Shown here in pieces: positions 1-64,000 of a stretch of DNA of 64,000 nt (the stretch's first letter is position 1; every line of letters starts with the position of its first letter). The notes beneath the pieces are model-generated. The model had not been told where the DNA came from. It searched no databases and saw nothing but the letters and a program-made list of their open reading frames with translations. A program made the translations under genes and the position numbers. Origin of the DNA: an uncultured Bacteroidales bacterium (GTDB lineage Bacteria > Bacteroidota > Bacteroidia > Bacteroidales > Bacteroidaceae); contig CACXUA010000007.1 in assembly GCA_902770725.1 (NCBI GenBank), positions 24,165-88,164 on the forward strand, given 5' to 3'.

Positions 1-1
1 G

Positions 2-1708
2 ACGATGACACTCAACCTCGATGGTCTCTTTGCAAATGGTAATCCGAAAGCAAGGAACAAGACCTTGACCGTTGAGCATGTTGCAGAACCTATTTACCTT
101 GCTTTGCAGGCTCTGCCATCGTTGACGGCTCCAGTTCACAACGATGTTCTCTCGGTTGCTACGGCTTATTATGGTGGTAGCGTAGCCTATCATATCGCTC
201 ATAAGTACCCGAATGTTCGCAAAGCAATCGATACTTGGGCAAAGGACGAGAGGTCATTGGCTTTGGAGAGTCCGCTCGTCAAGAACCAGCAACTGGCTGA
301 CATCCTCCTCAACGAGACGCCTTGGATGCTCGAAGCACAGCAACAAAAGGCAAGTCGGCAACGTTTGGCTTCGCTCTTCGCTGAGATGGATCAGGAACAA
401 CGCAGGATGACAATGCTTTCAGCCCTTTCTGCAAGACAAAGTCAAGACGGCTCTTTCGGTTGGTTCCCTGGTATGAGTGGTAGCGTTTGGATGACTTCGC
501 AGGTCGCTTCGCTGCTGGTAAGGCTTGGAGCCATCAAGGGTGAATGGTCGATTCCAGAAGGTCAAATCCTCGACAAAGCGATGTCTTACCTCGAAAAAGA
601 TATGCATAAAGAGGTGGAAGCGTTGCGCAAAGAGAAGAATCCGACCTTGTCCCTCTCCGAACTTCGTTACCTATATATATATATAATGTATAGGAACAAA
701 CTGAACGACGATGCCCAATATCTCCTTTCTCTCTTGAAGAAGCAGGCCGAAGACCTCGACAGAGAACCTCGAGCCCTTGCTGCAATCGTGCTGAAGAGAG
801 CAGGAGAGGAGAAGAAGGCACAGGCTTTGATGCCTCGCATCCACAAGTTGCTTCGTCATTCAGACGGAATGTATCTGGCTTATCCAGGAGGTAGCTTTAC
901 CAGTATTGACCGCAAAGTTCAGACTCATGTCAACTTGATGGAGGCCGTTCAGACTGTCGAACCGAAAGAGACGGATTTGCTCGCCAAGATGGCAGAATGG
1001 CTTATCCAGCAGAAACGAACGCAGGAATGGGAGCAGCCAATACAATCGGCTGATGCGATTTATGCGTTGATGCAGACCCCTCTCCATAGTGAAGGCGGAG
1101 CTTTTAGCGGTCAAGTCTCTTACAATAACCAAGTGAAAAAGCTCGAACCGCCCAAGCCTTTCACAGGTTATGTTCGCGAACGCATTGAATCCATCTCGAA
1201 GCCAAAGGAACTTCACATCGAGCAAAAGGCTGAAGGGACAGGCCTCGCTTGGGGTGCAGTCTTTGCTCAATACCAGCTTCCTGCTACAGAAGTGGAGCAT
1301 CATCGCGAAGGTATGACCATTCGCAGAGAAATATCTATAGAGAATAGGAATGGGTCAATGGTCAATGGTCAATGGTCAATGGGCGACCGCATCCACGTCC
1401 GTTACACGATTACTGCAGATAAAGATTACGAATATGTTTGTTTGAGGGCTCCTCGTCCTGCAGCAACAGAGCCAGCTCAGCAACTTTCGGGCTATCATTG
1501 GCAAAGCGGTTTGGGCTATTATCAAGCGATGCACGATGCCAGCACGGAGTACTTCATGGACAGACTGCCAAGAGGAACCTATGTTATCGAAGAGGATTGG
1601 ATTGTGAGTCGAGACGGCAACTTCCTCTTGCCTCCAGCCCGTCTGACTTGCCTTTATGCACCTGAATTCCAGTCGAATACTGCTGGCGAGAAGTTCAAGG
1701 TTAAGTGA
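2..1708 (+). CDS. Alpha-2-macroglobulin family protein, C-terminal part (5' end outside window)
   Basis: The reading frame is open to the left edge, so the Met at position 5 is probably internal. About 567 C-terminal residues are visible. Visible residues ~60-400 are helical, with the motif DGSFGWFPGM at ~147-156, typical of the alpha/alpha-toroid (thioester-type) domain of bacterial alpha-2-macroglobulins. Residues ~460-567 match the C-terminal macroglobulin domain of the Bacteroidetes family (GDRIHVRYTI, then LSGYHWQSGLGYYQA and YAPEFQSNT). Such proteins are large cell-envelope proteins thought to trap proteases. No thioester CxEQ motif is in the visible part. A (TA)n run at 671-686 and a 7-bp tandem repeat at 1354-1382 (residues ~450-460, NGSMVNGQWSMG) are translated in frame. 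The family call is firm; the function is inferred. Confidence 0.85.
   Translation, partial: TMTLNLDGLFANGNPKARNKTLTVEHVAEPIYLALQALPSLTAPVHNDVLSVATAYYGGSVAYHIAHKYPNVRKAIDTWAKDERSLALESPLVKNQQLADILLNETPWMLEAQQQKASRQRLASLFAEMDQEQRRMTMLSALSARQSQDGSFGWFPGMSGSVWMTSQVASLLVRLGAIKGEWSIPEGQILDKAMSYLEKDMHKEVEALRKEKNPTLSLSELRYLYIYIMYRNKLNDDAQYLLSLLKKQAEDLDREPRALAAIVLKRAGEEKKAQALMPRIHKLLRHSDGMYLAYPGGSFTSIDRKVQTHVNLMEAVQTVEPKETDLLAKMAEWLIQQKRTQEWEQPIQSADAIYALMQTPLHSEGGAFSGQVSYNNQVKKLEPPKPFTGYVRERIESISKPKELHIEQKAEGTGLAWGAVFAQYQLPATEVEHHREGMTIRREISIENRNGSMVNGQWSMGDRIHVRYTITADKDYEYVCLRAPRPAATEPAQQLSGYHWQSGLGYYQAMHDASTEYFMDRLPRGTYVIEEDWIVSRDGNFLLPPARLTCLYAPEFQSNTAGEKFKVK
1354..1382 (+). repeat. 7-bp tandem repeat translated inside the A2M gene
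   Basis: Four copies of the word GGTCAAT/GTCAATG run in tandem and encode a Gly/Asn/Ser/Met/Trp-rich stretch just before the C-terminal domain. The reading frame stays open. The word is of the same kind as the microsatellites found just upstream of start codons elsewhere in this window. Confidence 0.8.
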
Positions 1709-1718
1709 CTCTGAAAAC

Positions 1719-1850
1719 ACGGCGTGCCGCGTTCTCAAACATGGTGTGCCGAGTTCTCAAAGATGGCGTGCCAAGTTCTCAAAGATGGCGTGCCATCTTT
1801 GTCAACTTAACACGTTAAGTTTTGCAACTTCACTAGCGTAGTTTTTTGAG
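1719..1850. repeat. 22-bp-period palindromic array 1 (6 units)
   Basis: Six contiguous 22-bp units begin at 1719, 1741, 1763, 1785, 1807 and 1829. Cores are ACGGCGTGCCGC, ATGGTGTGCCGA, ATGGCGTGCCAA, ATGGCGTGCCAT, TTAACACGTTAA and a divergent last unit containing CACTAGCGTAGTT. Spacers resemble GTTCTCAAAG. Bases 1780-1801 form a near-perfect 22-bp palindrome (CAAAGATGGC, GT, GCCATCTTTG). The array lies between the A2M stop and the promoter of the next gene. Confidence 0.9.
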
Positions 1851-1856
1851 GATTGC

Positions 1857-1887
1857 TTGCAAGTTACAAAAAATAGTATTATCTTTG
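1857..1887 (+). promoter_or_regulatory. Bacteroidetes-type promoter for the SGNH esterase gene
   Basis: The -7 element TATCTTTG is at 1880-1887 and a -33-like TTG at 1857-1859, with a 20-bp spacer. It predicts transcription starting about 35 bases before the ATG at 1924 and argues against the earlier in-frame start at 1846. Confidence 0.75.
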
Positions 1888-1923
1888 CAGCGATTATTAA
1901 CAGGATACAATCTTTTCAAACCA

Positions 1924-4900
1924 ATGAAAACGAATCACACATTGTTGGTACTCGCTTTGTTTGCAAGCATGCTGAGTGCTAAGGCACAGACCATCGAACG
2001 TACCTTCTACATCGACTACGGACAGAACAACGTGTCGGGTCAGGGCTTTAAGACTGTCGGAGCCGACAAGAACGGACATTATTGGAACAATATCTTCGGC
2101 AAGGGAACGGGTGCTCCAGACAAAGCCTATCCCCAGACCATCAGTCTCGTTACCTCCAGCAATACGACGACGGATTGCAAGTTGCAGCTCTCGTCGCGTT
2201 TCTCGACGAATGGCTATACCAATGGCGGCTTGCAGAATCCATCGGCTTCGCTGCTTGGTGACCTCGCCATCGAGAGTGCAACGCAAGACTATATCTTCCT
2301 GGAAGGCGGTCAGGACTATGGCGTGATTCATTTCAAGGGACTCGACCTCAGCAAGGGCTACCGCTTCTATATGTTCGGCTCTCGTACTGCAACAGAAACC
2401 AGAGCAGCCTATTTCGACTTGACTGGCGAGAACTGTTGGCGAGAAGAAATGGCGATGTCTGGCACAGGAATAGGCAATGGAGGCTACAACGGCAACAATA
2501 ACAATGTCCTGACCTCAGACATCATCTTCCCAGACAAGAACGGCAACATCGACCTCACCATCATTAAGCGTAGCTCAGGCATCATGGTCTATCTCAATTG
2601 CATGAAGATAGAGGAGGTGTCTGGCGTGGAGCGCCCCAATCAGGAACTCACCTTGACGCAGAAGATGTACTTCGATTTCGGCGAGACCAACAACAATACT
2701 CGCGGACATCAAACCAGCGGAGCAGATGCTAACGGCAATCGTTGGAACAATATCACATCAGGTTCTTCTACCACCAATGCTATCAATGCAAACAAAATCG
2801 TCAGCATCAGGAACAGTGAAAACACTGCTACTGGGGCAAGATTCTATGTTGTGGAGAAGACCTACACCAATGGTGTCGATGCTGGAGGCAATAATAATCC
2901 TACTGCAGACGACCTTGGAGACCTCGCCATAAAGACCGCTACCGAGGACTATGTCTTTACGGATAATGGCGAAGTCCGTTCCTTCAAGATTGCGAAGCTT
3001 AATGTCAACCACTGTTATCGCTTCTTCATTTATGGTTCGAGAAACCATACCGACAATCGTGCAACACTATACAACATCAAGGGTCAGCATACTTGGACCG
3101 GCGGACAAACAACTTCTGGCTCCGACATAGGAGGCGAAGGTTATCACGGCAACCTGAGTAACATCCTCCAGAGCGACTACATCTATCCGGACAAGGATGG
3201 CAACATCGTCATCACTTACCAGCGTGTCTTTGGTATGGCACACATCAATGCGATGCGGATAGAAGAGTACGAGGGCGGAACTCGCCCAGAAGAACCGCTC
3301 GTATTCAGTGGCCTCTCTCTTAGCGGAAATGCGGAAGATGTGACCTTCAAGAAGCTTGAAGATAATGTTTATGAGGCTTATGCCCGTCTCAATGCTGGCA
3401 CTTTCAACTTGATTGGCACAGTGGATGGCGAACCGATTACGCTTTCCAACAATGGCAACGGCACTTTCAGTGTTGAAGGCAGCACGCCATTCTCAGTCGC
3501 TCAAAACTGTGTGGCTCGTATCACAGTCAATACTGCCGGTAACACTTACAGTGTTCTTCCTGTCACGATGAACATTCGTGGCAATATGGGAGCAGGCAGT
3601 CCCGTCATTCCCTACAAGGGTGATGGCGTCTTCGAGGGAGAGGTTACACTTCAGGAAACAGCCTCTCAGCAATGGGTTGACAAGACAATGTACTTCGCCC
3701 TCAACAATGACGATGCCTATGCCATCAAGCGTTTGCAAGGAGCAGCCACACGATATGTGCTCGGAGAAGCAGAGAAGGGACAAAGTGTGGAGAACATCTA
3801 TCAGAACTCTGGCACTTATACCATTACCGTCGATATGAAGAACATGGTGTACGACATCAGTGCTCCAATCGACGAACACCGCATCTCTGTCTTCGGCTCA
3901 TCAGTGGCTAATGGTCAGGGCGCTACAGATTGGAAGGGCTATCGCTACCTTTATGGTCAGCAACTCATCGCTCGCCATAATGAAGGCAGGAGTGCGAACC
4001 CCTTCTATACCACTAATGTCTCTATCGGAGGCAACACAACAACTAACCTCCTGAACCGCTATGACGACCTTATTCGCGACTTTGGCCGTTACGTCATCTT
4101 TGGTCTTTCGCTTGGTAACGAAGGCATTCATGGTGCAAGCAACCAGCAGGCCGTCTTCAATCAATGGCGCGACAATATGCTTTCATTAATAAGAAAGGTA
4201 CGCGCAGACGGGAAGATTCCGATGGTGATGAACAACTATACTCGCAGCGACTACAACGACGATGACTACTATTACGTGAAGCAGCTCAACTTGCTCATCC
4301 ACGAGTGGGATGTTCCTTCGACCAATGTGCTGGGCTCTATCGACAAGGGCAACGGACAATGGGCAGACGGTTATGTTGCCGATACCTATCATCAGAATAC
4401 GGCTGGTCACGCTGAGTTCATGTATGCGATGGTGCCTTCCCTTTACGATGCTCTCAAGGCAGGCAAACCACAACCTGTGCGTAATCGTGCGAAGAGCATG
4501 ACTATCGAAGCTGGTAACGAGATATACTTCGAACCTGAAGAAACAGTTCATCCCTTCACCATCACAGTTCGACTTAAAGGAACAGAGGGACAGGTTGTCT
4601 GCCTTACTCAGGCTTCTGGCACAGAGCAAGCTGTCGTTCGTGTAAATGAAGATGGAACCGTTACCTATACTTCGCCAACAGGTTCGACAATCACTTCTAC
4701 CACGAAGATCAATGATAGCAATTGGCATCACGTCACCCTGACGAGTTATTATGCGCAGCGTCGCACACTTCTCTATGTTGACAAGACAAAGGCTGGCGAG
4801 ATAGGGGAGCGTCTGGCAAAGATAGAGGCCGTCAGCCTTGGCGACGAGAACAATAATCGTGAGGTTAGCGAGTTGTTCTTCTGGCGTTCAGGCATGACAC

Positions 4901-5691
4901 CAGAGGAAGTGACAGCCGTTTGCAATGGCAAGATGCTGAAGTCCAGCCTTGAGGTATATGTACCGCTTGGAGGCATAGCAGACTTGGATAACCTTGCTCA
5001 AAGCACAAACCAGGTCTTCTATGGACCGAAAAAGGCTAAGGAATATGAGCGGGCTGCAGTAGATGTCTTCTTTATGCCGGATGATGGCTCTGCAGGCTTT
5101 AATTCAGGCGAGAACTACGACAAACTCGTTGACGGTAATACTGGGACAAAGTGGTGTCTCAATGGTGGCGAAGGTAATCCTGTGTATGCCATCTTCCACG
5201 CCTCACATCCCATCTATGTGACGGGTTACAAGATTACGACGGCGAATGACAACTCCCAGTACACAGGCCGCAATCCTAAGTCATGGACGTTCTATGGTTC
5301 TACTTCCGACAGCAATCCTGGTGTGAACGATGCCTCTTGGGAGGTAATCGCTTCCGTTACCAACGACACAAAGCTTCAGGATGTGAACTTCACAACTTAT
5401 ACCTATACGCTTCCGTCTGAGACAACGAAGGCTTATCAGAGCTTCAAGTGGGAGGTGACGGCACGCAAGGGCGGTGGCAACAATGTAATACAGGTCTCCG
5501 AGTTCCGTCCTACATATAGCGATGCTGTGGTAGGCGTCCCTCGTCCTGATAGTGATTGGACTGGCATCAACAACCTTAATGTCTTCAATGGCGTTAATGA
5601 TACCATCTATAATCTTTCAGGTCAGCGTTTGGCAAAAATGCAAAGAGGCATAAACATCAGTCAGGGAAAGAAGATCTTAAATGGTAAATGA
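1924..5691 (+). CDS. Secreted multidomain SGNH-hydrolase/esterase with LamG and F5/8C-like domains
   Basis: A 1255-residue protein. The start at 1924 gives a signal peptide ending near SAKAQ and fits the promoter at 1880. Residues ~24-230 and ~245-450 are two copies of an unnamed beta-rich module (both begin Y-D-Y/F-G and contain GYRF/CYRF and YGSR/FGSR). A SusE/F-like stretch follows. Residues ~654-840 look like an SGNH hydrolase: FGSSVANGQGA (nucleophile block), GLSLGNEG, and DTYHQNTAGH (catalytic Asp/His block). A LamG-like domain (~855-1010) and an F5/8 type C-like domain (~1045-1195) follow, then a tail YNLSGQRLAKMQRGINIS of the Prevotella C-terminal signal type. It probably deacylates a glycan at the cell surface; the substrate is unknown. 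The next gene overlaps its last 11 bases. Confidence 0.8.
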   Translation: MKTNHTLLVLALFASMLSAKAQTIERTFYIDYGQNNVSGQGFKTVGADKNGHYWNNIFGKGTGAPDKAYPQTISLVTSSNTTTDCKLQLSSRFSTNGYTNGGLQNPSASLLGDLAIESATQDYIFLEGGQDYGVIHFKGLDLSKGYRFYMFGSRTATETRAAYFDLTGENCWREEMAMSGTGIGNGGYNGNNNNVLTSDIIFPDKNGNIDLTIIKRSSGIMVYLNCMKIEEVSGVERPNQELTLTQKMYFDFGETNNNTRGHQTSGADANGNRWNNITSGSSTTNAINANKIVSIRNSENTATGARFYVVEKTYTNGVDAGGNNNPTADDLGDLAIKTATEDYVFTDNGEVRSFKIAKLNVNHCYRFFIYGSRNHTDNRATLYNIKGQHTWTGGQTTSGSDIGGEGYHGNLSNILQSDYIYPDKDGNIVITYQRVFGMAHINAMRIEEYEGGTRPEEPLVFSGLSLSGNAEDVTFKKLEDNVYEAYARLNAGTFNLIGTVDGEPITLSNNGNGTFSVEGSTPFSVAQNCVARITVNTAGNTYSVLPVTMNIRGNMGAGSPVIPYKGDGVFEGEVTLQETASQQWVDKTMYFALNNDDAYAIKRLQGAATRYVLGEAEKGQSVENIYQNSGTYTITVDMKNMVYDISAPIDEHRISVFGSSVANGQGATDWKGYRYLYGQQLIARHNEGRSANPFYTTNVSIGGNTTTNLLNRYDDLIRDFGRYVIFGLSLGNEGIHGASNQQAVFNQWRDNMLSLIRKVRADGKIPMVMNNYTRSDYNDDDYYYVKQLNLLIHEWDVPSTNVLGSIDKGNGQWADGYVADTYHQNTAGHAEFMYAMVPSLYDALKAGKPQPVRNRAKSMTIEAGNEIYFEPEETVHPFTITVRLKGTEGQVVCLTQASGTEQAVVRVNEDGTVTYTSPTGSTITSTTKINDSNWHHVTLTSYYAQRRTLLYVDKTKAGEIGERLAKIEAVSLGDENNNREVSELFFWRSGMTPEEVTAVCNGKMLKSSLEVYVPLGGIADLDNLAQSTNQVFYGPKKAKEYERAAVDVFFMPDDGSAGFNSGENYDKLVDGNTGTKWCLNGGEGNPVYAIFHASHPIYVTGYKITTANDNSQYTGRNPKSWTFYGSTSDSNPGVNDASWEVIASVTNDTKLQDVNFTTYTYTLPSETTKAYQSFKWEVTARKGGGNNVIQVSEFRPTYSDAVVGVPRPDSDWTGINNLNVFNGVNDTIYNLSGQRLAKMQRGINISQGKKILNGK

Positions 5692-6532
5692 GAAATGGTT
5701 CACTGTGGCTGGCGAGCCAGCAGTGGTGACAGCGGCACGCAAGAAGATCCTCGGCGAGTTCGAGGACCTCGAGTTTTATCCTGAAGGTCATCGTTATGTT
5801 TTGCACGACAAGACGCTGCCTTCTGTGTCGAATGTTACCCATTGTTTCATCCGTGAGCCTTTCAATGAGCAGTTGCAGGCAAGGCGTTATGCCGAGAAGC
5901 GTGGCCAGACTGCTGAGTATTGGATACAGCAATGGCGGCAGAACTCTTTCCGAGCCACAACCCTTGGCACTAAGACGCATGCTTATGGAGAGAGCCTTGG
6001 CTATCTCAGAGCAGGAATGCCAGAACGAATCTGCCCTTCCATGCAGAGGCAATACATGCCTCAGTACGGCTTCCTTGCTCCTATTCATCCAAAGGAAGAG
6101 GCTGTGCTCAAGTTCATGAACGAGATGCCGAACAGTATGCATCTTGTCCTTAATGAGGCACAAGTGTATAGTGGCAAGAATCCTTCCAAGGAGCGAAACC
6201 TCAAGCAGCAGCTTGCTGGCACCTTCGATATGCTTTATTACAACGACGGAAGCGACGGCCAGCCAGCAGGCTTCATGGTGCTCGACTATAAGACCAACGC
6301 CAATCTTGCCAACGAATACAATCGCCGCTTTGGTCGAGTGCTCAGTTCTCCCTTTGCAGATATGACAGAGGAAGACCTCTCGCTCTACACCATACAGCTC
6401 AGCCTCTATGCTCTCATGCTCGAAGACATTGGCATACCCATCATCTCTCGCCGCATCATCTGGCTTAAAGACGGAGAGTATGAAGCCATTCCTGTCCCCG
6501 ATGTCTCCGAGAAACTAAGGCAGATCCTATGA
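5681..6532 (+). CDS. RecB-like PD-(D/E)XK nuclease-superfamily protein
   Basis: 283 residues, not annotated by any named pathway I recognise. The motif order fits the RecB/Cas4-type PD-(D/E)XK fold: GTKTHAYGE (H100), Glu159 in LNEAQVY, GTFD (D183), LDYKT (D202, K204) and QLSLYALML (Q239-xxx-Y243). The N-terminal ~90 residues are family-specific (FYPEGHRYVLHDKTLPSVSN). It starts inside the last codons of the esterase gene (11-base overlap in another frame), so it is probably co-transcribed. No helicase or Cas gene is adjacent, so the role is unknown; a DNA-repair or phage-derived nuclease is possible. Confidence 0.75.
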   Translation: MVNEKWFTVAGEPAVVTAARKKILGEFEDLEFYPEGHRYVLHDKTLPSVSNVTHCFIREPFNEQLQARRYAEKRGQTAEYWIQQWRQNSFRATTLGTKTHAYGESLGYLRAGMPERICPSMQRQYMPQYGFLAPIHPKEEAVLKFMNEMPNSMHLVLNEAQVYSGKNPSKERNLKQQLAGTFDMLYYNDGSDGQPAGFMVLDYKTNANLANEYNRRFGRVLSSPFADMTEEDLSLYTIQLSLYALMLEDIGIPIISRRIIWLKDGEYEAIPVPDVSEKLRQIL

Positions 6533-6566
6533 TAACTCTCAACTCTCAACTCTTAACTCTTAACTA
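6533..6566. repeat. 8-bp leader microsatellite (CTCTCAA/CTCTTAA)
   Basis: About four degenerate copies of AACTCTCA/AACTCTTA fill the gap between the nuclease-like gene and the start of the J-domain gene at 6571. The complement (GTTAAGAG) is the same word seen upstream of the TonB receptor at 61048. Confidence 0.75.
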
Positions 6567-6570
6567 ATAA

Positions 6571-6984
6571 ATGTCTTGCCTGCTTAACTTTCGACTCATC
6601 TTTGCCCTTATAGGTTGGCGAATGGGAGGAGGTCGTGGACTCATCCTCGGCTTCCTGCTGGGCTGGCTGCTCGATTCTATGTATCGGCGCCCCACCATTC
6701 ACTTTACCTACCAGAAAGGCACGGACGACTTCTCTGGCTACCAGAAAGAGGAGCACGAGTGGCAGCCATATGTCGATGTAACTTTGCAGGAAGCCTATCG
6801 GACCCTTGGCATACGCGAGACTGCCACAGACGACGAGGTGCGGCAAGCCTATCGTGAGTTGGCTCTTCGCTATCATCCTGATCGGGTCGAGGCACAAGGC
6901 GAAGCAGCCAAAGAAGAAGCTGAAAAGAAGTTTCGCGAAGTGACGGAGGCACGCGACATCATCTTTCGCGCACGAGGCATATAA
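6571..6984 (+). CDS. Membrane-anchored J-domain (DnaJ-like) protein
   Basis: 137 residues. Residues ~6-32 are hydrophobic and Gly-rich (GGGRGLILGFLLGWLL), a likely membrane anchor. Residues ~68-137 are a J domain: LGIRETATDDEVRQAYRELA, then YHPDR containing the invariant HPD (near 102-104), then KKFREVTEARDII. The J domain at the C-terminus resembles DjlA-type co-chaperones, which stimulate DnaK ATPase at the membrane. It follows the nuclease-like gene after a microsatellite spacer and may share its transcript. The co-chaperone role is inferred from the HPD motif. Confidence 0.85.
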   Translation: MSCLLNFRLIFALIGWRMGGGRGLILGFLLGWLLDSMYRRPTIHFTYQKGTDDFSGYQKEEHEWQPYVDVTLQEAYRTLGIRETATDDEVRQAYRELALRYHPDRVEAQGEAAKEEAEKKFREVTEARDIIFRARGI

Positions 6985-7104
6985 TTTTAATAAGGTATAA
7001 GCACAAGAAAACATAAAAAACAGACAAAACGAGGCATTTTTAAGGTTTTTCTTCATTTAAGGCCAACTTTTTTTGAGAAAAGATGAAAAAAAAAGTAAAA
7101 AAGT

Positions 7105-7135
7105 TTTGGTGGTTATGAAAAAAGCACTAAATTTG
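7105..7135 (+). promoter_or_regulatory. Promoter for the cohesin/dockerin-like gene pair
   Basis: -7 element TAAATTTG at 7128-7135, -33 TTTG at 7105-7108, spacer 19 bp. The leader to the ATG at 7182 is about 42 bases. Confidence 0.75.
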
Positions 7136-7181
7136 CAGCAGAAAACTATAAAAACAACATTAATAACAAAATCTAAGTTTT

Positions 7182-7865
7182 ATGAAAAAGAGAATTTTAC
7201 TTTCTTTGGTGTCATTCTTTGTTATGACAGCCATGTGGGCAACTATTGCCGAGAAGTATCAGATGTATGTAACAGCTGATGCTAATGGTAAGGTTGGTGA
7301 AACAGCAACTCTCACTTTGAACATGAAGAACCAGAACTTCCCCGCTATGTGGAAGTGTATAGTTGCTCTTCCTGAGGGCGTTACTTATGTAGACGGTACT
7401 ATCGCTGCTGCAGGTGCTCGCTATCCCGAAGGCTCTAACCCAGAATTTTCTGCTACTGTTAATTCAGATGGTACTATTACTTTCCAAGGCTGGACTTCTA
7501 CAGGTGTAGCTATGACAAACACTGATGGTGTTGTCGCTACTTTCGATGTAGCTGTTGCAGGTGATGTAACTCCTGGTGATTATGAAGTTGTCGTTAACAG
7601 CTCTCTGCTTACTGAAGTTGGCGGTACAACTCACCAGTGGACTACTCCCAATCCTTTCACTTGGACTATCGAAGAAGGCACAACTCCTGGCCTTCGTGGT
7701 GACGTGAATCTTGATGGTTCAGTTGATATCGCTGACGTAGTAGAAGTTCTTGCTTTGATGGCTGCTGATACAGATCCTGTTGGAAGCCCTGGTGATGTAA
7801 ATGCCGACGGCGTTATTGATATTGCTGACGTAGTAGAAGTTTTGTCTATTATGGCTGCTCAATAA
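7182..7865 (+). CDS. Secreted cohesin-like protein with a C-terminal type I dockerin
   Basis: 227 residues. A signal peptide (MKKRILLSLVSFFVMTAMWA) is followed by a beta-rich cohesin-like domain (~22-160; note ALPEGVTYVDG). After a Thr/Pro linker, residues ~169-227 form a type I dockerin: two calcium-loop repeats, GDVNLDGSVDIADVVEV (~170) and GDVNADGVIDIADVVEV (~203). Dockerins bind cohesins to build surface enzyme complexes; here both folds are in one protein. The next gene, 50 bases downstream, encodes another protein with the same cohesin-like start, so they may interact. The fold of the N-terminal domain is inferred from pattern. Confidence 0.85.
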   Translation: MKKRILLSLVSFFVMTAMWATIAEKYQMYVTADANGKVGETATLTLNMKNQNFPAMWKCIVALPEGVTYVDGTIAAAGARYPEGSNPEFSATVNSDGTITFQGWTSTGVAMTNTDGVVATFDVAVAGDVTPGDYEVVVNSSLLTEVGGTTHQWTTPNPFTWTIEEGTTPGLRGDVNLDGSVDIADVVEVLALMAADTDPVGSPGDVNADGVIDIADVVEVLSIMAAQ

Positions 7866-7915
7866 TAATCCTTTTACTAATATTAAGTATAACCAATTAA
7901 TAAATTCAAATCACA

Positions 7916-8605
7916 ATGAAAAAGTTTTACATGACAATGGTTGCTCTGCTGTGCGGTGTTGCAGCAATGGCACAAGATGGTGATGGCCTGTATGTTAACG
8001 ACATTAAGGTGGACAAGGGCGCAACTAGCGTAACTATTCCTGTTTGCTTGAAGAACAGCATTTATGTAAGTTCAATCTCCTTCCGTATTGATCTTCCCGA
8101 AGGTGTTACTATTAAAGTAAGCAAGGGTAAGTTGCAGAATTATACGCTCAATTCTGATCGTGCTGATGGATATTCTGTTGAATATCAGAAGGTGAATGGT
8201 TTAAATGGAGGACAGATTGCTGTATTTAGCACATATCCTTTCGATTTAAATGATGGTCCAATTATTAATATTGATGCAGCTATCTCAGAGGAAGTGGCCG
8301 CTGTAGATGGAACCTATCCAGTTGCTTTGACAGCTATTGGTTATGCAGCACCAAAAGTTCCTGCTGATGAGGTAGGAGACTTCGACGGTATCGAAGAATA
8401 TAATGATGGCCGTTCCTATGTTGTAAGTGGCGAGATGACCAAAACGGAAACATCTTTCACTCTGACTATTGGTGATGGTACTGGCATCAACAGCATCAAT
8501 GCTGAGGACAGCAAGGCTCCCGTTTACAACGTAGCTGGCCAGCGCGTAAGCAAGGCTCAGAAGGGCGTTTACATCCAGAACGGTAAGAAGGTTGCTGTTA
8601 AGTAA
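7916..8605 (+). CDS. Secreted cohesin-like domain protein with Prevotella-type C-terminal tail
   Basis: 229 residues. A signal peptide (cleavage near AAMAQ) precedes a beta-rich domain with DLPEGVTIKVSKG, similar in layout to the neighbouring dockerin protein (both have 'LPEGVT' after a CLKNS/LNMKN strand). The last ~27 residues (YNVAGQRVSKAQKGVYI, then GKKV) match the C-terminal motif frequent in secreted Prevotella proteins, thought to be a sorting signal, though the machinery is not proven. No dockerin is present. It ends at a strong terminator, so this and the upstream gene form a two-gene unit. Confidence 0.75.
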   Translation: MKKFYMTMVALLCGVAAMAQDGDGLYVNDIKVDKGATSVTIPVCLKNSIYVSSISFRIDLPEGVTIKVSKGKLQNYTLNSDRADGYSVEYQKVNGLNGGQIAVFSTYPFDLNDGPIINIDAAISEEVAAVDGTYPVALTAIGYAAPKVPADEVGDFDGIEEYNDGRSYVVSGEMTKTETSFTLTIGDGTGINSINAEDSKAPVYNVAGQRVSKAQKGVYIQNGKKVAVK

Positions 8606-8630
8606 TCATTCTCTCAGCCTAAATACTTAA

Positions 8631-8657
8631 GTCTCCGATTCGTCGGAGACTTTTTTT
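8631..8657 (+). terminator. Rho-independent terminator after the cohesin-like pair
   Basis: A perfect 8-bp stem GTCTCCGA / TCGGAGAC (8631-8638, 8643-8650) closes a TTCG tetraloop and is followed by seven Ts. Confidence 0.95.
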
Positions 8658-8681
8658 ATCCATACAATTTAATATAAAAAG

Positions 8682-8769
8682 ATGGCACGCCAAGTTCTTC
8701 AACTTAACGTGCCATCTTTGCGAACTTAACGTGCCATCTTTGCCAACATGGCACGCCGAGTTTTTTGGG
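8682..8769. repeat. 22-bp-period palindromic array 2 (4 units)
   Basis: Units begin at 8682, 8704, 8726 and 8748. Cores are ATGGCACGCCAA, TTAACGTGCCAT (twice, a hybrid of the TTAA and CCAT half-sites) and ATGGCACGCCGA. The array sits between convergent genes, after the terminator at 8631. Confidence 0.9.
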
Positions 8770-8823
8770 GGTCTATACCTCTTTGCTCAAGGTATTAGTA
8801 TTCTTTGTTCGAAGGGTCTGCCT

Positions 8824-9732
8824 TTATGCTTCTTCCCACTGCTTGCGGAGCAGCTCAACTGCTGCAGGCTGGACTGTCTTCGGGTCGCCTTCGCAGCCGC
8901 ATTCGAAGCTGACGAAACCTTGATAGCCAAGTTCCTTGAGGGCACGGAAACCATCGCGATAGTTGTCCTTCTCGCCGTCCTCGCCTGGCGTCTTGCGCCG
9001 TCCGCGGCTGGCAATGTGTACGTGCTGCAAGTATTCCGTGCCTGCAGCCATGAAGGCAGCATAGTCGGAGGTCTCTTCCTGCATGTGCCAGAAGTCGCCC
9101 ATGCACTTCACGCCCTTGCTGTCGGCATCGCGAGCAATGGCAGCTGCATCGGCAACGAGTCGCATGTAGAAGCACTCGCCACGGTTCAGGGGCTCAAGGA
9201 TGACGGTCGTTCCGCATTGAACTGCGAACTCACCCAATTCGTGAAGCTGCTCGCAAAGGTAGTTGCGGGTGTCCATGGTGTGGGGACGACAAGGCTGCTG
9301 ACCGTTGAAGGCAGGTACCATGATGACGCCGCAAGAGTTAATCTTGCCTGCAGCCTCGATGATTTCGCGCATCGTGCGGTCGAACTCGTCCTTCTGTCCA
9401 TCCTCTGCAAGAATGAATCCGTCGAAGCCGGCACAGATGGCAGCCATGCGCACGTTACGTCCCTTGAGGGCATTGTTTATCTCGTCCACACGACCGGCCA
9501 AGCCGCGTCCGCCCACCTCGAAGCCTGTTACGCCCAGACTCTCGCAGTAGTCTAGCTTCTCCTGAAGTGTGTCGCCCAGAGCGATGCCTTCCTGAAAGCA
9601 GAGGTTGAGGGGTGTGTTTGCACCTTTCTTCTCGTCCTTCTTAGGGGCACAAGAAGCCAGCATCGTGCTGGGGGCCAGCGCAGCCGCAGCTGCACCGGCC
9701 ATAGAGCTTATAAGGAAATTACGTCGTTGCAT
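8824..9732 (-). CDS. Exported sugar isomerase/epimerase-like TIM-barrel protein
   Basis: 302 residues. The N-terminus MQRRNFLISSMAGAAAAALA has a twin-arginine-like or lipoprotein signal (Cys at 28 in LASCAP). The rest matches the xylose-isomerase-like TIM barrel (AP endonuclease 2 superfamily). Likely metal ligands are E180 (ILEPLNR), D213 and H216 (GDFWHM), H239 (HVHI) and E277 (SFECG). Members act as sugar isomerases, epimerases or, in 3-keto-glycoside pathways, as lyases. It is the last gene of the minus-strand operon, 56 bases after a Gfo/Idh/MocA oxidoreductase, which supports a role after sugar oxidation. The exact reaction is inferred. Confidence 0.8.
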   Translation of the reverse strand: MQRRNFLISSMAGAAAAALAPSTMLASCAPKKDEKKGANTPLNLCFQEGIALGDTLQEKLDYCESLGVTGFEVGGRGLAGRVDEINNALKGRNVRMAAICAGFDGFILAEDGQKDEFDRTMREIIEAAGKINSCGVIMVPAFNGQQPCRPHTMDTRNYLCEQLHELGEFAVQCGTTVILEPLNRGECFYMRLVADAAAIARDADSKGVKCMGDFWHMQEETSDYAAFMAAGTEYLQHVHIASRGRRKTPGEDGEKDNYRDGFRALKELGYQGFVSFECGCEGDPKTVQPAAVELLRKQWEEA

Positions 9733-9735
9733 TAT

Positions 9736-9765
9736 TTTAGTGGTTAGAGGTTAGAGGATAGTATG
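9736..9765. repeat. Leader microsatellite upstream of the TIM-barrel gene
   Basis: On the coding (minus) strand the gap before the start at 9732 reads as degenerate copies of CCTCTAA/CTCTAAC. The same word family (CCTCTAAC, CCTCTCAC) precedes the Wza-like gene at 36290. Confidence 0.65.
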
Positions 9766-9788
9766 GGAAGATGAGACCTCTGAGTTCT

Positions 9789-11132
9789 TTAGTTCCCAGG
9801 CACTGGCACAGTCATCGATGCCAGATCGAGGGGGCCAAGCTCAAGTTTCTCGGGCAGGAAGTCCTGCGGCGACTGTGTCATCTCGTCCCATGTGACGGTC
9901 TGACCTGTGTAGGCAGCTTCGCGACCCATGATGCCTGCCATGCAAGAGATGGCGTTGTCTGTTGCCTCCTCGTGGGCTGTGCCCTTGCGGATGTGGTTCA
10001 CCCAATCCACATGCTCCAGTGTGTAGGGGTCGAACTGCTGGAACTCCTTGCGGACAGCTTCCTCGTCGAACTTCCAGATGACGTTGCCATCGAGGTCCTT
10101 TATCTCGTTTGTCTCGCTGTCCCAGCTGCCCTTTGTGCCCTGGATGAACTCACTCACCTTGCTGCTGCAACCGTCAATCTGGCGGCACATCGAGTGCATG
10201 TGGATGCCGTTCTCCATCGTGAAGTCGGTGCTAAAGAAGTCATACTGGTCGCCCGTTACGCGGCGCTGGCGTGAGCCGAATGCTGTTGCGCAGACGGGCT
10301 TCAAGCCGCTCATCCAGAGGAAGACGTCGATGTTGTGGACGTGCTGCTCGATGATGTGGTCGCCCGAGAGCCACTTCCAGTTCACCCAGTCGCGGATGTT
10401 CCATTCCATGTCTGTCCAGCCGGCCTCGCGCTGACGATACCACAGCATGCCCTGGTTCCAGTAAACATTGCCGCCGGTAATCTCACCGATGAGTCCTGCC
10501 TGTATCTGCTTGTTGGCCTCCACGTAGCGACGCTCGTGGTGACGCTGCGTGCCGACTACGACGCTCAAGCCCTTTGCCTGAGCCTGCTTGGCAGTTGCCA
10601 TAACGGAACGATAGCCTTTGGCATCAACGCAGATGGGCTTCTCGAGGAAAGAGTGCACGCCCTTCTCTGTGGCGTACTTGAACATCTCGGGGCGGAAGAC
10701 GGGAGGCGTGGTGAGGATAACCATATCGACACCAGCGTCGATGACCTGCTTGTAGGCATCAAATCCGATGAAGCAGTTCTCCTGAGGAACCTCCTGCCCA
10801 CGCTCGTTGATGAGACGGTTGCGAACGTCGTTCAAGCGGTCTTCGAAGACATCGCCCAAAGCCACGACCTTGATGTTGTCGGCAGCGTCAAGCAGGTTGA
10901 TGATGGCACCGCTTCCGCGACCGCCACAACCGATGAGGCCAACCTTCAGCTCCGGTCCGTCGATGGCCTTATCGGGGAGTTCGGGTACATAGTATTCGCC
11001 TTCCTTCTTGAGGGGCGTAAGTTTCTCTTTGCCAGAGCAACTGGCAAGGATTGCGGGAGCAGCCACAGCAGCGGCTCCAACAGCAGCAGCGCCAGTCAGA
11101 AAGCGGCGTCTGCTCATTCCTTCTTCTTTCAT
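9789..11132 (-). CDS. Tat-type Gfo/Idh/MocA family oxidoreductase
   Basis: 447 residues; a second in-frame ATG at 11117 (MSRRRFLTG) may be the true start. The N-terminus carries SRRRFLTGAAAVGAAAVAA, a clear twin-arginine signal, with SCSG nearby as a possible lipoprotein site. The NAD(P)-binding motif GLIGCGGRGSG is at ~65-75 and the EKP signature of the family at ~164-166. Tat export suggests the protein folds with its nicotinamide cofactor before export. Family members oxidise sugars, cyclitols or glycosides, often at C3. Its operon partners are a cytochrome-type protein upstream and a TIM-barrel isomerase/lyase downstream. The substrate is unknown. Confidence 0.85.
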   Translation of the reverse strand: MKEEGMSRRRFLTGAAAVGAAAVAAPAILASCSGKEKLTPLKKEGEYYVPELPDKAIDGPELKVGLIGCGGRGSGAIINLLDAADNIKVVALGDVFEDRLNDVRNRLINERGQEVPQENCFIGFDAYKQVIDAGVDMVILTTPPVFRPEMFKYATEKGVHSFLEKPICVDAKGYRSVMATAKQAQAKGLSVVVGTQRHHERRYVEANKQIQAGLIGEITGGNVYWNQGMLWYRQREAGWTDMEWNIRDWVNWKWLSGDHIIEQHVHNIDVFLWMSGLKPVCATAFGSRQRRVTGDQYDFFSTDFTMENGIHMHSMCRQIDGCSSKVSEFIQGTKGSWDSETNEIKDLDGNVIWKFDEEAVRKEFQQFDPYTLEHVDWVNHIRKGTAHEEATDNAISCMAGIMGREAAYTGQTVTWDEMTQSPQDFLPEKLELGPLDLASMTVPVPGN

Positions 11133-11135
11133 ATC

Positions 11136-11170
11136 TTTATGGGTTTTATGGGGTTAATAAGTTTAATAGG
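11136..11170. repeat. Leader microsatellite upstream of the oxidoreductase gene
   Basis: Degenerate copies of TTTATGGG and GTTTAATA fill the 40-base gap before the oxidoreductase start (coding strand reads CCCATAAA). It belongs to the start-codon-proximal repeats of this window. Confidence 0.6.
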
Positions 11171-11172
11171 CT

Positions 11173-12687
11173 TTATGGGTTAATTGTTGCATCGCAGACG
11201 ACACGGAAGCCGATGCCCTTCATGTCGCTGAGCCACCAGATGCTCTTCGGGTTCTGCGGGTCTGTCTTGAGCCAAGCCTCGTAGTCGCTATGGCGTCGGG
11301 CAGCGCAACGCAACTCGCTGGCATCGTCGTGATAACAGCCGCCGCGCACCACATAGTCCGTGCCCGTGGCAGGTCCCTTCGGGTCGATGGTGTTCGCGCC
11401 AGCCTTCTCGTAGGCATCCTCGGCATACCAGTCCTGACAATACTCCATCACGTTGCCCAGCATGTTGCGCAGTCCGAATGGATTGGCAGCCACACGCGAA
11501 GGTTCCTGCGTGCGGTTCTTGCTGTTGAGGGCGTATATGGCGTAGCGATTGATGGTCGTCGTGTCGGTGCCGAAGATGCTGTTCCAAAGGCCTTCGCTCG
11601 AGTAGGAAGAGGGTTTGCCTTCGAAGAAGTAGGGTGTGTCCGTGCCGCCACGAGCTGCGTACTCCCATTCGGCTTCCGTCGGCAAACGATAGTGCCGGCC
11701 CGTCTTCAGGCTGAGCCATTGGCAGAAAGTCTCAGCTGCGTAGTGCGTCATCGTGATGGCCGGACGGTTTCCCATGCCCCAGCCCTGGTCGGGCATGCCG
11801 AATGGTGGGGTAGGGCCGGACACCGCGTCCACATCAGGACGGCTGTTGTTGGCATAGATGACCTCAGGCTTCGTGCGGCCCTCTGACATCGTCTCGACGT
11901 AGAATGCCCAGTATTGATTCCACGTCACCTCGACCTCAGCCATAAAGAACGGCGAGACAGTGACCTCGTGGGCTGGGTATTCATCGGGACGGCTGAACTT
12001 GTCGCCCTTCTTGCTGCCCATCGTGAACTTGCCGCCTGGCACAGCAATCATGTTGATGGAGGCGCGAGTGCCAGGAATCGTCTCCGTGAAGTTCGAGAAA
12101 CTCGTAACAGAGGCCGGCTCCGTATAGACCGGTCCAGTCGTGTCGATGGGCGCCGTCGTCATCTTCTCGTGCTTGTAGCCCGCGATGAAGTGTCCGGCAT
12201 CGAGATGGCACGAGACACATTGCAAGCCCAGCTTCTCCTCGTTCTCTTCGTAATAGAGATGTGCAGCGACGCCATCGTCGGTGATGCCTTCCGGGAAGAG
12301 ATTGGCGTGGCATTTCTTGCAGGAACTGTTGAAGACGATGCTGGGCGCATATTCCTCGGTCCGCTTCGACTCGAAGTCGAAGTCCTCCTTGTCGTGGGTG
12401 AGGTACATCCAAATGTCGTGCAGGCCAATCTTGACCTTTGCCCAGTAGTAATGGGGCGTGCCAGCTGGTGGTAGGTGGCATGCAGCACAGTCCGTCTGCA
12501 CACCGCTCTGGTTCATGAAGTGCTTGCTTTGCTTCCAACTTGTCTCAGCCTCGGGATGCACATGACAAGCCCCGCACGACTCGTTCGTCGAGGTGACATT
12601 GCTCGTATAGAGTGCAGCCAGCACGAGCACGATGCCGAACAGAGCGCCGCCCAGAGCAGTGAGGAAGTATTTCTTGCGAGTCGTCAT
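11173..12687 (-). CDS. NapC/NirT-like tetraheme cytochrome c fused to a SUMF1/FGE-type domain
   Basis: 504 residues. One N-terminal membrane helix (~8-30) is followed by four heme-binding motifs: CGACH (38-42), CAACH (67-71), CKKCH (123-127) and CVSCH (157-161), as in small NapC/NirT/NrfH quinol-oxidising cytochromes. From ~210 to the end is a SUMF1/formylglycine-generating-enzyme-type fold (PGGKFTMGS, RLPTEAEWEYAARGG, GNVMEYCQDWY, RGGCYHDDASELRCAARR, GIGFRVV). The catalytic Cys pair of true FGEs (CHxSYC type) is not visible in the RGG motif, so sulfatase activation is unlikely. The start overlaps the upstream stop by 4 bases (ATGA). It probably carries electrons between quinol and a periplasmic redox partner; the role of the second domain is unknown. 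Confidence 0.85.
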   Translation of the reverse strand: MTTRKKYFLTALGGALFGIVLVLAALYTSNVTSTNESCGACHVHPEAETSWKQSKHFMNQSGVQTDCAACHLPPAGTPHYYWAKVKIGLHDIWMYLTHDKEDFDFESKRTEEYAPSIVFNSSCKKCHANLFPEGITDDGVAAHLYYEENEEKLGLQCVSCHLDAGHFIAGYKHEKMTTAPIDTTGPVYTEPASVTSFSNFTETIPGTRASINMIAVPGGKFTMGSKKGDKFSRPDEYPAHEVTVSPFFMAEVEVTWNQYWAFYVETMSEGRTKPEVIYANNSRPDVDAVSGPTPPFGMPDQGWGMGNRPAITMTHYAAETFCQWLSLKTGRHYRLPTEAEWEYAARGGTDTPYFFEGKPSSYSSEGLWNSIFGTDTTTINRYAIYALNSKNRTQEPSRVAANPFGLRNMLGNVMEYCQDWYAEDAYEKAGANTIDPKGPATGTDYVVRGGCYHDDASELRCAARRHSDYEAWLKTDPQNPKSIWWLSDMKGIGFRVVCDATINP

Positions 12688-13097
12688 TTCTGAATCTCCA
12701 TTTTGAACTCAGAAGGAATCTTCACCAACTTCTTTCCCTGAGCACGCTTCACAGCATTATAGCCCAGGAACTTCAACTGATAGGTGCTGTCGGAGTCTTG
12801 AGTCAGCGTCAGCTTCTGGTCTTCGCTGCCCAGTTCGTTGGCAATGGTGATGGCGGCATGCTTGTCATCCTTGATGTCGAAGCCCACCACATACCATACG
12901 CCATAGATGTTGCCGTCCATGTATCCGTTCATCGGCCCGAAACTTTCAAAGCCAGGCACCTCGATGCTTTCCTCGTAGAGGTCGAGCCTGAGGTTAATCT
13001 TCTCTTCGGGGCTTGTCAGCTGGAGTTTCCATGGCTGCTGCGCGAGGCAGGCAACGGCGACAATAAACATCAGAGCGAGTGTAGCTATTTTCTTCAT
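12684..13097 (-). CDS. Small secreted protein of unknown function, first gene of the redox operon
   Basis: 137 residues with a signal peptide (MKKIATLALMFIVAVACLAQ; the Cys could also make it a lipoprotein). The mature part is beta-rich with no motif I recognise (FGPMNGYMDGNIYGVWYVVG stands out as Gly/Tyr-rich). Its stop overlaps the cytochrome start in an ATGA, so the two are translationally coupled. The pairing suggests a periplasmic accessory or partner protein of the cytochrome. Confidence 0.7.
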   Translation of the reverse strand: MKKIATLALMFIVAVACLAQQPWKLQLTSPEEKINLRLDLYEESIEVPGFESFGPMNGYMDGNIYGVWYVVGFDIKDDKHAAITIANELGSEDQKLTLTQDSDSTYQLKFLGYNAVKRAQGKKLVKIPSEFKMEIQK

Positions 13098-13105
13098 TCG
13101 GTGTC

Positions 13106-13218
13106 CATTTATCCCCTATAGGGGAGTCTTCATTCCTCTATAGGGCGTTGCTCATTCCCCTATAGGGCGTTAGTCATTCCCCTATAGGGGAGTTCGCATT
13201 CCCCTATAAAGGAGTTGT
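13106..13218. repeat. 22-bp-period array 3 with CCCCTATAGGGG cores (5 units), in an mRNA leader
   Basis: Cores begin at exactly 22-bp steps: 13113, 13135, 13157, 13179 and 13201. Two are the perfect 12-bp palindrome CCCCTATAGGGG; the others differ at one to three bases. Spacers resemble AGTTCGCATT. The array lies between the minus-strand promoter at 13228 and the operon start at 13097, so it should be transcribed as the 5' leader. Confidence 0.9.
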
Positions 13219-13227
13219 AAACTCCTA

Positions 13228-13235
13228 CAAAGATA
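13228..13235 (-). promoter_or_regulatory. Promoter of the cytochrome/oxidoreductase operon
   Basis: CAAAGATA on the plus strand is TATCTTTG (-7 element) on the minus strand. It predicts a start near 13222, giving a leader of about 125 bases made almost entirely of array 3. Confidence 0.65.
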
Positions 13236-13321
13236 GCAAAAAAAGTGTTATGTTGTAACGCAAACCCTATACATTTATATATAAAAAGCAGAAAAGGTTT
13301 CTTTTTTAACATAAATTGTTG

Positions 13322-13329
13322 TACCTTTG
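13322..13329 (+). promoter_or_regulatory. Promoter of the glycogen synthase gene
   Basis: -7 element TACCTTTG. The predicted start is about 25 bases before the ATG at 13359, which excludes the longer frame beginning at 13245. Confidence 0.75.
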
Positions 13330-13358
13330 CGCGCGAAATTAGGAAACGAAGGTTGTTA

Positions 13359-15020
13359 ATGAGAGAAAAACGATTGGTACCAGACTTTATTTTCGAGAGT
13401 AGCTGGGAGGTTTGTAACAAGATGGGTGGCATCTATACGGTGCTCTCGACGCGTGCCAAGACTCTTCAAGAACAGTATCACGACAATCTCCTCTTCATCG
13501 GTCCAGACCTCTGGCAGGAGAAGAAAAATCCCCTCTTCCTGGAGGATGCGACGATGTGGCAACCTTGGGTGAAGATGGCTGCGGAAAGCGGTCTTCACGT
13601 CCGTACAGGTCGTTGGAACATCCCAGGCAAACCATGTGTCGTCCTTGTTGACTTTCAGCCCTACTTCGAGTTGAAGAATGACATCTACGGCTCAGTCTGG
13701 AACGACTTTGGCGTGGACAGCCTTCATGCTTACGGCGACTACGACGAAGCAAACATGTTCAGCATAGCCGCAGCTCTTGTGGTGGAAAGCTTTTTCCACT
13801 ATTATCTCGGTGCCAAGAAGCAGGTTGTCTATCAGGCTCACGAGTGGATGACTTGTCTCGGAGCACTCTACATCAAAAAGCATGTGCCAGAGATTGCCAC
13901 CATCTTCACTACTCACGCCACAAGCATCGGCCGTAGCATCGCAGGCAACAACAAGCCGCTCTATGACTACCTTTGGGCTTACAACGGCACGCAAATGGCA
14001 GGCGAGCTCAACATGGAAGCTAAGCACAGCATAGAACGCCAGACAGCCCATAATGTCGATTGCTTTACGACCGTCAGCGATGTCACAGGTCGCGAGTGTG
14101 CAGAACTGCTCGACAAGCAGCCCGACGTCATCCTGCCGAACGGTTTCGAAGCAGACTTCGTGCCGACAGGAGCAGCCTTTACCAAGCGTCGCAAAGAGGC
14201 AAGAGCCAAGATTCTGCAGGTGGCAAATGCCCTGACAGGCACCGAGTTTACCGACGACACGCTCATCGTCGCCACAAGCGGCCGCTATGAGTACCGCAAC
14301 AAAGGCATCGACGTCTTCCTCGAGGCAGCCTACCGCAGCCTCTACGACAGCGACCTGCAGCGACCCGTCCTGATGCTCATACAGGTTCCGGCTTGGGTGG
14401 AAAGTCCACGCACCGACCTGCAAGAGCGCCTCAAGCTGGGCTGGACGTACACCGAACCGTTGCCCGATCCCGTCATCACACATAACCTGCATGAGGCTTG
14501 GAACGATCCAGTGCTCAATTTCCTGCGCTCCCACGGCATGAAGAACGATATACATAGCCGTGTGAAGGTCATCTTCGTGCCCTGTTATCTCGACGGAAGC
14601 GACGGCATCTTCCAAATGCCTTACTACGACCTCCTCATCGGCGACGACCTCGCAGCCTATCCCTCTTATTATGAACCCTGGGGCTATACACCGCTCGAGG
14701 CAGTGGCTTTCCATGTTCCCTGCATCACAACCTCCCTCAGCGGCTTTGGTGTTTGGGCCAGCACAAGTGTCGGACACGACAGCAAGCTGGAGGACGGCGT
14801 GGAAGTTATCGCTCGAAACGACTATAACTTCCAGGAAGTGGCAGAAAAGGTCAGCGCCACCATTGCCCGCTATTCCGCTTTGGACAAGAAAACCATCGAC
14901 AAAGTGCGTCAAAGTGCAGCCAAGCTCGCCGAGAAAGCCCTTTGGAAGAACTTTATCACATACTACTACGACGCCTACGACTTCGCTCTGCGAAAGGCAA
15001 AAGAAAGAACAATCAAATAA
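13359..15020 (+). CDS. Glycogen synthase, GT3 (eukaryote-like) type
   Basis: 553 residues from the ATG at 13359, chosen from the promoter position and the conserved start. The N-terminal [21 protein letters not shown] is characteristic of GT3 glycogen synthases (animal/fungal type, also used by Bacteroidetes), unlike GT5 GlgA. Later motifs include [47 protein letters not shown] and a C-terminal [14 protein letters not shown]. The reaction is transfer of glucose from a nucleotide sugar to glycogen. The gene sits 14 bases before a glycogen phosphorylase, so synthesis and breakdown of the store are encoded together. Confidence 0.92.
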
Positions 15021-15034
15021 CCTATATAAAGAAT

Positions 15035-17599
15035 ATGAAGATTAAAGCAAGTAATGCAAATCAGCCCAGCTGGAAGCCAATCATCGTTAAAGGCAGTGTT
15101 CCAGCCGAACTCAGTAAGCTCGAAGAACTCGCTCACAACATGTGGTGGGTATGGAACTACGAGGCTCGTGACCTGTTCCGTGACCTCGATCCAGAACTCT
15201 ACAGCGCCGTGAAGCACAATCCCGTAGCACTTCTGGAGCGCCTGAGTTTTAGCCGTAAAGAAGAGATTGTAAAGGATAAGAAACTGATGAAGCGCATTAA
15301 TGATGTTTATGCGCTGTTCCGTAAGTATATGGATGTAGAGCCAGACCACAAGCGTCCGTCTGTAGCATACTTCTGCATGGAGTATGGCATCCACTCCGCC
15401 CTGAAGATTTACAGTGGTGGTCTGGGCATGTTGGCTGGCGACTACGTGAAGGAGGCTTCCGACTCCAACGTCGATATGTGCGCTGTCGGCTTCCTCTATC
15501 GTTATGGATACTTCACACAGAGCCTCGCAATGGATGGGCAGCAGATTGCCAACTACGAGGCGCAGAACTTCGGCTCACTGCCCATCGAACAGCAGATGAA
15601 CGAAGATGGCACGCCAATGGTTGTTGACGTTCCTTATATGAACTATCACGTGCACGCCTATGTTTGGCGCGTCAATGTGGGTCGCGTGAAACTCTATCTG
15701 CTCGATACCGACAACGAGATGAACTCCGAGTTCGACAAGCCCATCACTCATGCCCTCTATGGCGGCGACTGGGAGAATCGTCTGAAGCAGGAGATTCTGC
15801 TCGGCATCGGCGGTATGCTGCTGCTCAAGAAGCTTGGCATCAAGAAGGACGTCTATCATTGCAACGAGGGCCATGCCGCACTTTGCAACCTGCAGCGTCT
15901 GTGCGACTACATCCACGAAGGTCTCACCTTCAACCAAGCACTCGAAATCGTACGTGCATCGTCTCTCTATACCGTACATACCCCTGTGCCAGCCGGCCAC
16001 GACTACTTCACCGAAGACCTCTTTGGCAAGTACATGAGCGGCTATCCCCAGATGCTTGGCATCAGCTGGGATGAGTTCATCGGCATGGGTCGCACCAATC
16101 CCGACGACCATAGCGAGAAGTTCTGCATGAGCACCTTCGCTTGCAACACTTGTCAGGAAGTCAACGGCGTAAGCTGGTTGCATGGCGAGGTCAGCAAGAA
16201 GATGTTCAACAATATCTGGAACGGCTATTATCCCGAGGAGAGCCACGTCGGCTATGTCACCAATGGTGTTCACTTCCCAACGTGGTGTGCAACGGAGTGG
16301 CGACAGGTTTATGCCAAGTACTTCGATGCAAAGCATCTTAGCGATCAGTCAAACGAAGAGATTTGGCACGGCATCTACAACTGCCCGGACGAGGAGATTT
16401 GGGAAACCCGTCAGGCTCTCAAGAAGAAACTCTTCAAGTATGTCGCTGAGCAGTATAAGGAGACCTGGTTGAAGAATCAAGGCGACCCGCAGCGCGTGGT
16501 TAAGCTTATTGAAAGCTTCAATCCCAATGCTCTGGTCATTGGTTTCTGCCGTCGCTTTGCCACATACAAGCGTGCTCACCTGCTCTTCACCGACCTGGAG
16601 CGCCTCAGCAAGATTGTGAACAATCCCGAACGCCCTGTCATCTTCCTGTTTGCCGGCAAGGCTCACCCCGCCGATGGAGCAGGCCAGGGTCTCATCAAGA
16701 AGATATACGAGATTAGTCAGCGTCCTGAGTTCCAGGCAAAGATTATCTTTGTGGAAGACTATGACTTCCTGCTGGCTCGTCGTCTCGTCAGCGGTGTGGA
16801 CATCTGGATGAACACACCAACCCGTCCGATGGAGGCAAGTGGCACATCTGGCGAGAAGGCCGAGATGAATGGTGTTGTCAACCTCAGCGTGAAAGACGGC
16901 TGGTGGCTTGAGGGTTATCGCGAGGGTGCAGGATGGGCTCTTACCGAGCAGCGCACCTATCAGAACCAGGAGTATCAGGACCGTCTTGATGCAGCAACCA
17001 TCTACTCGCTTTTGGAGAACGAGATTCTTCCCTTATATTATAATAAGGATAAGAAGGGTATCTCTGCTGGCTGGATTAAGGTCATCAAGAACTCCATCGC
17101 ACAGATTGCTCCGCATTACACCATGAAGCGTCAGCTCGACGATTACTACGAGAGGTTCTACAACAAACTCAGCGAACGTTCAAAGCAGTTGCAGGCGAAC
17201 AGCTATCAGCTTGCCAAGGAGATTGCTCTCTGGAAGGAAGCTGTTGCTGAGCGTTGGGATGCAGTTAATGTAGTAAGCATCAATAGAAGCGACGATATTA
17301 ATAGCGGTAACATCGAGGCTGGCACGAAGTACAATATCGAGGTTGTGGTCGATGAAGCCGGCTTGGACAATGCAATTGGTGTAGAGCTCGTGACACTCGT
17401 TACCGATAAGGACGGCGAGGATCATGTCTATCAGGTTACGCCCTTTGAACTTAAGGGACGCGACGGCAACAAATACACCTTTGTATGTTCACACACGATA
17501 GACAATGCAGGCAGCTTCAAGGTATGCTATCGCTTGTATCCTAAGAATGAGAAACTACCTCATCGTCAGGACTTCTGCTACGTGAAGTGGTTCGCATAA
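15035..17599 (+). CDS. glgP: Alpha-glucan (glycogen) phosphorylase, GT35
   Basis: 854 residues from the ATG at 15035; earlier in-frame codons overlap glycogen synthase and do not fit the family start. Motifs: [50 protein letters not shown], and the PLP-region pattern [20 protein letters not shown]. This is the ~850-residue TIGR02094-like phosphorylase form rather than the shorter E. coli MalP type. It releases glucose-1-phosphate from glycogen using PLP. It follows the synthase by 14 bases in the same operon, and its stop lies within the start region of the next gene. Confidence 0.93.
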
Positions 17600-18903
17600 A
17601 GACATCACATTATAAAGACCTCTTGCGCATCGGCGTGCCAATCATGATGGGCCAAATGAGCTTCATCGTGATGGGGCTCGCCGATACGCTTATGGTAGGC
17701 CATTATGGCACGAACGAACTGGCTGCAGCTGGCTTCGTGAATAACATCGTTGCCCTGCTCATTGTGGGTGGTATGGGCTTCTCCTACGGCTTGACGCCTG
17801 TTGTGGGCGCTTTGCTGGGAGAGGGTAGGGAGCATGACATTGCCGGCAAACTTCGGAACGGACTCTTTGCTTGCTCTGGTATTGGCCTGCTGATGACTTT
17901 GCTTGCAGGACTGCTCCTCCTTGTACTTCCTTGGTTTGGGTTGCCACAAGAACTTCTGCCCCTGATTCGTCCCTATCTGTTCTTGTTGCTGCTAAGCTTG
18001 CTACCCATGATGGCCTTCAATGCCTACAAGCAGTTCAGCGACGGCATACAGGACACATCGATGCCGATGTGGATAATGCTCATCGCCAACATCCTCAATA
18101 TCTTCGGCAACTGGCTGCTTATCTTCGGCCATTGGGGATTGCCTGAGATGGGATTGCTGGGAGCTGGACTTGCCACCTTGCTGAGCCGACTCTTGCAGTT
18201 GGTGCTGATGGCAGGTGTGTTCCATCTTACGAAGCATTACAGGTTTTATCGTGATGACTTCCACAAGACAAGGATTACGAAAGCAGACCAACGGGAACTG
18301 CATCGCATGGGATGGCCAGTCGCGTTGCAGTTGGGTATGGAAACTGCTTCGTTCAGCTTCAGTGCCATATATGTGGGGTGGCTTGGAGCAACGGCTTTGG
18401 CGGCACATCAGATTATGATAACCATCAGCCAACTCTTCTTCATGCTCTATTATGGGCTGTCGGCTGCAGTGGCTGTTCAGGTGAGCTATTACAGAGGTTC
18501 GGGCGAGGTGGAGCAAACAAGGAAAGTTGCGGCGGCGGGTCTGCATTTGTGCTGGTTCATTGCCCTCCTCGAAGGTCTCCCGCTATTCCTGTTGCGTGAT
18601 AAGGTCGGTTTGCTCTTCACGGGCAATGCCGAAGTTGTCTGCCTCGTGGCAATGGTGACTATACCTTTCCTCCTCTTCCAGATTGGCGACGCTTTGCAAT
18701 GCACCTATGCCAATTCCCTTCGGGGAATGGCTCGCGTGAAGCCAATGATATGGATAGCCTTCGTCGCATATATCGTCATCTCGTTGCCACTTGGCTATAT
18801 CTTCGGCTTCATTTGTGGCTGGGGACTTGTTGGCGTGTGGATGGCATTTCCCTTCGGCCTAACCAGCGCAGGATTGCTGTATTATAAAGAATTCAGAAGA
18901 TGA
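17587..18903 (+). CDS. MATE family efflux transporter
   Basis: 438 residues with about 12 hydrophobic helices. The opening ([16 protein letters not shown], then [20 protein letters not shown]) is typical of the MATE fold, and the second half repeats it. The start used is GTG at 17587, overlapping the end of the phosphorylase gene by 13 bases, so it is probably translationally coupled. MATE proteins export drugs or organic cations with Na+ or H+ antiport. The substrate cannot be told from sequence, and the link to glycogen genes may only be positional. Confidence 0.88.
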
Positions 18904-19592
18904 GTGAATTGAAGCCCATAGCACATATTGAGACGGATTTCCCTACAAAGTTCGGCGTGCCTCGCCAGAGCGGATTGGTGGCGGGACTGAAAGGCAGGAT
19001 TGTCTTCGAGCCTGAGTATCGCGACCCTGAGGCCTTGCGAGGGCTGGACGGCTTCAGCCATATCTGGTTACTTTGGGACTTCAGCGAGGCGCGACGGGAG
19101 GGCATGAAGTGGCGACCTACAGTGCGTCCCCCTCGTCTTGGCGGCAACAAGCGAGTAGGGGTCTTTGCTACTAGAAGCCCTTATCGCCCTAATAACATCG
19201 GGCTCTCTTCCGTTCGTATTCTCAGCATTAACCTGCACACCCCCGACGGACCTGTGATAGAGGTTGAAGGCGCCGACCTGATGAGCGGCACCCCCATATT
19301 CGACATCAAGCCCTATCTCGCCTTTACCGATAGTCATCCCGATGCTACAGGGGGCTTTACGGAAGAGACTTTCAATTCGAATCCTTCCTTGGAATCGATA
19401 TCCTTTACATTTAATTCGATACTTACGAAGACTTTCGACCCAGAGCATCTTAAAACGCTGAAAGAGATACTTCTTTCCGACCCGCGACCTCATTATCATG
19501 ATGACCCCAATCGCGTCTATGCCCTTGAGTTTGCAGGCAAAGAGGTCAAATTCTGTATCAGACCTAATCAAATTGAGGCTTGGATAGAATAA
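18900..19592 (+). CDS. trmO: tRNA (N6-threonylcarbamoyladenosine(37)-N6)-methyltransferase TrmO
   Basis: 230 residues, matching the TsaA/YaeB/TrmO family: an N-terminal beta-barrel with FPTKFGVPRQSGL and the signature GVFATRSPYRPNNIGLSSVR at ~92-110, then DIKPYL and a C-terminal NRVYALEF element. TrmO uses S-adenosylmethionine to methylate t6A37 in some tRNAs. The start overlaps the MATE stop (ATGA), so it is the last gene of the glycogen-MATE-trmO run. Length fits the family. Confidence 0.92.
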   Translation: MSELKPIAHIETDFPTKFGVPRQSGLVAGLKGRIVFEPEYRDPEALRGLDGFSHIWLLWDFSEARREGMKWRPTVRPPRLGGNKRVGVFATRSPYRPNNIGLSSVRILSINLHTPDGPVIEVEGADLMSGTPIFDIKPYLAFTDSHPDATGGFTEETFNSNPSLESISFTFNSILTKTFDPEHLKTLKEILLSDPRPHYHDDPNRVYALEFAGKEVKFCIRPNQIEAWIE

Positions 19593-19662
19593 TAACAACT
19601 TGCCTGAATTGTAGGAACGCCTTTAAGGGCGAAAATTGAACTGGCATGGAGTGTGGGAAAAC

Positions 19663-19772
19663 GTTGCACGTGATGTCTTCAAACTATCCACGTGAAGTTC
19701 CTCAACTATCCACGTGAAGTTTTCAAATTATCCACGTGAAGTTTTCAAACTATCCACGTGACGTTTTGTGTC
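19663..19772. repeat. 22-bp-period array 4 with CACGTG cores (5 units)
   Basis: The palindrome CACGTG occurs at 19667, 19689, 19711, 19733 and 19755, exactly 22 bp apart. The common unit is TATCCACGTGAA followed by GTTTTCAAAC. The spacer matches those of the other arrays although the core differs. Confidence 0.92.
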
Positions 19773-19903
19773 ACCCTTTGGAGCCCTTGGACTCGTTGCG
19801 TGGAATGCATGGCCGCATCGGCTTTGGAGACCGATCCAATGGGCAATCTCACTGCCTCTTCTGCCTTGTATGGGGTGGTAGCGCACTAATTTGTCCGAAT
19901 TAT

Positions 19904-19934
19904 TTTGCCATTTGCTTTCTTCTTCGTAACTTTG
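19904..19934 (+). promoter_or_regulatory. Promoter of the DUF3667 gene
   Basis: -7 element TAACTTTG at 19927-19934 and -33 TTTG at 19904-19907, spacer 19 bp. Confidence 0.75.
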
Positions 19935-19999
19935 CGCTCCGAAAAGACCACGTACGACGAACAGGCAGATGCTTCTGCCCCCATCGTAAGGTAAACAAT

Positions 20000-20836
20000 A
20001 TGGAAAAATCTAAAACGAAACAGGCGAATCATTGTCTTAATTGCGGCCACACGTTCAAGGGAAATTTTTGCCCGAACTGCGGCCAGAAGGCCGAGACCAA
20101 GCGTTTGCGGCTGAGCGAGATGCTGATAAATATGATAGGCCCCTTCGTTGGGGGCGACAACAGGTTCATGCGCTCTTGTCGCGACCTGATTATCCGTCCC
20201 GGATACATGACACGCGACTATGTGCTGGGCAAGCGCATCAGATACTACCACCCCTTGCAGTTGTTCGTCTATCTCCTCACGACCTATGCTGTCTTCTCGT
20301 TCCTCTTGGGCATCAATTCTTCCATCTTCGACGAGGTAGCCTTCCAGGATATTGACCCCGACAAATTGGACCTAGAGTACGCTTCCATTGAGTACATCAT
20401 CAAGATCATGGGCAAGATATCTTCCAACAAGCTCTACGGCACTGTGGCGGCTGCGCTCTTTGCCGTGCCGAGTTTCCGATTGGTCTTCAAGAGGTACAAG
20501 ATAGAGCGTCCCGACGGGCAGCGGCTTTCCCTGAACGATACTGAGCAGTTCTACGCCCAAATCTACAACTCGTGCATCTCCCTGTTGTACTCTACGCTGC
20601 TGCTCCCATTTTGCCTCATAGATGGATTTGATAATGTGCTGAGCTGGTTCTTCAAGATTGTCACCACAATCTATGTCGTTGTCCTCTACAAGCAACTTAC
20701 GGGGATAAGTTGGTGGAAGAGCTGCCTGTTGTGCCTCCTCGGATTCACGTTAGCCTGCTTATACTTCATGATTGTCATTATAATCATTATAATCATTTGT
20801 TTGGCCGCAGGCATGATAGACAAGATAAGCGGGTAG
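20000..20836 (+). CDS. DUF3667 membrane protein with N-terminal zinc ribbon
   Basis: 278 residues from the ATG at 20000, which follows the promoter by ~65 bases. Residues ~11-31 are a zinc ribbon (CLNCG ... CPNCG). Then comes the DUF3667 signature: MIGPFVGGDNRFMRSCRDL, RPGYMTRDYVLGKRIRYYHP, and a hydrophobic C-terminal half with about four or five membrane helices, the last an Ile-rich run (VIIIIIIIC). DUF3667 proteins are common in Bacteroidetes and have no known function. The gene converges on glnN and shares its terminator. Confidence 0.82.
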   Translation: MEKSKTKQANHCLNCGHTFKGNFCPNCGQKAETKRLRLSEMLINMIGPFVGGDNRFMRSCRDLIIRPGYMTRDYVLGKRIRYYHPLQLFVYLLTTYAVFSFLLGINSSIFDEVAFQDIDPDKLDLEYASIEYIIKIMGKISSNKLYGTVAAALFAVPSFRLVFKRYKIERPDGQRLSLNDTEQFYAQIYNSCISLLYSTLLLPFCLIDGFDNVLSWFFKIVTTIYVVVLYKQLTGISWWKSCLLCLLGFTLACLYFMIVIIIIIIICLAAGMIDKISG

Positions 20837-20842
20837 AGCCCT

Positions 20843-20907
20843 CAAAAAAAGACAACAGACCTCTTGACCGCAAGAAAGATCTGTTGTCCTTAGTCCGTTG
20901 TCTTTTT
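20843..20907. terminator. Bidirectional terminator between the DUF3667 gene and glnN
   Basis: GACAACAGA (20851-20859) pairs with TCTGTTGTC (20880-20888), with seven As at 20844-20850 serving as the U-tract for glnN on the minus strand. An alternative stem AAAAAGACAAC / GTTGTCTTTTT (to 20907) serves the plus strand. The word TCTGTTGTCC recurs inside the signal-peptide coding region at 48701-48745. Confidence 0.8.
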
Positions 20908-23098
20908 AATGTATGAACAGCATCTCGCGATACTTTGGCAAGGGCCAAAGTTCGTCGTCGACGATGAGTTCCAGATGGTCAACGTGGTAGCGAATCTCCT
21001 CGATGAGGGGCGCTACTGTATCGTGGTAGGCAATAGCGCGCTCGCGGCCGTCTTTAATGCGATTGGCTACGCGGCGTGCTTCGATGAGGCGCTCCACGTT
21101 CTCGATGATGAACGCATTGTGCTCGCCCATTTGCTTGATGAGGCTCAGGTTTGTGCTATTCAAGGGATCGGCAACCTCGGCGGGGAATATTTGCTTCATG
21201 CGGTGCACGTTGTCGATGAGCTGCGTCTGGTAGCGCGTGGCGACGGGTATGATGTGGTTCATACAGATGTCGCCGAAGATGCGTGCCTCAATCTGAACTT
21301 TCTTGATATAAGTGTCGAGTTTGATTTCGTTGCGTGCCTCCAGCTCTGCCTTGCTCAGAACGTTCATTCCCTCGAACATCTCGATGGTCTCGGGCTTGAG
21401 GTATTGGTCGAGGATGATGGGAGCGCTGGTCTCGACGTCGAGCCCTCTGCGCGCTGCTTCCTGCTTCCAAGCCTCGCTGTAGCCGTTGCCGTCGAAGCGG
21501 ATGGGCTTGCAGGTCTTGATGTCCTCGCGAACGATGCGAAGGATGGCTTTCATGGGCTCCAGACCTTCGCTGATAAGGGCATCGACACGCGTCTTGAAGT
21601 TCGTCAAAGCCTCGGCCATTGCTGTGTTCAGCACTATCATCGATGCGGCACAGTTCTGCTGACTGCCCACGGCACGGAACTCGAACCTGTTGCCCGTAAA
21701 GGCGAAAGGCGAGGTGCGGTTGCGGTCGGTGTTGTCCTGCGTCAATTCGGGTATCTGCGGTATGTCGAGGCTGAGCGTCTGCTTTCCGGAAAGGCTGATT
21801 AACTCGTCGTCAGTACTTGTCTCTAAGTGTTCGAGCAGATCGCTGATTTCCTTTCCCAAGAAGCTCGACACGATGGCTGGTGGTGCCTCGGCTGCTCCAA
21901 GACGATGCACATTGGTAGCACTGATGATAGAGGCCTTCAGTAGGCCATTGTGGCGATAGACTGCCATCAGCGATTCGACGATGAATGTAACGAAGCGCAG
22001 GTTGTCGAGGGGCGTCTTGCCTGGGCCATGAAGCAGGATGCCGGTGTCGGTGGAGAGGCTCCAGTTGTTGTGCTTGCCGCTGCCGTTGATGCCTGCGAAG
22101 GGTTTCTCGTGCAGGAGACAGCGGAAGCCATGCTTGCGAGCCACTTTCTTCATCAGGCTCATGATGAGCATGTTGTGGTCCACGGCGAGGTTCGTCTCCT
22201 CGAAGATGGGAGCCAGCTCGAACTGGTTGGGCGCTACCTCGTTGTGGCGTGTCTTGCAGGGGATGCCGAGTTCCAGAGACTTTATCTCGAGGTCCTTCAT
22301 GAAGGCGGCAACACGCATCGGTATGGAGCCGAAGTAGTGGTCGTCCATCTGCTGGTTCTTCGCGCTGTCGTGGCCAAGCAGGGTTCGGCCGGTCATCATC
22401 AGGTCGGGACGGGCTGCATAGAGTCCCTCATCAACGAGGAAGTATTCCTGTTCCCAGCCAAGGTTGCTGACGACCTTCTTGACGTCGGGATAGAAGTAGC
22501 GGGCAACAGCTGTTGCTGCTTTATCAACGGCCTTGAGCGACTTCTTGAGCGGTGCCTTGTAGTCGAGTGCCTCGCCTGTATAGGAGATGAAGATGGTGGG
22601 AATCATCAGGGTGTCGCCAAACACGAAGACGGGGCTTGTGGGGTCCCAGGCACTATAGCCTCGGGCCTCAAAGGTCGAGCGAATGCCACCGCTTGGGAAC
22701 GAACTGGCATCGGGCTCTTGCTGAACGAGCTGCTTGCCCGTGAACTCCTCTATCATGCCGCCTTTGCCGTCGTGCTCCACAAAGCCGTCGTGCTTCTCGG
22801 CAGTGCCTTCGGTCAGAGGTTGAAACCAATGCGTGCAATGCGTTGCGCCAAGTTCCATCGCCCACTTCTTCATGCCAGCAGCCACAGCATCGGCTGTCGC
22901 CATGTCGAGCGTGGCATCGCCTTCGATGACGTCGCACATCTTCTTATAGATATCGGCTGGCAGATACTGTTGCATCTTCTGCCGGTTGAATACGTATTTG
23001 GCAAAGAACTCGCTTGGACGCTCCTTGCGGTTGGGTACTTCGACGGGCCTTTTCTTGAATGCCTCGCCTACAATCTGAAACCTAAGAGTACTGGACAT
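20906..23098 (-). CDS. glnN: Glutamine synthetase type III
   Basis: 730 residues, the normal length for GSIII, the dodecameric form found in Bacteroidetes and cyanobacteria. Clear motifs are the N-terminal FAKYVFNRQKMQQYLP, THWFQPLTEGTAEKHD, SSFPSGGIRSTFEARGY, the catalytic-region GWEQEYFLVD and TRHNEVAPNQFELAP, and the ATP-site NGSGKHNNWSLS. It makes glutamine from glutamate, ammonia and ATP. It stands alone on the minus strand. A repeat built of TAAATCGT-like words lies just upstream of the start. No nitrogen-regulatory site was recognised. Confidence 0.96.
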   Translation of the reverse strand: MSSTLRFQIVGEAFKKRPVEVPNRKERPSEFFAKYVFNRQKMQQYLPADIYKKMCDVIEGDATLDMATADAVAAGMKKWAMELGATHCTHWFQPLTEGTAEKHDGFVEHDGKGGMIEEFTGKQLVQQEPDASSFPSGGIRSTFEARGYSAWDPTSPVFVFGDTLMIPTIFISYTGEALDYKAPLKKSLKAVDKAATAVARYFYPDVKKVVSNLGWEQEYFLVDEGLYAARPDLMMTGRTLLGHDSAKNQQMDDHYFGSIPMRVAAFMKDLEIKSLELGIPCKTRHNEVAPNQFELAPIFEETNLAVDHNMLIMSLMKKVARKHGFRCLLHEKPFAGINGSGKHNNWSLSTDTGILLHGPGKTPLDNLRFVTFIVESLMAVYRHNGLLKASIISATNVHRLGAAEAPPAIVSSFLGKEISDLLEHLETSTDDELISLSGKQTLSLDIPQIPELTQDNTDRNRTSPFAFTGNRFEFRAVGSQQNCAASMIVLNTAMAEALTNFKTRVDALISEGLEPMKAILRIVREDIKTCKPIRFDGNGYSEAWKQEAARRGLDVETSAPIILDQYLKPETIEMFEGMNVLSKAELEARNEIKLDTYIKKVQIEARIFGDICMNHIIPVATRYQTQLIDNVHRMKQIFPAEVADPLNSTNLSLIKQMGEHNAFIIENVERLIEARRVANRIKDGRERAIAYHDTVAPLIEEIRYHVDHLELIVDDELWPLPKYREMLFIH

Positions 23099-23102
23099 CT
23101 TT

Positions 23103-23140
23103 TATATTTACGATTTGACGATTTACGATTTTAGGATTTA
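23103..23140. repeat. Leader microsatellite upstream of glnN (TAAATCGT family)
   Basis: On the coding strand the bases before the glnN start read as degenerate copies of AAATCGTAAATCGTCAAATC. Nearly the same text precedes the ABC-F gene (57560-57590), ffh (44000-44062) and the zinc-ribbon gene (25957-25993). Confidence 0.75.
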
Positions 23141-23156
23141 TTCTCCCTAAAGGGGG

Positions 23157-24038
23157 TTAGGGGGTCTCTGTGAAGCGACAGGAGAGGTCGTCGAAAGCAT
23201 CGATGCGACGGTCACGCAGGAAGGGCCACCATTGTCGGACGGTTTCTGTGCGCTGCAGGTCAACATCTACGACGACGGCTTCTTGCTTGGTGTCGCTTGC
23301 CTGATAGAGTAGTTCGCCCTGCTGGCCTGCCACGAAACTGCTTCCCCAAAACTGGATGCCACCAGTCGCGCCGCTTGGGTCTGGCTCAAAGCCGACGCGA
23401 TTGACTGCCACGACAGGGATGCCGTTGGCAATGGCGTGGCTGCGTTGAATGGTCATCCAAGCATCGCGCTGACGTTGCTGCTCCTCCTTGGTGTTGGTAC
23501 TCTCGAAGCCAATGGCAGTAGGGAAGATGAGGAGGTCTGCTCCCTGCAGGGCCATGAGGCGTGCTCCCTCGGGATACCATTGGTCCCAGCACACTTGTAC
23601 GCCAAGCTTTCCTATGCTTGTCTCGATGGGGTGGAAGCCAATGTCGCCAGGCGTGAAATAGAATTTCTCGTAATAGGCAGGGTCGTCGGGAATGTGCATC
23701 TTGCGATATCTGCCTGCGATGCTGCCATCGATATCGAAGACGACTGCCGTGTTGTGATAGAGACCTGGGGCACGACGTTCGAAGAGGCTCGTGACGAGGA
23801 CGACGTGGTTCTCTCTGGCTTTCTTCGAATAGAACTCGGTTGCATCGCCTGGAATGGATTGGGCGTAGCGGAAGTTCATTACATCTTCCGTCTGGCAGAA
23901 GTAAGGGCTGTCGTGCAGTTCTTGAAGAACGACGAGCTCTGCACCTTTCTTGGCTAGCTTGCTGATGCTCAGCGCAATCTTCTTGCGATTCTCTGCAACA
24001 CTTTCTGTGCAGCTTTGTTGTATGATACCTATCTTCAT
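23157..24038 (-). CDS. aguB: N-carbamoylputrescine amidase
   Basis: 293 residues from the ATG at 24038 (MKIGIIQQSC). Nitrilase superfamily with the catalytic triad visible: Glu in VVLQELHDSPYFCQ, Lys in RKMHIPDD, and Cys in GVQVCWDQWYPE. The last motif and the overall length match plant and bacterial N-carbamoylputrescine amidases, which convert N-carbamoylputrescine to putrescine, CO2 and ammonia. The start overlaps the upstream agmatine deiminase stop in an ATGA, so the pair is coupled and completes agmatine-to-putrescine conversion. Confidence 0.93.
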   Translation of the reverse strand: MKIGIIQQSCTESVAENRKKIALSISKLAKKGAELVVLQELHDSPYFCQTEDVMNFRYAQSIPGDATEFYSKKARENHVVLVTSLFERRAPGLYHNTAVVFDIDGSIAGRYRKMHIPDDPAYYEKFYFTPGDIGFHPIETSIGKLGVQVCWDQWYPEGARLMALQGADLLIFPTAIGFESTNTKEEQQRQRDAWMTIQRSHAIANGIPVVAVNRVGFEPDPSGATGGIQFWGSSFVAGQQGELLYQASDTKQEAVVVDVDLQRTETVRQWWPFLRDRRIDAFDDLSCRFTETP

Positions 24039-25075
24039 AATGCTTCTCTTGGAAATTGCATGGTGCAGCAATGCAGGCTTCCATGCTGAATGATGAGTGT
24101 TTGGCAGTCAATGCCGATGATGTCGTGATGAGGGAATGCTTCCTGAAGCCGTTCCTTTGCCTTGAGGTCGGTCGATGCGTCGCCATAGGTGGGCATCAGG
24201 ACGGCGCCGTTCGTGATGAGGAAGTTGGCGTAAGTGGCAGGCAGACGATTACCATCTTCATCGTAAACGGCCTTTGCCATGGGCAATGGGATGAGACGAT
24301 AGGGCTTGCCTTCCATTGTCCGGAACTCCTTGAGTTGTGCTTCCATCTTTGATAGTTCAGCATAATGCTCGTCTTCCTTGTCGAGGCATTGCACGTAGGC
24401 GATCGTGTCGTCGGGACAGAAGCGTGCCAGCGTGTCGATATGGCTGTCTGTGTCGTCGCCGGCGAGGTAGCCGTAGTCGAGCCACAGGATGCGTTCCGCA
24501 TGAAGTGCTTCGAGCAGTCGAGCCTCAATCTGTTCCTTTGTGAGCGGCTGGTTGCGATGTGGCGCAAGCAGGCATTTGCTTGTAGTCAAGATGGTCCCTT
24601 TGCCGTCGCTCTCGATGCTTCCTCCCTCGAGGACGAAATCGAGGTGGCATTCATATGTCCCTTTCAGAATGTTCTGCTCTGCCATTCTTCGGCAAATCTC
24701 GTTATCGAGTTCGGCGGGGAACTTCTCGCCCCAGCCGTTGAACTTAAAGTCGAGCAGATGGGGGCCGTCATTGGCAAGCAATGTGATGAAGCCATGGTCG
24801 CGAGCCCAAGTGTCGTTGGTTGGCGCTTTGCAGAAGGAGATGCGGGTAAGTTCCCTTGTAGTCAAGGCTTCTTCGAGCAATTGGCGAACATGGGCAGGCT
24901 CAGGTGTTACTATAATAATATGTACGCGCGTAGAGAGAGCCTTCGCCATATCAATATAGCAGCGGTTCACGGCCTCCAGAATGGGATGCCAATCAGTACC
25001 GGCATGCGGCCATGTGAGCTGCACGGCACCTTGTTCGTGCCATTCGGCTGGCAAGTATGATTTACTGCTTGGCAT
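24035..25075 (-). CDS. aguA: Agmatine deiminase
   Basis: 346 residues from the ATG at 25075 (MPSSKSYLPAEWHEQGAVQL). The opening AEWHEQGAVQLTWPHAGTDW, the central TNDTWARDHGFITL, EGGSIESDG, DDTDSHIDTLARF and the C-terminal QHGSLHC (catalytic Cys) all match the peptidyl-arginine-deiminase-like agmatine deiminases. It converts agmatine to N-carbamoylputrescine and ammonia; the product is the substrate of the coupled downstream gene. A promoter lies 25 bases upstream, divergent from that of the Nif3-like gene. Confidence 0.94.
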   Translation of the reverse strand: MPSSKSYLPAEWHEQGAVQLTWPHAGTDWHPILEAVNRCYIDMAKALSTRVHIIIVTPEPAHVRQLLEEALTTRELTRISFCKAPTNDTWARDHGFITLLANDGPHLLDFKFNGWGEKFPAELDNEICRRMAEQNILKGTYECHLDFVLEGGSIESDGKGTILTTSKCLLAPHRNQPLTKEQIEARLLEALHAERILWLDYGYLAGDDTDSHIDTLARFCPDDTIAYVQCLDKEDEHYAELSKMEAQLKEFRTMEGKPYRLIPLPMAKAVYDEDGNRLPATYANFLITNGAVLMPTYGDASTDLKAKERLQEAFPHHDIIGIDCQTLIIQHGSLHCCTMQFPREAL

Positions 25076-25099
25076 AGGAGGATGTATAATATGGGTGTG

Positions 25100-25132
25100 C
25101 AAAGTTACGAATAAATTAAGAATTAATGCAAA
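25100..25132 (-). promoter_or_regulatory. Promoter of aguA-aguB
   Basis: Minus-strand -7 element TAACTTTG (25107-25100) and -33 TTTG (25132-25129), spacer 21 bp. Confidence 0.75.
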
Positions 25133-25136
25133 GAAA

Positions 25137-25168
25137 TTTGGTTTTTATCTTGGAAAGCCGTACCTTTG
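25137..25168 (+). promoter_or_regulatory. Promoter of the Nif3-like gene
   Basis: -7 element TACCTTTG at 25161-25168 and -33 TTTG at 25137-25140, spacer 20 bp; back-to-back with the aguA promoter. Confidence 0.75.
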
Positions 25169-25212
25169 CAGCGCAATTGTATGTAATTGCACACTAAAAA
25201 CATACTGTTCGT

Positions 25213-25946
25213 ATGAGCGTAAGAGTTCAAGACGTTATCGACGCCCTTGAAGATTTCGCGCCTCTGCCCTTGCAGGAAAGCTACGATAATGCTGGCTTGC
25301 AGGTTGGATTGACAGAAGCGGAAGTGTCAGGGGCTTTATTGTGCCTGGACGTCACGGAGGAGGTGATTCGAGAGGCGATGGAGTTGGGATGCAATATGAT
25401 TGTGTCGCACCATCCGCTCATCTTCCATGGCCTGAAGCACCTGACGGATGCGGATGTGGTGCAGCGTTGCGTGCGTATGGCCGTGCAGAACGACATTGCC
25501 ATCTATTCGGCTCATACCAATCTGGATGCTGCTGTGGATGGCGTCAACTACATGATGGCCGAGCGACTCGGGCTGGTGGATGTGGTGCTGCTGCAGCCTA
25601 GACAGGTGGCTGTCGGCATCGGCCAGAGTGCCCATACGGTGCAGGCTGGCTCGGGCGTGATAGGTTATCTGCCCGAAGGGGAAGACTCGTTGGCTTTCCT
25701 GCAAAGGGTGAAGCAGGCTTTCGGCGTGGAATGCCTGATGCACAACGAGTTGTTGGCTCGTCCCATAGAGAGCGTCGCCATTTGTGGCGGGGCAGGGGAT
25801 TTCCTCTTGGATGAGGCTGTGAGAGCTGGTACTATCAGAGCGAGCAATACACGATGGATATATTCAATTCAATTATAGGCGAGAAGTGTCCAAGGCTGCC
25901 GCTCTTCAAGACGACAGTCTGCACCAATCCCATCAAGTATCTATAG
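25213..25946 (+). pseudogene. Nif3-like dinuclear metal-centre protein, internally deleted and frameshifted
   Basis: Residues 1-206 match the Nif3/YbgI family (YDNAGLQVG, IVSHHPLIFHGLK, YSAHTNLDAAVDGVNYMMAE, ICGGAGDFLLDEAVRAG). After Gly206 (codon at 25828) the frame turns to unrelated residues and stops at 25878. One frame over, the family's C-terminus continues from 25830: YYQSEQYTMDIFNS, then TNPIKYL and a stop at 25944-25946. About 25 residues that normally lie between, including the GEMHYH-type metal-binding segment, are missing. A deletion of a length not divisible by three explains this. It is therefore likely non-functional, unless the break is an assembly error. Confidence 0.82.
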
Positions 25947-25956
25947 GCCTCAAATA

Positions 25957-25993
25957 AAATAGTAAACCGTAAATCATTAAATAGTAAATAACA
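25957..25993. repeat. Leader microsatellite upstream of the zinc-ribbon gene
   Basis: AATAGTAAACCGTAAATC followed by ATTAAATAGTAAATAACA: degenerate copies of an 8-10 bp TAGTAAA/CGTAAAT word directly before the ATG at 25996. Confidence 0.7.
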
Positions 25994-25995
25994 TT

Positions 25996-26823
25996 ATGGC
26001 AAGAGAAAAAGCTAAGAAAGATCCCGCTGACTACAGCGTTGAGGAGAAGCTGAAGAACCTTTATGCTCTTCAGAGCATGCTTTCAGAGATTGACAGCATC
26101 AAGACACTGCGCGGCGAGCTGCCCCTCGAGGTTCAGGACCTGGAGGACGAAATCGAGGGTATGACGACTCGCATCGAGAAAATCAACAACGACATAGCTG
26201 AGCTGAAGAAGGAAATCAGCGAGCGCAACGGTAAGATTACCGAGAACAAGGCAAACATCGAGCGTTACAACACGCAGATGGACAGCGTCCGCAACAATCG
26301 TGAGTACGACAGCCTGACGAAGCAAGTGGAGTATGCCGAACTCGACAACCAGTTGCACGAGAAGAAGATACGCGAGGCTAAGGAACTTGTGGAGGCAAAG
26401 ACAGCCGAGATGACGCGTTGCAACCTCGACGTGAACGACCGCCGAGTGCTCCTCGAAACGAAGAAAGAGGAACTGGAGGAGATCGTAAGTGAGACTAAGG
26501 CTGAGGAAGAGAAGCTCCGCGAAAGGGCTAAGAACCTGGAACTCACCATCGAGCCGCGTCTCCTGAATGCTTTCAAGCGCATCCGCCGCAATAGTCGCAA
26601 CGGCTTGGGCATCGTCTCTGTTCAGCGCGACGCTTGCTGCGGTTGCTTCAACAAGATACCACCACAGCGCCAGCTCGACATCCGTAGCCGCAAGAAGATT
26701 ATCGTTTGCGAGTATTGTGGCCGCATCATGATTGACCGCGAACTGGCCGGACTGCCCTCAGAAGCTCAGGAAGGAGCAAAGAAGGGTACTCGTAAGCGTG
26801 CTTCGAAGAAGAAGGAAGAATAA
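25996..26823 (+). CDS. Coiled-coil protein with C4-type zinc ribbon
   Basis: 275 residues. Residues ~12-190 form a long charged coiled coil (heptads such as LEDEIEGMTTRIEKINNDIA). Residues ~205-245 hold a zinc ribbon with CCGC and CEYCGR about 28 residues apart, as in the zf-RING_7/CT398-like family; the C-terminus is Lys/Arg-rich. In Bacteroidetes this gene commonly follows a Nif3 gene, as here. The function is not established; a nucleic-acid-binding or secretion-linked role has been suggested for relatives. It ends shortly before a terminator built from a 22-bp repeat array. Confidence 0.85.
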   Translation: MAREKAKKDPADYSVEEKLKNLYALQSMLSEIDSIKTLRGELPLEVQDLEDEIEGMTTRIEKINNDIAELKKEISERNGKITENKANIERYNTQMDSVRNNREYDSLTKQVEYAELDNQLHEKKIREAKELVEAKTAEMTRCNLDVNDRRVLLETKKEELEEIVSETKAEEEKLRERAKNLELTIEPRLLNAFKRIRRNSRNGLGIVSVQRDACCGCFNKIPPQRQLDIRSRKKIIVCEYCGRIMIDRELAGLPSEAQEGAKKGTRKRASKKKEE

Positions 26824-26850
26824 GCCTTTCAGTTTCTGTAAACAAACAAG

Positions 26851-26886
26851 GGCGTGCCATCATTATTATGACGGCACGCCTTTCTT
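26851..26886 (+). terminator. Terminator formed by the first two units of repeat array 5
   Basis: GGCGTGCC (26851-26858) pairs with GGCACGCC (26873-26880); a T-rich run (TTTCTTTT) follows. The two arms are spaced exactly 22 bp, in phase with the rest of the array. Confidence 0.8.
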
Positions 26887-26980
26887 TTAAACGCGGCGTG
26901 CCGAGTTGCCCGATTCGGCGTGCCGAGTTCACAAACGTGGCACGCCATGTTTGCCAATTCGGCGTGCCGCGTTTGTAAAC
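26851..26980. repeat. 22-bp-period palindromic array 5 (6 units)
   Basis: GGCGTGCC or its complement GGCACGCC begins at 26851, 26873, 26895, 26917, 26939 and 26961, exactly 22 bp apart. Core orientation is GTG, CAC, GTG, GTG, CAC, GTG. It lies between convergent genes and includes the terminator of the upstream gene. Confidence 0.92.
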
Positions 26981-26992
26981 CTTCTGTGTCTC

Positions 26993-27451
26993 CTATTCTT
27001 CTTTGATGTTGTTGTATGTTGGAATATTCTCGACAAACTGGTAGGTGCCGCTCTCGTAGTCTATCTGGCAGCAGTAATGTTGCAGCCCGTTGCTCACAAT
27101 GAGCCACTTCACTCGAAGCCGGATATTGTATCGGCTTATCTGCTCGAAGACCTGCTGAGTGATGTCGATATTGGGCGCCTTGTACTCGATAATCATCAGT
27201 GGCTCAGCCTGTTTGCCATAGACAACCGAGTCGCAACGCTTCTTCGTGCCGTTCAGGGTGATGGACACCTCGTTGCCAATGCACTCTGCAGGATAGCCTT
27301 TCTGACTAATCAGGAAGTGGACGAACTGCTGCCGAACCCATTCCTCGGGCGTCAGAGCCACATATTTCCGCCTCAAAACGTCAAAAACATGAGGTTTCCC
27401 GGCCTTTGTCGTGACCTTAAGCTCAGTTTTCGGAAGGTTAAGTACCTGCAT
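26993..27451 (-). CDS. HsdR N-terminal-like PD-(D/E)XK protein, stand-alone
   Basis: 152 residues. It matches the N-terminal nuclease-like domain of type I restriction subunit R (HSDR_N_2 type): EEWVRQQFVHFLI, then GNEVSI (E61), KKRCDSVVYG (D74) and PLMIIEYKAPN (E89, K91), the D-ExK catalytic pattern, and WLIVSNGLQHYCCQID. No helicase, specificity or methylase gene is nearby, so it is not a restriction system here. Such short proteins are common in Bacteroidetes and of unknown role. It faces away from amn. Confidence 0.82.
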   Translation of the reverse strand: MQVLNLPKTELKVTTKAGKPHVFDVLRRKYVALTPEEWVRQQFVHFLISQKGYPAECIGNEVSITLNGTKKRCDSVVYGKQAEPLMIIEYKAPNIDITQQVFEQISRYNIRLRVKWLIVSNGLQHYCCQIDYESGTYQFVENIPTYNNIKEE

Positions 27452-27465
27452 ATCGATTTTTTTCG

Positions 27466-27473
27466 TAACTTTG
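27466..27473 (+). promoter_or_regulatory. Promoter of the AMP nucleosidase gene
   Basis: -7 element TAACTTTG, about 20 bases before the ATG at 27493. Confidence 0.65.
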
Positions 27474-27492
27474 CTGCAAAATTACATAAAAG

Positions 27493-28269
27493 ATGAAGAC
27501 AAAGCAAGAAATCGTAGAGAATTGGTTGCCAAGATACACGCAAATGCCACTCGAGAGCTTCGGAACATACATTCTGCTCACGAACTTCAACAACTATGTG
27601 GACATCTTCTGCGACAACTTCGGCATAGAAAAACCCGCCTACACCTCGAACATGCGATGTGCAACGGCTGACGGCATCACCATCATCAACTTCGGTATGG
27701 GTAGCCCGAACGCTGCCATCATCATGGACTTGCTGAGCGCCATCAAGCCGAAAGCCTGCCTGTTCCTGGGCAAATGCGGCGGCATCTCATCGAAGACACA
27801 ACGCGGCGACCTCGTCCTGCCCATTGCAGGCATCCGAGGAGAGGGTACCAGCAACGACTACTTCCCGCCCGAAGTGCCTGCTCTCCCCGCTTTTATGTTG
27901 CAACGTGCGGTCAGCTCAACAATCCGAGACCTTGGCTTCGATTACTGGACCGGCACAGTCTATACGACCAACCGACGCGTCTGGGAGCACGACGACAAGT
28001 TCAAGGAGTATCTCCGCACAACAAGGGCAATGGCTGTCGATATGGAGACGGCAACGCTTTTCACTTGTGGCTTCGCCAATCACATCCCGACTGGAGCACT
28101 CCTTCTGGTCAGCGATAACCCCATGACACCTGAGGGCGTGAAGACGAGCGAAAGCGACCGTCAGGTAACGGCAGGTTATGTGGTCGATCATGTAAACATA
28201 GGCATTCAGGCACTCGAAATGATCAAACAGGACAAGAAGACTGTCAAGCACCTGAAGTTCGACTACTAA
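27493..28269 (+). CDS. amn: AMP nucleosidase
   Basis: 258 residues, the short Bacteroidetes form (the E. coli enzyme is ~480). It is a purine-nucleoside-phosphorylase-like fold: TSNMRCATADGITIINFGMG, LFLGKCGGIS, GDLVLPIAGIRGEGTSNDYFP, and the substrate-binding MAVDMETATLF with VSDNPMTPEGVK. It cleaves AMP to adenine and ribose-5-phosphate, controlling AMP levels. A closely related nucleoside phosphorylase is the alternative, but the GEGTSNDYFPPEVPALP segment favours AMP nucleosidase. holA follows after 2 bases. Confidence 0.87.
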   Translation: MKTKQEIVENWLPRYTQMPLESFGTYILLTNFNNYVDIFCDNFGIEKPAYTSNMRCATADGITIINFGMGSPNAAIIMDLLSAIKPKACLFLGKCGGISSKTQRGDLVLPIAGIRGEGTSNDYFPPEVPALPAFMLQRAVSSTIRDLGFDYWTGTVYTTNRRVWEHDDKFKEYLRTTRAMAVDMETATLFTCGFANHIPTGALLLVSDNPMTPEGVKTSESDRQVTAGYVVDHVNIGIQALEMIKQDKKTVKHLKFDY

Positions 28270-28271
28270 AT

Positions 28272-29288
28272 ATGGCAGCGAAGGGCATTACATACGACGA
28301 TATCCTGCGCGACCTTAAGGCGCAGAAAGTGGCTCCCGTCTATTATCTGATGGGCGAGGAGGACTATTATATCGATAAGCTGAGCGATGCCATCGTGGAT
28401 GCCGTGCTGACGGAGGACGAGAAGGATTTCAACCTCGACATCGTCTATGGCGCAGAAGTCGATATAGACAAGGTGATTGAACTGGCTCATGCCTATCCCA
28501 TGATGGCCGAAAAGCGTGTCGTCCTCGTGCGAGAAGCGCAAGCAATGCGCTCCATCGATGGCCTCGAGGCATATCTCGAGCACCTCACTCCCACGACGGT
28601 TCTCGTCTTTTGCCACAAACACGGCAAACTCGACGCACGAAAGGCAGCTGCCAAAGCTATTCAGCAAGTGGGCGTCGTCTTCGAGAGCAAACGTCTTTTC
28701 GACAACCAGCTCGCACCCTTCATCTCGCAATATCTTCATAAACATAATGTCGATATCGAGCCCCAAGCCGTTCAGATGCTTGCGGGGCACGTAGGCTCTG
28801 ACCTGAGCCGACTCACCACGGAAATGGACAAACTGCTCCTCGCTCTGAATGGAAATAGGGTAGTGGGGGCCTCGCTCGTCGAGGAACTGACTGGCATGAG
28901 CAAGGACTTTAATGACTTCGAACTGCAGTCCGCCCTCGCGCAACGTAACATCTTCCGTGCAAACCAAATCGTAAAATACTATCAAGGCAACCCTCGCAGT
29001 TTCTTCATCACCAGAACCCTTACCAATTTATTTACATTTTTTTCTGACGTTATGCTGGCATATTATGCTCCAGACAAAAGTGATGCCGGTATAGCTGCCT
29101 GGTTAGGGAAGACAGAATGGAAGGTCAGAATGGACATCGGGCCAGCCCGAAGAAGCTACTCCGGCGTGAAGGTAATGCAAATTTTGGGCGAAATTCGCAA
29201 AACTGACGCCAAAAGTAAGGGGGTAGGGGGCGTAAGAACACCCCAAGAAGAGCTTCTTCAGGACCTAATCTTCTTTATTTTACATTAA
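28272..29288 (+). CDS. holA: DNA polymerase III delta subunit
   Basis: 338 residues, usual length for HolA. Motifs: VYYLMGEEDYYIDKLSDAI at the N-terminus, FNLDIVYGAEVD, MMAEKRVVLVREAQ, and the C-terminal clamp-loader collar region (FELQSALAQRNIFRANQIV, RSFFITRTLTNLF). The subunit opens the sliding clamp during loading. The gene is 2 bases after amn, so the two are co-transcribed. The last ~30 codons include a Gly-rich stretch (KGVGGVRT) that is slightly unusual. Confidence 0.9.
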   Translation: MAAKGITYDDILRDLKAQKVAPVYYLMGEEDYYIDKLSDAIVDAVLTEDEKDFNLDIVYGAEVDIDKVIELAHAYPMMAEKRVVLVREAQAMRSIDGLEAYLEHLTPTTVLVFCHKHGKLDARKAAAKAIQQVGVVFESKRLFDNQLAPFISQYLHKHNVDIEPQAVQMLAGHVGSDLSRLTTEMDKLLLALNGNRVVGASLVEELTGMSKDFNDFELQSALAQRNIFRANQIVKYYQGNPRSFFITRTLTNLFTFFSDVMLAYYAPDKSDAGIAAWLGKTEWKVRMDIGPARRSYSGVKVMQILGEIRKTDAKSKGVGGVRTPQEELLQDLIFFILH

Positions 29289-30049
29289 TTTTCACCAAAA
29301 CTGTCTTGACTCGCGAAGCCAGTTTTCTGCCCTTATCCCCTGAAATAAAACATCTTAGATAGGATTCTACCCTTCTGAGAATCGCACGAAAATCCTCAAC
29401 CTTTCCCTCGGTCCGAAAGAACGCGAAAAACGTCGATTTTTGCGATTTAGGCTGTTTTTCCGCGTTTTTAGCCTGTTTGGATTTAGAAACATAAACAGGT
29501 GCATTTCCATACAAAACCAAACAAAACGACCAATTCAATTTACAAAACTCCCTAATGCCATATTCATCTGTTTTGTTTCCAAAACTGCAATATCAAAACC
29601 AAAACACAGGTCGCTGCATATTTCTGTGAAATCTTATGCACAACAAATTGGCATTCTTATTGCATTGAAAACCAGTAAATAATGCAATTTGGCTAAAATT
29701 AAATGGAGATATAATTGCACAAAACAGGGAGAAAATGCCACTTTGACCCTGAAGATGCCTAGAAACGTGTGCTTAATGCGTGCATTACGTCATAAAACCC
29801 AGAATGATACGCAATTTTGCAAAACAAACTTACTTTAAGCTGATTTTGTGGCAGATAGAGGGTTTTGTACAAGAAGAGTCATTCTTTTCTGCAAGTCAAT
29901 TTTGTTTTGTAGATGCAGTTTTGTGAATTGTGAAACTAAATGAATTTTTAAATTTTCAAAGTAAAAGTTTTGCAGATTAAACTTTATTTTGTACCTTTGC
30001 ACAGGTTTAGAAATGCAAACAGGCACGTAAAACGATACACTTATATATT
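29289..30049. other. 761-bp gene-free, AT-rich region before the XRE regulator
   Basis: No convincing gene is seen; short open frames here lack recognisable sequence or start context. The left half is rich in CAAAAC words (e.g. 29511-29605) and the right half in GTTTTG words (29820-29995), an inverted arrangement of the same word. The only assignable element is the promoter at 29969-29999. Confidence 0.6.
29969..29999 (+). promoter_or_regulatory. Promoter of the XRE regulator
   Basis: -7 element TACCTTTG at 29992-29999 and -33 TTTG at 29969-29972, spacer 19 bp. Confidence 0.75.
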
Positions 30050-30505
30050 ATGAAGGACAGGATTAGTGCTCTCATGAAACACATGGGAATGTCGCAAAAA
30101 GATTTTGCTAACGAGATATGTATTTCGCCAGGAACTCTTTCGAGTATTTTTAGTGGCAGGAACAAACCGACCCTTAACACCCTTAATAACATTCACGAAC
30201 GTTTTCCTGAAGTTAATATGGATTGGCTGATGAACGGAAAGGGCGAGATGTTTGGTTCTACAGCTCCTGTTTCTCCGCAATTCGAATCGAATAATGATGG
30301 CTCACAGATTGCGCCATCTTCTGGTTCTGGATTGCCTATTCAACCTGGGTTCATGGATCATCTTGCAACCTCTCAGCAGATGCCCCCTCAAACTTCCAAT
30401 TTGACGTTAGAAGGAAAAATATTTGACAAACCTTCTCGTAAAATAGCAGAAATAAGAGTCTTTTATGACGACGGAACATACGAGATATTCTCTCCTAAAC
30501 AATGA
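30050..30505 (+). CDS. XRE-family helix-turn-helix regulator
   Basis: 151 residues. Residues 1-62 are a classic XRE helix-turn-helix (MSQKDFANEICISPGTLSSI, then GRNKPTLNTLNNI and FPEVNMDWLMNGKGEM), of the type common in Bacteroidetes. A low-complexity linker rich in Ser, Gln and Pro follows, then a short beta-rich tail (IAEIRVFYDDGTYEIF). It has its own promoter and a strong terminator, so it is a single-gene unit. The long AT-rich region upstream could hold its operators. Targets are unknown. Confidence 0.87.
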   Translation: MKDRISALMKHMGMSQKDFANEICISPGTLSSIFSGRNKPTLNTLNNIHERFPEVNMDWLMNGKGEMFGSTAPVSPQFESNNDGSQIAPSSGSGLPIQPGFMDHLATSQQMPPQTSNLTLEGKIFDKPSRKIAEIRVFYDDGTYEIFSPKQ

Positions 30506-30511
30506 AAAATG

Positions 30512-30543
30512 TCGGAACATAGTTTTATGTTCCGATTTTTTTT
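30512..30543 (+). terminator. Rho-independent terminator of the XRE gene
   Basis: A perfect 10-bp stem TCGGAACATA / TATGTTCCGA with loop GTTT is followed by eight Ts. Confidence 0.95.
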
Positions 30544-30607
30544 AGCCATAACTTTGTCGCATAACTGTTACGCTTAGGCATAATACGATACATTTTTGCT
30601 TGTTTTG

Positions 30608-30639
30608 TTTGTTTATCTCTTGCTATTGTCGTAACTTTG
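30608..30639 (+). promoter_or_regulatory. Promoter of pyrK
   Basis: -7 element TAACTTTG at 30632-30639 and -33 TTTG at 30608-30611, spacer 20 bp. Confidence 0.72.
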
Positions 30640-30658
30640 CACCGCGTTATATATAATA

Positions 30659-31438
30659 ATGTATATGAGGAAGTACGTTTTGGACCTTCGAGTTACCTCT
30701 GCTGAGCAGCTGAGTGAACGATATCTCCTGCTTTCGGCGACCAATCCGGCAGGTCCTCTTCCGGAAATGAGTCCTGGACAGTTTGCCCAGCTCCGTATTG
30801 ACGACAGCAAGGAGACGTTCCTGCGCCGTCCAATTAGCTTGCATCATGTTGATTATGAGCATAATGAGGTCAGTTTCTTGATACAAAAAGCTGGAAAGGG
30901 AACTGCGTCGCTTTGGCTGAAACAGCCAGGTTCGACGTTGAACGTCATTTTGCCTCTTGGCAAAGGCTTCACGATGCCCACATCGACGGAACAGAAGTTC
31001 TTGCTCGTTGGAGGCGGTGTTGGCGTTGCTCCCCTCCTGTTCATGGGAGAAGCGATGCTGCGGATGGGCGTTCGACCCACGTTCCTGCTTGGTGCTCGCA
31101 GTAAGTCTGACCTGCTATTGCTCGACAAGTACCGTGCTTTGGGGACTGTTTATGTGACCACGGAAGACGGTTCGGAAGGCGAAAAAGGCTTCGTTACGCA
31201 GCACACTGTTTTGCGGCGAGAAAAGTTCGATAACATTGCTGTGTGCGGCCCTAAGCCAATGATGTTGGCAATGGCTTCCTATGCAAAACATGCAGGAATC
31301 TTGTGTGAGGTGAGTCTCGAAAACGTGATGGCTTGCGGCTTGGGCGCTTGCCTTTGCTGCGTCGAAAACACGAAAGACGGAAATGTATGTGTCTGCAAGG
31401 AAGGACCTGTGTTCGATGTTGAGAAACTGAATTGGTGA
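30659..31438 (+). CDS. pyrK: Dihydroorotate dehydrogenase B, electron-transfer subunit
   Basis: 259 residues (an ATG two codons later, MRKYVL, is an alternative start). FAD-binding motif RRPISLHH, the NAD-binding GGGVGVAPLLFMGEAM and CGPKPMM, and the C-terminal [2Fe-2S] cysteines in MACGLGACLCCVEN with CVCKEG. PyrK passes electrons from the class 1B dihydroorotate dehydrogenase PyrD to NAD+. pyrD lies downstream, but unusually a 22-bp repeat array of five or six units separates the two. Confidence 0.94.
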   Translation: MYMRKYVLDLRVTSAEQLSERYLLLSATNPAGPLPEMSPGQFAQLRIDDSKETFLRRPISLHHVDYEHNEVSFLIQKAGKGTASLWLKQPGSTLNVILPLGKGFTMPTSTEQKFLLVGGGVGVAPLLFMGEAMLRMGVRPTFLLGARSKSDLLLLDKYRALGTVYVTTEDGSEGEKGFVTQHTVLRREKFDNIAVCGPKPMMLAMASYAKHAGILCEVSLENVMACGLGACLCCVENTKDGNVCVCKEGPVFDVEKLNW

Positions 31439-31449
31439 AGTCTCAAAAC

Positions 31450-31581
31450 GTGGCGTAGTTAAATTGCAAAGTTAACGTGTTAAGTTGGCAAAGTTAACGT
31501 GTTAAAATGATAAAGTTTACGTGTTAAGTTTGGCAACGACACTAGGGTGGTTGACAAAGATACTGTAAAGGAAAGACAAAG
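31450..31581. repeat. 22-bp-period palindromic array 6 between pyrK and pyrD
   Basis: Units begin at 31450, 31472, 31494, 31516 and 31538; the last contains CACTAGGGTGGTT, like the last unit of array 1. Cores include TTAACGTGTTAA twice. A further 22-base segment (31560-31581) ending CAAAG keeps the register and stops exactly at the pyrD ATG. No promoter was seen within it, so it is probably an intercistronic spacer. Confidence 0.88.
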
Positions 31582-32490
31582 ATGGCAGATATGCGAGTGA
31601 AAATAGCAGGCTTGGAGCTGACGAATCCGGTGCTTACGGCGAGCGGAACTTTTGGCTATGGCATAGAGTATCAAGACTTTATCGACCTGAGTCAGCTGGG
31701 AGGTGTCATCGTCAAGGGCACTACCCTCGAGCCTCGAGAAGGCAATCCTTATCCCAGAATGGCCGAGACGGCACAAGGAATGCTGAATTGTGTTGGCCTT
31801 CAGAATAAGGGAGTGGATTATTTCTGCCAGCATATCTACCCTCAGATAAAGGACATCAAGACCAACATGATTGTGAATGTGTCTGGTAACAGTCCTGAGG
31901 ATTATGCCGAATGTGCTGCCCGTATCAATGAACTCGATTGCATTCCAGCAATAGAGCTTAACATCTCCTGCCCGAACGTCAAACATGGCGGAATGGCTTT
32001 CGGCACAACGACCGAAGAAGCGTCGAGTGTCGTAAAGGCTGTTAGGGAGGCCTACAAGAAGACGCTCATCGTGAAGCTCTCGCCAAATGTTACAAGCATT
32101 ACGGACATTGCTCTTGCCGTACAAGATGCTGGAGCTGATGCAGTTAGCCTCATAAACACTTTGATGGGAATGGCCATCGACATAGAAAAGCGTAAACGCA
32201 TCTTGAGTATCGGAACGGGAGGGTTAAGTGGCCCATGCATCAAGCCAGTTGCTTTGCGAATGGTTTACCAGGTGGCTCATGCGGTTCAAGTGCCTGTTAT
32301 CGGTCTTGGAGGCATTAGCTGTGCGAAGGATGCAATAGAGTTCCTGTTGGCGGGGGCTTCTGCGATAGAGATTGGAACAGCCAATTTCCTTGATCCGACC
32401 ATTAGTGTCAAGGTTGCTCAGGGCATTGACGAGTACCTTGAGAAACATGGTTTCAAGAGCGTTAAAGAGATAATTGGAATCTGCGAATAA
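31582..32490 (+). CDS. pyrD: Dihydroorotate dehydrogenase, class 1B catalytic subunit
   Basis: 302 residues; start at 31582, with another ATG at 31591. FMN-binding TIM barrel with [28 protein letters not shown], the catalytic Cys in [13 protein letters not shown] (class 1 signature), KLSPNV, and [20 protein letters not shown]. It oxidises dihydroorotate to orotate in pyrimidine synthesis and pairs with PyrK. trmD follows after 12 bases. Confidence 0.95.
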
Positions 32491-32502
32491 GTGACGTAAG
32501 TT

Positions 32503-33219
32503 ATGCGAATAGACATCATAACCGTATTACCCGAACTGATAGAGGGCTTCATGCAGGAGTCTATTGTCGGAAGGGCACAAAGGAAGGGTTTGGTGGAAAT
32601 ACATATCCACAATCTGCGCGACTATACATTGGACAAATGGAGGCGCGTGGACGACTATCCTTTTGGCGGTTTCGCCGGTATGGTGATGCAATGCGAACCT
32701 ATTGACCGATGCATCTCAGCCTTAACGGCCGAGCGTCATTACGACCAGATTATCTTCACGACCCCAGATGGGGAGCAGTTCGACCAACCGATGGCCAATA
32801 GTCTTTCGCTTTGCGAGAACATTATCATCCTTTGCGGACACTATAAAGGCATCGATTATCGCATTCGCGAACACCTTATAACTAAGGAGGTTAGCATTGG
32901 CGATTATGTCTTGACGGGAGGAGAACTTGCGGCAGCTGTAATGGCGGATGCAATCGTTCGCATCCTTCCAGGAGCAATTGGCGACGAACAAAGCGCTCTT
33001 TCCGATTCGTTCCAGGACAATCTCTTGGCGGCTCCGGTATATACAAGACCGGCTGAATACAAGGGTTGGAAGGTGCCCGAGGTCTTGCTTTCGGGTAACG
33101 AGCGCTTGATAAAGGAGTGGGAATTGCAGCAAAGCATCGAGCGGACACAAAGGCTTCGACCCGATTTGCTCAAGGGCGAGACCATTCCAAACATGAAGAA
33201 GAAAGGAAAAAACAAATAA
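32503..33219 (+). CDS. trmD: tRNA (guanine(37)-N1)-methyltransferase
   Basis: 238 residues, typical TrmD length. SPOUT-fold motifs are clear: the start [34 protein letters not shown], the knot sequences [11 protein letters not shown] and [14 protein letters not shown], and the C-terminal [18 protein letters not shown]. It methylates G37 of tRNAs to prevent frameshifting. Usually it sits in a ribosomal-protein operon (rplS); here it follows pyrD and precedes a zeta-toxin-like gene by 7 bases. Confidence 0.95.
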
Positions 33220-33226
33220 GAGAGAT

Positions 33227-33835
33227 ATGGAAAAGAAGAAAATGAACCTTTACATCATAGCCGGTTGCAATGGCGCGGGCAAGACAACAGCCTCGTTCAC
33301 GGTATTGCCGGAGATGTTGGGTTGCCGCGAATTCGTCAATGCCGACGAGATAGCAGCAGGTCTTTCGCCCTTCAATCCCGAAGGTGTGGCCATTCAAGCT
33401 GGCCGACTCATGATAGACCGCATCATCTATCTCCTGAAAGAAGGCGAGACCTTTGCCTTCGAGACGACTTTGGCGACGCGGTCGTACGTGAAGCTCATCA
33501 AGCAAGCACAGAAGCGTGGCTACTTTGTGACGCTGCTTTTCTTCCTGTTGAGCACGCCCGAACAGGCCATTGCCCGAGTGGCAAAACGCGTTGCGATGGG
33601 CGGTCACAACATACCTACCGACGTTATTTTGCGTCGTTACGAAGCGGGTTTGGCAAACCTGTTCCAGCTCTACATGCCGGTTGTGGACAGCTGGTCGCTC
33701 TATGATAATAGCGACTGCCCTGCTGTTCATCTTGCATCCGGGCTGGGTGGAGACAAGGTAATGGTATATGAAGAAGAGGCTTTTGCTAAGCTTCAGGAAC
33801 AATACGGCAAGCCGGAGGAGGGCGAGAAGGCATGA
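33227..33835 (+). CDS. Zeta-toxin-like P-loop kinase
   Basis: 202 residues. Walker A motif IAGCNGAGKTT at the N-terminus, then EFVNADEIAAGLSPFNPE and AFETTLATRSYVKLI, typical of the zeta-toxin/UDP-GlcNAc-kinase-like family found in many Bacteroidetes and cyanobacteria, and a C-terminal region with RVAKRVAMGGHNIPTDVILRRYE. Zeta toxins phosphorylate UDP-N-acetylglucosamine; chromosomal relatives may have other substrates. The stop overlaps the start of a 69-residue gene (ATGA), which looks like its partner. It is embedded in a housekeeping operon, which is odd for a toxin. Confidence 0.85.
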   Translation: MEKKKMNLYIIAGCNGAGKTTASFTVLPEMLGCREFVNADEIAAGLSPFNPEGVAIQAGRLMIDRIIYLLKEGETFAFETTLATRSYVKLIKQAQKRGYFVTLLFFLLSTPEQAIARVAKRVAMGGHNIPTDVILRRYEAGLANLFQLYMPVVDSWSLYDNSDCPAVHLASGLGGDKVMVYEEEAFAKLQEQYGKPEEGEKA

Positions 33836-34041
33836 AAGAGAAAGAGATACTCGAGATGCAACGCCTCATAGACGAGGGCGTTCGTCGTGCTCAGATCCGC
33901 CTTTTGCAACGAGCACATGCTGCGAACCAGAGCCTTGTGGTGTGCCGAAACGGTAAGATTCTTGAAATGGTTCCCGAGGTGGAACAAGCTTTCCAAGATA
34001 GTAATACGGGAGACCCTCTGGCACGTCGCAAGCAAAGATAA
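33832..34041 (+). CDS. Small partner protein of the zeta-toxin-like kinase
   Basis: 69 residues. The start MKEKEILEMQRLIDEGVRRAQIRL suggests an amphipathic helix, followed by a short strand (SLVVCRNGKILEMVP). It overlaps the kinase gene by 4 bases. Short proteins with this opening typically follow zeta-like kinases in Bacteroidetes. An antitoxin role is plausible from the arrangement but not shown. Confidence 0.7.
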   Translation: MKEKEILEMQRLIDEGVRRAQIRLLQRAHAANQSLVVCRNGKILEMVPEVEQAFQDSNTGDPLARRKQR

Positions 34042-34054
34042 GTCTTCATGCAGA

Positions 34055-34078
34055 GCCCCTGCCTTCCCTAGGCGGGGC
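34055..34078 (+). other. GC-rich hairpin before the LOG-family gene
   Basis: GCCCC-T-GCC pairs with GGC-GGGGC with one bulged T and a 7-base loop. There is no T-run after it, so it is not a standard terminator. It ends 11 bases before the ATG at 34090 and could affect translation. Confidence 0.5.
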
Positions 34079-34089
34079 GCATTTGAAGT

Positions 34090-34626
34090 ATGAACAGGAA
34101 TATAGGAATCTTTTGTGCGTCGTCGAACAGGATGGAACCGGTGTTCTACGACGAGGCAAAACGCCTTGGCGAGTGGATTGGACGCCAGGGAAGGACGCTT
34201 GTTTATGGCGGGGCGAACTGCGGATTGATGGAGACTTTAGCCCGTTCGGTGCATGAAACTGGTGGTCGGGTGCTTAGAGTCGTTCCGCAGATTCTGGTCG
34301 ATAACAATCGGGTGAGCAGTTTCATCGATGAAATTGTCTTGACGCCCGACCTGAACGAGCGCAAACAGGGCATTATCGACCGCTCGGATATCATCATTGC
34401 GATGCCCGGAAGTGTGGGAACCCTCGACGAAGTCTTTACCGTTCTGGCAGCCAATACGATAGGGATACATGGCAAACGTGTGCTCTTTTGGAACATCGAG
34501 GGTTTTTGGGACGAACTGTTCCAGATGTTCCATGCCTTGGAGCGGCGGAATGTTGTGAACAAGCCATTGAGCGATTATGTGCTTGTGGCTGATACGTTCG
34601 ACGAGGTGATTCGTCAGATTGAATAG
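34090..34626 (+). CDS. LOG-family (TIGR00730) protein
   Basis: 178 residues. Rossmann-like lysine-decarboxylase-like fold: GIFCASSNRMEPVFYDEA, LVYGGANCGLM, and MPGSVGTLDEVF. The last corresponds to the PGGxGTxxE active-site motif, with Ser in place of the second Gly. Family members hydrolyse nucleoside 5'-monophosphates such as cytokinin ribotides or AMP to free base and ribose-5-phosphate. The gene ends the pyrK-pyrD-trmD run and converges on an outer-membrane protein gene. The substrate is unknown. Confidence 0.87.
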   Translation: MNRNIGIFCASSNRMEPVFYDEAKRLGEWIGRQGRTLVYGGANCGLMETLARSVHETGGRVLRVVPQILVDNNRVSSFIDEIVLTPDLNERKQGIIDRSDIIIAMPGSVGTLDEVFTVLAANTIGIHGKRVLFWNIEGFWDELFQMFHALERRNVVNKPLSDYVLVADTFDEVIRQIE

Positions 34627-34636
34627 TGTAGGAGTC

Positions 34637-35287
34637 TTAGAAACAAACGCCAAAGTGTACGCCACTTTCACGTACGCCAGGGTATTTGCTTGAGTCGCGG
34701 AAGTCCCTTGAATAGCTGATTCCGAGGAAGTAGCGGTTCAGGTGGAAACGCAATCCTGCTTGCCAGGCTACTTGGAAGTGGTGCCAGTCGCTTGCTCCGC
34801 CAATGAGGTTTGTGCTTTCAGCTCCGGAATGTTCTCGAGCCATTGCGATAGCTCGCAGAGCGACGCCGGCAAAAGGTGCGATGGCAAAGTCTTTCTTATC
34901 CCAGGGATACCATTTGTAGGTTACGTTTACGGGGATTCGGAAGGTCAGGACGCGTCCGTTCATCGTGCTTGTTTCCCACGAGAATTTCATGTTTGCGCCC
35001 ACTTCCACGAAGTAGGGCATATCCTCCACGACTTCGATGAAGCGGCTATAGCCAATTGCTAACTCGTTGAATTTCACGCGCTCCACGTCTTCGCCCACGT
35101 GATATCTCGAGGGCGAGTACTGCAGATAGAAAGCGTTTTTGTATTCCTTGTGTTGTGGTTTTGGAGCGACCTCTTCGTCGTCGAGTGTCCATTCTTCCAC
35201 TTCGTAGGTATCATCAAACTGGGCTTGGGCGTTCAGTCCGAAGCACAGCACGGCAAACAGAGCCATTTTAATTCGGGTGGTAAACAT
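34637..35287 (-). CDS. Outer-membrane beta-barrel protein, unnamed
   Basis: 216 residues with a signal peptide (MFTTRIKMALFAVLCFGLNAQAQ). An acidic N-terminal stretch (EVEEWTLDDEEV) is followed by about eight amphipathic strands and an aromatic C-terminus (HFGVCF), as expected of a small outer-membrane barrel. There is no closer family that I recognise. The gap to the 54-residue gene upstream on the same strand is 37 bases, so the two may be co-transcribed. Confidence 0.75.
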   Translation of the reverse strand: MFTTRIKMALFAVLCFGLNAQAQFDDTYEVEEWTLDDEEVAPKPQHKEYKNAFYLQYSPSRYHVGEDVERVKFNELAIGYSRFIEVVEDMPYFVEVGANMKFSWETSTMNGRVLTFRIPVNVTYKWYPWDKKDFAIAPFAGVALRAIAMAREHSGAESTNLIGGASDWHHFQVAWQAGLRFHLNRYFLGISYSRDFRDSSKYPGVRESGVHFGVCF

Positions 35288-35324
35288 GGCTTCTTCTATT
35301 TAAAGTGAAAAAGGGTAGAGGTGC

Positions 35325-35489
35325 CTACGAGCGTTTTGTCAGCACGATGTGGGTCACGATACCGATAATGATGATGAGCAGTGCTCCGATATTGTAGAAG
35401 TTATAGTCCACTAAATCAGCGAAATAGCTAATGATGAGCAGCAATGCGCCCAGCACAATCAGGATGATACCCAAGTTCTGTTTCTTCAT
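35325..35489 (-). CDS. 54-residue membrane protein
   Basis: A short gene: MKKQNLGIILIVLGALLLII, then a loop SYFADLVDYNFYNIGA, then a second hydrophobic segment LLIIIIGIVTHIVL ending TKRS. Two membrane helices joined by a ~15-residue acidic/aromatic loop. A promoter (TATCTTTG on the minus strand at 35529-35522) lies ~33 bases upstream. Similar two-helix miniproteins occur in many Bacteroidales and have no known role. Confidence 0.8.
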   Translation of the reverse strand: MKKQNLGIILIVLGALLLIISYFADLVDYNFYNIGALLIIIIGIVTHIVLTKRS

Positions 35490-35521
35490 AATATGTGAGT
35501 TTTATGTGTTCTTTTGCACTG

Positions 35522-35529
35522 CAAAGATA
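35522..35529 (-). promoter_or_regulatory. Promoter of the 54-residue membrane protein gene
   Basis: Minus-strand -7 element TATCTTTG. Confidence 0.65.
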
Positions 35530-35600
35530 AGAAATATAATTAAAAGTTAGTGCAGAAGCGGAAAGAATTTTCTTTTATCAAGCGATTTTCACCTCTTATC

Positions 35601-36020
35601 TCAGAACTGCCACCACTTCTTTTTTAGTTTCGGATGTGCTTCTTCCTGGCGTTCGGCCATGATTTGTTCCCACGACTTTTTTTCTGTAATCATCCGGTAG
35701 ATGGTTCCCCAGTCGGGCAGTCCGCCGACGTTTCGGTCGTCTATCCACACATCCGCTTTCAGTTTGCGGCTGAAGGTCCGGTTCTTGCCTTCCACCTCTT
35801 CGGGGAAGTCTTTGTTCACGGCATAGAACTCCACGCCTCTTTGCCGGCACCACTCCACGGCGTCGTCCAGGAGTTGTCCCTCGCGCACGCTCCAGAGAAT
35901 CAGTTTGTGGCGCTGTTCGATGAGCATCCTAAGGGTTTGTGTGGCGAAGGGCAATTCCTTGCCGATTTCCGGGTAACGGTGTTCCACGATGGTACCGTCG
36001 AAGTCAACTGCAATTGTCAT
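35601..36020 (-). CDS. Small HAD-superfamily hydrolase
   Basis: 139 residues. It begins MTIAVDFDGTIVEHRYPEIG with the HAD catalytic motif DFDGT (nucleophile Asp6). LILWSVREGQLLDDAVEWC (motif II Ser) and KADVWIDDRNVGG (motif IV Asp pair) follow, and the C-terminus is basic (KLKKKWWQF). It corresponds to the short, capless HAD-type phosphatases frequent in Bacteroides (BT0820-like). The substrate is unknown. Its own promoter lies at 36049-36042. Confidence 0.87.
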   Translation of the reverse strand: MTIAVDFDGTIVEHRYPEIGKELPFATQTLRMLIEQRHKLILWSVREGQLLDDAVEWCRQRGVEFYAVNKDFPEEVEGKNRTFSRKLKADVWIDDRNVGGLPDWGTIYRMITEKKSWEQIMAERQEEAHPKLKKKWWQF

Positions 36021-36041
36021 AGCTTTTCACGTAATTTTTTG

Positions 36042-36049
36042 CAAAGATA
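36042..36049 (-). promoter_or_regulatory. Promoter of the HAD hydrolase gene
   Basis: Minus-strand -7 element TATCTTTG, ~22 bases before the start at 36020. Confidence 0.65.
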
Positions 36050-36057
36050 CAACATTA

Positions 36058-36100
36058 AAATGAAAAATGAAAAGTTAAAAATGAAAAATGATAGGAAATG
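36058..36100. repeat. AAATGAAAA microsatellite between divergent promoters
   Basis: Degenerate copies of AAAATGAAAAATGA and AAAAGTTAAAAATG fill the space between the HAD and Wza-like promoters. Confidence 0.6.
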
Positions 36101-36145
36101 TGAAAAAACTCCCGTACTCTAATCGCTAATCTCTAATCTTTTTCT

Positions 36146-36153
36146 TACCTTTG
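36146..36153 (+). promoter_or_regulatory. Promoter of the Wza-like gene
   Basis: -7 element TACCTTTG. It implies a leader of about 130 bases consisting mostly of microsatellite. Confidence 0.65.
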
Positions 36154-36164
36154 CACAAGAAATA

Positions 36165-36277
36165 ACCTTAACGATAACAGTTAACGATGACGATGACAGT
36201 TAACGATGACGATAACAGTTAACGCTAACCTCTAACCTCTCACCTCTAACCTCTCACCTCTAACCGCTAACCATTTA
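36165..36277. repeat. Long leader microsatellite before the Wza-like gene
   Basis: Two word families in series: AACGATGACGATAACAGTT-like units (36170-36225), then CTAACCTCTCACCT-like units (36225-36270). Both are degenerate with 6-10 bp periods and lie wholly between the promoter and the ATG at 36290. Confidence 0.8.
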
Positions 36278-36289
36278 ACTCCCAATATA

Positions 36290-37093
36290 ATGAAGAAATC
36301 ATCCTTTTTGCTTGCCCTCATGGCTGTGCTCATGATGTCGAGCTGTGTGTCAACAAAGAAGATTGTTTATTTCCAAGACCCCGAACAGGTGTTCGATCAG
36401 GGCAATCAGATCATCCAGCAGTACGAGATGCGACTCAAACCTGCCGACCAGGTGCTCGTCAAGGTCACCTGCTCCGAACCTGAACTTCTGGAAATTTTTG
36501 CGAAGGACGTCACAATGGGTTCCTCCGGCTCCAACACCTCCAATATCGGTAGCGGCGGACTCTCCAACGCCTATGGCTTTACCGTCAGCAACGACGGCAA
36601 AATCACCCTTCCCGCCGTCGGAGTCGTCGAAGTGTCGGGCCTCACAACCGATCAGGCCGCACGTCGCATCGAGGAGCGCATCGTTGCTGCCAACCTCATC
36701 AAAGACCCCGAGGTGACCGTTCGCCTGCTCAACGCACGCGTGGCAGTGCTCGGAGCCGTCAAGAGCCCACAGGTCGTAAGCCTTACCAGCGAGCGCAACA
36801 CCATCCTCGACGTCCTTTCACAATGTGGCGACATCGCCGACACCGGACTGCGACAGAAACTCACGCTCTATCGCGAGGAGAACGGCCAGCGCAAGAAGTA
36901 CCCCATCGACCTCACCAAGGCCGACGTCTTCAACAACCCCGCCTACTACGTACAGCAGAACGACCTCATCTACGTCGAGCCCAACAAGAGCCAGACCGTC
37001 AAGAGCAGTGCCTTCTACACCTTCCTCGGAGCCGGAGCCAGCATTGTTGGCGTCATAGCATCCGTCGTGGCACTCGTCTTTGCCGTCAAGTAA
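36290..37093 (+). CDS. Wza-like polysaccharide export lipoprotein
   Basis: 267 residues. Lipoprotein signal peptide with the lipobox MMSSC (Cys19). The Poly_export domain follows (YEMRLKPADQVLVKVTCSEP, ISNDGKITLPAVGVVEVSGLT-type region at ~100-120), then an SLBB domain (RVAVLGAVKSPQVVSL, ILDVLSQCGDIADTGLR) and a C-terminal hydrophobic helix (AGASIVGVIASVVALVFAV) that would cross the outer membrane as in Wza. It normally works with a Wzc-type kinase and glycan genes; none are adjacent, so it is an orphan here. Confidence 0.88.
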   Translation: MKKSSFLLALMAVLMMSSCVSTKKIVYFQDPEQVFDQGNQIIQQYEMRLKPADQVLVKVTCSEPELLEIFAKDVTMGSSGSNTSNIGSGGLSNAYGFTVSNDGKITLPAVGVVEVSGLTTDQAARRIEERIVAANLIKDPEVTVRLLNARVAVLGAVKSPQVVSLTSERNTILDVLSQCGDIADTGLRQKLTLYREENGQRKKYPIDLTKADVFNNPAYYVQQNDLIYVEPNKSQTVKSSAFYTFLGAGASIVGVIASVVALVFAVK

Positions 37094-37095
37094 AG

Positions 37096-37656
37096 CTAGA
37101 TCTCGATGGAGCCCCATTCCGCCGGGGCAACACTCGATATATCGAAACCATCCATCCAAAGGCCTGTGGAAACCCTCCGCAGGCCTTTCGTGTATAGGTA
37201 GGTCGAGGGCACACCCTCTATCAGCAGACACTTGCGGAAATGCCCCGCGTTCTGGGGCAACGAGAAGCTCGCCTTTAGCTTGGCTGTATGAAGCTCCACC
37301 GGAATGCAGCGCGCAATGTCCGAGCAGAGCGAGTCCGACGAGAGCAGCACATTGCTCGTGTTGTCCGTCTCTGCCGTGAAGACGGCATGGCTCATCGAGC
37401 GAGGCGCAGAGCCCACCACGTAGCCCACCACCCATACCGGCTCGTCGGTAGGGAACTCCATAGCACAAAAATCCGTGATTGTATAGGGACACACCCTCGT
37501 CCCTTCGCCAGTGCCCGCCAGGCGTACAGCCCGCAGCGCATCGCCAGCCGCATCCGCATCGCTGGGCACCACCGTCAGGTCAGCCTTCTGACAACAAGCC
37601 AGCAGCGGCAGCCAGAGCCAGCCCAGCAGCCAGCTATTCCTCCTCGGTGAAAGCAT
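37096..37656 (-). CDS. DUF6359-like lipoprotein
   Basis: 186 residues from the ATG at 37656, which gives a lipoprotein signal (SWLLGWLWLPLLACC). The mature part has CPYTITDFCAMEFPTDEPVW, VVGYVVGSAP, NVLLSSDSLCSDIARCIPVEL and a KCLLIEGVPSTYLYTKGLR element, the pattern of DUF6359 domains (an OB-like fold in secreted Bacteroidetes proteins). It overlaps the upstream 48-residue gene by 23 bases and ends 2 bases from the convergent Wza-like gene. The function is unknown. Confidence 0.75.
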   Translation of the reverse strand: MLSPRRNSWLLGWLWLPLLACCQKADLTVVPSDADAAGDALRAVRLAGTGEGTRVCPYTITDFCAMEFPTDEPVWVVGYVVGSAPRSMSHAVFTAETDNTSNVLLSSDSLCSDIARCIPVELHTAKLKASFSLPQNAGHFRKCLLIEGVPSTYLYTKGLRRVSTGLWMDGFDISSVAPAEWGSIEI

Positions 37657-37780
37657 CCAGCACCTTCTTGCAGACCTTAGGCAGATTGTACTTGTAGTAG
37701 ATCGTATCGCCCCACAGCACCAAGTAAACCAGCGCCACAAAGATGCCCCAGCCCAGCAGAATAATCAAAGCTAAACTCAT
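37634..37780 (-). CDS. 48-residue membrane protein
   Basis: A short gene: MSLALIILLGWGIFVALVYL begins one hydrophobic helix, then WGDTIYYKYNLPKVCKKV and a short acidic tail (FTEEE). A promoter is ~32 bases upstream. It overlaps the start of the DUF6359 gene, so the two are probably coupled. The family is not one I can name. Confidence 0.72.
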   Translation of the reverse strand: MSLALIILLGWGIFVALVYLVLWGDTIYYKYNLPKVCKKVLDAFTEEE

Positions 37781-37811
37781 GCCTATTGAATAAATGTAGT
37801 ATTAACTACCG

Positions 37812-37819
37812 CAAAATTA
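37812..37819 (-). promoter_or_regulatory. Promoter of the 48-residue protein / DUF6359 pair
   Basis: Minus-strand -7 element TAATTTTG. Confidence 0.55.
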
Positions 37820-37853
37820 CAACAAATAAATTGAATAATGAAGAAATAATCAG

Positions 37854-37861
37854 TAAATTTG
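37854..37861 (+). promoter_or_regulatory. Promoter of the Mfa2-like gene
   Basis: -7 element TAAATTTG, ~29 bases before the ATG at 37890. Confidence 0.65.
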
Positions 37862-37889
37862 CAGCAGAAATCAAAAAAAATGTTGCGAT

Positions 37890-38831
37890 ATGTCTTTTCA
37901 GAAGAATGTCAAGAACCTATTCTTGTTCCTTACCCCTTGTCTGATGTCTCTCTTGATGTCTTGTCAATCCAGTCCTGATGATACGATAGCTCCGGAGGGA
38001 CAAAGCACCGTTACTTTCTCTGTCAGCAACTACAGGCAGGTCAGTTTCGACGATATCTCATCATCCGCTGCGACAAGGGCTGAAACAATAAGCATGACGC
38101 TTGCCAATCTCTCTCTTACGGTCTTCGATGCAGATACAAAAGAGATTGTTTTTCCCACTGTCCTGCACAAGAGTGATGACTATATGGATAAACCACTGGA
38201 GTTCTCACAGTTTTCTGTCAGTTTGCCTTATGGCCGATACCGCATTCTGGTGCTTGGTTACAACGGAAAGAAGGCTTGCAACATAGCATCCCTTAATCAT
38301 ATTTCTTGGGCAGACGATTATGTGCCTAATACGTTTCTTTACCAAGAAGAGTTCACTCTAAGCGAGGGTTCAAACCTCAACAAGGAGATTACGCTTAAGC
38401 ATGTTGTGGCTGCTTTTCGTGTAACAGCTGAAGATGCCATCCCTGCCGAGCTGAAGGCAATGCGTTTCACCAGTTCTGTTGGTGGCACAGTGCTAGATGC
38501 TATGACTGGTTTTGCGAAACAAAGCACAGGTCGGACTTCGGAGATAAGCGTGCCTAATAGTTATGTCGGCACGGAAGGCTTAGACTTCACTGTCTATCTT
38601 TTCCTTCCTTCGGAGCAGACTAATGGCAGCTACACCGTTCAGGCTCTTGGGCAGGGCAATGCAGTGCTTTACGAGAAGCGCTTTAATGACGTTCCTCTCC
38701 GCATCAATTATCTGACGACTTGGCAGGGCAGGGTCTTCGAAAAGAGTGACGACGATGTGCCCAGCGTGCAGCCAGGCTTCAATGTCAAGTGGGATATGGA
38801 TTGGGCTGACACAATTCTTCTGACTCCCTAA
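37890..38831 (+). CDS. FimB/Mfa2-like fimbrial anchor lipoprotein
   Basis: 313 residues. Lipoprotein signal with lipobox SLLMSC. Mature part: two beta-rich domains with VTFSVSNYRQVSFDD, LANLSLTVFDADTKEI, SLPYGRYRILVLGYNG and LKHVVAAFRVTAEDA, a pattern like FimB/Mfa2 family fimbrial anchors of Bacteroidales. Those proteins hold a major fimbrillin to the outer membrane. No fimbrillin gene is next to it, so it may anchor a pilin encoded elsewhere. It has its own promoter and reads toward a repeat-bearing convergent region. Confidence 0.78.
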   Translation: MSFQKNVKNLFLFLTPCLMSLLMSCQSSPDDTIAPEGQSTVTFSVSNYRQVSFDDISSSAATRAETISMTLANLSLTVFDADTKEIVFPTVLHKSDDYMDKPLEFSQFSVSLPYGRYRILVLGYNGKKACNIASLNHISWADDYVPNTFLYQEEFTLSEGSNLNKEITLKHVVAAFRVTAEDAIPAELKAMRFTSSVGGTVLDAMTGFAKQSTGRTSEISVPNSYVGTEGLDFTVYLFLPSEQTNGSYTVQALGQGNAVLYEKRFNDVPLRINYLTTWQGRVFEKSDDDVPSVQPGFNVKWDMDWADTILLTP

Positions 38832-38959
38832 GCGCCATTATACTTAGATGCCATTTTGATAAATTGTCAGTGTTTTGTGCTGAAGTCTGTCAAGATGTCA
38901 ATTATTGCACACTCCTAAAAACGTCGAAAAAGGGGCTTTGGCGTGGCTTTTTTCCTGAT

Positions 38960-39047
38960 GCGGCGTGAGGCCTTTACAAAATCGACACGTCGATTTCATA
39001 AAATCATCACGTCGATTTTGTAAAACCCTCGTGTCAACTTTGCCTTT
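38960..39047. repeat. 22-bp-period palindromic array 7 (4 units)
   Basis: Units begin at 38960, 38982, 39004 and 39026. Cores are GCGGCGTGAGGC, TCGACACGTCGA (perfect apart from the centre), TCATCACGTCGA and CCCTCGTGTCAA; spacers resemble TTTCATAAAA and TTTTGTAAAA. Confidence 0.85.
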
Positions 39048-39203
39048 TTGATGTGGAAAAAAGTGTGCAAAAACGGCTTAAAAGTGCCTGTTTTGCAATG
39101 CAGACTTTGCAATTTACTGCTTTTGTATGAATAGCTAAAAGTGCTGAATGAAAAGTTATCACCTGTGAATCAAGTTGTTGCAAAATTCCATTCGATTTAA
39201 GCC

Positions 39204-39250
39204 CTTATTTTTGCTCGGGGGTAGAAAAGTACCACCGAGACAAAAATAAG
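39204..39250. other. Strong 47-base hairpin of unknown role
   Basis: CTTATTTTTG pairs with CAAAAATAAG, then (after one bulged A) CTCGG with CCGAG, then (after a G/A mismatch) GGTA with TACC, closing a GAAAAG loop. No T-run follows on either strand, so it is not an ordinary terminator. Confidence 0.75.
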
Positions 39251-39344
39251 CGATTCTGGAGAGTTTTGGAAAATAGGGTGTGTAAGCGAAAAGGCCGTTT
39301 TCGTTTACATTTTGTCAAATTTTATTTCTATCAGTTTTTGCGAA

Positions 39345-41663
39345 TCAGAGTTTCAGTCTGCAGTCGATTCCAATTTGCAGCGGTGTGCCCTGCTGGGAGA
39401 AGACTTGGCCGCGGGTCACGAAGCTGAAAGCGTCGTAGCGGGTCTTGGTCAGGTTGTTGCCCCAGAGAGACAGCTCGAGGTTGTCGTGGCGTACGGTAAG
39501 CCGTGCGTCGAGCAAGCCGTAGAAGGGCTGCGAGACGTCGTTCTCGCGTGTCCAGTAGATGCGTCCCATGCCTTTGTAGCCGGTATAGATGCTGACGTGC
39601 TGGAACCAGCCTCGTGTGTGCCAGCCGTGGAGTATGCCTACGGAAGCGGTGTGGCGTGGTGCAAAGGGCACGAAACAGCCGGTGTGGCGGAGCTTGGCGT
39701 GGGTATAGCCGTAGGAGGCGTTGACAGACAGGTTGTCGGTCAGGGCAGCCAGGAACGCAGCCTCCATGCCAACGCTACGGCTCCGGTCGGCATTGATGGT
39801 GACGCGTCCCATTCCGCTCTCTGCCATCTGGCTGATTTGCAGGTCGCGCGTCTCGATCCAGAAGGCAGCGAGGTCGGCTTTGAGGCGCCCATCGAAGAGG
39901 TTGAGGTGGGAGCCCAGCTCGTAGTTCCATGCCGTCTCGGGCTTGTAGTGCGTGGTCTCTTCGACAGAAGGTTTAGGTCCGAAAATCATTACCGAGTGCC
40001 CAGGAGGGATGCCCGGGATGCTGTTAATGAGCTCGTGCTTCATTTCCGTCTGGAGCAAGTCGCTGAAGAGCTGCACGTTGTAGCCTCCGGAGCGATAGCC
40101 TCGGCTGACAGATGCGTAGATGTTGCCCGTCTTGCCGAAGTCGTACTTCAGCGCCGCCTTTGGCAGGACGTGCAGGTCGTGGTCGGTCACCCTGCCAGCG
40201 AGCACAGGCGCCTCGGCATGGAGTCCGTAGTAGTTGACGGTTCTTCCGCGCATCGACATAGAGAAGTCGTAGTCCATGGCGCTGCCCGGAGCGTCGTAAA
40301 TCATTTTATAGTGCTCGTAGTCGAGTCGCACTCCAAGTGTCAGAGAGAGGTTCTTGACGATTTCGACCGTGGACTGGTGGAAGGCCCCGAGGTTGAGGGC
40401 AGGCGTCTGGAAGGTGCCTCCCATCGGCATTGTGGTGTTGAGGAAGGCCAGCGACATGGGCATGTTCTTGGGCATGTATCCGTTGATGACCTGCGAGAGC
40501 CAATCGACACCCTCCTGATAGAACGTGACGGGCGCTTCGGTGCGGAGCCACTGGTACTGGAAGTTGAGGCCGGAGGTCCACTGCCAACGACCATCGCCTT
40601 TGGACTTGACGGCAATCTCCTCGCTCAGGACCTTGCTGTTCTGCTTTTGCTGGAGGCTATAGAGGTCTTGTCGGGAGAAGTCCTGGTCCATGAACATGTC
40701 GTCGTGGAGGAACTGGAAGCCGGTCGTGCTGGTCATCATGACGCGCCCGAGGTCGTGTTCGGCATTGAGCCCGAGGGAGAGGTTGTGCCGGAGATAGCTC
40801 GAATGGCGGTTGTAGGCCACCAGTCCGGCATCTGGTCCCTGCTGTGCAGCATAGGGATAGCCGCCCTGCTTGGTCCACTGGTAACGAGCCGAGAGGTCGA
40901 GCCGCACCTTGTCGGAGGGCACGAAGATGCCTCGCCAACGAGCCGAGATGTCGTCGCCACGGTCCACGTGTTTGCCGTCGAGCGCCTGGTTCTTATAGAA
41001 GCCACCGAGGTGTTCATAACCCACTCCGGCACTAAAGGCAAAGCGTTCGGAGGGTCGGTGGTAGTGGGTCACGCGTGCGCGATAATTATTATATGTAGCG
41101 GCTCCCAGCATCAGGTCGGTGCCCTGGTAGCTCATCGGGTTCTTGGTATAGACGCGAATGAGTCCGCCAATGGTATTGCGGCCGAAGAGCGTGCCTTGCG
41201 GGCCTCGCAGAACATCGATACGGTCGGCGTCGCTCAGGTCCTGGTCCATGCTGCTCATGTTGGCCAGAGGAACGTCATCGACGTACATCCCGATGGCAGG
41301 CGTTCCGATTCGGCTGCCAACGCCACGCAGATAGATGCTGCTGGTCAGTCGGCTTCCGTAGGTGGGGATGAAAAGTCCCGGCGTGTGGGCGGTCAGGTCC
41401 TTGATGTTGTCGATTCCCATCTCCTGCATTTGACGGTCGCCAAAGGTCGATGAGGAAAGGGCTTGGTCGCGGAGAGCCGAGTGTTCTTTGGGCGTGCTGA
41501 CCACCACGATTTCGTCCATCTCGTGCACGGAAATGGTGTCCGATTCGTTGGCATAAAGTGCTCCCCCGACTCCCATTAGAGGGAGCAGGGAAAACGCCAC
41601 GAAAATAGTTGTTAGTTTAGTTAATGGATAATGTGTAGGTTTTTTAGCTAATATTTTAAGCAT
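39345..41663 (-). CDS. TonB-dependent outer-membrane receptor
   Basis: 772 residues with a signal peptide (ending near GGALYAN). TonB-box-like DEIVVVSTPKE at ~50, plug domain ~60-170 (LTAHTPGLFIPTYG, YLRGVGSR, DRIDVLRGPQGTLFGRNTIGG), and a 22-strand-type barrel ending IGIDCRLKL. It lacks the CarboxypepD-like N-domain and a SusD partner of glycan-uptake systems, so it looks more like an iron-chelate/siderophore-type receptor. The regulator and lipoprotein genes just upstream on the same strand may control or assist it. The substrate is unknown. Confidence 0.9.
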   Translation of the reverse strand: MLKILAKKPTHYPLTKLTTIFVAFSLLPLMGVGGALYANESDTISVHEMDEIVVVSTPKEHSALRDQALSSSTFGDRQMQEMGIDNIKDLTAHTPGLFIPTYGSRLTSSIYLRGVGSRIGTPAIGMYVDDVPLANMSSMDQDLSDADRIDVLRGPQGTLFGRNTIGGLIRVYTKNPMSYQGTDLMLGAATYNNYRARVTHYHRPSERFAFSAGVGYEHLGGFYKNQALDGKHVDRGDDISARWRGIFVPSDKVRLDLSARYQWTKQGGYPYAAQQGPDAGLVAYNRHSSYLRHNLSLGLNAEHDLGRVMMTSTTGFQFLHDDMFMDQDFSRQDLYSLQQKQNSKVLSEEIAVKSKGDGRWQWTSGLNFQYQWLRTEAPVTFYQEGVDWLSQVINGYMPKNMPMSLAFLNTTMPMGGTFQTPALNLGAFHQSTVEIVKNLSLTLGVRLDYEHYKMIYDAPGSAMDYDFSMSMRGRTVNYYGLHAEAPVLAGRVTDHDLHVLPKAALKYDFGKTGNIYASVSRGYRSGGYNVQLFSDLLQTEMKHELINSIPGIPPGHSVMIFGPKPSVEETTHYKPETAWNYELGSHLNLFDGRLKADLAAFWIETRDLQISQMAESGMGRVTINADRSRSVGMEAAFLAALTDNLSVNASYGYTHAKLRHTGCFVPFAPRHTASVGILHGWHTRGWFQHVSIYTGYKGMGRIYWTRENDVSQPFYGLLDARLTVRHDNLELSLWGNNLTKTRYDAFSFVTRGQVFSQQGTPLQIGIDCRLKL

Positions 41664-41691
41664 GATTTTGTGTGATTTTGAATTCTGGCCG

Positions 41692-41699
41692 CAAAGGTA
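41692..41699 (-). promoter_or_regulatory. Promoter of the TonB-dependent receptor
   Basis: Minus-strand -7 element TACCTTTG, ~29 bases before the start at 41663. Confidence 0.72.
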
Positions 41700-41742
41700 C
41701 GGAATGTTTCGCGGTTTTTCCTTAAGATTGGCTTAAGATGTC

Positions 41743-42456
41743 TCAGGGTTCGGTGCTGTCCATCGGGATGCTCAGCTCGACGCCCATCAGCATTCCTTCG
41801 GCAGTGCGCTTGTTGCCCATCCGGATGGGGATGCCCAGGAAAGCGGCCTGTTGCCTAGCGCTGGCCAGCTCGTTGAAGTCGGGGCAACTGCCTGTTGATG
41901 TGAGGGTTAAGGTGTACTCCCGAACGGTCAGTTGCGAGGAAATCTCCCACCTGGCACCCTCTGGAGCGTGCCTGAGGAACAGGGAAAAAACGGCGGAGAA
42001 GATCTGTCGCAAGATGGCCTCGTCCACCATGATTTCGTAAACGAAAGGGGTTAGGCGAAGATAGCAACGGATGTCCTTCTTGAGTATCGCACCCTCGTGG
42101 CACATAAGCAGTTCGCGAAGAAAGGCGTCAATCTTCACGACCTCCGGTTCGGGCGCCTCGAGAGGCAGGATGAGCCCCACGCCCCGAACGGCTCGAACAG
42201 GGCCATCCTTGGTCCAGCCAAGCTTGTGTCGCAGCGAAGAGAGGTGGACGTCCAGCGTTCCCGTATCGTAGAGGAAACGCTCGCCCCAAACAGACTCGAT
42301 GATGTCGTCTCGCCGACACACAACTCCCTGATTCCTCAACAGATAGAGCAACAAACGATACTCCGTTTCTGTGAGCGTCACGGGTTTGCCCGACTGCAAG
42401 ACCTGATGCGCATTCGTATCGACCAGGAGGTCGGCGTAGTGGATGTTTTTCTGCAC
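41743..42456 (-). CDS. OmpR-type winged-helix protein with a degenerate histidine-kinase ATPase-like C-terminus
   Basis: 237 residues, GTG start at 42456. Residues ~10-103 are a full OmpR/PhoB effector domain (TLTETEYRLLLYLLRNQG, DDIIESVWGERF, TLDVHLSSLRHKLG, VRAVRGVGLIL). There is no receiver domain. Residues ~105-237 resemble a histidine-kinase HATPase region: an N-box-like DEAILRQIFSAVFSLFLRHA, then REYTLTLTSTG, but the G-boxes are poor. So a DNA-binding output domain is fused to a kinase-like fold without the phospho-acceptor or receiver. It sits 1 base after a lipoprotein gene and 79 bases upstream of the TonB receptor start; it may regulate that receptor. Confidence 0.75.
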   Translation of the reverse strand: MQKNIHYADLLVDTNAHQVLQSGKPVTLTETEYRLLLYLLRNQGVVCRRDDIIESVWGERFLYDTGTLDVHLSSLRHKLGWTKDGPVRAVRGVGLILPLEAPEPEVVKIDAFLRELLMCHEGAILKKDIRCYLRLTPFVYEIMVDEAILRQIFSAVFSLFLRHAPEGARWEISSQLTVREYTLTLTSTGSCPDFNELASARQQAAFLGIPIRMGNKRTAEGMLMGVELSIPMDSTEP

Positions 42457-42457
42457 C

Positions 42458-42862
42458 TTAATTATAATCTTCGGGCGTGAAGGTGAGTTCCATATACTTC
42501 TCGCCAGTCGTTTCGCTGCAATAACTATAGCAGAAGGAAATTCCCTCGTCCTTGTAGATTTTCAGTTGGAGGCTGCCCTTCAAGCCCTTCAGGATGGTGT
42601 TGTGGAACTCGGAACTCATCCGCTCGTTGGTGTAAATCGTCTCGTTATCGAGCTCGCCCCGGACTGTGTAGAAGTATGTAAGTGTCCGATTCTCAATGCT
42701 ATAGACAGCGCTGTCCAATCTGGTGCATTCGTCCACGAACTTGGGGCATTCCTTTTGCGTGAACTGCTGGAACTCCCTTTGGAACAACTCGTCCTTCGTC
42801 TCGCGCTTGCAAGCTCCCAAGACCAACAAAATAAAGCAGGAAATGGCTAATACCTTGTTCAT
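42458..42862 (-). CDS. Small lipoprotein upstream of the winged-helix gene
   Basis: 134 residues from the ATG at 42862, which gives a lipoprotein signal (MNKVLAISCFILLVLGACKR, lipobox LGAC). The mature part is alpha/beta with ECPKFVDECTRLDSAVYSIE, TLTYFYTVRGELD and GISFCYSYCSETTGEKYMEL. It is not a family I can name with certainty. A promoter lies at 42890-42883. It is co-transcribed with the winged-helix gene, 1 base away; a sensing role for the pair is only a guess. Confidence 0.7.
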   Translation of the reverse strand: MNKVLAISCFILLVLGACKRETKDELFQREFQQFTQKECPKFVDECTRLDSAVYSIENRTLTYFYTVRGELDNETIYTNERMSSEFHNTILKGLKGSLQLKIYKDEGISFCYSYCSETTGEKYMELTFTPEDYN

Positions 42863-42882
42863 ATTTCTCGATTTTGGAGTCG

Positions 42883-42890
42883 CAAAGTTA
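42883..42890 (-). promoter_or_regulatory. Promoter of the lipoprotein/winged-helix pair
   Basis: Minus-strand -7 element TAACTTTG. Confidence 0.68.
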
Positions 42891-42973
42891 TACTTTTTCC
42901 TGAAATAAACCCCCAAAGGTGCTTGATAAATATCAAATATATGCCAAATAACATAAAAAAAGTGTGCTTATAC

Positions 42974-43004
42974 TTGTATATTTGTAGAAGTTGACGTACC
43001 TTTG
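42974..43004 (+). promoter_or_regulatory. Promoter of the 66-residue winged-helix gene
   Basis: -7 element TACCTTTG at 42997-43004 and -33 TTG at 42974-42976, spacer 20 bp. Confidence 0.75.
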
Positions 43005-43066
43005 CACCCAGATTAATTGAGAGAAATAAGATTGATCAAGGAATAACGAACTAAAATTTTAAAGTT

Positions 43067-43267
43067 ATGACAGCATTAGTTGGAACATTGGCAGGTGCCA
43101 TTTGGACTGCCCTCAATGAAAATGGTGCACTGAACACTAAGGACCTGAAGAAGGCTGCTAAGATTAAGACCGACAGAGATCTTTATCTGGCTCTCGGCTG
43201 GTTGCTCCGCGAAGACAAGGTGGTAGTAGCTGAAGCTGACAAGGTAGTGACAGTTACCCTGAAGTAA
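43067..43267 (+). CDS. 66-residue winged-helix protein (DUF2582/wHTH_10 type)
   Basis: 66 residues forming one small winged helix: GTLAGAIWTALNENGALNTK, then LKKAAKIKTDRDLYLALGWLLREDKV and a C-terminal strand (VTVTLK). The pattern fits the short Bacteroidetes winged-helix family. It lacks any sensor domain. It has a strong promoter and a ~60-base leader. The target is unknown. Confidence 0.85.
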   Translation: MTALVGTLAGAIWTALNENGALNTKDLKKAAKIKTDRDLYLALGWLLREDKVVVAEADKVVTVTLK

Positions 43268-43303
43268 GAAACGCACAGCTCCCTTTCGGGGGAGTGTTCG
43301 ACG

Positions 43304-43342
43304 AAATTGCCCTTCGAAGGTTCGACTTTCGGAGGGCAATTT
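43304..43342 (+). other. Inverted repeat after the 66-residue winged-helix gene
   Basis: AAATTGCCCT (43304-43313) pairs with AGGGCAATTT (43333-43342). A smaller CTCCC / GGGAG hairpin lies at 43280-43294. Neither has a clear T-run; they may stabilise or end the upstream transcript. Confidence 0.6.
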
Positions 43343-43406
43343 GTATCTGTGCCGTTTGTTTTGGCAAATTCCTTAGCAGGAATTTTGGGGTCTCGAAATT
43401 TCTTTG

Positions 43407-43414
43407 TAAATTTG
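43407..43414 (+). promoter_or_regulatory. Promoter immediately before the YqiA-like gene
   Basis: -7 element TAAATTTG ends 5 bases before the GTG start at 43420, so the mRNA may begin at or next to the start codon. Confidence 0.6.
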
Positions 43415-43419
43415 CAGCC

Positions 43420-44010
43420 GTGAAAAAGGTGCTCTACATCCATGGCTTTGCCAGTGCCGGTAGTACAGGTTCCGCCACTCAGATGCGCAACCACCTCTAT
43501 CCGAAAGGCGTGCAGGTGGTCAGCCCAGACGTGCCTGTAGATCCCATCGAGGCAATAGGTTTCCTTAAAGAACTTGTGGCCAGCGAACAACCGGATCTCA
43601 TCGTCGCAACCAGTATGGGAGCCCTCTATGGCGAACAACTCAAGGGCGTGAAGCGCATCCTGGTCAATCCCTCGTTCCACATGGCTCGGCTGTTGACCTT
43701 CCGAGGCTTGGGACGCCGTGAATTCCGCAATAAGAGGCAAGACGGTGCAACGGAGTTCAAGGTTGATAAAACCATGATTCAGGCCTTCCAACAGGTCGAG
43801 AAGGAGAGTTTCAAAGGCATCGACGCCAACGAGAAAGCTCTGGTTTGGGGACTCTTTGGCACTGGCGACAAGCTCGTCAATTGCCAGAACGACTTCCAGA
43901 AGCACTATGGAAAGGACCGGATGCAACTCTTCGATGGGGAACATTTCCTCAACGACAAAGTGCTGAGCAAAGTCGTGATGCCACTGGTAGAGGAAATCGT
44001 AAATTGTTAA
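43420..44010 (+). CDS. YqiA/YcfP-like alpha/beta hydrolase (esterase)
   Basis: 196 residues from GTG at 43420; the family begins exactly here (M/V-KKVLYIHGFASAG). The oxyanion/strand motif IHGFASAG, nucleophile Ser in ATSMGALYG, Asp in GTGDKLVN and His in DGEHFLND form a plausible catalytic triad. Related proteins hydrolyse short-chain esters. The promoter lies so close that translation may be leaderless. ffh follows on the same strand after 56 bases. Substrate unknown. Confidence 0.82.
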   Translation: MKKVLYIHGFASAGSTGSATQMRNHLYPKGVQVVSPDVPVDPIEAIGFLKELVASEQPDLIVATSMGALYGEQLKGVKRILVNPSFHMARLLTFRGLGRREFRNKRQDGATEFKVDKTMIQAFQQVEKESFKGIDANEKALVWGLFGTGDKLVNCQNDFQKHYGKDRMQLFDGEHFLNDKVLSKVVMPLVEEIVNC

Positions 44011-44062
44011 TAGCTAAATCGTAAACATATAGTCAATTGTAAATCGTCAAATAGTAAATTAC
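44008..44062. repeat. Leader microsatellite upstream of ffh (TAAATCGT family)
   Basis: Degenerate copies of AGCTAAATCGTAAAC and AATTGTAAATCGTCAAATAG fill the gap between the esterase gene and the ffh start. Confidence 0.72.
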
Positions 44063-44066
44063 TTCG

Positions 44067-45407
44067 ATGTTTGAAAATTTAAGCGAACGGCTCGAGCGGT
44101 CGTTCAAGATACTGAAAGGTGAAGGCAAGATAACTGAGATCAACGTCGCCGAGACGCTGAAGGATGTGCGTAGAGCCCTGCTCGATGCCGATGTCAACTA
44201 CAAGGTTGCAAAGTCTTTCACCGATACGGTCAAGCAGAAAGCACTCGGTCAGAACGTTCTGACGGCCATTAAGCCACAGCAATTGATGGTCAAAATCGTG
44301 CACGATGAACTGGCCGAACTGATGGGTGGAGAGACCACCGATATGAACCTGAAAGGCCATCCCGCAATCATCCTGATGGCCGGCCTGAATGGTGCAGGTA
44401 AAACCACAATGAGCGGCAAACTGGCAAAGTTGCTCAAGGAAAAGCGAGGGAAAAATCCCTTGCTTGCCGCTTGCGACACGTTCCGCCCTGCAGCTATGGA
44501 GCAGCTCCGTGTTTTGGGCGAACAGGTGGGCGTTCCCGTTCATCTCGAAGAAGGCGCAACCGATCCTGTACTTGTTGCCAAGAACGCCATCCAGCATGCC
44601 AAGGCTCAGGGATTCGATGTGCTTATCATCGATACGGCAGGTCGTCAGGCTGTCGACGAGGAATTGATGCAGCAGATACAAGACATTCGTGATGCTGTTC
44701 AGCCGGACGAGATTCTGTTCGTCATTGACGCTATGACTGGTCAGGACGCCGTTAATACGGCAAAGGAGTTCAATGATAGGTTGGACTATACAGGCGTGAT
44801 TCTCACCAAACTCGATGGCGATACTCGAGGCGGTGCTGCGCTTAGCATTCGCAGTGTCGTCAATAAGCCCATCAAGTTCGTCGGTACAGGCGAGAAGATG
44901 GAAGCGCTCGATCCGTTCCACCCAAGCCGAATGGCAGACAGAATCCTTGGTATGGGCGACATCGTTTCGCTTGTCGAAAGGGCTCAGGAACAATACGACG
45001 AGGAAGAAGCTCGCCGTTTGGAAAGGAAAATCAAGAAGAACCAATTCGACTTCAACGACTTCTACAAGCAGATTCAGCAAATCAAGAAGATGGGCAACCT
45101 CAAGGACTTGGCAGGCATGATTCCCGGTGTCGGAAAAGCCATCAAGGATATGGACATCGACGATAATGCCTTCAAGAACATCGAAGCTATTATCCTCAGC
45201 ATGACTCCCAGCGAGCGAACCCATCCCGAATGCCTCAATACGAGTCGCAGAATGCGATTGGCAAAGGGTTCGGGCACCAATATACAAGAGGTGAACAAGC
45301 TCATCAAACAGTTCGACCAGACGCGTAAAATGATGAAGCTCGTCACGGACAAGAGCAAAATGCAACAAATGGCGGCCATGATGAAAGGCCGAATGCCGGG
45401 AATGTAG
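44067..45407 (+). CDS. ffh: Signal recognition particle protein Ffh
   Basis: 446 residues, full length. N domain (FENLSERLERSFKILKGEG), G domain with LMAGLNGAGKTTMSGKLA, CDTFRPAA, IDTAGRQ and ILTKLDGDTRGGAA, then a Met-rich M domain (ILSMTPSERTHPECLNTSRR, MAAMMKGRMPGM) that binds signal peptides and 4.5S RNA. It targets membrane and exported proteins to the Sec machinery. folD follows after a 44-base microsatellite. Confidence 0.97.
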   Translation: MFENLSERLERSFKILKGEGKITEINVAETLKDVRRALLDADVNYKVAKSFTDTVKQKALGQNVLTAIKPQQLMVKIVHDELAELMGGETTDMNLKGHPAIILMAGLNGAGKTTMSGKLAKLLKEKRGKNPLLAACDTFRPAAMEQLRVLGEQVGVPVHLEEGATDPVLVAKNAIQHAKAQGFDVLIIDTAGRQAVDEELMQQIQDIRDAVQPDEILFVIDAMTGQDAVNTAKEFNDRLDYTGVILTKLDGDTRGGAALSIRSVVNKPIKFVGTGEKMEALDPFHPSRMADRILGMGDIVSLVERAQEQYDEEEARRLERKIKKNQFDFNDFYKQIQQIKKMGNLKDLAGMIPGVGKAIKDMDIDDNAFKNIEAIILSMTPSERTHPECLNTSRRMRLAKGSGTNIQEVNKLIKQFDQTRKMMKLVTDKSKMQQMAAMMKGRMPGM

Positions 45408-45450
45408 TTTAAGAGTTTAAGAGTTTAAGAGTTTAAGAGTTTAAGAGTTT
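45407..45450. repeat. 8-bp microsatellite directly upstream of folD
   Basis: Six near-perfect copies of GTTTAAGA run from the ffh stop to the base before the folD ATG at 45452. It leaves no room for another ribosome-binding region, so it must serve as the start-site context. Confidence 0.9.
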
Positions 45451-45451
45451 A

Positions 45452-46330
45452 ATGGAACTGATAGACGGAAAACAGACTGCTGCCACGATTAAGGCAGAGA
45501 TAAAGAAAGAGGTAGAAGACATCGTTTCGAAGGGTGGCAAGCGTCCACACCTTGCAGCTATCCTTGTCGGTCATGACGGGGGAAGCGAGACTTATGTGCG
45601 CAACAAAGTGCTCGCTTGCGAGGCTTGCGGATTCCAAAGCACTTTGCTTCGTTTCGAGGACGACATCACCGAGGAGCAATTGCTTGCGGAAGTCGATAAA
45701 CTCAACAAGGATGCATCCGTCGATGGCTTCATCGTGCAGCTTCCTTTGCCCAAGCACATCAGCGAACAGAAAGTCATAGAAGCCATTGATTATAAGAAAG
45801 ATGTGGATGGTTTCCATCCCATTAATGTCGGAAGAATGGCAATCGGACTTCCTTGTTACATCAGCGCCACACCAAAGGGCATCCTCGAACTGCTTCGCCG
45901 TTACGAGATACCGACGAGCGGCAAGAAGTGCGTCATCCTTGGTCGCAGCAATATCGTGGGCAAACCGATGGCACAACTCATGATGCAGAAACAATTTGGC
46001 GACGCTACCGTAACTGTTTGCCATAGCCGCAGCAAGACCCTCAAAGAGGAATGCTTGCAAGCCGACATTATTATTGCAGCTATCGGTCAACCAGCTTTCC
46101 TCAAGGCCGATATGGTGAAGAAGGGCGTTGTCGTTATTGATGTTGGCACGACTCGAGTGCCCGATGCTACGAAGAAGAGCGGTTTCCGTTTGCAAGGCGA
46201 TGTCGATTTCGAGAATGTGGCACCTCTTTGTTCCTACATAACGCCAGTTCCAGGTGGAGTAGGGCCGATGACGATTTGCATGCTCATGCTCAACACCCTT
46301 GCGGCTGGCAAGAAGATGTACTATAGTTGA
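45452..46330 (+). CDS. folD: Bifunctional methylenetetrahydrofolate dehydrogenase/cyclohydrolase
   Basis: 292 residues, full length. Motifs: [16 protein letters not shown] (catalytic Tyr and Lys), [42 protein letters not shown] (NADP site) and [16 protein letters not shown]. It interconverts methylene-, methenyl- and formyl-tetrahydrofolate in one-carbon metabolism. The start codon directly abuts an 8-bp repeat whose copy number could influence initiation. Confidence 0.97.
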
Positions 46331-46363
46331 AAGTCCATAGTTCATAGTTCATAGTCCGTAGTT
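46331..46363. repeat. Leader microsatellite (CATAGTT/CATAGTCC) upstream of the patatin gene
   Basis: About three degenerate copies of a 9-10 bp word (CCATAGTTCATAGTTCATAG) lie directly before the ATG at 46364. The same word precedes the next gene (48645-48671). Confidence 0.8.
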
Positions 46364-48613
46364 ATGAAGAGGAAGCTTTGGTTGCTCATTGTTGCGGTTC
46401 TGTTGTGCTGCAATATGAGTGCTCAGCAGGATAGTGTGTCTGCTGACAGGAAGAAGGTGGGCGTCGTCCTGAGTGGTGGTGGAGCGAAGGGAATGGCACA
46501 TATTGGTGTGCTGAAGGTCTTGGAGCGGGCTGGCATTCCAGTCGACTACATTACCGGCACATCGATGGGCAGCATTATAGGCGGTCTGTATGCCATCGGT
46601 TATAATGCCAATTCGCTCGACTCTGTGGTGCGCAAGCAAGACTGGAGTTACGTCATTACCGATAAGGAAGACCTTCGCTACCAAAGCCTTACCGACCGCA
46701 GCAAGCAATATAAATATGTCTTTTCTACGGGACTTTCCTTCGGCAAGAATAAGTCCAGCGAAGGTGGTATCATCAAGGGCAAGAACCTCGCTGAACTCTT
46801 TGGTCAGCTCTGCACAGGTTATACCGACTCGCTCGATTTCTCGAAAGACTTGAAGATTCCTTTTGCTTGTGTGGCGACGAACATCATTGACAATAGCGAG
46901 GTTGACTTCCATAGCGGCAGGTTGCCTCAAGCCATGCGAGCTTCGATGGCCATTCCTGCAGCTTTTGCTCCCGTCAGGCTTGGCGATATGGTGCTTGTTG
47001 ATGGCGGCTTGAAGAACAACTATCCTGCCGATCTTGCCCGCGAGATGGGAGCCGATATTATTATTGGCGTTACCGTTCAAGGCGAGGCAAAGAAAGCCGA
47101 AGACATCAAGGGCACGTTAGGAATCCTCAGCCAGATCGTTGATGTGAATTGTAAGAACAAGGTCGAAGAGAACCTTGCCATAACTGATTTGCACATGCAG
47201 GTCAACACGTCGGGCTACAATACTGCAAGTTTCTCCACAGTTGCCATCGATACCCTTGTTCGTCGAGGCGAAGAGGAAGCTATGCGGCATTGGGACGAGC
47301 TGATGGCCTTGAAGCGGAAGATAGGTGTCGCAGATGATTTCCGTCCTCCCGTACATCACCCTCTTCGTCCGAAAGTGATGACCGAGCGACAATACGTCAA
47401 GGATTATATCTTCGAGAACATGACGCCTCAGGACGAACGTTTCCTCAAGCAGAAGTTCCACCTCACGAAGGGGATGGGGGATAAGGTTCAAGTTGCCCGA
47501 GACAGTATAGATGCCAACCTGCAGCAACAGCTCACCACCTCGATGCGAGTGGACCTCTTCTTCAAGACTGCCGAGTGCCGATTGTTGCCCGACGACGATG
47601 GCGTGTATGTTGTGCTTTCGGCTGGCGAACGCAAGATGGCACAAGCTCACGTGGGGCTGCGTTTCGACACAGAAGAATATGCTGCCGTTCTGATGGGCCT
47701 TGAAATACCACTGAAGGCTTCTGTGCCTACGAACACAGAACTGACGGTTCGGTTGGGCAAGCGCATAATGGCTCGAGGAGAGCTTACTGTTCATCCGCGC
47801 AGTTTTACACGTCCGTCGTTAAGCTTTACTTATCGTCGTAACGATATCGACTTCTATGTTAGTGGTGACCGCGACTATAGTGTCCTCTACAACCAGTTCC
47901 AGGCTGAGGCTGTACCCATTAGCCACGACTACCGTAACTTTACCTTACAGATGGGCTTGCGTTGGGATTACATGCACTACCGCAGCAAGCTTGCGTCGGA
48001 GACCTCGACGAATGTCACGCTCAATAACCAAAACTATTTCAGCTATCATGCTCGCATCAACTATAACAGCGAGGACAATTGGTACTTCCCGACTCGAGGA
48101 GCGCGCTTCAAGGCAGAATATGCCTATCTGACGGACAATCTTGTCAAACTCGATGGCAAGGCTGGTCTGAGCGATATTAGTGCCAACTGGCGCAAGTCAC
48201 TTACCTTTGGCGAGCGCTTCACCCTTCAGCCGATGGTTTATGGTCGTATGCTTTTGGGCAAGACGGTTCCCTTCATCTTTGCCAATACCGTCGGAGGCGA
48301 TTGGTTCGGTCATTATCTCGAGCAGCAGATGCCTTTTGCCGGCATAGGAAAGGTGGAGTTCGTAGCCGACCAGTTCGTGGCCGTTCAGCTTCAGGGACAG
48401 TATCGTATAGGTTCCAACCACTATACTTTGCTCCGATTGGCTGTGGCTCAACAGGCTGAGAAACTGAAAGAGTTGTTCGACCACAAGACCCTGTTTGGCA
48501 TTCAAGGTGCTTATTACTACAAGACCATGTTCGGTCCCCTCGGAGCGACCTTAGGATACAGTAACCGCACGAAGAAGCCCTACTTCTTCCTTGACCTGGG
48601 GTATGAGTTCTGA
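46364..48613 (+). CDS. Patatin-like phospholipase with C-terminal outer-membrane barrel
   Basis: 749 residues. Signal peptide (ending near NMSAQQ), then a patatin domain: oxyanion loop SGGGAKG (38-43), nucleophile Ser68 in GTSMGS, and DGG at ~211-213. A POTRA-like linker follows and a C-terminal beta-barrel of the Omp85/BamA superfamily (from ~450; NWYFPTRGARFKAEYAYL, ending FLDLGYEF). The layout resembles PlpD-type (type Vd) secreted lipases and Bacteroidetes homologues that stay in the outer membrane. It is expected to hydrolyse phospholipids at or near the surface. Confidence 0.9.
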   Translation: MKRKLWLLIVAVLLCCNMSAQQDSVSADRKKVGVVLSGGGAKGMAHIGVLKVLERAGIPVDYITGTSMGSIIGGLYAIGYNANSLDSVVRKQDWSYVITDKEDLRYQSLTDRSKQYKYVFSTGLSFGKNKSSEGGIIKGKNLAELFGQLCTGYTDSLDFSKDLKIPFACVATNIIDNSEVDFHSGRLPQAMRASMAIPAAFAPVRLGDMVLVDGGLKNNYPADLAREMGADIIIGVTVQGEAKKAEDIKGTLGILSQIVDVNCKNKVEENLAITDLHMQVNTSGYNTASFSTVAIDTLVRRGEEEAMRHWDELMALKRKIGVADDFRPPVHHPLRPKVMTERQYVKDYIFENMTPQDERFLKQKFHLTKGMGDKVQVARDSIDANLQQQLTTSMRVDLFFKTAECRLLPDDDGVYVVLSAGERKMAQAHVGLRFDTEEYAAVLMGLEIPLKASVPTNTELTVRLGKRIMARGELTVHPRSFTRPSLSFTYRRNDIDFYVSGDRDYSVLYNQFQAEAVPISHDYRNFTLQMGLRWDYMHYRSKLASETSTNVTLNNQNYFSYHARINYNSEDNWYFPTRGARFKAEYAYLTDNLVKLDGKAGLSDISANWRKSLTFGERFTLQPMVYGRMLLGKTVPFIFANTVGGDWFGHYLEQQMPFAGIGKVEFVADQFVAVQLQGQYRIGSNHYTLLRLAVAQQAEKLKELFDHKTLFGIQGAYYYKTMFGPLGATLGYSNRTKKPYFFLDLGYEF

Positions 48614-48644
48614 GGAAAGTTGACTTGCGTCGAGCTAAAGCTTC

Positions 48645-48671
48645 ATAGTTCATAGTCCATAGTTCATAGTT
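48645..48671. repeat. Leader microsatellite upstream of the DUF4421 gene
   Basis: CATAGTTCATAGTCCATAGT-type copies directly before the ATG at 48674; the same word as before the patatin gene. Confidence 0.8.
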
Positions 48672-48673
48672 AA

Positions 48674-49705
48674 ATGGTCGTGAGAGTGATACATAATGTT
48701 AGTTTTCGGTCTGTCTTTTGTCTGTTGTCCGTTGTCTGTTGTCTCTCCGAGATTCATGCCGAGAGTCGCCTGAAGAGGTTCTGGACGAAGACCGACAGCA
48801 TCCTTACTGCTCACTATTATAAGACGCCATACGATACGAACTATGTGGTCCGTCCTGAGGGGAAGTTGACGCTAAAGCTCAGAGGAAACCAGACGGGCAA
48901 CAGTCTTCGGGCAAAGGGAACGGTTCACGACCTGAACTTCAGGTCTAATCTGAGCACCAAACACAAGACGACTATCTCTATCGGGGCAGCCTATCGGGGC
49001 CTCTCCGCAGCTTATTCCATCAATCCTGCCAAGTTGAAGGGCTTCTACGACGATTATGAACTGAATGTCAATTACTATGCAAGCCGTTTCTGTATTGATG
49101 CCAGCTATCAGCGCTCTTCCTCATTGTCGGGCGATATGTCGTTTGGCGACAAGACCATCCAAATGAAGGAGGGAGAAGCAGACATGAAGGTCTTCAACAT
49201 CACGGGTTATTATGTCTTCAACCATCGCCGCTACTGCGTTTCTGCAGCCTACAACCAGAGCTATATCCAGCGCCGTTCGGCTGGCTCGTGGCTTGTGGGC
49301 TTGAGCTATCAGGGCGGAAACATAAAGACGAGCGACGAACGGAAAGAGCAACATCCGGACGACCACGATGTTCGCATCTACGTAGGTCATGTAGGCATCG
49401 GAGGCGGCTATGGCTACAACCTTGTCCTCGGCAAGAAATGGCTCATCAACCTGACCTTGCTTCCCACATTCGTTGTCTATAATCGCAACAAGTTGACCAT
49501 CAACGACGAGAGCCAGCATGCAGGGCGAATGAAGTTTAACATGCTCTTCAACGAGCGAGCCGCCATCGTTTATAACTTCTCTCCGCGCTATTTCTTGGGC
49601 CTTTCCGCAGTGGCAAACAACTCACTCTTTGTTGACGATGCCGTAACTGTTCATCAAAACAAGTGGGTAGCCCACGCTTTTGTAGGGATGAGGCTGTGGA
49701 AATGA
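48674..49705 (+). CDS. DUF4421-like outer-membrane protein
   Basis: 343 residues. Signal peptide encoded largely by a repeated TCTGTTGTCC/CGTTGTCTGT word (residues ~12-25, SVFCLLSVVCCLS). The mature part begins LKRFWTKTDSILTAHYYKTPYDTNYVVRPEGKLTLKLR in pieces typical of DUF4421 and continues with amphipathic strands to VAHAFVGMRLWK, an aromatic C-terminus as in outer-membrane barrels. Function unknown. It follows the patatin gene by 60 bases and may be in the same transcript. Confidence 0.8.
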   Translation: MVVRVIHNVSFRSVFCLLSVVCCLSEIHAESRLKRFWTKTDSILTAHYYKTPYDTNYVVRPEGKLTLKLRGNQTGNSLRAKGTVHDLNFRSNLSTKHKTTISIGAAYRGLSAAYSINPAKLKGFYDDYELNVNYYASRFCIDASYQRSSSLSGDMSFGDKTIQMKEGEADMKVFNITGYYVFNHRRYCVSAAYNQSYIQRRSAGSWLVGLSYQGGNIKTSDERKEQHPDDHDVRIYVGHVGIGGGYGYNLVLGKKWLINLTLLPTFVVYNRNKLTINDESQHAGRMKFNMLFNERAAIVYNFSPRYFLGLSAVANNSLFVDDAVTVHQNKWVAHAFVGMRLWK

Positions 49706-49829
49706 GAAAGAGACTCCAAAGACTGTGGAATTACATGCCATAAAGAACACTAATAAAGATATTTAATCGTTTTATTATATATCTTTTTCCATATAAACGA
49801 CTTCGATGCAAAAAAGCATCTTGAAAAAC

Positions 49830-49939
49830 GACCCTAAGGTAAATCGCAAACTTAACGTGTCATCTTTGCAAACTTAACGTGTTAAGTTGAGCAACTTAAC
49901 GTGCCATCTTTGCAAACATGGCGTGCCACGTTTGGGGAT
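49830..49939. repeat. 22-bp-period palindromic array 8 (5 units)
   Basis: Units begin at 49830 (degenerate), 49852, 49874, 49896 and 49918. Cores are TTAACGTGTCAT, TTAACGTGTTAA, TTAACGTGCCAT and ATGGCGTGCCAC; most spacers end in GCAAAC or GCAAC. Confidence 0.9.
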
Positions 49940-49947
49940 GAAGCACT

Positions 49948-49991
49948 ATGTAGGCTATATGTAGGCTTCATGTAGGCTTTATGTAGGCTTG
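49948..49991. repeat. 11-bp tandem repeat ATGTAGGCTNN
   Basis: Four copies at exactly 11-bp steps (49948, 49959, 49970, 49981), half the period of the adjoining 22-bp array. Further ATGTAGGC words occur near 50035-50052. Confidence 0.9.
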
Positions 49992-50075
49992 GATTTCCCT
50001 ATACCATTGAACCACTTGAACTTAAACCCTATCTATGTAGGCATGTAGGCAGATTGTGAAATTTTGAATTAAATG

Positions 50076-51257
50076 TTATTTGTTGCCAGAAAAATATAGG
50101 GTTATTTTCGGGAAAAATCGTCTTGCAAACATCAAAAGTAAAATGCACAGGAATGCTGTCACAATCGGGGATGTAAGATAACAAAAACCTTCTTCAATAC
50201 CTGTGTTGCCTGGTATGACATAGTGCAACAACCTTCTCGTCAATGACAATGGAGAACCTATGAATGGAAAATTAACGCCATGAATTGCATAAATAAAAAA
50301 GCAGCTTGAAACTAACATTTTATTTGGCCTGACGTTGTATTTGATAATACATTTTGAGGCAACATAGAAAGCAGTAAATACACCTGTACATATAAATAGA
50401 AGATAGATGTTTTGTCCAATAAATGTATTCGCTCCGTCATATATGGTGGAAGCCACAAGTAATATAATACAAAAAGGAATAAACAGCAGGCGGTATTTAT
50501 CAGCAAATTGAATAATGTTCATCTTGTTCAATGCGAAATAAGCACCTGTAGAGAAAAAGAAGAATGCTGTAATGTGGAAACCTGGCAACAGTGTCCATAT
50601 TCTTGATATATAGGCAACGAATAGAATGCTGATGATGAATAGGCCTAACTTCTTTATGGCATAGTAAATAATAGGTGTCATCATGGTGACAACTATCAAA
50701 TCTCGCAAAAACCAAAGAGGCGAATCATAAGGGCCTGTCATTCTCAGATGTTCTCCAAGCCAATTTATACGAGAGGTTCCCCATTCATTACAGTCATAGA
50801 ATATATGCCAATTATTCTCTGCGATAAATGATTCGACGCCTTCTATTGGCTTCCCTTTTATGGCCACTGCTGCTAACATGGCTAATACTGTCAGCAAAAA
50901 TGGAACCGCATTCCATAGCAGGTAAGGAACCAATAGTGTCTTTACTCTACTGTTCAGTTTCTTTTTGTATCCTTCCCAAGACCATTTCTGGAAATTGATG
51001 AAGAAGAGGTATCCTGAAATCAAATAGAATGTGGGAACAGCAATATGTGTCAGTACATGTGACAACAATATTCCTATGACGTTATAAATTCCATGTCCAG
51101 AAATCAAACTGAAATCGGCATCAATAAGGTTGATGACGTCTGGACTCATGTGAATGAAAATAACCATTATTGCCAGAGGAAACCTTAACAAATCGATAGA
51201 TGCTGACTGAAGTTTGACGTAATCTATTCCGTAGCCTTGAATGTTGCTATTGTTCAT
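50076..51257 (-). CDS. Acyltransferase family 3 membrane protein (AT-rich)
   Basis: 393 residues with about ten membrane helices. The opening (IDLLRFPLAIMVIFIHMSPD) and FYLISGYLFFINF with RVKTLLVPYLLWN are typical of acyltransferase-3 proteins, which O-acetylate surface polysaccharides or exported molecules. Base composition is markedly more AT-rich than its neighbours, suggesting transfer. A mobile-element remnant lies on its upstream side. The acceptor is unknown. Confidence 0.85.
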   Translation of the reverse strand: MNNSNIQGYGIDYVKLQSASIDLLRFPLAIMVIFIHMSPDVINLIDADFSLISGHGIYNVIGILLSHVLTHIAVPTFYLISGYLFFINFQKWSWEGYKKKLNSRVKTLLVPYLLWNAVPFLLTVLAMLAAVAIKGKPIEGVESFIAENNWHIFYDCNEWGTSRINWLGEHLRMTGPYDSPLWFLRDLIVVTMMTPIIYYAIKKLGLFIISILFVAYISRIWTLLPGFHITAFFFFSTGAYFALNKMNIIQFADKYRLLFIPFCIILLVASTIYDGANTFIGQNIYLLFICTGVFTAFYVASKCIIKYNVRPNKMLVSSCFFIYAIHGVNFPFIGSPLSLTRRLLHYVIPGNTGIEEGFCYLTSPIVTAFLCILLLMFARRFFPKITLYFSGNK

Positions 51258-51885
51258 GATATATTGGAATTACTGCATCAATCTATCACTCACGTCAACG
51301 CATATAAAAGGCACAGGCCTTCTTGTGCGTTCGTCGAGGCTGTGTCGGAATGAGATCTCTCTATCCTTACAAGAGTAACCTATGCACGAGGGCAAAGGCA
51401 ACGACTCCTATAAAAGGATAGAAAGGCAATCCGTTAACGAACTTGCCAACCACTATTTATGTGTTCTTATTCCATTCTGATTAGTTTCCGACACTATTCA
51501 GACGAACGCAAATAATAGTCGATGCTTATGTTAATAAGTCTGCGCTAAGCGCGATGAAAATATCTGTTTCTTACTTGAAGTAATTTGTGCAGTCGTTGCC
51601 GGCGAGCCATTCCTTAACTGCATGATTTATAATTTTGTTCGTGGCTCCTTTGCAGAGTTATTCGCAAAGGTACTCAATTTTGTTGAGAATCTATCCACTT
51701 GTCTTGTTAAATAAGCAAAAACATGCAAAATTCCTTTATTTTGGCAGGTCAAACTACTTTTTCACTAAATATACATAAATACAAATATGAAGCGTGTTTT
51801 TTCTTCTATATTTGATGATACCCACCTCATGTACGATGGCGATAACATCACTATCTAATACCATGGTGTAAATGGCAATGCCTAA
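51258..51885. other. 628-bp gene-free region upstream of the acyltransferase
   Basis: It includes a minus-strand promoter word TACCTTTG (51672-51665) with no clear gene after it. A minus-strand fragment at 51575-51655 reads CKGATNKIINHAVKEWLAGN then DCTNYFK and a stop, which looks like the end of a broken gene. An 8-bp inverted repeat CTATCCTT / AAGGATAG spans 51360-51422. Confidence 0.5.
51665..51672 (-). promoter_or_regulatory. Orphan promoter-like element
   Basis: Minus-strand TACCTTTG. The next complete gene downstream is the acyltransferase, ~410 bases away, so it may give that gene a long leader or serve a lost gene. Confidence 0.4.
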
Positions 51886-52191
51886 ATCCTCCGCAAAATC
51901 CTGATGCACAACATCATCTTTCCTGATACTTCTTATTCATTTCATGCTTTTGCGGGCTTCGATGGTCGTAATGTGCAGCCAGTCATTGCTCAACCGAGAG
52001 TGGCCAACGCCCAGCCTGCAACACAAATCATGATTGACACCTATATGGCAGCATTGGGATTTGAAGAGACTGCTATTGAAGGTCGTTTTTCAAACGGAAC
52101 ATACGAAGTTTGGGATCTTGTGCCTCGAAATGTTTTAGCGGACAACGAGGGCGATATCTATGTGGTTGATGCCGAAATTAGACAAGTTTAA
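51886..52191 (+). pseudogene. Remnant of a mobile-element polyvalent-protein kinase-like domain
   Basis: After a stop at 51883, the frame reads ILRKILMHNIIFPDTSYSFH, then FAGFDGRNVQPVIAQPRV, MIDTYMAALGFEE, and VWDLVPRNVLADNEGDIYVVDAEI. This is the C-terminal end of the kinase-like domain carried by large polyvalent proteins of Bacteroidetes phages and conjugative elements (the D-x-x-x-x-N-V ... viDae pattern). The N-terminal part is missing and the fragment has no promoter. A short intact gene from 51904 is the alternative. Confidence 0.6.
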
Positions 52192-52550
52192 TAACCCTCA
52201 ACTCATCACTCATGTATTCTTTTGTGAATCAGCGCTTTAAGCAGGGTTGGTGACGAGTGACGAGTGTTTTTGATTTATGCTACAACTTCAATCAACTTAT
52301 AAGCCGCTCCCTTGTTAGTAATCTTTATTTGGTAATACAATTTACGACATTCTCATTGCGGTCTACGAATTTTTGGGCAACTTTTTTACATGTTTTTCAA
52401 CATTCTTTTTCTTATAGCTTTATGTGTGCGCAGGGGTAATGTGTTTTGTCATGGAATTTCCATTCCCGAGGGCGGGGGGGCAGTCATTAAGTCATTAGTC
52501 ATTAAGGAAGTTTGAACTTGCACACAAGAATGCCCTTAACACAGATTTTT

Positions 52551-52581
52551 CTCTCTTCTCTTTGAGGAAGAGAGATTTTTT
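52551..52581 (+). terminator. Terminator overlapping the promoter of the BspA-like gene
   Basis: CTCTCTTC (52551-52558) pairs with GAAGAGAG (52567-52574), followed by ATTTTTT. The loop holds the TTTG that serves as -33 element of the next promoter. Confidence 0.82.
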
Positions 52582-52591
52582 CGTATATTTG
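52561..52591 (+). promoter_or_regulatory. Promoter of the BspA-like gene
   Basis: -33 TTTG at 52561-52564 and -7 TATATTTG at 52584-52591, spacer 19 bp. Confidence 0.75.
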
Positions 52592-52663
52592 CACTGGATT
52601 TAAATCCGTCGCGATTGTGACTCGAACAAAGGTTAACTCACGAACAAATAAGACTCAATAACT

Positions 52664-55570
52664 ATGAAGACAAGACTACTTTTGGCATTCCTGCTTTCGA
52701 TAGTTGCAGGTTTGCAGTCGATGAGAGCACAAGAGGCCTACGCTTGCTATACTTCAGGGAACACCACGCTGACTTTCTACTATGACAATCTGCGCAGCAG
52801 CCGTTCAGGTACGACTTATGACCTGAATGCAGACTACCTTCCAGACTGGTACACTGACGGCACCAAGACCAATGTTACCAAGGCGGTCTTTGACACTTCG
52901 TTCGCTAATGCCCGCCCGACGTCAACTTATGGTTGGTTTGCTGAAATGGCGAATCTTCAATCCATCGAGGGAATGGAATACCTGAACACCAGCGAGGTAA
53001 CAACTATGTATGGAATGTTTTATTATTGTCCTTCTTTGACGAGCCTTAACCTGAGCCACTTCAATACCTCCAAGGTAACCTCTATGTATGCAATGTTTTA
53101 TAGTTGTGAATCTTTGACGATCCTTGACGTGAGCAGTTTCAATACGTTCAAGGTAACCAATATGTATCTCATGTTCATTTACTGTTTTAGCTTGAAGACT
53201 ATTTATGTAGGTAGTGGCTGGAGCACGGCTGCCGTGACGAGTTCAGATTATATGTTCTATGACTGTACGCGCCTTATAGGCGGTCAGGGCACAACCTATG
53301 ATGAGAACCACGTAGATGCCAGCTATGCTAATGTTGATGGCGGCACAAGCAACCCAGGCTATTTCACAGATAAGAATACCCCTTATGCTTGCTATACTTC
53401 AGAAAACACCACGCTGACGTTCTATTGTGATAATCTGCGCAGCAGTCGTACAGGCGTAACTTATGATCTGAATTATGGTAATGATGCTCCAGCCTGGTAC
53501 GATGACGGCATCAAGGCCAGTGTTACCAAGGTTGTCTTTGATGCGTCATTTGCGGAGGCCCGTCCTACGTCAACCATAGGTTGGTTTTTTCAAATGGAGA
53601 ATCTTCAATCCATCGAGGGAATGGAATACTTGAACACCAGCGAGGTGACAAATATGACTAACATGTTCCACGGCTGTGAATCTCTGACAAACCTTGACGT
53701 CAGCCATTTCAATACGGGCAAAGTAACCAGAATGTGGGGCATGTTCCAGTGGTGCCGTGCTTTGACGAGCCTCGATTTGAGCAGTTTCAATACGTCCAAG
53801 GTAACCAACATGAGTCACATGTTCTATGCTTGCCAGTTATTAAAAACCATTTATGTGGGCAACGGCTGGAGTACGGCAGCTGTGACTGATTCTGAAAAGA
53901 TGTTCTATTTATGCACCAGTATTGTTGGTGGCGCAGGCACAAAATACATTGGAGTGCGTGTAGATGCAAGATATGCCCATATCGATGGCGGCACAAGCAA
54001 CCCGGGCTATTTCACGGGTAAGAATGCCCTTTGTGCTTATGCCTGCTATACTTCTGAGAACACGACGCTGACCTTCTACTACGACAATCTGCGCGACAGT
54101 CGTTCAGGCACGACTTACAGCCTGAATTCAGGTACAGACTATCCAGGTTGGAAATTCGATGGCACTAATGCCAATGTGACTAAGGTGGTCTTTGACACTT
54201 CGTTCGCTAATGCCCGCCCGACGTCAACCTATGATTGGTTTGGTGTAATGGAGAACCTTCAATCCATCGAGGGAATGGAATACCTGAACACCAGCGAGGT
54301 AACCAATATGGGAGAAATGTTTAATGGTTGTGCTTCTTTGGCGAGCCTCGACTTGAGCAGCTTCAATACGCGCAAGGTAAATGTGATGAGTCGGATGTTC
54401 TATGCTTGTACTTCTTTGACGAGTCTCGACGTTAGCAGTTTCAATACATCCAATGTGACCAATATGGCTGAAATGTTCTATGGTTGCATTGGTTTGACGG
54501 GCCTCGACTTGAGCAGCTTCAATACAAGCAAGGTGGGCAATATGCACCAAATGTTTTATTACTGTATGGCCTTGAAAACCATTTATGTGGGCAACGGCTG
54601 GAGTATAGCATATGTGACTGATTCTGAATGGATGTTCTTGGAGTGCACCAGTATTGTTGGTGGCGCAGGCACAGTATATACAGGAGTGCGTGTAGATGCC
54701 AGCTATGCCCATATCGATGGCGGCGGCAACAATCCTGGCTATTTAACAGACGTGAATTCTGTTGTTTTAGACCTGTGGATTGCAGACATACAAGTGACAG
54801 GAGCGAACAAGAACGATCTAACTGAACTTGTCGCAGAAATGGACGAAGAGGCAATGGAGCGTTACTATGGGGGAGTAATGGAAATAACCTTTAATTTCGG
54901 AAGTAATACGCTTACACTCAAGGATGCTATCATCAGACCAGAAACAGGAGCGTTTGGCATTATGTCGAGGATGCAAAACCTGAATATAAAGCTGATAGGA
55001 GAGAATACCATTGCCGCTACCGATGCATTGAGCGTGAACCTGCAGAGAAATTCAGGCAAAGGCGTTACAACCTTCATTGGCAATGGCTCGCTTGATATTA
55101 CGTCGAACTCGAACTCGGGAGCATTCAGTACCGTCCGCGATATCGTAATAAAAGACGGAGCAAAGATAACGGTAGAAGGTACAGGCGACCTTGGTTTCCA
55201 AGGAAGTCCAGTAATGAGTGGAGGAAATGGTCCGAAGCTGACTCTGCAAGGCGCGGAAACCGTCCTAAGGGCAAAAGGCGGTTCGAGCGGTTCGTTGGTT
55301 GGCTTCAGTGCCCTGTACATGGGCAACACCATAAAAATCATTGAACCTGTAGGCGCAGCATTCATCGCAAACCGGGGCGTCGTCATGAACGGCTCTATTG
55401 TCGCTAACGAATGGGTAATGATAGCCGACCAAGACTACATCGACGGCGTAGAAGACGTTAACGTTGACCTTAACCTTAACGACTCTTGGTACGACCTCCA
55501 AGGCCGCAAAGTCATGAATCCACGAAAGGGTATCTACATCAAGAATGGTAAGAAGGTCTTGGTGAAGTAA
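52664..55570 (+). CDS. BspA-like (DUF285) repeat surface protein
   Basis: 968 residues with a signal peptide (ending near SMRAQ). Three large repeats of ~215-235 residues (~25-238, ~239-458, ~459-694) each hold DUF285-type leucine-rich units (NMSHMFYAC, LTSLDLSSFNTSKV) ending in a Gly/Tyr block (DGGTSNPGYFT). The third repeat has an extra unit. Residues ~695-930 are a separate beta-helix-like domain (NTLTLKDAII, LNIKLIGENTI). The C-terminal tail (YDLQGRKVMNPRKGIYI, then GKKV) is the Prevotella sorting-type motif. BspA relatives bind host matrix proteins; whether this one does is unknown. DNA of the three repeats shares long identical stretches. Confidence 0.88.
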   Translation: MKTRLLLAFLLSIVAGLQSMRAQEAYACYTSGNTTLTFYYDNLRSSRSGTTYDLNADYLPDWYTDGTKTNVTKAVFDTSFANARPTSTYGWFAEMANLQSIEGMEYLNTSEVTTMYGMFYYCPSLTSLNLSHFNTSKVTSMYAMFYSCESLTILDVSSFNTFKVTNMYLMFIYCFSLKTIYVGSGWSTAAVTSSDYMFYDCTRLIGGQGTTYDENHVDASYANVDGGTSNPGYFTDKNTPYACYTSENTTLTFYCDNLRSSRTGVTYDLNYGNDAPAWYDDGIKASVTKVVFDASFAEARPTSTIGWFFQMENLQSIEGMEYLNTSEVTNMTNMFHGCESLTNLDVSHFNTGKVTRMWGMFQWCRALTSLDLSSFNTSKVTNMSHMFYACQLLKTIYVGNGWSTAAVTDSEKMFYLCTSIVGGAGTKYIGVRVDARYAHIDGGTSNPGYFTGKNALCAYACYTSENTTLTFYYDNLRDSRSGTTYSLNSGTDYPGWKFDGTNANVTKVVFDTSFANARPTSTYDWFGVMENLQSIEGMEYLNTSEVTNMGEMFNGCASLASLDLSSFNTRKVNVMSRMFYACTSLTSLDVSSFNTSNVTNMAEMFYGCIGLTGLDLSSFNTSKVGNMHQMFYYCMALKTIYVGNGWSIAYVTDSEWMFLECTSIVGGAGTVYTGVRVDASYAHIDGGGNNPGYLTDVNSVVLDLWIADIQVTGANKNDLTELVAEMDEEAMERYYGGVMEITFNFGSNTLTLKDAIIRPETGAFGIMSRMQNLNIKLIGENTIAATDALSVNLQRNSGKGVTTFIGNGSLDITSNSNSGAFSTVRDIVIKDGAKITVEGTGDLGFQGSPVMSGGNGPKLTLQGAETVLRAKGGSSGSLVGFSALYMGNTIKIIEPVGAAFIANRGVVMNGSIVANEWVMIADQDYIDGVEDVNVDLNLNDSWYDLQGRKVMNPRKGIYIKNGKKVLVK

Positions 55571-55581
55571 GACTCAACCAT

Positions 55582-55620
55582 AAAAAACAAAGGCAGGGAG
55601 CAATCGCTTCCTGCCTTTAT
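55582..55620. terminator. Bidirectional terminator between the BspA-like gene and rho
   Basis: AAAGGCAGG (55589-55597) pairs with CCTGCCTTT (55610-55618). The six As at 55582-55587 give a U-tract for rho on the minus strand; the T-rich right side serves the plus strand. Confidence 0.88.
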
Positions 55621-55637
55621 TATATTAAGAAGTTTCC

Positions 55638-57371
55638 TTACGAATTCATGCTGAGGAGGAACTCCTCGTTGCTTTCGGTGTTCTCGAGGCGGGACTTCAC
55701 TTCGTTCATGGCTTCGATGGGCGTCATGTCGGCCAGGAACTTGCGCAGTATCCACATGCGGTCGAGCGTCATCTTGTCCTGCAGCAGGTCGTCGCGACGT
55801 GTGCTGCTGGCCACGATGTTGACGGCTGGGAAGATGCGCTTGTTGGAGAGCATGCGGTCGAGCTGCAGTTCCATGTTGCCCGTTCCCTTGAACTCCTCGA
55901 AGATGACTTCGTCCATCTTGCTGCCAGTATCGATAAGGGCAGTTGCTATGATGGTCAGGCTGCCGCCGTTCTCGATGTTACGGGCAGCACCAAAGAAGCG
56001 CTTGGGCTTGTGCAGAGCGTTTGCATCCACACCACCACTCAGCACCTTACCGCTGGCAGGAGATACCGTGTTGTAGGCACGAGCCAGACGTGTGATGGAG
56101 TCGAGGAAGATGACCACATCGTGTCCGCATTCCACCATACGCTTTGCCTTCTCGAGCACGATGCCGGCAATCTTCACGTGACGCTCAGCAGGTTCGTCGA
56201 AGGTGCTGGCAATCACCTCAGCCTTTACGGTACGGGCCATATCGGTTACCTCTTCAGGACGTTCGTCGATGAGCAGCATCATGAGATATGCCTCAGGATG
56301 ATTGGCTGCAATTGCGTTGGCGATGTCCTTCATGAGGAGCGTCTTACCTGTCTTTGGCTGCGCCACAATCAAAGCACGCTGGCCTTTGCCGATAGGAGCG
56401 AAGAGGTCAACCACGCGAGCAGAGAGAGAGTCGCCCTTGCCTTTGCAGAGCTGGAACTTCTCGTCGGGGAAGAGAGGCGTGAGGTTCTCGAACGGACTGC
56501 GGTCGCGCACGGTATCGGGGTTGCAGCCATTGATGCGCTCTACACGCATCAGGGGGAAGAACTTCTCGCCACGCATGGGCGGACGAACCGGACCTTCCAC
56601 CACGTCGCCAGTCTTGAGGCCATACTGTTTGATCATCTGTTGTGTGACGTAGATGTCGTCGGGGCTGCTCAGGTAGTTGTAGTCGCTGCTACGCAAGAAG
56701 CCAAAGCCTTCGTTCATCACTTCGAGCACGCCTTCGCCACGAATGCTCTCGCCGAAGTTATAGGAAGAAGGTGTAGCTGCTTCTCCGTTTCCCTTTTGGG
56801 GAACTACTTTATTCTGATCTGTGTCCTCTCCCTTTGCTGGAGAGTTAGAGAAGGTCTTTGCCTGTTCCTCAGCAGACGGGATATCCTGTATGATGATGAA
56901 GTCGGCAGGCTCTTCCTTTGGCTGTGTTTTTACCTTCTCTTCCTTTGTCTCACCAATACGTTTGCGACGCTTTTTCTCGGGAGCAGGCTGTTCTGGCTGT
57001 GCTTCCTCAGCAGGTTTAGTTTCACTTTCTTTCTGCTCAGCCTCCTTTGCTGCTTCTGCAGCTTTAGCAGCCTCTTCAGCTTCTTTTTCAGCCTTAGACT
57101 TGCGTCCGCGCTTCTTAGGAGCAGGAGCAGGTTCTTCTGTTACACGAGCAGATTCCTTGCTCCCCTCCTCCTCGGGGGAGGGGGTGGGGGCTGTTGCCTT
57201 GGGCTTCCTGCCTCTCTTCTTTGGAGCAGAATCAACGGGAGCCTGCAGGGATTGGGCGTCCAATATGTTGTAGATGAGTGTTGTCTGGTCGTCACTAAGT
57301 TCCGCACCAAGTTTTCCGGCAAGCGCAGTAAGCTCTGCCAGAGTCATTCCTTCAAGTTCACTTTTGTGCAT
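55638..57371 (-). CDS. rho: Transcription termination factor Rho with long disordered insertion
   Basis: 577 residues, against ~420 in E. coli. Residues 1-40 are the N-terminal helical part ([21 protein letters not shown]). Residues ~41-212 are a Lys/Glu/Ala/Pro-rich low-complexity insertion ([36 protein letters not shown]). Then the RNA-binding OB fold ([18 protein letters not shown]) and the ATPase core with [34 protein letters not shown] and [11 protein letters not shown]. Bacteroides Rho has a comparable insertion reported to drive phase separation. A C-rich mRNA stretch in the insertion (57173-57205) resembles a Rho loading site. Confidence 0.96.
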
Positions 57372-57470
57372 AATCTGTGTATGCTTATTAATAATAAATA
57401 ATGTGTAAGGGAAAGTAATGAACTGCCGAAAAGAATATACAGGCAGTACTTATCTTTGGTATTACGAGTG

Positions 57471-57478
57471 CAAAGATA
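57471..57478 (-). promoter_or_regulatory. Promoter of rho
   Basis: Minus-strand -7 element TATCTTTG, giving a leader of about 100 bases. A plus-strand TATCTTTG at 57451-57458 faces it. Confidence 0.6.
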
Positions 57479-57518
57479 CGACAAAAAGTGAAAAGAGAAA
57501 AGTGAAAAGAGAAAAATC

Positions 57519-57549
57519 TTTGTTTATTCTTCCTTTTTTTGTACTTTTG
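57519..57549 (+). promoter_or_regulatory. Promoter of the ABC-F gene
   Basis: -7 element TACTTTTG at 57542-57549 and -33 TTTG at 57519-57522, spacer 19 bp. Confidence 0.7.
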
Positions 57550-57556
57550 TGCTCTA

Positions 57557-57590
57557 AATCGTAAATTGTAAATCGTCAAATCGTAAATAA
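57557..57590. repeat. Leader microsatellite upstream of the ABC-F gene (TAAATCGT family)
   Basis: AATCGTAAATTGTAAATCGT followed by CAAATCGTAAATAA, almost the same text as upstream of glnN and ffh, ends a few bases before the GTG start at 57596. Confidence 0.78.
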
Positions 57591-57595
57591 AAGAG

Positions 57596-59458
57596 GTGGT
57601 TTCATACTTACAGGTACAGAATCTGACGCGAAGTGTGGGGGACAAGACGCTTTTCCGCGACCTCAGCTTCAGCATCGGCGAAGGGCAGAAGGTGGGTCTT
57701 ATCGCCAAGAACGGAACAGGCAAAAGCACGCTCCTGAACATCCTTGGCGGCAAGGACCAGGCAGACGAAGGGCAAGTCGTCTTCCATAATGACCTTCGCA
57801 TCGGTTACCTGGAGCAGACCCCTAACTATCCCCTCGACCTGACTGTCATCGAGGCTTGCTTCTGGCACGGCAACGAGACGACCAACCTTATCCGTGAGTA
57901 CGAGACCTGCATGGCTTCCGCAAGTCAGGAAGGCCTGCAAGACATCCTCGACCGCATGGAACAACTGAAGGCTTGGGACTACGAGAATCGCGCCAAGACC
58001 ATCCTCTCGCAGCTCTTCATCAAGGAGTTCGACAAGCCGCTCTCTCAACTTTCAGGAGGCCAGTTGAAGCGTGTCGCCCTCGCCAATACGCTCATCATGG
58101 AGCCTGACCTGCTCATCCTCGACGAGCCGACGAACCACCTCGACTTGCAGATGATTGAGTGGCTCGAGAACTATCTGTCGCGCTCCAACGTTACGCTCCT
58201 TATGGTCACGCACGACCGCTACTTCCTCGATCGTGTTTGTTCCGTCATTCTTGAACTTGACGAAGAGACGGTTTACACCTATCAGGGCAACTATGCCTAC
58301 TTCCTCGAACATCGTGCCCAACGCCTCGAAGTGGCTCGGGCTGAGGTTGCGAGGGCCACGAACCTCTACAGGACGGAACTCGACTGGATGCGGCGAATGC
58401 CTCAAGCCAGAGGGCATAAAGCAAGGTATCGCGAGGAAGCGTTCTACGAGTTGGAGAAGCAAGCCCATCGCCGCATCGAGGAGCAGCAGGTCAGGCTCGA
58501 GATGAAATCGACCTACATCGGCAGCAAGATATTCGAGGCCGAATATGTGAGCAAGGCTTATGGCGACCTCGTCTTGCTCAAGGACTTCTACTATAACTTC
58601 TCGCGCTATGAGAAGCTCGGCATCGTGGGCAATAACGGCACAGGCAAGAGCACTTTCGTCAAGATGCTGCTCGGACTGGTGAAGCCCGATAGCGGACGTT
58701 TCGTCGTAGGCGAGACCGTGCGTTTCGGCTATTACAGTCAAGATGGAATGGCGTTCAACGAGCAGATGAAGGTGATTGATGCAGTTCGCAAGACCGCAGA
58801 ATATGTCGATTTGGGAGGCGGCAGGAAACTCTCCGCCATGCAGTTCCTGCAGCACTTCATGTTCTCGCCCCAACAACAGCAGAACTACATCTACAAGCTT
58901 TCTGGAGGCGAGAAGCGCAGGCTCTACCTCTGTACCGTGCTCATGCAAAGCCCCAACTTCCTTGTCCTCGACGAGCCCACGAACGACCTCGACATCACTT
59001 CTCTGCAGATTCTGGAGCAATACCTGCAGGACTTCAAGGGCTGCGTCATCATCATCAGCCACGACCGCTACTTCATGGACAAGGTTGTGGACCATCTCTT
59101 CGTCTTCAAAGGCAACGGCGTCGTGAAGGACTTCCCAGGCAATTATACGCAGTACCGAGAGTGGGAGAAGTTGGAACCCGAGCCCAAGAAGGCTCAGAAT
59201 ACTCAGAACAGTCCGAGTACTCCGAGATTTCAGGGAGAGAGAAAGCGCAAGATGTCTTTCCGCGAGAAGCAGGAGTTCGAGGCTCTCGGAAAGGAAATAG
59301 ACGAGCTGGAGAACGAGAAAGCCGACATCGAGGCAGCCCTCAGTAGCGGTACCCTAAGCACGCAGGAAATAATCGACCTCAGCAAACGCCTGCCCGTAGT
59401 CAACGATTTGCTAGACGAGAAATCTATGCGTTGGCTCGAACTCAGCGAGATAGAGTAG
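57596..59458 (+). CDS. ABC-F family ATPase (Uup-like)
   Basis: 620 residues, GTG start. Two ABC domains on one chain with no membrane segment: Walker A AKNGTGKSTLLN and GNNGTGKSTFVK, signatures LSGGQLKRVALA and LSGGEKRRLYLC, Walker B LLILDEPTNHLD and FLVLDEPTNDLD. The C-terminal ~70 residues form a charged coiled coil (FREKQEFEALGKEIDELENE), as in Uup. ABC-F proteins act on the ribosome, in translation or antibiotic resistance, or in DNA metabolism. Nothing points to a resistance subtype. Confidence 0.92.
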   Translation: MVSYLQVQNLTRSVGDKTLFRDLSFSIGEGQKVGLIAKNGTGKSTLLNILGGKDQADEGQVVFHNDLRIGYLEQTPNYPLDLTVIEACFWHGNETTNLIREYETCMASASQEGLQDILDRMEQLKAWDYENRAKTILSQLFIKEFDKPLSQLSGGQLKRVALANTLIMEPDLLILDEPTNHLDLQMIEWLENYLSRSNVTLLMVTHDRYFLDRVCSVILELDEETVYTYQGNYAYFLEHRAQRLEVARAEVARATNLYRTELDWMRRMPQARGHKARYREEAFYELEKQAHRRIEEQQVRLEMKSTYIGSKIFEAEYVSKAYGDLVLLKDFYYNFSRYEKLGIVGNNGTGKSTFVKMLLGLVKPDSGRFVVGETVRFGYYSQDGMAFNEQMKVIDAVRKTAEYVDLGGGRKLSAMQFLQHFMFSPQQQQNYIYKLSGGEKRRLYLCTVLMQSPNFLVLDEPTNDLDITSLQILEQYLQDFKGCVIIISHDRYFMDKVVDHLFVFKGNGVVKDFPGNYTQYREWEKLEPEPKKAQNTQNSPSTPRFQGERKRKMSFREKQEFEALGKEIDELENEKADIEAALSSGTLSTQEIIDLSKRLPVVNDLLDEKSMRWLELSEIE

Positions 59459-59549
59459 GGAGCAGGCTACCTCATCATCAAAGACTTAGTGGCTCGTCAG
59501 CAGACAAAGAACCGGTCAAAACTATTGACCAGTCGTGTTCCTGTCTGTC

Positions 59550-59725
59550 ATGGCGTGTTTCGTTGGGCAACAAAGGCAGTAGAATCGGGCAAGTTAACGT
59601 GCATAGTTGGGCAACTTAACAGGGGTCGTGACGTTTTGGCGGCCGCCAAAAGAATTCACGGCGGCCGCCAAAAATATCCGTAGCGCTCGCCAAAAATATT
59701 TACGGCGGCCGCTAAAAACCTAATT
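59550..59725. repeat. 22-bp-period array 9 (8 units) that changes core from CGTG to GGCGGCCGCC
   Basis: Units begin at 59550, 59572, 59594, 59616, 59638, 59660, 59682 and 59704. The first four have the ATGGCGTG/TTAACGTG type core and GTTGGGCAAC spacer; the last four have GGCGGCCGCC or AGCGCTCGCC cores and an AAAAATATTTAC-type spacer. The register is kept across the change. Confidence 0.9.
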
Positions 59726-59834
59726 TCATATTGTAAAACCATCTTTTTCAGTACAGTTCGAGGAGCATCATTCTTGCCGATGAGCCTTCTTTTTGCCTGT
59801 TTTCTTTTATTTTGTAACTTTTTTGCCCGTTTTG

Positions 59835-59866
59835 TTTGACAAATTGAAATAATAGTTGTACTTTTG
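59835..59866 (+). promoter_or_regulatory. Promoter of asnA
   Basis: -7 element TACTTTTG at 59859-59866 and -33 TTTG at 59835-59838, spacer 20 bp. Confidence 0.75.
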
Positions 59867-59896
59867 CAGAAAATTTGATAGAAAACAAGGTAAATC

Positions 59897-60934
59897 ATGA
59901 GCAAACTCCTAAAGCCTGAAGGATATACTGCCCTGCTTAGCTTGAACCAGACAGAGCAGGCAATCAAGAAAATCAAGGACTTCTTCCTCAACAGCCTTTC
60001 AACCGAGCTGCGCCTCAGTCGTGTCACAGCACCTCTGTTCGTGCTTCGCGGACTAGGCATCAACGACGACCTGAATGGCGTTGAGCGTCCTGTGTCGTTC
60101 CCCATCAAGGATATGGGCGATGCTACGGCTGAAGTGGTGCATTCCCTGGCAAAGTGGAAACGTCTTACACTCGCCGAGTACCAGACGAAACCTGGTTTCG
60201 GCATCGTGACAGACATGAATGCCATCCGTGCTGACGAGGAGCTTGACAACCTTCACAGCCTTTATGTCGATCAATGGGACTGGGAGCGAGTGCTTCTTGC
60301 CGAGAACCGTAACGAAGCCTATTTGCGTCGAATCGTCAGGAAGATATATAGTGCCATCCTGCGAACCGAGTTCTATGTTTGCGAGAACTATCCTCAGTTG
60401 AACCCTTACCTGCCCGAAGATATCCACTTCATCCATAGCGAAGAGCTCCTGAAGCTTTATCCCGACAAGACTGCGAAGGAGCGCGAGGACCTCATCTGCA
60501 AGACTTATGGAGCCGTATTTATTATAGGAATAGGTGGCAAGCTCTCGAACGGGGAGGTACACGACAACCGAGCTCCTGACTACGACGACTGGAGCACACC
60601 CAACGAGAGCGGCTTCCTTGGGCTGAACGGCGACTTGCTTGTTTGGTATCCGACGCTGAACCGAAGTGTCGAACTCAGTTCGATGGGCATTCGTGTTGAC
60701 AAGGAAGCCCTGCTCCGTCAACTCGCCTTGCAGGGCAAGGAAGAGCGCAAGGAACTCTATTTCCACCAGCGTTTGTTGGGCGACACACTGCCCCTCACCA
60801 TCGGTGGTGGCATCGGTCAGAGCCGACTCTGCATGGTGCTTCTGCATAAGGCACACATCGGCGAGACACAAGCCAGCATTTGGCCCGAAGCCATGCGAAA
60901 GGAATGTAAGGAAGCAGGAATGCAACTAATATAG
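59897..60934 (+). CDS. asnA: Aspartate-ammonia ligase (asparagine synthetase A)
   Basis: 345 residues, usual length. Class II aminoacyl-tRNA-synthetase-like fold: LRLSRVTAPLFVLRGLGIND, VERPVSFPIKDMGD, VHSLAKWKRLTL, GIVTDMNAIRADEELDNLHS, VDQWDWERV and the C-terminal GGGIGQSRLCMVLLHKAHIGE. It makes asparagine from aspartate, ammonia and ATP. Its own promoter lies upstream; a microsatellite separates it from the following TonB receptor. Confidence 0.97.
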   Translation: MSKLLKPEGYTALLSLNQTEQAIKKIKDFFLNSLSTELRLSRVTAPLFVLRGLGINDDLNGVERPVSFPIKDMGDATAEVVHSLAKWKRLTLAEYQTKPGFGIVTDMNAIRADEELDNLHSLYVDQWDWERVLLAENRNEAYLRRIVRKIYSAILRTEFYVCENYPQLNPYLPEDIHFIHSEELLKLYPDKTAKEREDLICKTYGAVFIIGIGGKLSNGEVHDNRAPDYDDWSTPNESGFLGLNGDLLVWYPTLNRSVELSSMGIRVDKEALLRQLALQGKEERKELYFHQRLLGDTLPLTIGGGIGQSRLCMVLLHKAHIGETQASIWPEAMRKECKEAGMQLI

Positions 60935-60991
60935 TTAAGAGTTAAGAGTTAGGAGTTAAGAATTAAGAGTTAGGGGTTAAGAGTTAGGAGC
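60935..60991. repeat. 8-bp microsatellite (GTTAAGAG/GTTAGGAG) after asnA
   Basis: About seven degenerate copies of AGTTAAGA lie between the asnA stop and the TonB receptor start. The complement of this word precedes the J-domain gene at 6571. Confidence 0.82.
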
Positions 60992-61047
60992 GAAGAACGA
61001 CAATTGCACGAAATTTCTTAATTTTTCATTTATAAATATATTAATCA

Positions 61048-63096
61048 ATGCACAGACATCAGAACAGGCCTACGGTAATCACTTGGAAGCAGTTTGCTAA
61101 CAAAGGTTACAGTGCCTTTGCCAGCCTTCATCGGCAAGTGCGCATCGGTGTCCTCAGCGTCGCCACTCTTGGTGTGGCGGCAGCAGCTCATGCTCAAAGA
61201 CAGAGTTCTCCTATTGTTACTGTTGAGGAGGAGAAGATTATTGACGAGGAAGAGTTGGCTGAGGTGACCGTGAGCGGCACTATGGCTCCGCTGACGCAAT
61301 TGCAGTCGGCACGAATCGTCAGTGTACTTAGCCGTCAGGACATCGAGCAGGCGGCGGTACAAAGTATCAACGACCTCTTTAAATTAGTCACAGGCGTGGA
61401 CGTCCGTCAGCGCGGTGGCTTTGGTATTCAGACGGACATCAGCATCGATGGCGGCACCTTTGATCAGGTCACGCTTCTGCTCAACGGCATCGACATCGGC
61501 AATCCCCAAACAGGACATCTTTCGGCAGACTTTCCCGTCAGCATCAGCGACATAGAACGCATCGAGGTGCTCGAGGGCGCAGCCAGTCGTGTCTATGGCG
61601 GCCAAAGCTTTGGCGGCGCTATCAATATCGTCACCAGGCATGATGCGGGACGGAGCATCGAACTCTCTGCTCAGGGCGGTTCCTTCGGTACTGCAGAAGG
61701 CGAGGCTCGTTTTTCTCTTACGACAGGCAAGGTGTCGAACCGCATCAGCGGCGGTGGCGGCAGAAGTGACGGCGGCACGCTCAACAGCTCTTGGCGAAAG
61801 GGACAGCTCTTCTATCAGGGCGACTATGAGAATGACGCTCTGAAGCTTGACTGGCAGTTTGGCTTCTCGAAGAAGAGCTATGGCGCCAATACTTTCTATA
61901 GTGCAAATTATCCCGACCAATATGAGCGCAACCAGCGACTCATGACAAGCATCAGCGCTGAGACGAAGGGCCGCTTCCATTTCACGCCACAAATCTTCTG
62001 GAATCGTTCGTGGGACAACTTCGAGCTTGTTCATAACTCCACCTTCGGCGAGAATTTCCATCGGACAGACGTCTTTGGCCTCAAGGCAGGAGTACATATA
62101 GATTGGCAACTCGGCAAGACGGCAGTCTCGGCACTCCTGCGTCATGAAAATATCTTAAGCACAAATCTGGGATGTAATCGCCAGCCAGAAGGGGACTTTT
62201 ATGCTTGGAACGATAATCGTACGACGGTCTCCTTCAGCCTCGAGCACAACATCCTGCTGAGGCATTGGACCATCTCTGCAGGCCTCATGGCAAGCATGAC
62301 TTCGGCCATCGACCATCGTTTCCGCTTCTATCCGGGTGTTGATATTGCCTATCGTCCCACATCCAGTTGGAAACTGCTCTTTTCCTACAACAAAGGCTTC
62401 CGCCTGCCCACCTTTACCGAACTCTATTACAAAAGCCCGACTCACGAAGGCAATCGCGACTTGAAAGCCGAGCATAATCACTCCTTCTCGCTTGGAGCCG
62501 AGCACCGATGGAGTGGGGCAGTGGCAAGTGTGAGAGGCTTCTATCATCGTGGAACACAGATGATTGACTGGGTAATGTATGCGCCCGACGACATCTTCCA
62601 TACTGCTTCTTTCGACCTCGATAATGTCGGTGTGCAGGTTCAGGGCAAGATGTCCTTTCCGGAACTTTTGGGACACGATACCTGGGTGCGTTCCCTCAGC
62701 ATGGGTTATACCTATATCCATCAGACGAAGCACGATGCAGAGGGTGTTGTCAAAAGCAACATGGCGATGGAGTATCTGCGACATAAGGCTGTGGCGAGCC
62801 TCACCCATCGTATCGCAAAGGTTAAGTCGTCAAATCATAAATGGTTAAATGGTATTTGCGAGTTGACTTGGAACTTCCGTTGGCAGGAGCGTGTGGGCAG
62901 TTATGTGAGTGGCGGCGAACTGGTTCCCTATCATCCTTATGCGATGCTCGATGCCAAGATGCAATGGGAAGCGCCTCGCTATCAAGTGTTTGTACAGGCA
63001 ACTAACATCACCAACCATCGCTACTATGACCTTGGTTCTGTTCCTCAGCCCGGCATTTGGGTGGTGGCAGGAGCACGATTCAGGCTGAGTTTATAA
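61048..63096 (+). CDS. TonB-dependent receptor, BtuB-like
   Basis: 682 residues. Long N-terminal region before the signal core (VGVLSVATLGVAAAAHAQ-like segment at ~32-50). TonB-box-like ELAEVTVSG, plug domain (VLSRQDIEQAAVQSINDLF, DVRQRGGFGIQTDISIDGG, GAASRVYGGQSFGGAINIVT) and a 22-strand barrel ending GARFRLSL. The size and the plug pattern resemble vitamin B12 or iron-chelate receptors. At ~590-600 (62818-62855) a segment VKSSNHKWLNG is encoded by a microsatellite-like text. The substrate is unknown, and no partner genes are adjacent. Confidence 0.9.
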   Translation: MHRHQNRPTVITWKQFANKGYSAFASLHRQVRIGVLSVATLGVAAAAHAQRQSSPIVTVEEEKIIDEEELAEVTVSGTMAPLTQLQSARIVSVLSRQDIEQAAVQSINDLFKLVTGVDVRQRGGFGIQTDISIDGGTFDQVTLLLNGIDIGNPQTGHLSADFPVSISDIERIEVLEGAASRVYGGQSFGGAINIVTRHDAGRSIELSAQGGSFGTAEGEARFSLTTGKVSNRISGGGGRSDGGTLNSSWRKGQLFYQGDYENDALKLDWQFGFSKKSYGANTFYSANYPDQYERNQRLMTSISAETKGRFHFTPQIFWNRSWDNFELVHNSTFGENFHRTDVFGLKAGVHIDWQLGKTAVSALLRHENILSTNLGCNRQPEGDFYAWNDNRTTVSFSLEHNILLRHWTISAGLMASMTSAIDHRFRFYPGVDIAYRPTSSWKLLFSYNKGFRLPTFTELYYKSPTHEGNRDLKAEHNHSFSLGAEHRWSGAVASVRGFYHRGTQMIDWVMYAPDDIFHTASFDLDNVGVQVQGKMSFPELLGHDTWVRSLSMGYTYIHQTKHDAEGVVKSNMAMEYLRHKAVASLTHRIAKVKSSNHKWLNGICELTWNFRWQERVGSYVSGGELVPYHPYAMLDAKMQWEAPRYQVFVQATNITNHRYYDLGSVPQPGIWVVAGARFRLSL

Positions 63097-63217
63097 ATTT
63101 TGAATTCTTAATTATTATAATTTGTACCTTCTTGCGCGCCGTAGGTGCTCAGGCGCAGGCGGAAGACTTTTGCCGACCTACTTTTGTGCTCGACAATAAA
63201 AATAAAATTTTATTTAT

Positions 63218-63248
63218 TTTGTATTGTGCTCGCTTTTTTGTACCTTTG
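63218..63248 (+). promoter_or_regulatory. Promoter of the amidase gene
   Basis: -7 element TACCTTTG at 63241-63248 and -33 TTTG at 63218-63221, spacer 19 bp. Confidence 0.75.
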
Positions 63249-63273
63249 CACGCGGAATAGTATATTTATTTGT

Positions 63274-64000
63274 ATGATACGACGATTTCTTGCCTCGTTC
63301 CTGCTCTTCCTGGCTTGCCTTGTGGCTATGCCTTACACGCTTGTTATTGATGCCGGTCATGGCGGTAAAGACCCAGGAGCAATGGCTAATGGCGCTAAGG
63401 AAAAGAATATCAATCTGGCTGTGGCTCTTGCTTTCGGAAAGCTGGTAGAGCAGAACTGCAAGGATGTGAAGGTGGTCTATACGCGCAAGACCGACGTCTT
63501 TGTCGAACTCAACGAGCGTGCCAGAATCGCCAATAAGGCTAAGGCTGACCTCTTTATCAGCATCCACACGAATGCCACAGCAGCGAAGGTCGGTCCGCAA
63601 GGTACTGAGACTTACACGCTTGGTATGCACAGAGCTGCCGATAATCTGGCTGTCGCCAAACGAGAGAACTCAGTCATCACCCTTGAGAACGACTACGAAG
63701 AGAAGTATGAAGGCTTCGACCCCAACTCGAGCGAAAGCTACATCATCTTCGAACTCATGCAGGACAAGAATATGGAAAGCAGCGTGAAGCTTGCAGGCCT
63801 CATTCAGAAGCAGTTCCGCAACACAGCAAAGCGTGTCGATAAAGGCGTGCATCAGGCAGGTTTCCTCGTGCTTCGCGCCACCAGTATGCCAAGCGTCCTG
63901 ATTGAGTTGGGCTACATAAACAACGCAAACGAAGCGTCATACCTTACCTCCACCGCTGGTGTGAACACCCTTGCAAAGAGCATCTACAACGCATTCGTCG
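63274..64000 (+). CDS. N-acetylmuramoyl-L-alanine amidase (Amidase_3), 3' end outside window
   Basis: 242 residues visible; the frame is open to the right edge. The start at 63274 follows the promoter by ~25 bases and gives a signal peptide (MIRRFLASFLLFLACLVAMP). Amidase_3 motifs: VIDAGHGGKDPGA (zinc ligand His29), Glu43 in NGAKEKNINLA, VYTRKTDVFVELNERARIAN, FISIHTNA (second His), and SVLIELGYINN (catalytic Glu). It cleaves the bond between muramic acid and the peptide in cell-wall turnover and cell separation. The insert around DYEEKYEGFDPNSSESYIIF is typical of Bacteroidetes members. Confidence 0.93.
   Translation, partial: MIRRFLASFLLFLACLVAMPYTLVIDAGHGGKDPGAMANGAKEKNINLAVALAFGKLVEQNCKDVKVVYTRKTDVFVELNERARIANKAKADLFISIHTNATAAKVGPQGTETYTLGMHRAADNLAVAKRENSVITLENDYEEKYEGFDPNSSESYIIFELMQDKNMESSVKLAGLIQKQFRNTAKRVDKGVHQAGFLVLRATSMPSVLIELGYINNANEASYLTSTAGVNTLAKSIYNAFV

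Follow-up and report, generated by a model that had tools for sequence, protein, structure and literature searches.

Arrays with a 22-bp period

How can tandem repeats of differing sequence, scattered over many intergenic gaps in the genome of one uncultured gut bacterium of the Bacteroidales, keep a single period, and what might read them? This question was raised by a 64,000-nt stretch of DNA (hereafter the window), in which a first-pass annotation had listed nine arrays with an exact 22-bp step. Autocorrelation over 66-bp windows, requiring at least 38 matches, gave nine lag-22 loci, which were exactly these nine arrays. Lag 44 gave 7 loci and every other lag from 8 to 59 at most 2, and 22 with its harmonic 44 is hence the sole strong period of the window. 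Tandem Repeats Finder returned eight arrays with a 22-bp unit and assigned a 44-bp unit to 26889–26973. The scan was extended to 455 kb of the genome under study (G000; assembly 80.6% complete), consisting of the window and 391 kb from the same metagenome-assembled genome. Lag 22 marked 75 loci there, compared with 0–3 at each of ten other lags (threshold 36); in the 391 kb alone, at a threshold of 40, there were 57 loci at lag 22, 38 at lag 44 and no more than 6 at each remaining lag between 9 and 49, the array density being biased upward since these stretches were drawn mostly from contigs matching array DNA. Other lags and outgroups served as the controls. The lag-22 period was found again in relatives, and hardly at all in order- or phylum-level outgroups. 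The prospect that 22-bp periodicity is no commoner than expected was not borne out when judged against other lags. Spacing of the arrays along contigs averaged 6.4 kb with a coefficient of variation of 0.53 (43 distances, rep locus included). No description of a conserved 22-bp intergenic lattice in Prevotella or Bacteroidaceae was found in the openly accessible literature with the terms used.

None of the nine arrays is assigned a strand. A1 (1714–1845) consists of five CRYG units and an outer one whose core is CTAG, in the co-directional gap between a bMG10 gene and a GDSL-lipase gene, and A2 (8677–8764) of four CRYG units in a convergent gap, preceded by an ordinary terminator-like hairpin. 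The CCCCTATAGGGG family forms A3 (13106–13218) in the divergent gap between a 137-aa ORF (minus strand) and the glycogen synthase gene (plus strand), and five units containing CACGTG form A4 (19658–19767) in the co-directional gap between trmO and a DUF3667 gene. Downstream of a zinc-ribbon gene, four GGCGTGCC/GGCACGCC units follow a terminator-like hairpin (A5, 26888–26975); TTAACGTGTTAA units make up A6 (31445–31554) between pyrK-like and pyrD genes. Both A7 (38955–39042; TCGACACGTCGA-type units) and A8 (49825–49934; four CRYG units and an outer CCCTAAGG unit) occupy convergent gaps. A9 (59550–59725), in the co-directional gap between an ABC-F gene and asnA, begins with decayed CRYG units (59550–59637) and continues in phase with four GGCGGCCGCC-type units (59638–59725), so that two families are joined.

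Unit structure

One degenerate motif accounts for 52 of the 75 lag-22 loci of G000, and the rest are minor families on the same lattice. The cores that seemed to differ widely at first pass are thus mostly this single motif. In the main-family unit, two half-sites of 11 bp face each other in inverted orientation across an asymmetric CGTG/CACG centre, giving the skeleton AA-N5-CRYG-N5-TT. Among 186 centres, CACG occurred 90 times, CGTG 88, CATG 2, CGCG 0 and others 6, so the asymmetric centre dominates (178/186) although the position weight matrix (PWM) scores the four RY centres almost equally. Arrays of this family contain two to six units, and 31 of the 48 have four or five. The units adjoin with a 2-bp linker and the entire 22 bp repeats; with no unique spacers, the arrays are not CRISPR, as had been noted at first pass. 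Many arrays start with AAAAC and finish with GTTTT, their edges being A/T-rich, and inspection of the array listing by eye revealed no common flank past these short edges and the variable outer units.

A near-palindrome of about 12 bp had been described for each unit, but this did not hold across the arrays. When consensus units were put to a cyclic-reflection test, p ≤ 0.05 was reached by 17 of 66 arrays in G000, by 10 of 28 from 20 near genomes, by 3 of 15 from 20 farther ones, and by 6 of 33 in the stretches L018–L088, for which family membership is inferred and some lag-22 loci are shorter repeats in disguise (e.g., 11 bp in L074). This test does not support palindromy as the common denominator. 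In the main family, arm complementarity exceeded a global shuffle at 3 of 5 positions, equalled a within-array shuffle at 4 of 5 and was slightly higher at one (0.629 vs. 0.580, sd 0.020). Complementarity across the linker (0.59–0.64) was about that within the unit (0.63–0.67). No arm pairing beyond array-level similarity was thus found in this family, the test being limited in power because units within one array are alike.

These results bear on the idea that the arrays work as RNA hairpins, either terminating transcription in both directions or stabilising mRNAs at the ends of transcripts, an idea that we regard as quite improbable. Some units are strongly palindromic, the arms are more complementary than in the global shuffle at three of five positions, and the arrays have A/T-rich edges and lie near gene 3′ ends (median distance 50 bp). 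However, the complementarity is accounted for by the likeness of units within an array, many units combine mixed half-sites such as TTAACGTGCCAT, and separate terminator-like hairpins already stand beside A2 and A5. Moreover, A6 sits between pyrK and pyrD, and no Rfam match at gathering score was found in the window. The arm-pairing test, weak as it is for such alike units, does not support hairpins for the main family. The motif showed no clear orientation relative to transcription, which supports neither hairpins nor a strand-specific role: in co-directional gaps of the relatives G071 and G052 it pointed with transcription in 6 and 6 cases, against it in 5 and 4, with 9 and 10 unassigned.

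Spacing and placement

The main-family PWM detected 230 sites in the 455 kb, compared with 24 in the reversed sequence. All 138 pairs of neighbouring sites less than 44 bp apart were at exactly 22 bp; within 150 bp, the neighbour distances were 22 (138), 44 (5), 88 (3) and 122 (1). Singletons numbered 37, little above the 24 of the reversed control. Each unit departs from the adjacent one at 6.0 of 22 bases, 824 differences in total, and no indel was seen, where about 38 were predicted from the indel:substitution ratio against G005 in an intergenic class that includes unannotated genes. The alignable arrays A1, A3 and A6 had zero gaps against G005, and the two gaps counted lay at the edge of A2 and in A5, where the families differ. 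Skeleton pairs at spacing 22 numbered 99 in G000 and 1–13 in each of six close relatives; the far20, family, order and phylum sets contained none, whatever the spacing. Off-lattice pairs occurred at 37, 43 and 59 bp in G000 (one each), at 43 in G036 (one), and at 21 (two) and 42 (one) in other near genomes.

Gaps of at least 120 bp in G000 bear arrays in 18 of 22 convergent, 31 of 64 co-directional and 4 of 31 divergent cases. For this count, six lag-22 loci at the rep/parA locus of contig stretch L093 were dropped as possible iterons; of the 69 others, 58 lie in gaps between called genes and 11 do not. Genes were called by a codon-usage script, which misplaced at least one gene of the window (glycogen synthase, wrong strand, 13692–14912). 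The bias is present but weaker in G071 and G052, whose contigs were likewise taken mostly for array matches and whose sets overlap by 5–6 kb, such that some gaps and arrays were counted twice (two arrays in G071). No candidate for an autoregulated gene was seen in the array-bearing divergent gaps.

Kept positions and rewritten units

In several species the same gap holds a 22-bp array built of different units. An array was found in the A1 gap of 5 of 6 close relatives recovered and in the A3 gap of 5 of 7; 22 was the best lag in the A2 gap of 7 of 7, although in G035 it is owed to a second, different 22-bp repeat adjoining the array. The A4 gap was unmappable in most relatives and the A7 gap mappable in few, the A7 array being present in G005 too. 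Different 22-bp units stand at the A5 position in 8 of 29 relatives read (G005, G008, G036, G052, G053, G071, G089 and G090), and a lag-22 array lies upstream of asnA in 6 of 29, with G035 and G036 having the GCGGCCGC kind. The A6 gap carries one in 7 of 7 close relatives and also in L010, L012 and L014, the pyrK-pyrD gap being just 6–19 bp, without an array, in 3 farther relatives. L012 and L009, apparent counterparts of G012 and G073, have one lag-22 array each.

Within one genome, units from different loci share 14.1 of 22 bases, a value never reached in 2000 permutations of the genome labels within loci (0/2000; 12.1 of 22), and orthologous arrays share 12.8. The G035 unit at A2 was left out of this test, as the best 22-mer there belongs to the different, promoter-like repeat beside the array. 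The relatives compared have genome-specific repeat families with many copies; an AT centre is as common as, or commoner than, the main one in G035 and G020, and some relatives (e.g., L052) carry 22-bp arrays without CGTG and without palindromy. Between pyrK and pyrD, G052 retains the G000 array, although most other G052 arrays are in another dialect. The early remark that the sequence is less conserved than the period and layout is upheld, both within the genome and between species.

The number of units shifts by whole units between species, as between G000 and G005 at A2 and between 143 and 165 bp among relatives at A6. These whole-unit changes indicate that copying of 22-bp units does occur. 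Plain minisatellites, duplicated by slippage and functionless, with the step inherited from an early founder or set by polymerase bias, would produce such shifts. We nevertheless consider this explanation improbable: slippage would not favour the same period in unrelated sequences of a single clade while nearly sparing the outgroups, keep the spacing indel-free, fix the centre as CGTG/CACG, or match dialects at unlinked loci. Given the exact spacing and these matching dialects, copying alone is an insufficient explanation.

Comparison with known systems and candidate enzymes

The main rival explanation is a selfish repeat resembling REP elements or MITEs, whose non-autonomous units would be copied between gaps by a putative non-RAYT enzyme, with lineage families as in REPIN-RAYT pairs; we regard it as possible, though unlikely. 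It would suit the many-copy genome-specific families, the AAAAC and GTTTT ends common to many arrays, and the array-free pyrK-pyrD gaps. The arrays also resemble REP/BIME/REPIN elements in being short, intergenic and multi-copy, in forming lineage-specific families, and in preferring co-directional and convergent gaps and avoiding divergent ones, as published for REPs (PMC3733652). Those elements carry GTAG and CGTC tags, unlike the rigid 22-bp tandem lattice here, where GTAG/CTAC occurs in 6 and CGTC/GACG in 30 of 230 main-family sites, counted anywhere in the site, with no fixed end tag. Neither a hairpin-forming palindrome, within the limited power of that test, nor a RAYT gene was found in G000, in agreement with the first judgement that these are not ordinary REP sequences. 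Selfish insertion would not leave the same gaps occupied in many species with changed units, nor keep mixed-family arrays in 22-bp phase; the nearness of singletons to background also counts against it.

The RAYT family Y1_Tnp (PF01797) matched 40 of 101 genus genomes, including G035 (one match); it had no match in G000 (80.6% complete), G005 and G008 and is not among the matches listed for G036, G052, G071 and G089. RAYT was not supported as the array partner, since Y1_Tnp genes do not track arrays. A serine recombinase (PF00239), considered for the asymmetric central dinucleotide, was not supported either, having no match in the array-bearing G000, G005 and G008 and not being among the matches listed for G035, G036, G052, G071 and G089; the 16 of 101 genomes that have it include none of these eight.

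Within Bacteroidales, the BrickBuilt MITE of Porphyromonas gingivalis (PMC4596501) is alike in being intergenic and in recurring at many loci as tandem units that span about two helical turns. BrickBuilt differs in having a 23-nt unit (19 copies, up to 22.8 units), a single sequence family, and IS5-like terminal inverted repeats in its leader and tail; the same paper mentions 22-nt tandem repeats as reported for strain W83.

The arrays of the L093 rep locus deserve separate consideration. Plasmid iterons of Rep_3 replicons are direct repeats near 22 bp that are helically phased and bound by the initiator. If the arrays were iteron-like, serving a Rep_3 initiator or the partition partner of one, this would fit the 22-bp arrays at the Rep3_N/ParA locus of G000 (L093, 12568–13886 and 16346–16480; 6 of the 75 lag-22 loci), one of which has a CCCTATAG core like a dispersed family. 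This reading is highly improbable: the arrays lie at many dispersed loci and have inverted half-sites, unlike iterons, and Rep_3 genes do not track them. Rep3_N was matched in 23 of 101 genomes, at most twice in each; it is missing from the array-bearing G036 and G089, and occurs in four genomes (G012, G047, G073 and G086) where the 20 kb read from each lacked a lag-22 locus. DNA uptake sequences, which are genome-wide motifs in species dialects and often near gene ends, share these traits with the arrays, but the sites here are in arrays; they were rejected because singletons are near background.

Operator-like sites as the favoured reading

Side-by-side protein binding, suggested at first pass, is the reading that we favour. 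We give a probability of about 45% to the arrays being dispersed, clustered operator-like sites read by a putative, fast-evolving trans-acting DNA-binding protein. Each main-family 22-bp unit would be one site. In any array, between two and six adjoining sites would be filled by the protein, which we infer to bind as dimers, and most arrays would stand close to where transcription units end. The sequence that the protein prefers would drift by lineage, with the sites following in place, so that each genome would come to use a dialect of its own while the 22-bp lattice stays unchanged. In favour of this reading are the excess of main-family sites over the reversed control and their rigid, indel-free spacing, the asymmetric centre, the confinement of skeleton pairs to G000 and six close relatives in the sets compared, the likeness of units across loci of one genome, the preference for convergent over divergent gaps, and the lack of motif orientation in co-directional gaps. 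As for its role, we think that DNA-level marking or organisation of transcription-unit boundaries is more likely than termination.

Several observations count against operator-like sites. No candidate gene for the binding protein was found. Conversion or transposition between arrays could also yield the within-genome similarity of units, and the placement is compatible with neutral insertion away from promoters as well. A symmetric dimer has no reason to require an asymmetric centre, nor is that centre universal, given AT in G035 and G020. The retained G000-type pyrK-pyrD array of G052, the excess of arm complementarity over shuffles and the few off-lattice skeleton pairs point the same way. 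The minor non-CGTG families, together with the non-CGTG, non-palindromic arrays in relatives, would call for further proteins or a more general cause.

The arrays might even represent a new class of chromosomal element, a proposal that we make tentatively and with the odds against it: a lattice of 22-bp protein sites near transcription-unit ends, with its code rewritten by lineage at many unlinked loci and its positions and geometry fixed, which would amount to a chromosome-organising or boundary system, coevolving fast, among Prevotella-related bacteria. Most interspersed repeats known from bacteria form families defined by their sequence and linked to a transposase. In the present arrays the geometry lasts longer than the sequence; the 22-bp step stays, the gap often stays occupied, and the unit is rewritten to match the rest of the same genome. 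A lag-22 scan combined with the AA-N5-CRYG-N5-TT skeleton provides a search image for Prevotella-related gut bacteria. If a protein lies behind the arrays, this DNA-binding factor would be a global one, its code would drift, and its sites would number perhaps a thousand, as extrapolated from the 230 found in about one fifth of the genome; the joint change of a recognition code and its sites could then be studied in a bacterium.

22-bp Period in the Genome

All nine arrays (A1–A9) listed in the window by the first-pass annotation were confirmed by a lag scan, i.e., autocorrelation at each step in bp, and by Tandem Repeats Finder. The scan gave 22 as the sole strong period of the window, together with its harmonic 44. 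The source genome (G000) is a metagenome-assembled genome of 2.26 Mb in 134 contigs with 80.6% completeness. In 391 kb of it outside the window, lag 22 was represented by 57 loci above threshold, and no other lag except 44 by more than 6. For 455 kb including the window (threshold 36), 75 loci were detected at lag 22 and 0–3 at each of ten other lags. The annotation would have been refuted had this period been no commoner than expected; measured against other lags, it was in excess both in these 455 kb and in relatives. Array density in the scanned DNA was approximately 1 per 6 kb, which is an upper estimate because most stretches were chosen from contigs with array hits.

The window also contains repeats of other kinds. 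A dispersed element of ~150 bp (39162–39320), which is not a 22-bp array, adjoins A7; the related genome G035 contains many partial copies of it, G005 and G052 contain some, and other G000 stretches show two short partial matches. Tandem 78-bp repeats (52995–53167 and 54293–54544) lie within an ORF (52664–55570, 968 aa) that encodes a repeat protein.

Anatomy of the Units

One degenerate motif was found at 52 of the 75 G000 loci. Each unit of this main family consists of a 20-bp site, with firm positions AA-N5-C-RY-G-N5-TT, followed by a 2-bp linker. The motif gave 230 sites in the 455 kb of G000, including 37 singletons, versus 24 in a reversed-sequence control. Consecutive units per array numbered 4 (19 arrays), 5 (12), 3 (8), 2 (7), and 6 (2) among 48 arrays, and longer arrays occur in other families and species. 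The 186 units of these arrays were centered on CACG (90), CGTG (88), CCTG (3), TGTG (2), CATG (2), and CACA (1); CGCG was found in none of them, while the matrix scores all four RY centers almost equally. This GT/AC center also dominates in G005, G008, G036, G052, G054, and G071, and is not dominant in G035 or G020.

The units had been described as near-palindromes. Arm complementarity within units equaled a within-array shuffle at 4 of 5 positions and slightly exceeded it at one (0.629 vs. 0.580, sd 0.020), exceeded a global shuffle at 3 of 5, and was similar across the linker, which would not give a unit hairpin. Therefore, the palindromic look comes mainly from half-sites of one alphabet (TTAAG, CCATC, CCGCG, CCATG, and others), plus the likeness of units within an array.

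Many main-family arrays start with AAAAC and end with GTTTT, and in some an outer unit carries CTAG, GCAG, or CTGC in place of CGTG. Minor families on the same 22-bp lattice (CCCTATAGGG, CCCACSGTGGG, TATTCATGA, GCGGCCGC, and TACATGTA) also occur, and some of them sit in phase within main-family arrays. In G052, a TACATGTA block of 2–3 units (AGATACATGTATGTATAATTA) recurs inside other arrays or bordering them (L231 12140; L244 481 and 19417; L248 18546; L251 15759), often flanked by GTTCGTTAT or ATAACGAAC; it is possibly a nested unit keeping the 22-bp phase.

Rigid Spacing

Motif neighbors less than 150 bp apart in G000 were spaced by 22 bp (138 pairs), 44 (5), 88 (3), and 122 (1). Adjacent units differed on average at 6.0 of 22 positions (824 differences in 138 pairs). 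At the indel:substitution ratio of 0.046 seen in intergenic DNA compared with G005, and presuming that unit differences are mutations in place, ~38 indels are expected; 0 were observed. Array DNA aligned to G005 (453 bp) showed 29 substitutions and 2 gaps, one in a T run bordering A2 and the other in A5, where families differ; A1, A3, and A6 showed none.

A one-unit skeleton (AA-N5-CRYG-N5-TT) was also counted in the scanned sequence at spacings up to 60 bp, with G035 left out. Pairs at 22 numbered 99 in G000, 8 in G005, 5 in G008, 13 each in G052 and G071, and 1 each in G036 and G089; off-lattice pairs were limited to single ones at 37, 43, and 59 (G000) and at 43 (G036). Thirteen other near genomes gave spacings of 22 (2), 21 (2), 42 (1), and 44 (1), and the far20, family, order, and phylum sets gave no pairs.

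Placement Relative to Genes

When gaps of 120 bp or more in G000 were counted, arrays occupied 18/22 convergent, 31/64 co-directional, and 4/31 divergent ones, and 11 of 69 loci lay outside any gap between called genes. This bias was weaker in G071 (6/13, 20/34, and 2/11, respectively) and G052 (8/16, 20/39, and 4/11). The median distance was 50 bp to a gene 3′ end (74 cases) and 141 bp to a 5′ end (50 cases). Asymmetric motifs in co-directional gaps showed no orientation preference (with/against transcription, 6/5 in G071 and 6/4 in G052). A complete block of transcription by the arrays is unlikely, since A6 sits between a pyrK-like gene and pyrD, which are normally co-transcribed.

Six of the 75 loci sit at a Rep3_N/ParA locus (L093 11072–16600, contig C3), where several 22-bp arrays lie between and beside a Rep3_N initiator gene (501 aa) and a divergent ParA gene, with ordinary genes as neighbors. 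It resembles an origin of the plasmid or chromid type, and the six loci there may be true iterons. Rep3_N was present in 23 of 101 genus genomes.

Distribution and Turnover among Relatives

Lag 22 gave 28 loci in 13 of 20 near genomes of the genus (400 kb) and 15 loci in 11 of 20 farther ones (400 kb). Apart from 44, the runner-up was lag 21 in both sets, with 9 loci in the near genomes (L169–L188), where it was the second commonest short period, and 7 in the farther. G071 held 33 lag-22 loci per 243 kb scanned (two arrays counted twice), and G052 held 39 per 259 kb. In 71 loci labeled Prevotella, Paraprevotella, Bacteroidaceae, and similar (L018–L088, 1.27 Mb), lag 22 ranked top with 33, in 24 of the loci, followed by the harmonic 44 (18) and two further lags (17). 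Twenty order-level genomes (395 kb; one from the same family) gave 2 loci, both within one locus, and the lag scan of 20 class- or phylum-level genomes (400 kb) gave zero. The phenomenon is therefore concentrated in Prevotella-related bacteria, with the highest density around G000, whose nearest relatives among named records are rumen and gut assemblies.

A 20-kb stretch of Prevotella sp. (L052, 1539–17918) carries four 22-bp arrays with four unrelated non-palindromic units and no CGTG, from which the lattice may be broader than the CGTG-type motif. Next to the array in gap A2 (convergent genes), G035 (L217) has a different 22-bp direct repeat, GGCAATAGTATTCTTTGCACGA, in ~5 copies, together with a TAnnTTTG-like promoter motif.

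In seven close relatives, counted only where both gap flanks were recovered, a lag-22 array occupied the same gap in 5/6 (A1), 7/7 (A2), 5/7 (A3), 4/5 (A5), and 7/7 (A6) cases. The pyrK-pyrD gap is just 6–19 bp in three farther genomes, and contains an array in stretches L012 and L014. Occupancy was lower in a wider genus sample: 8/29 downstream of the zinc-ribbon gene (A5) and 6/29 upstream of asnA (A9).

The unit number varies by whole units, and the units themselves change. Downstream of the zinc-ribbon gene, G000 has GGCGTGCC, its sister G005 CCCCTATAGGGCGTTG, G008 TTAACGTGTTAA, G089 and G071 CGTATAGTGTGAC, G036 ATCACGTGGGTAAAAT, G052 CCCCGCGTGCGGCG, and G053 and G090 other sequences. Mean similarity (of 22), computed for 34 units (five loci, eight genomes), was 14.12 between different loci of one genome, 12.82 between orthologous arrays, and 11.74 for the remainder. 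Permutation of genome labels within loci, which tests genome-specific likeness and not excess over orthologous arrays, gave 12.09 (sd 0.25) and reached 14.12 in 0/2000 runs, again 0/2000 without G005 and G089. Replacement by such genome-specific dialects is incomplete, since G052, most of whose remaining arrays belong to another dialect, retains the G000 array at A6.

Comparison with Known Systems and Proposed Mechanism

REP elements share with the G000 arrays the gap preference and lineage families but lack the 22-bp tandem lattice (PMC3733652), and the nearest described system within the order is BrickBuilt of P. gingivalis, a 23-nt tandem unit inside a MITE of the IS5-like kind that has both a leader and a tail (PMC4596501). 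The latter also mentions 22-nt tandem repeats reported earlier for W83, without exact locations. REP identity was examined through arm pairing, tag, and RAYT; the arrays showed no fixed tag and no arm pairing beyond that due to the likeness of units within an array, and G000 gave no RAYT match, in agreement with the annotation, which had held them not to be ordinary REP sequences. A search of the open library with the terms used found nothing closer than BrickBuilt and REP. Adjacent arrays with the 23-bp period of BrickBuilt were seen in Paraprevotella/Prevotellaceae relatives (L026 11233–11468; L030 9512–9742).

The main rival explanation is copying between arrays, by conversion or a putative transposase, which may also act jointly with protein binding. 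None of the three gene families tested (Y1_Tnp, Rep3_N, and resolvase) tracks the arrays. A putative DNA-binding protein is favored because it would account together for the rigid spacing, inverted half-sites, fixed center, kept positions, and genome-wide dialect matching. A symmetric dimer leaves the asymmetric center unexplained. Judging from these sequence patterns, the arrays are best explained by a trans-acting protein that would bind the units side by side, and whose sequence preference would drift while the binding geometry remains 22 bp.
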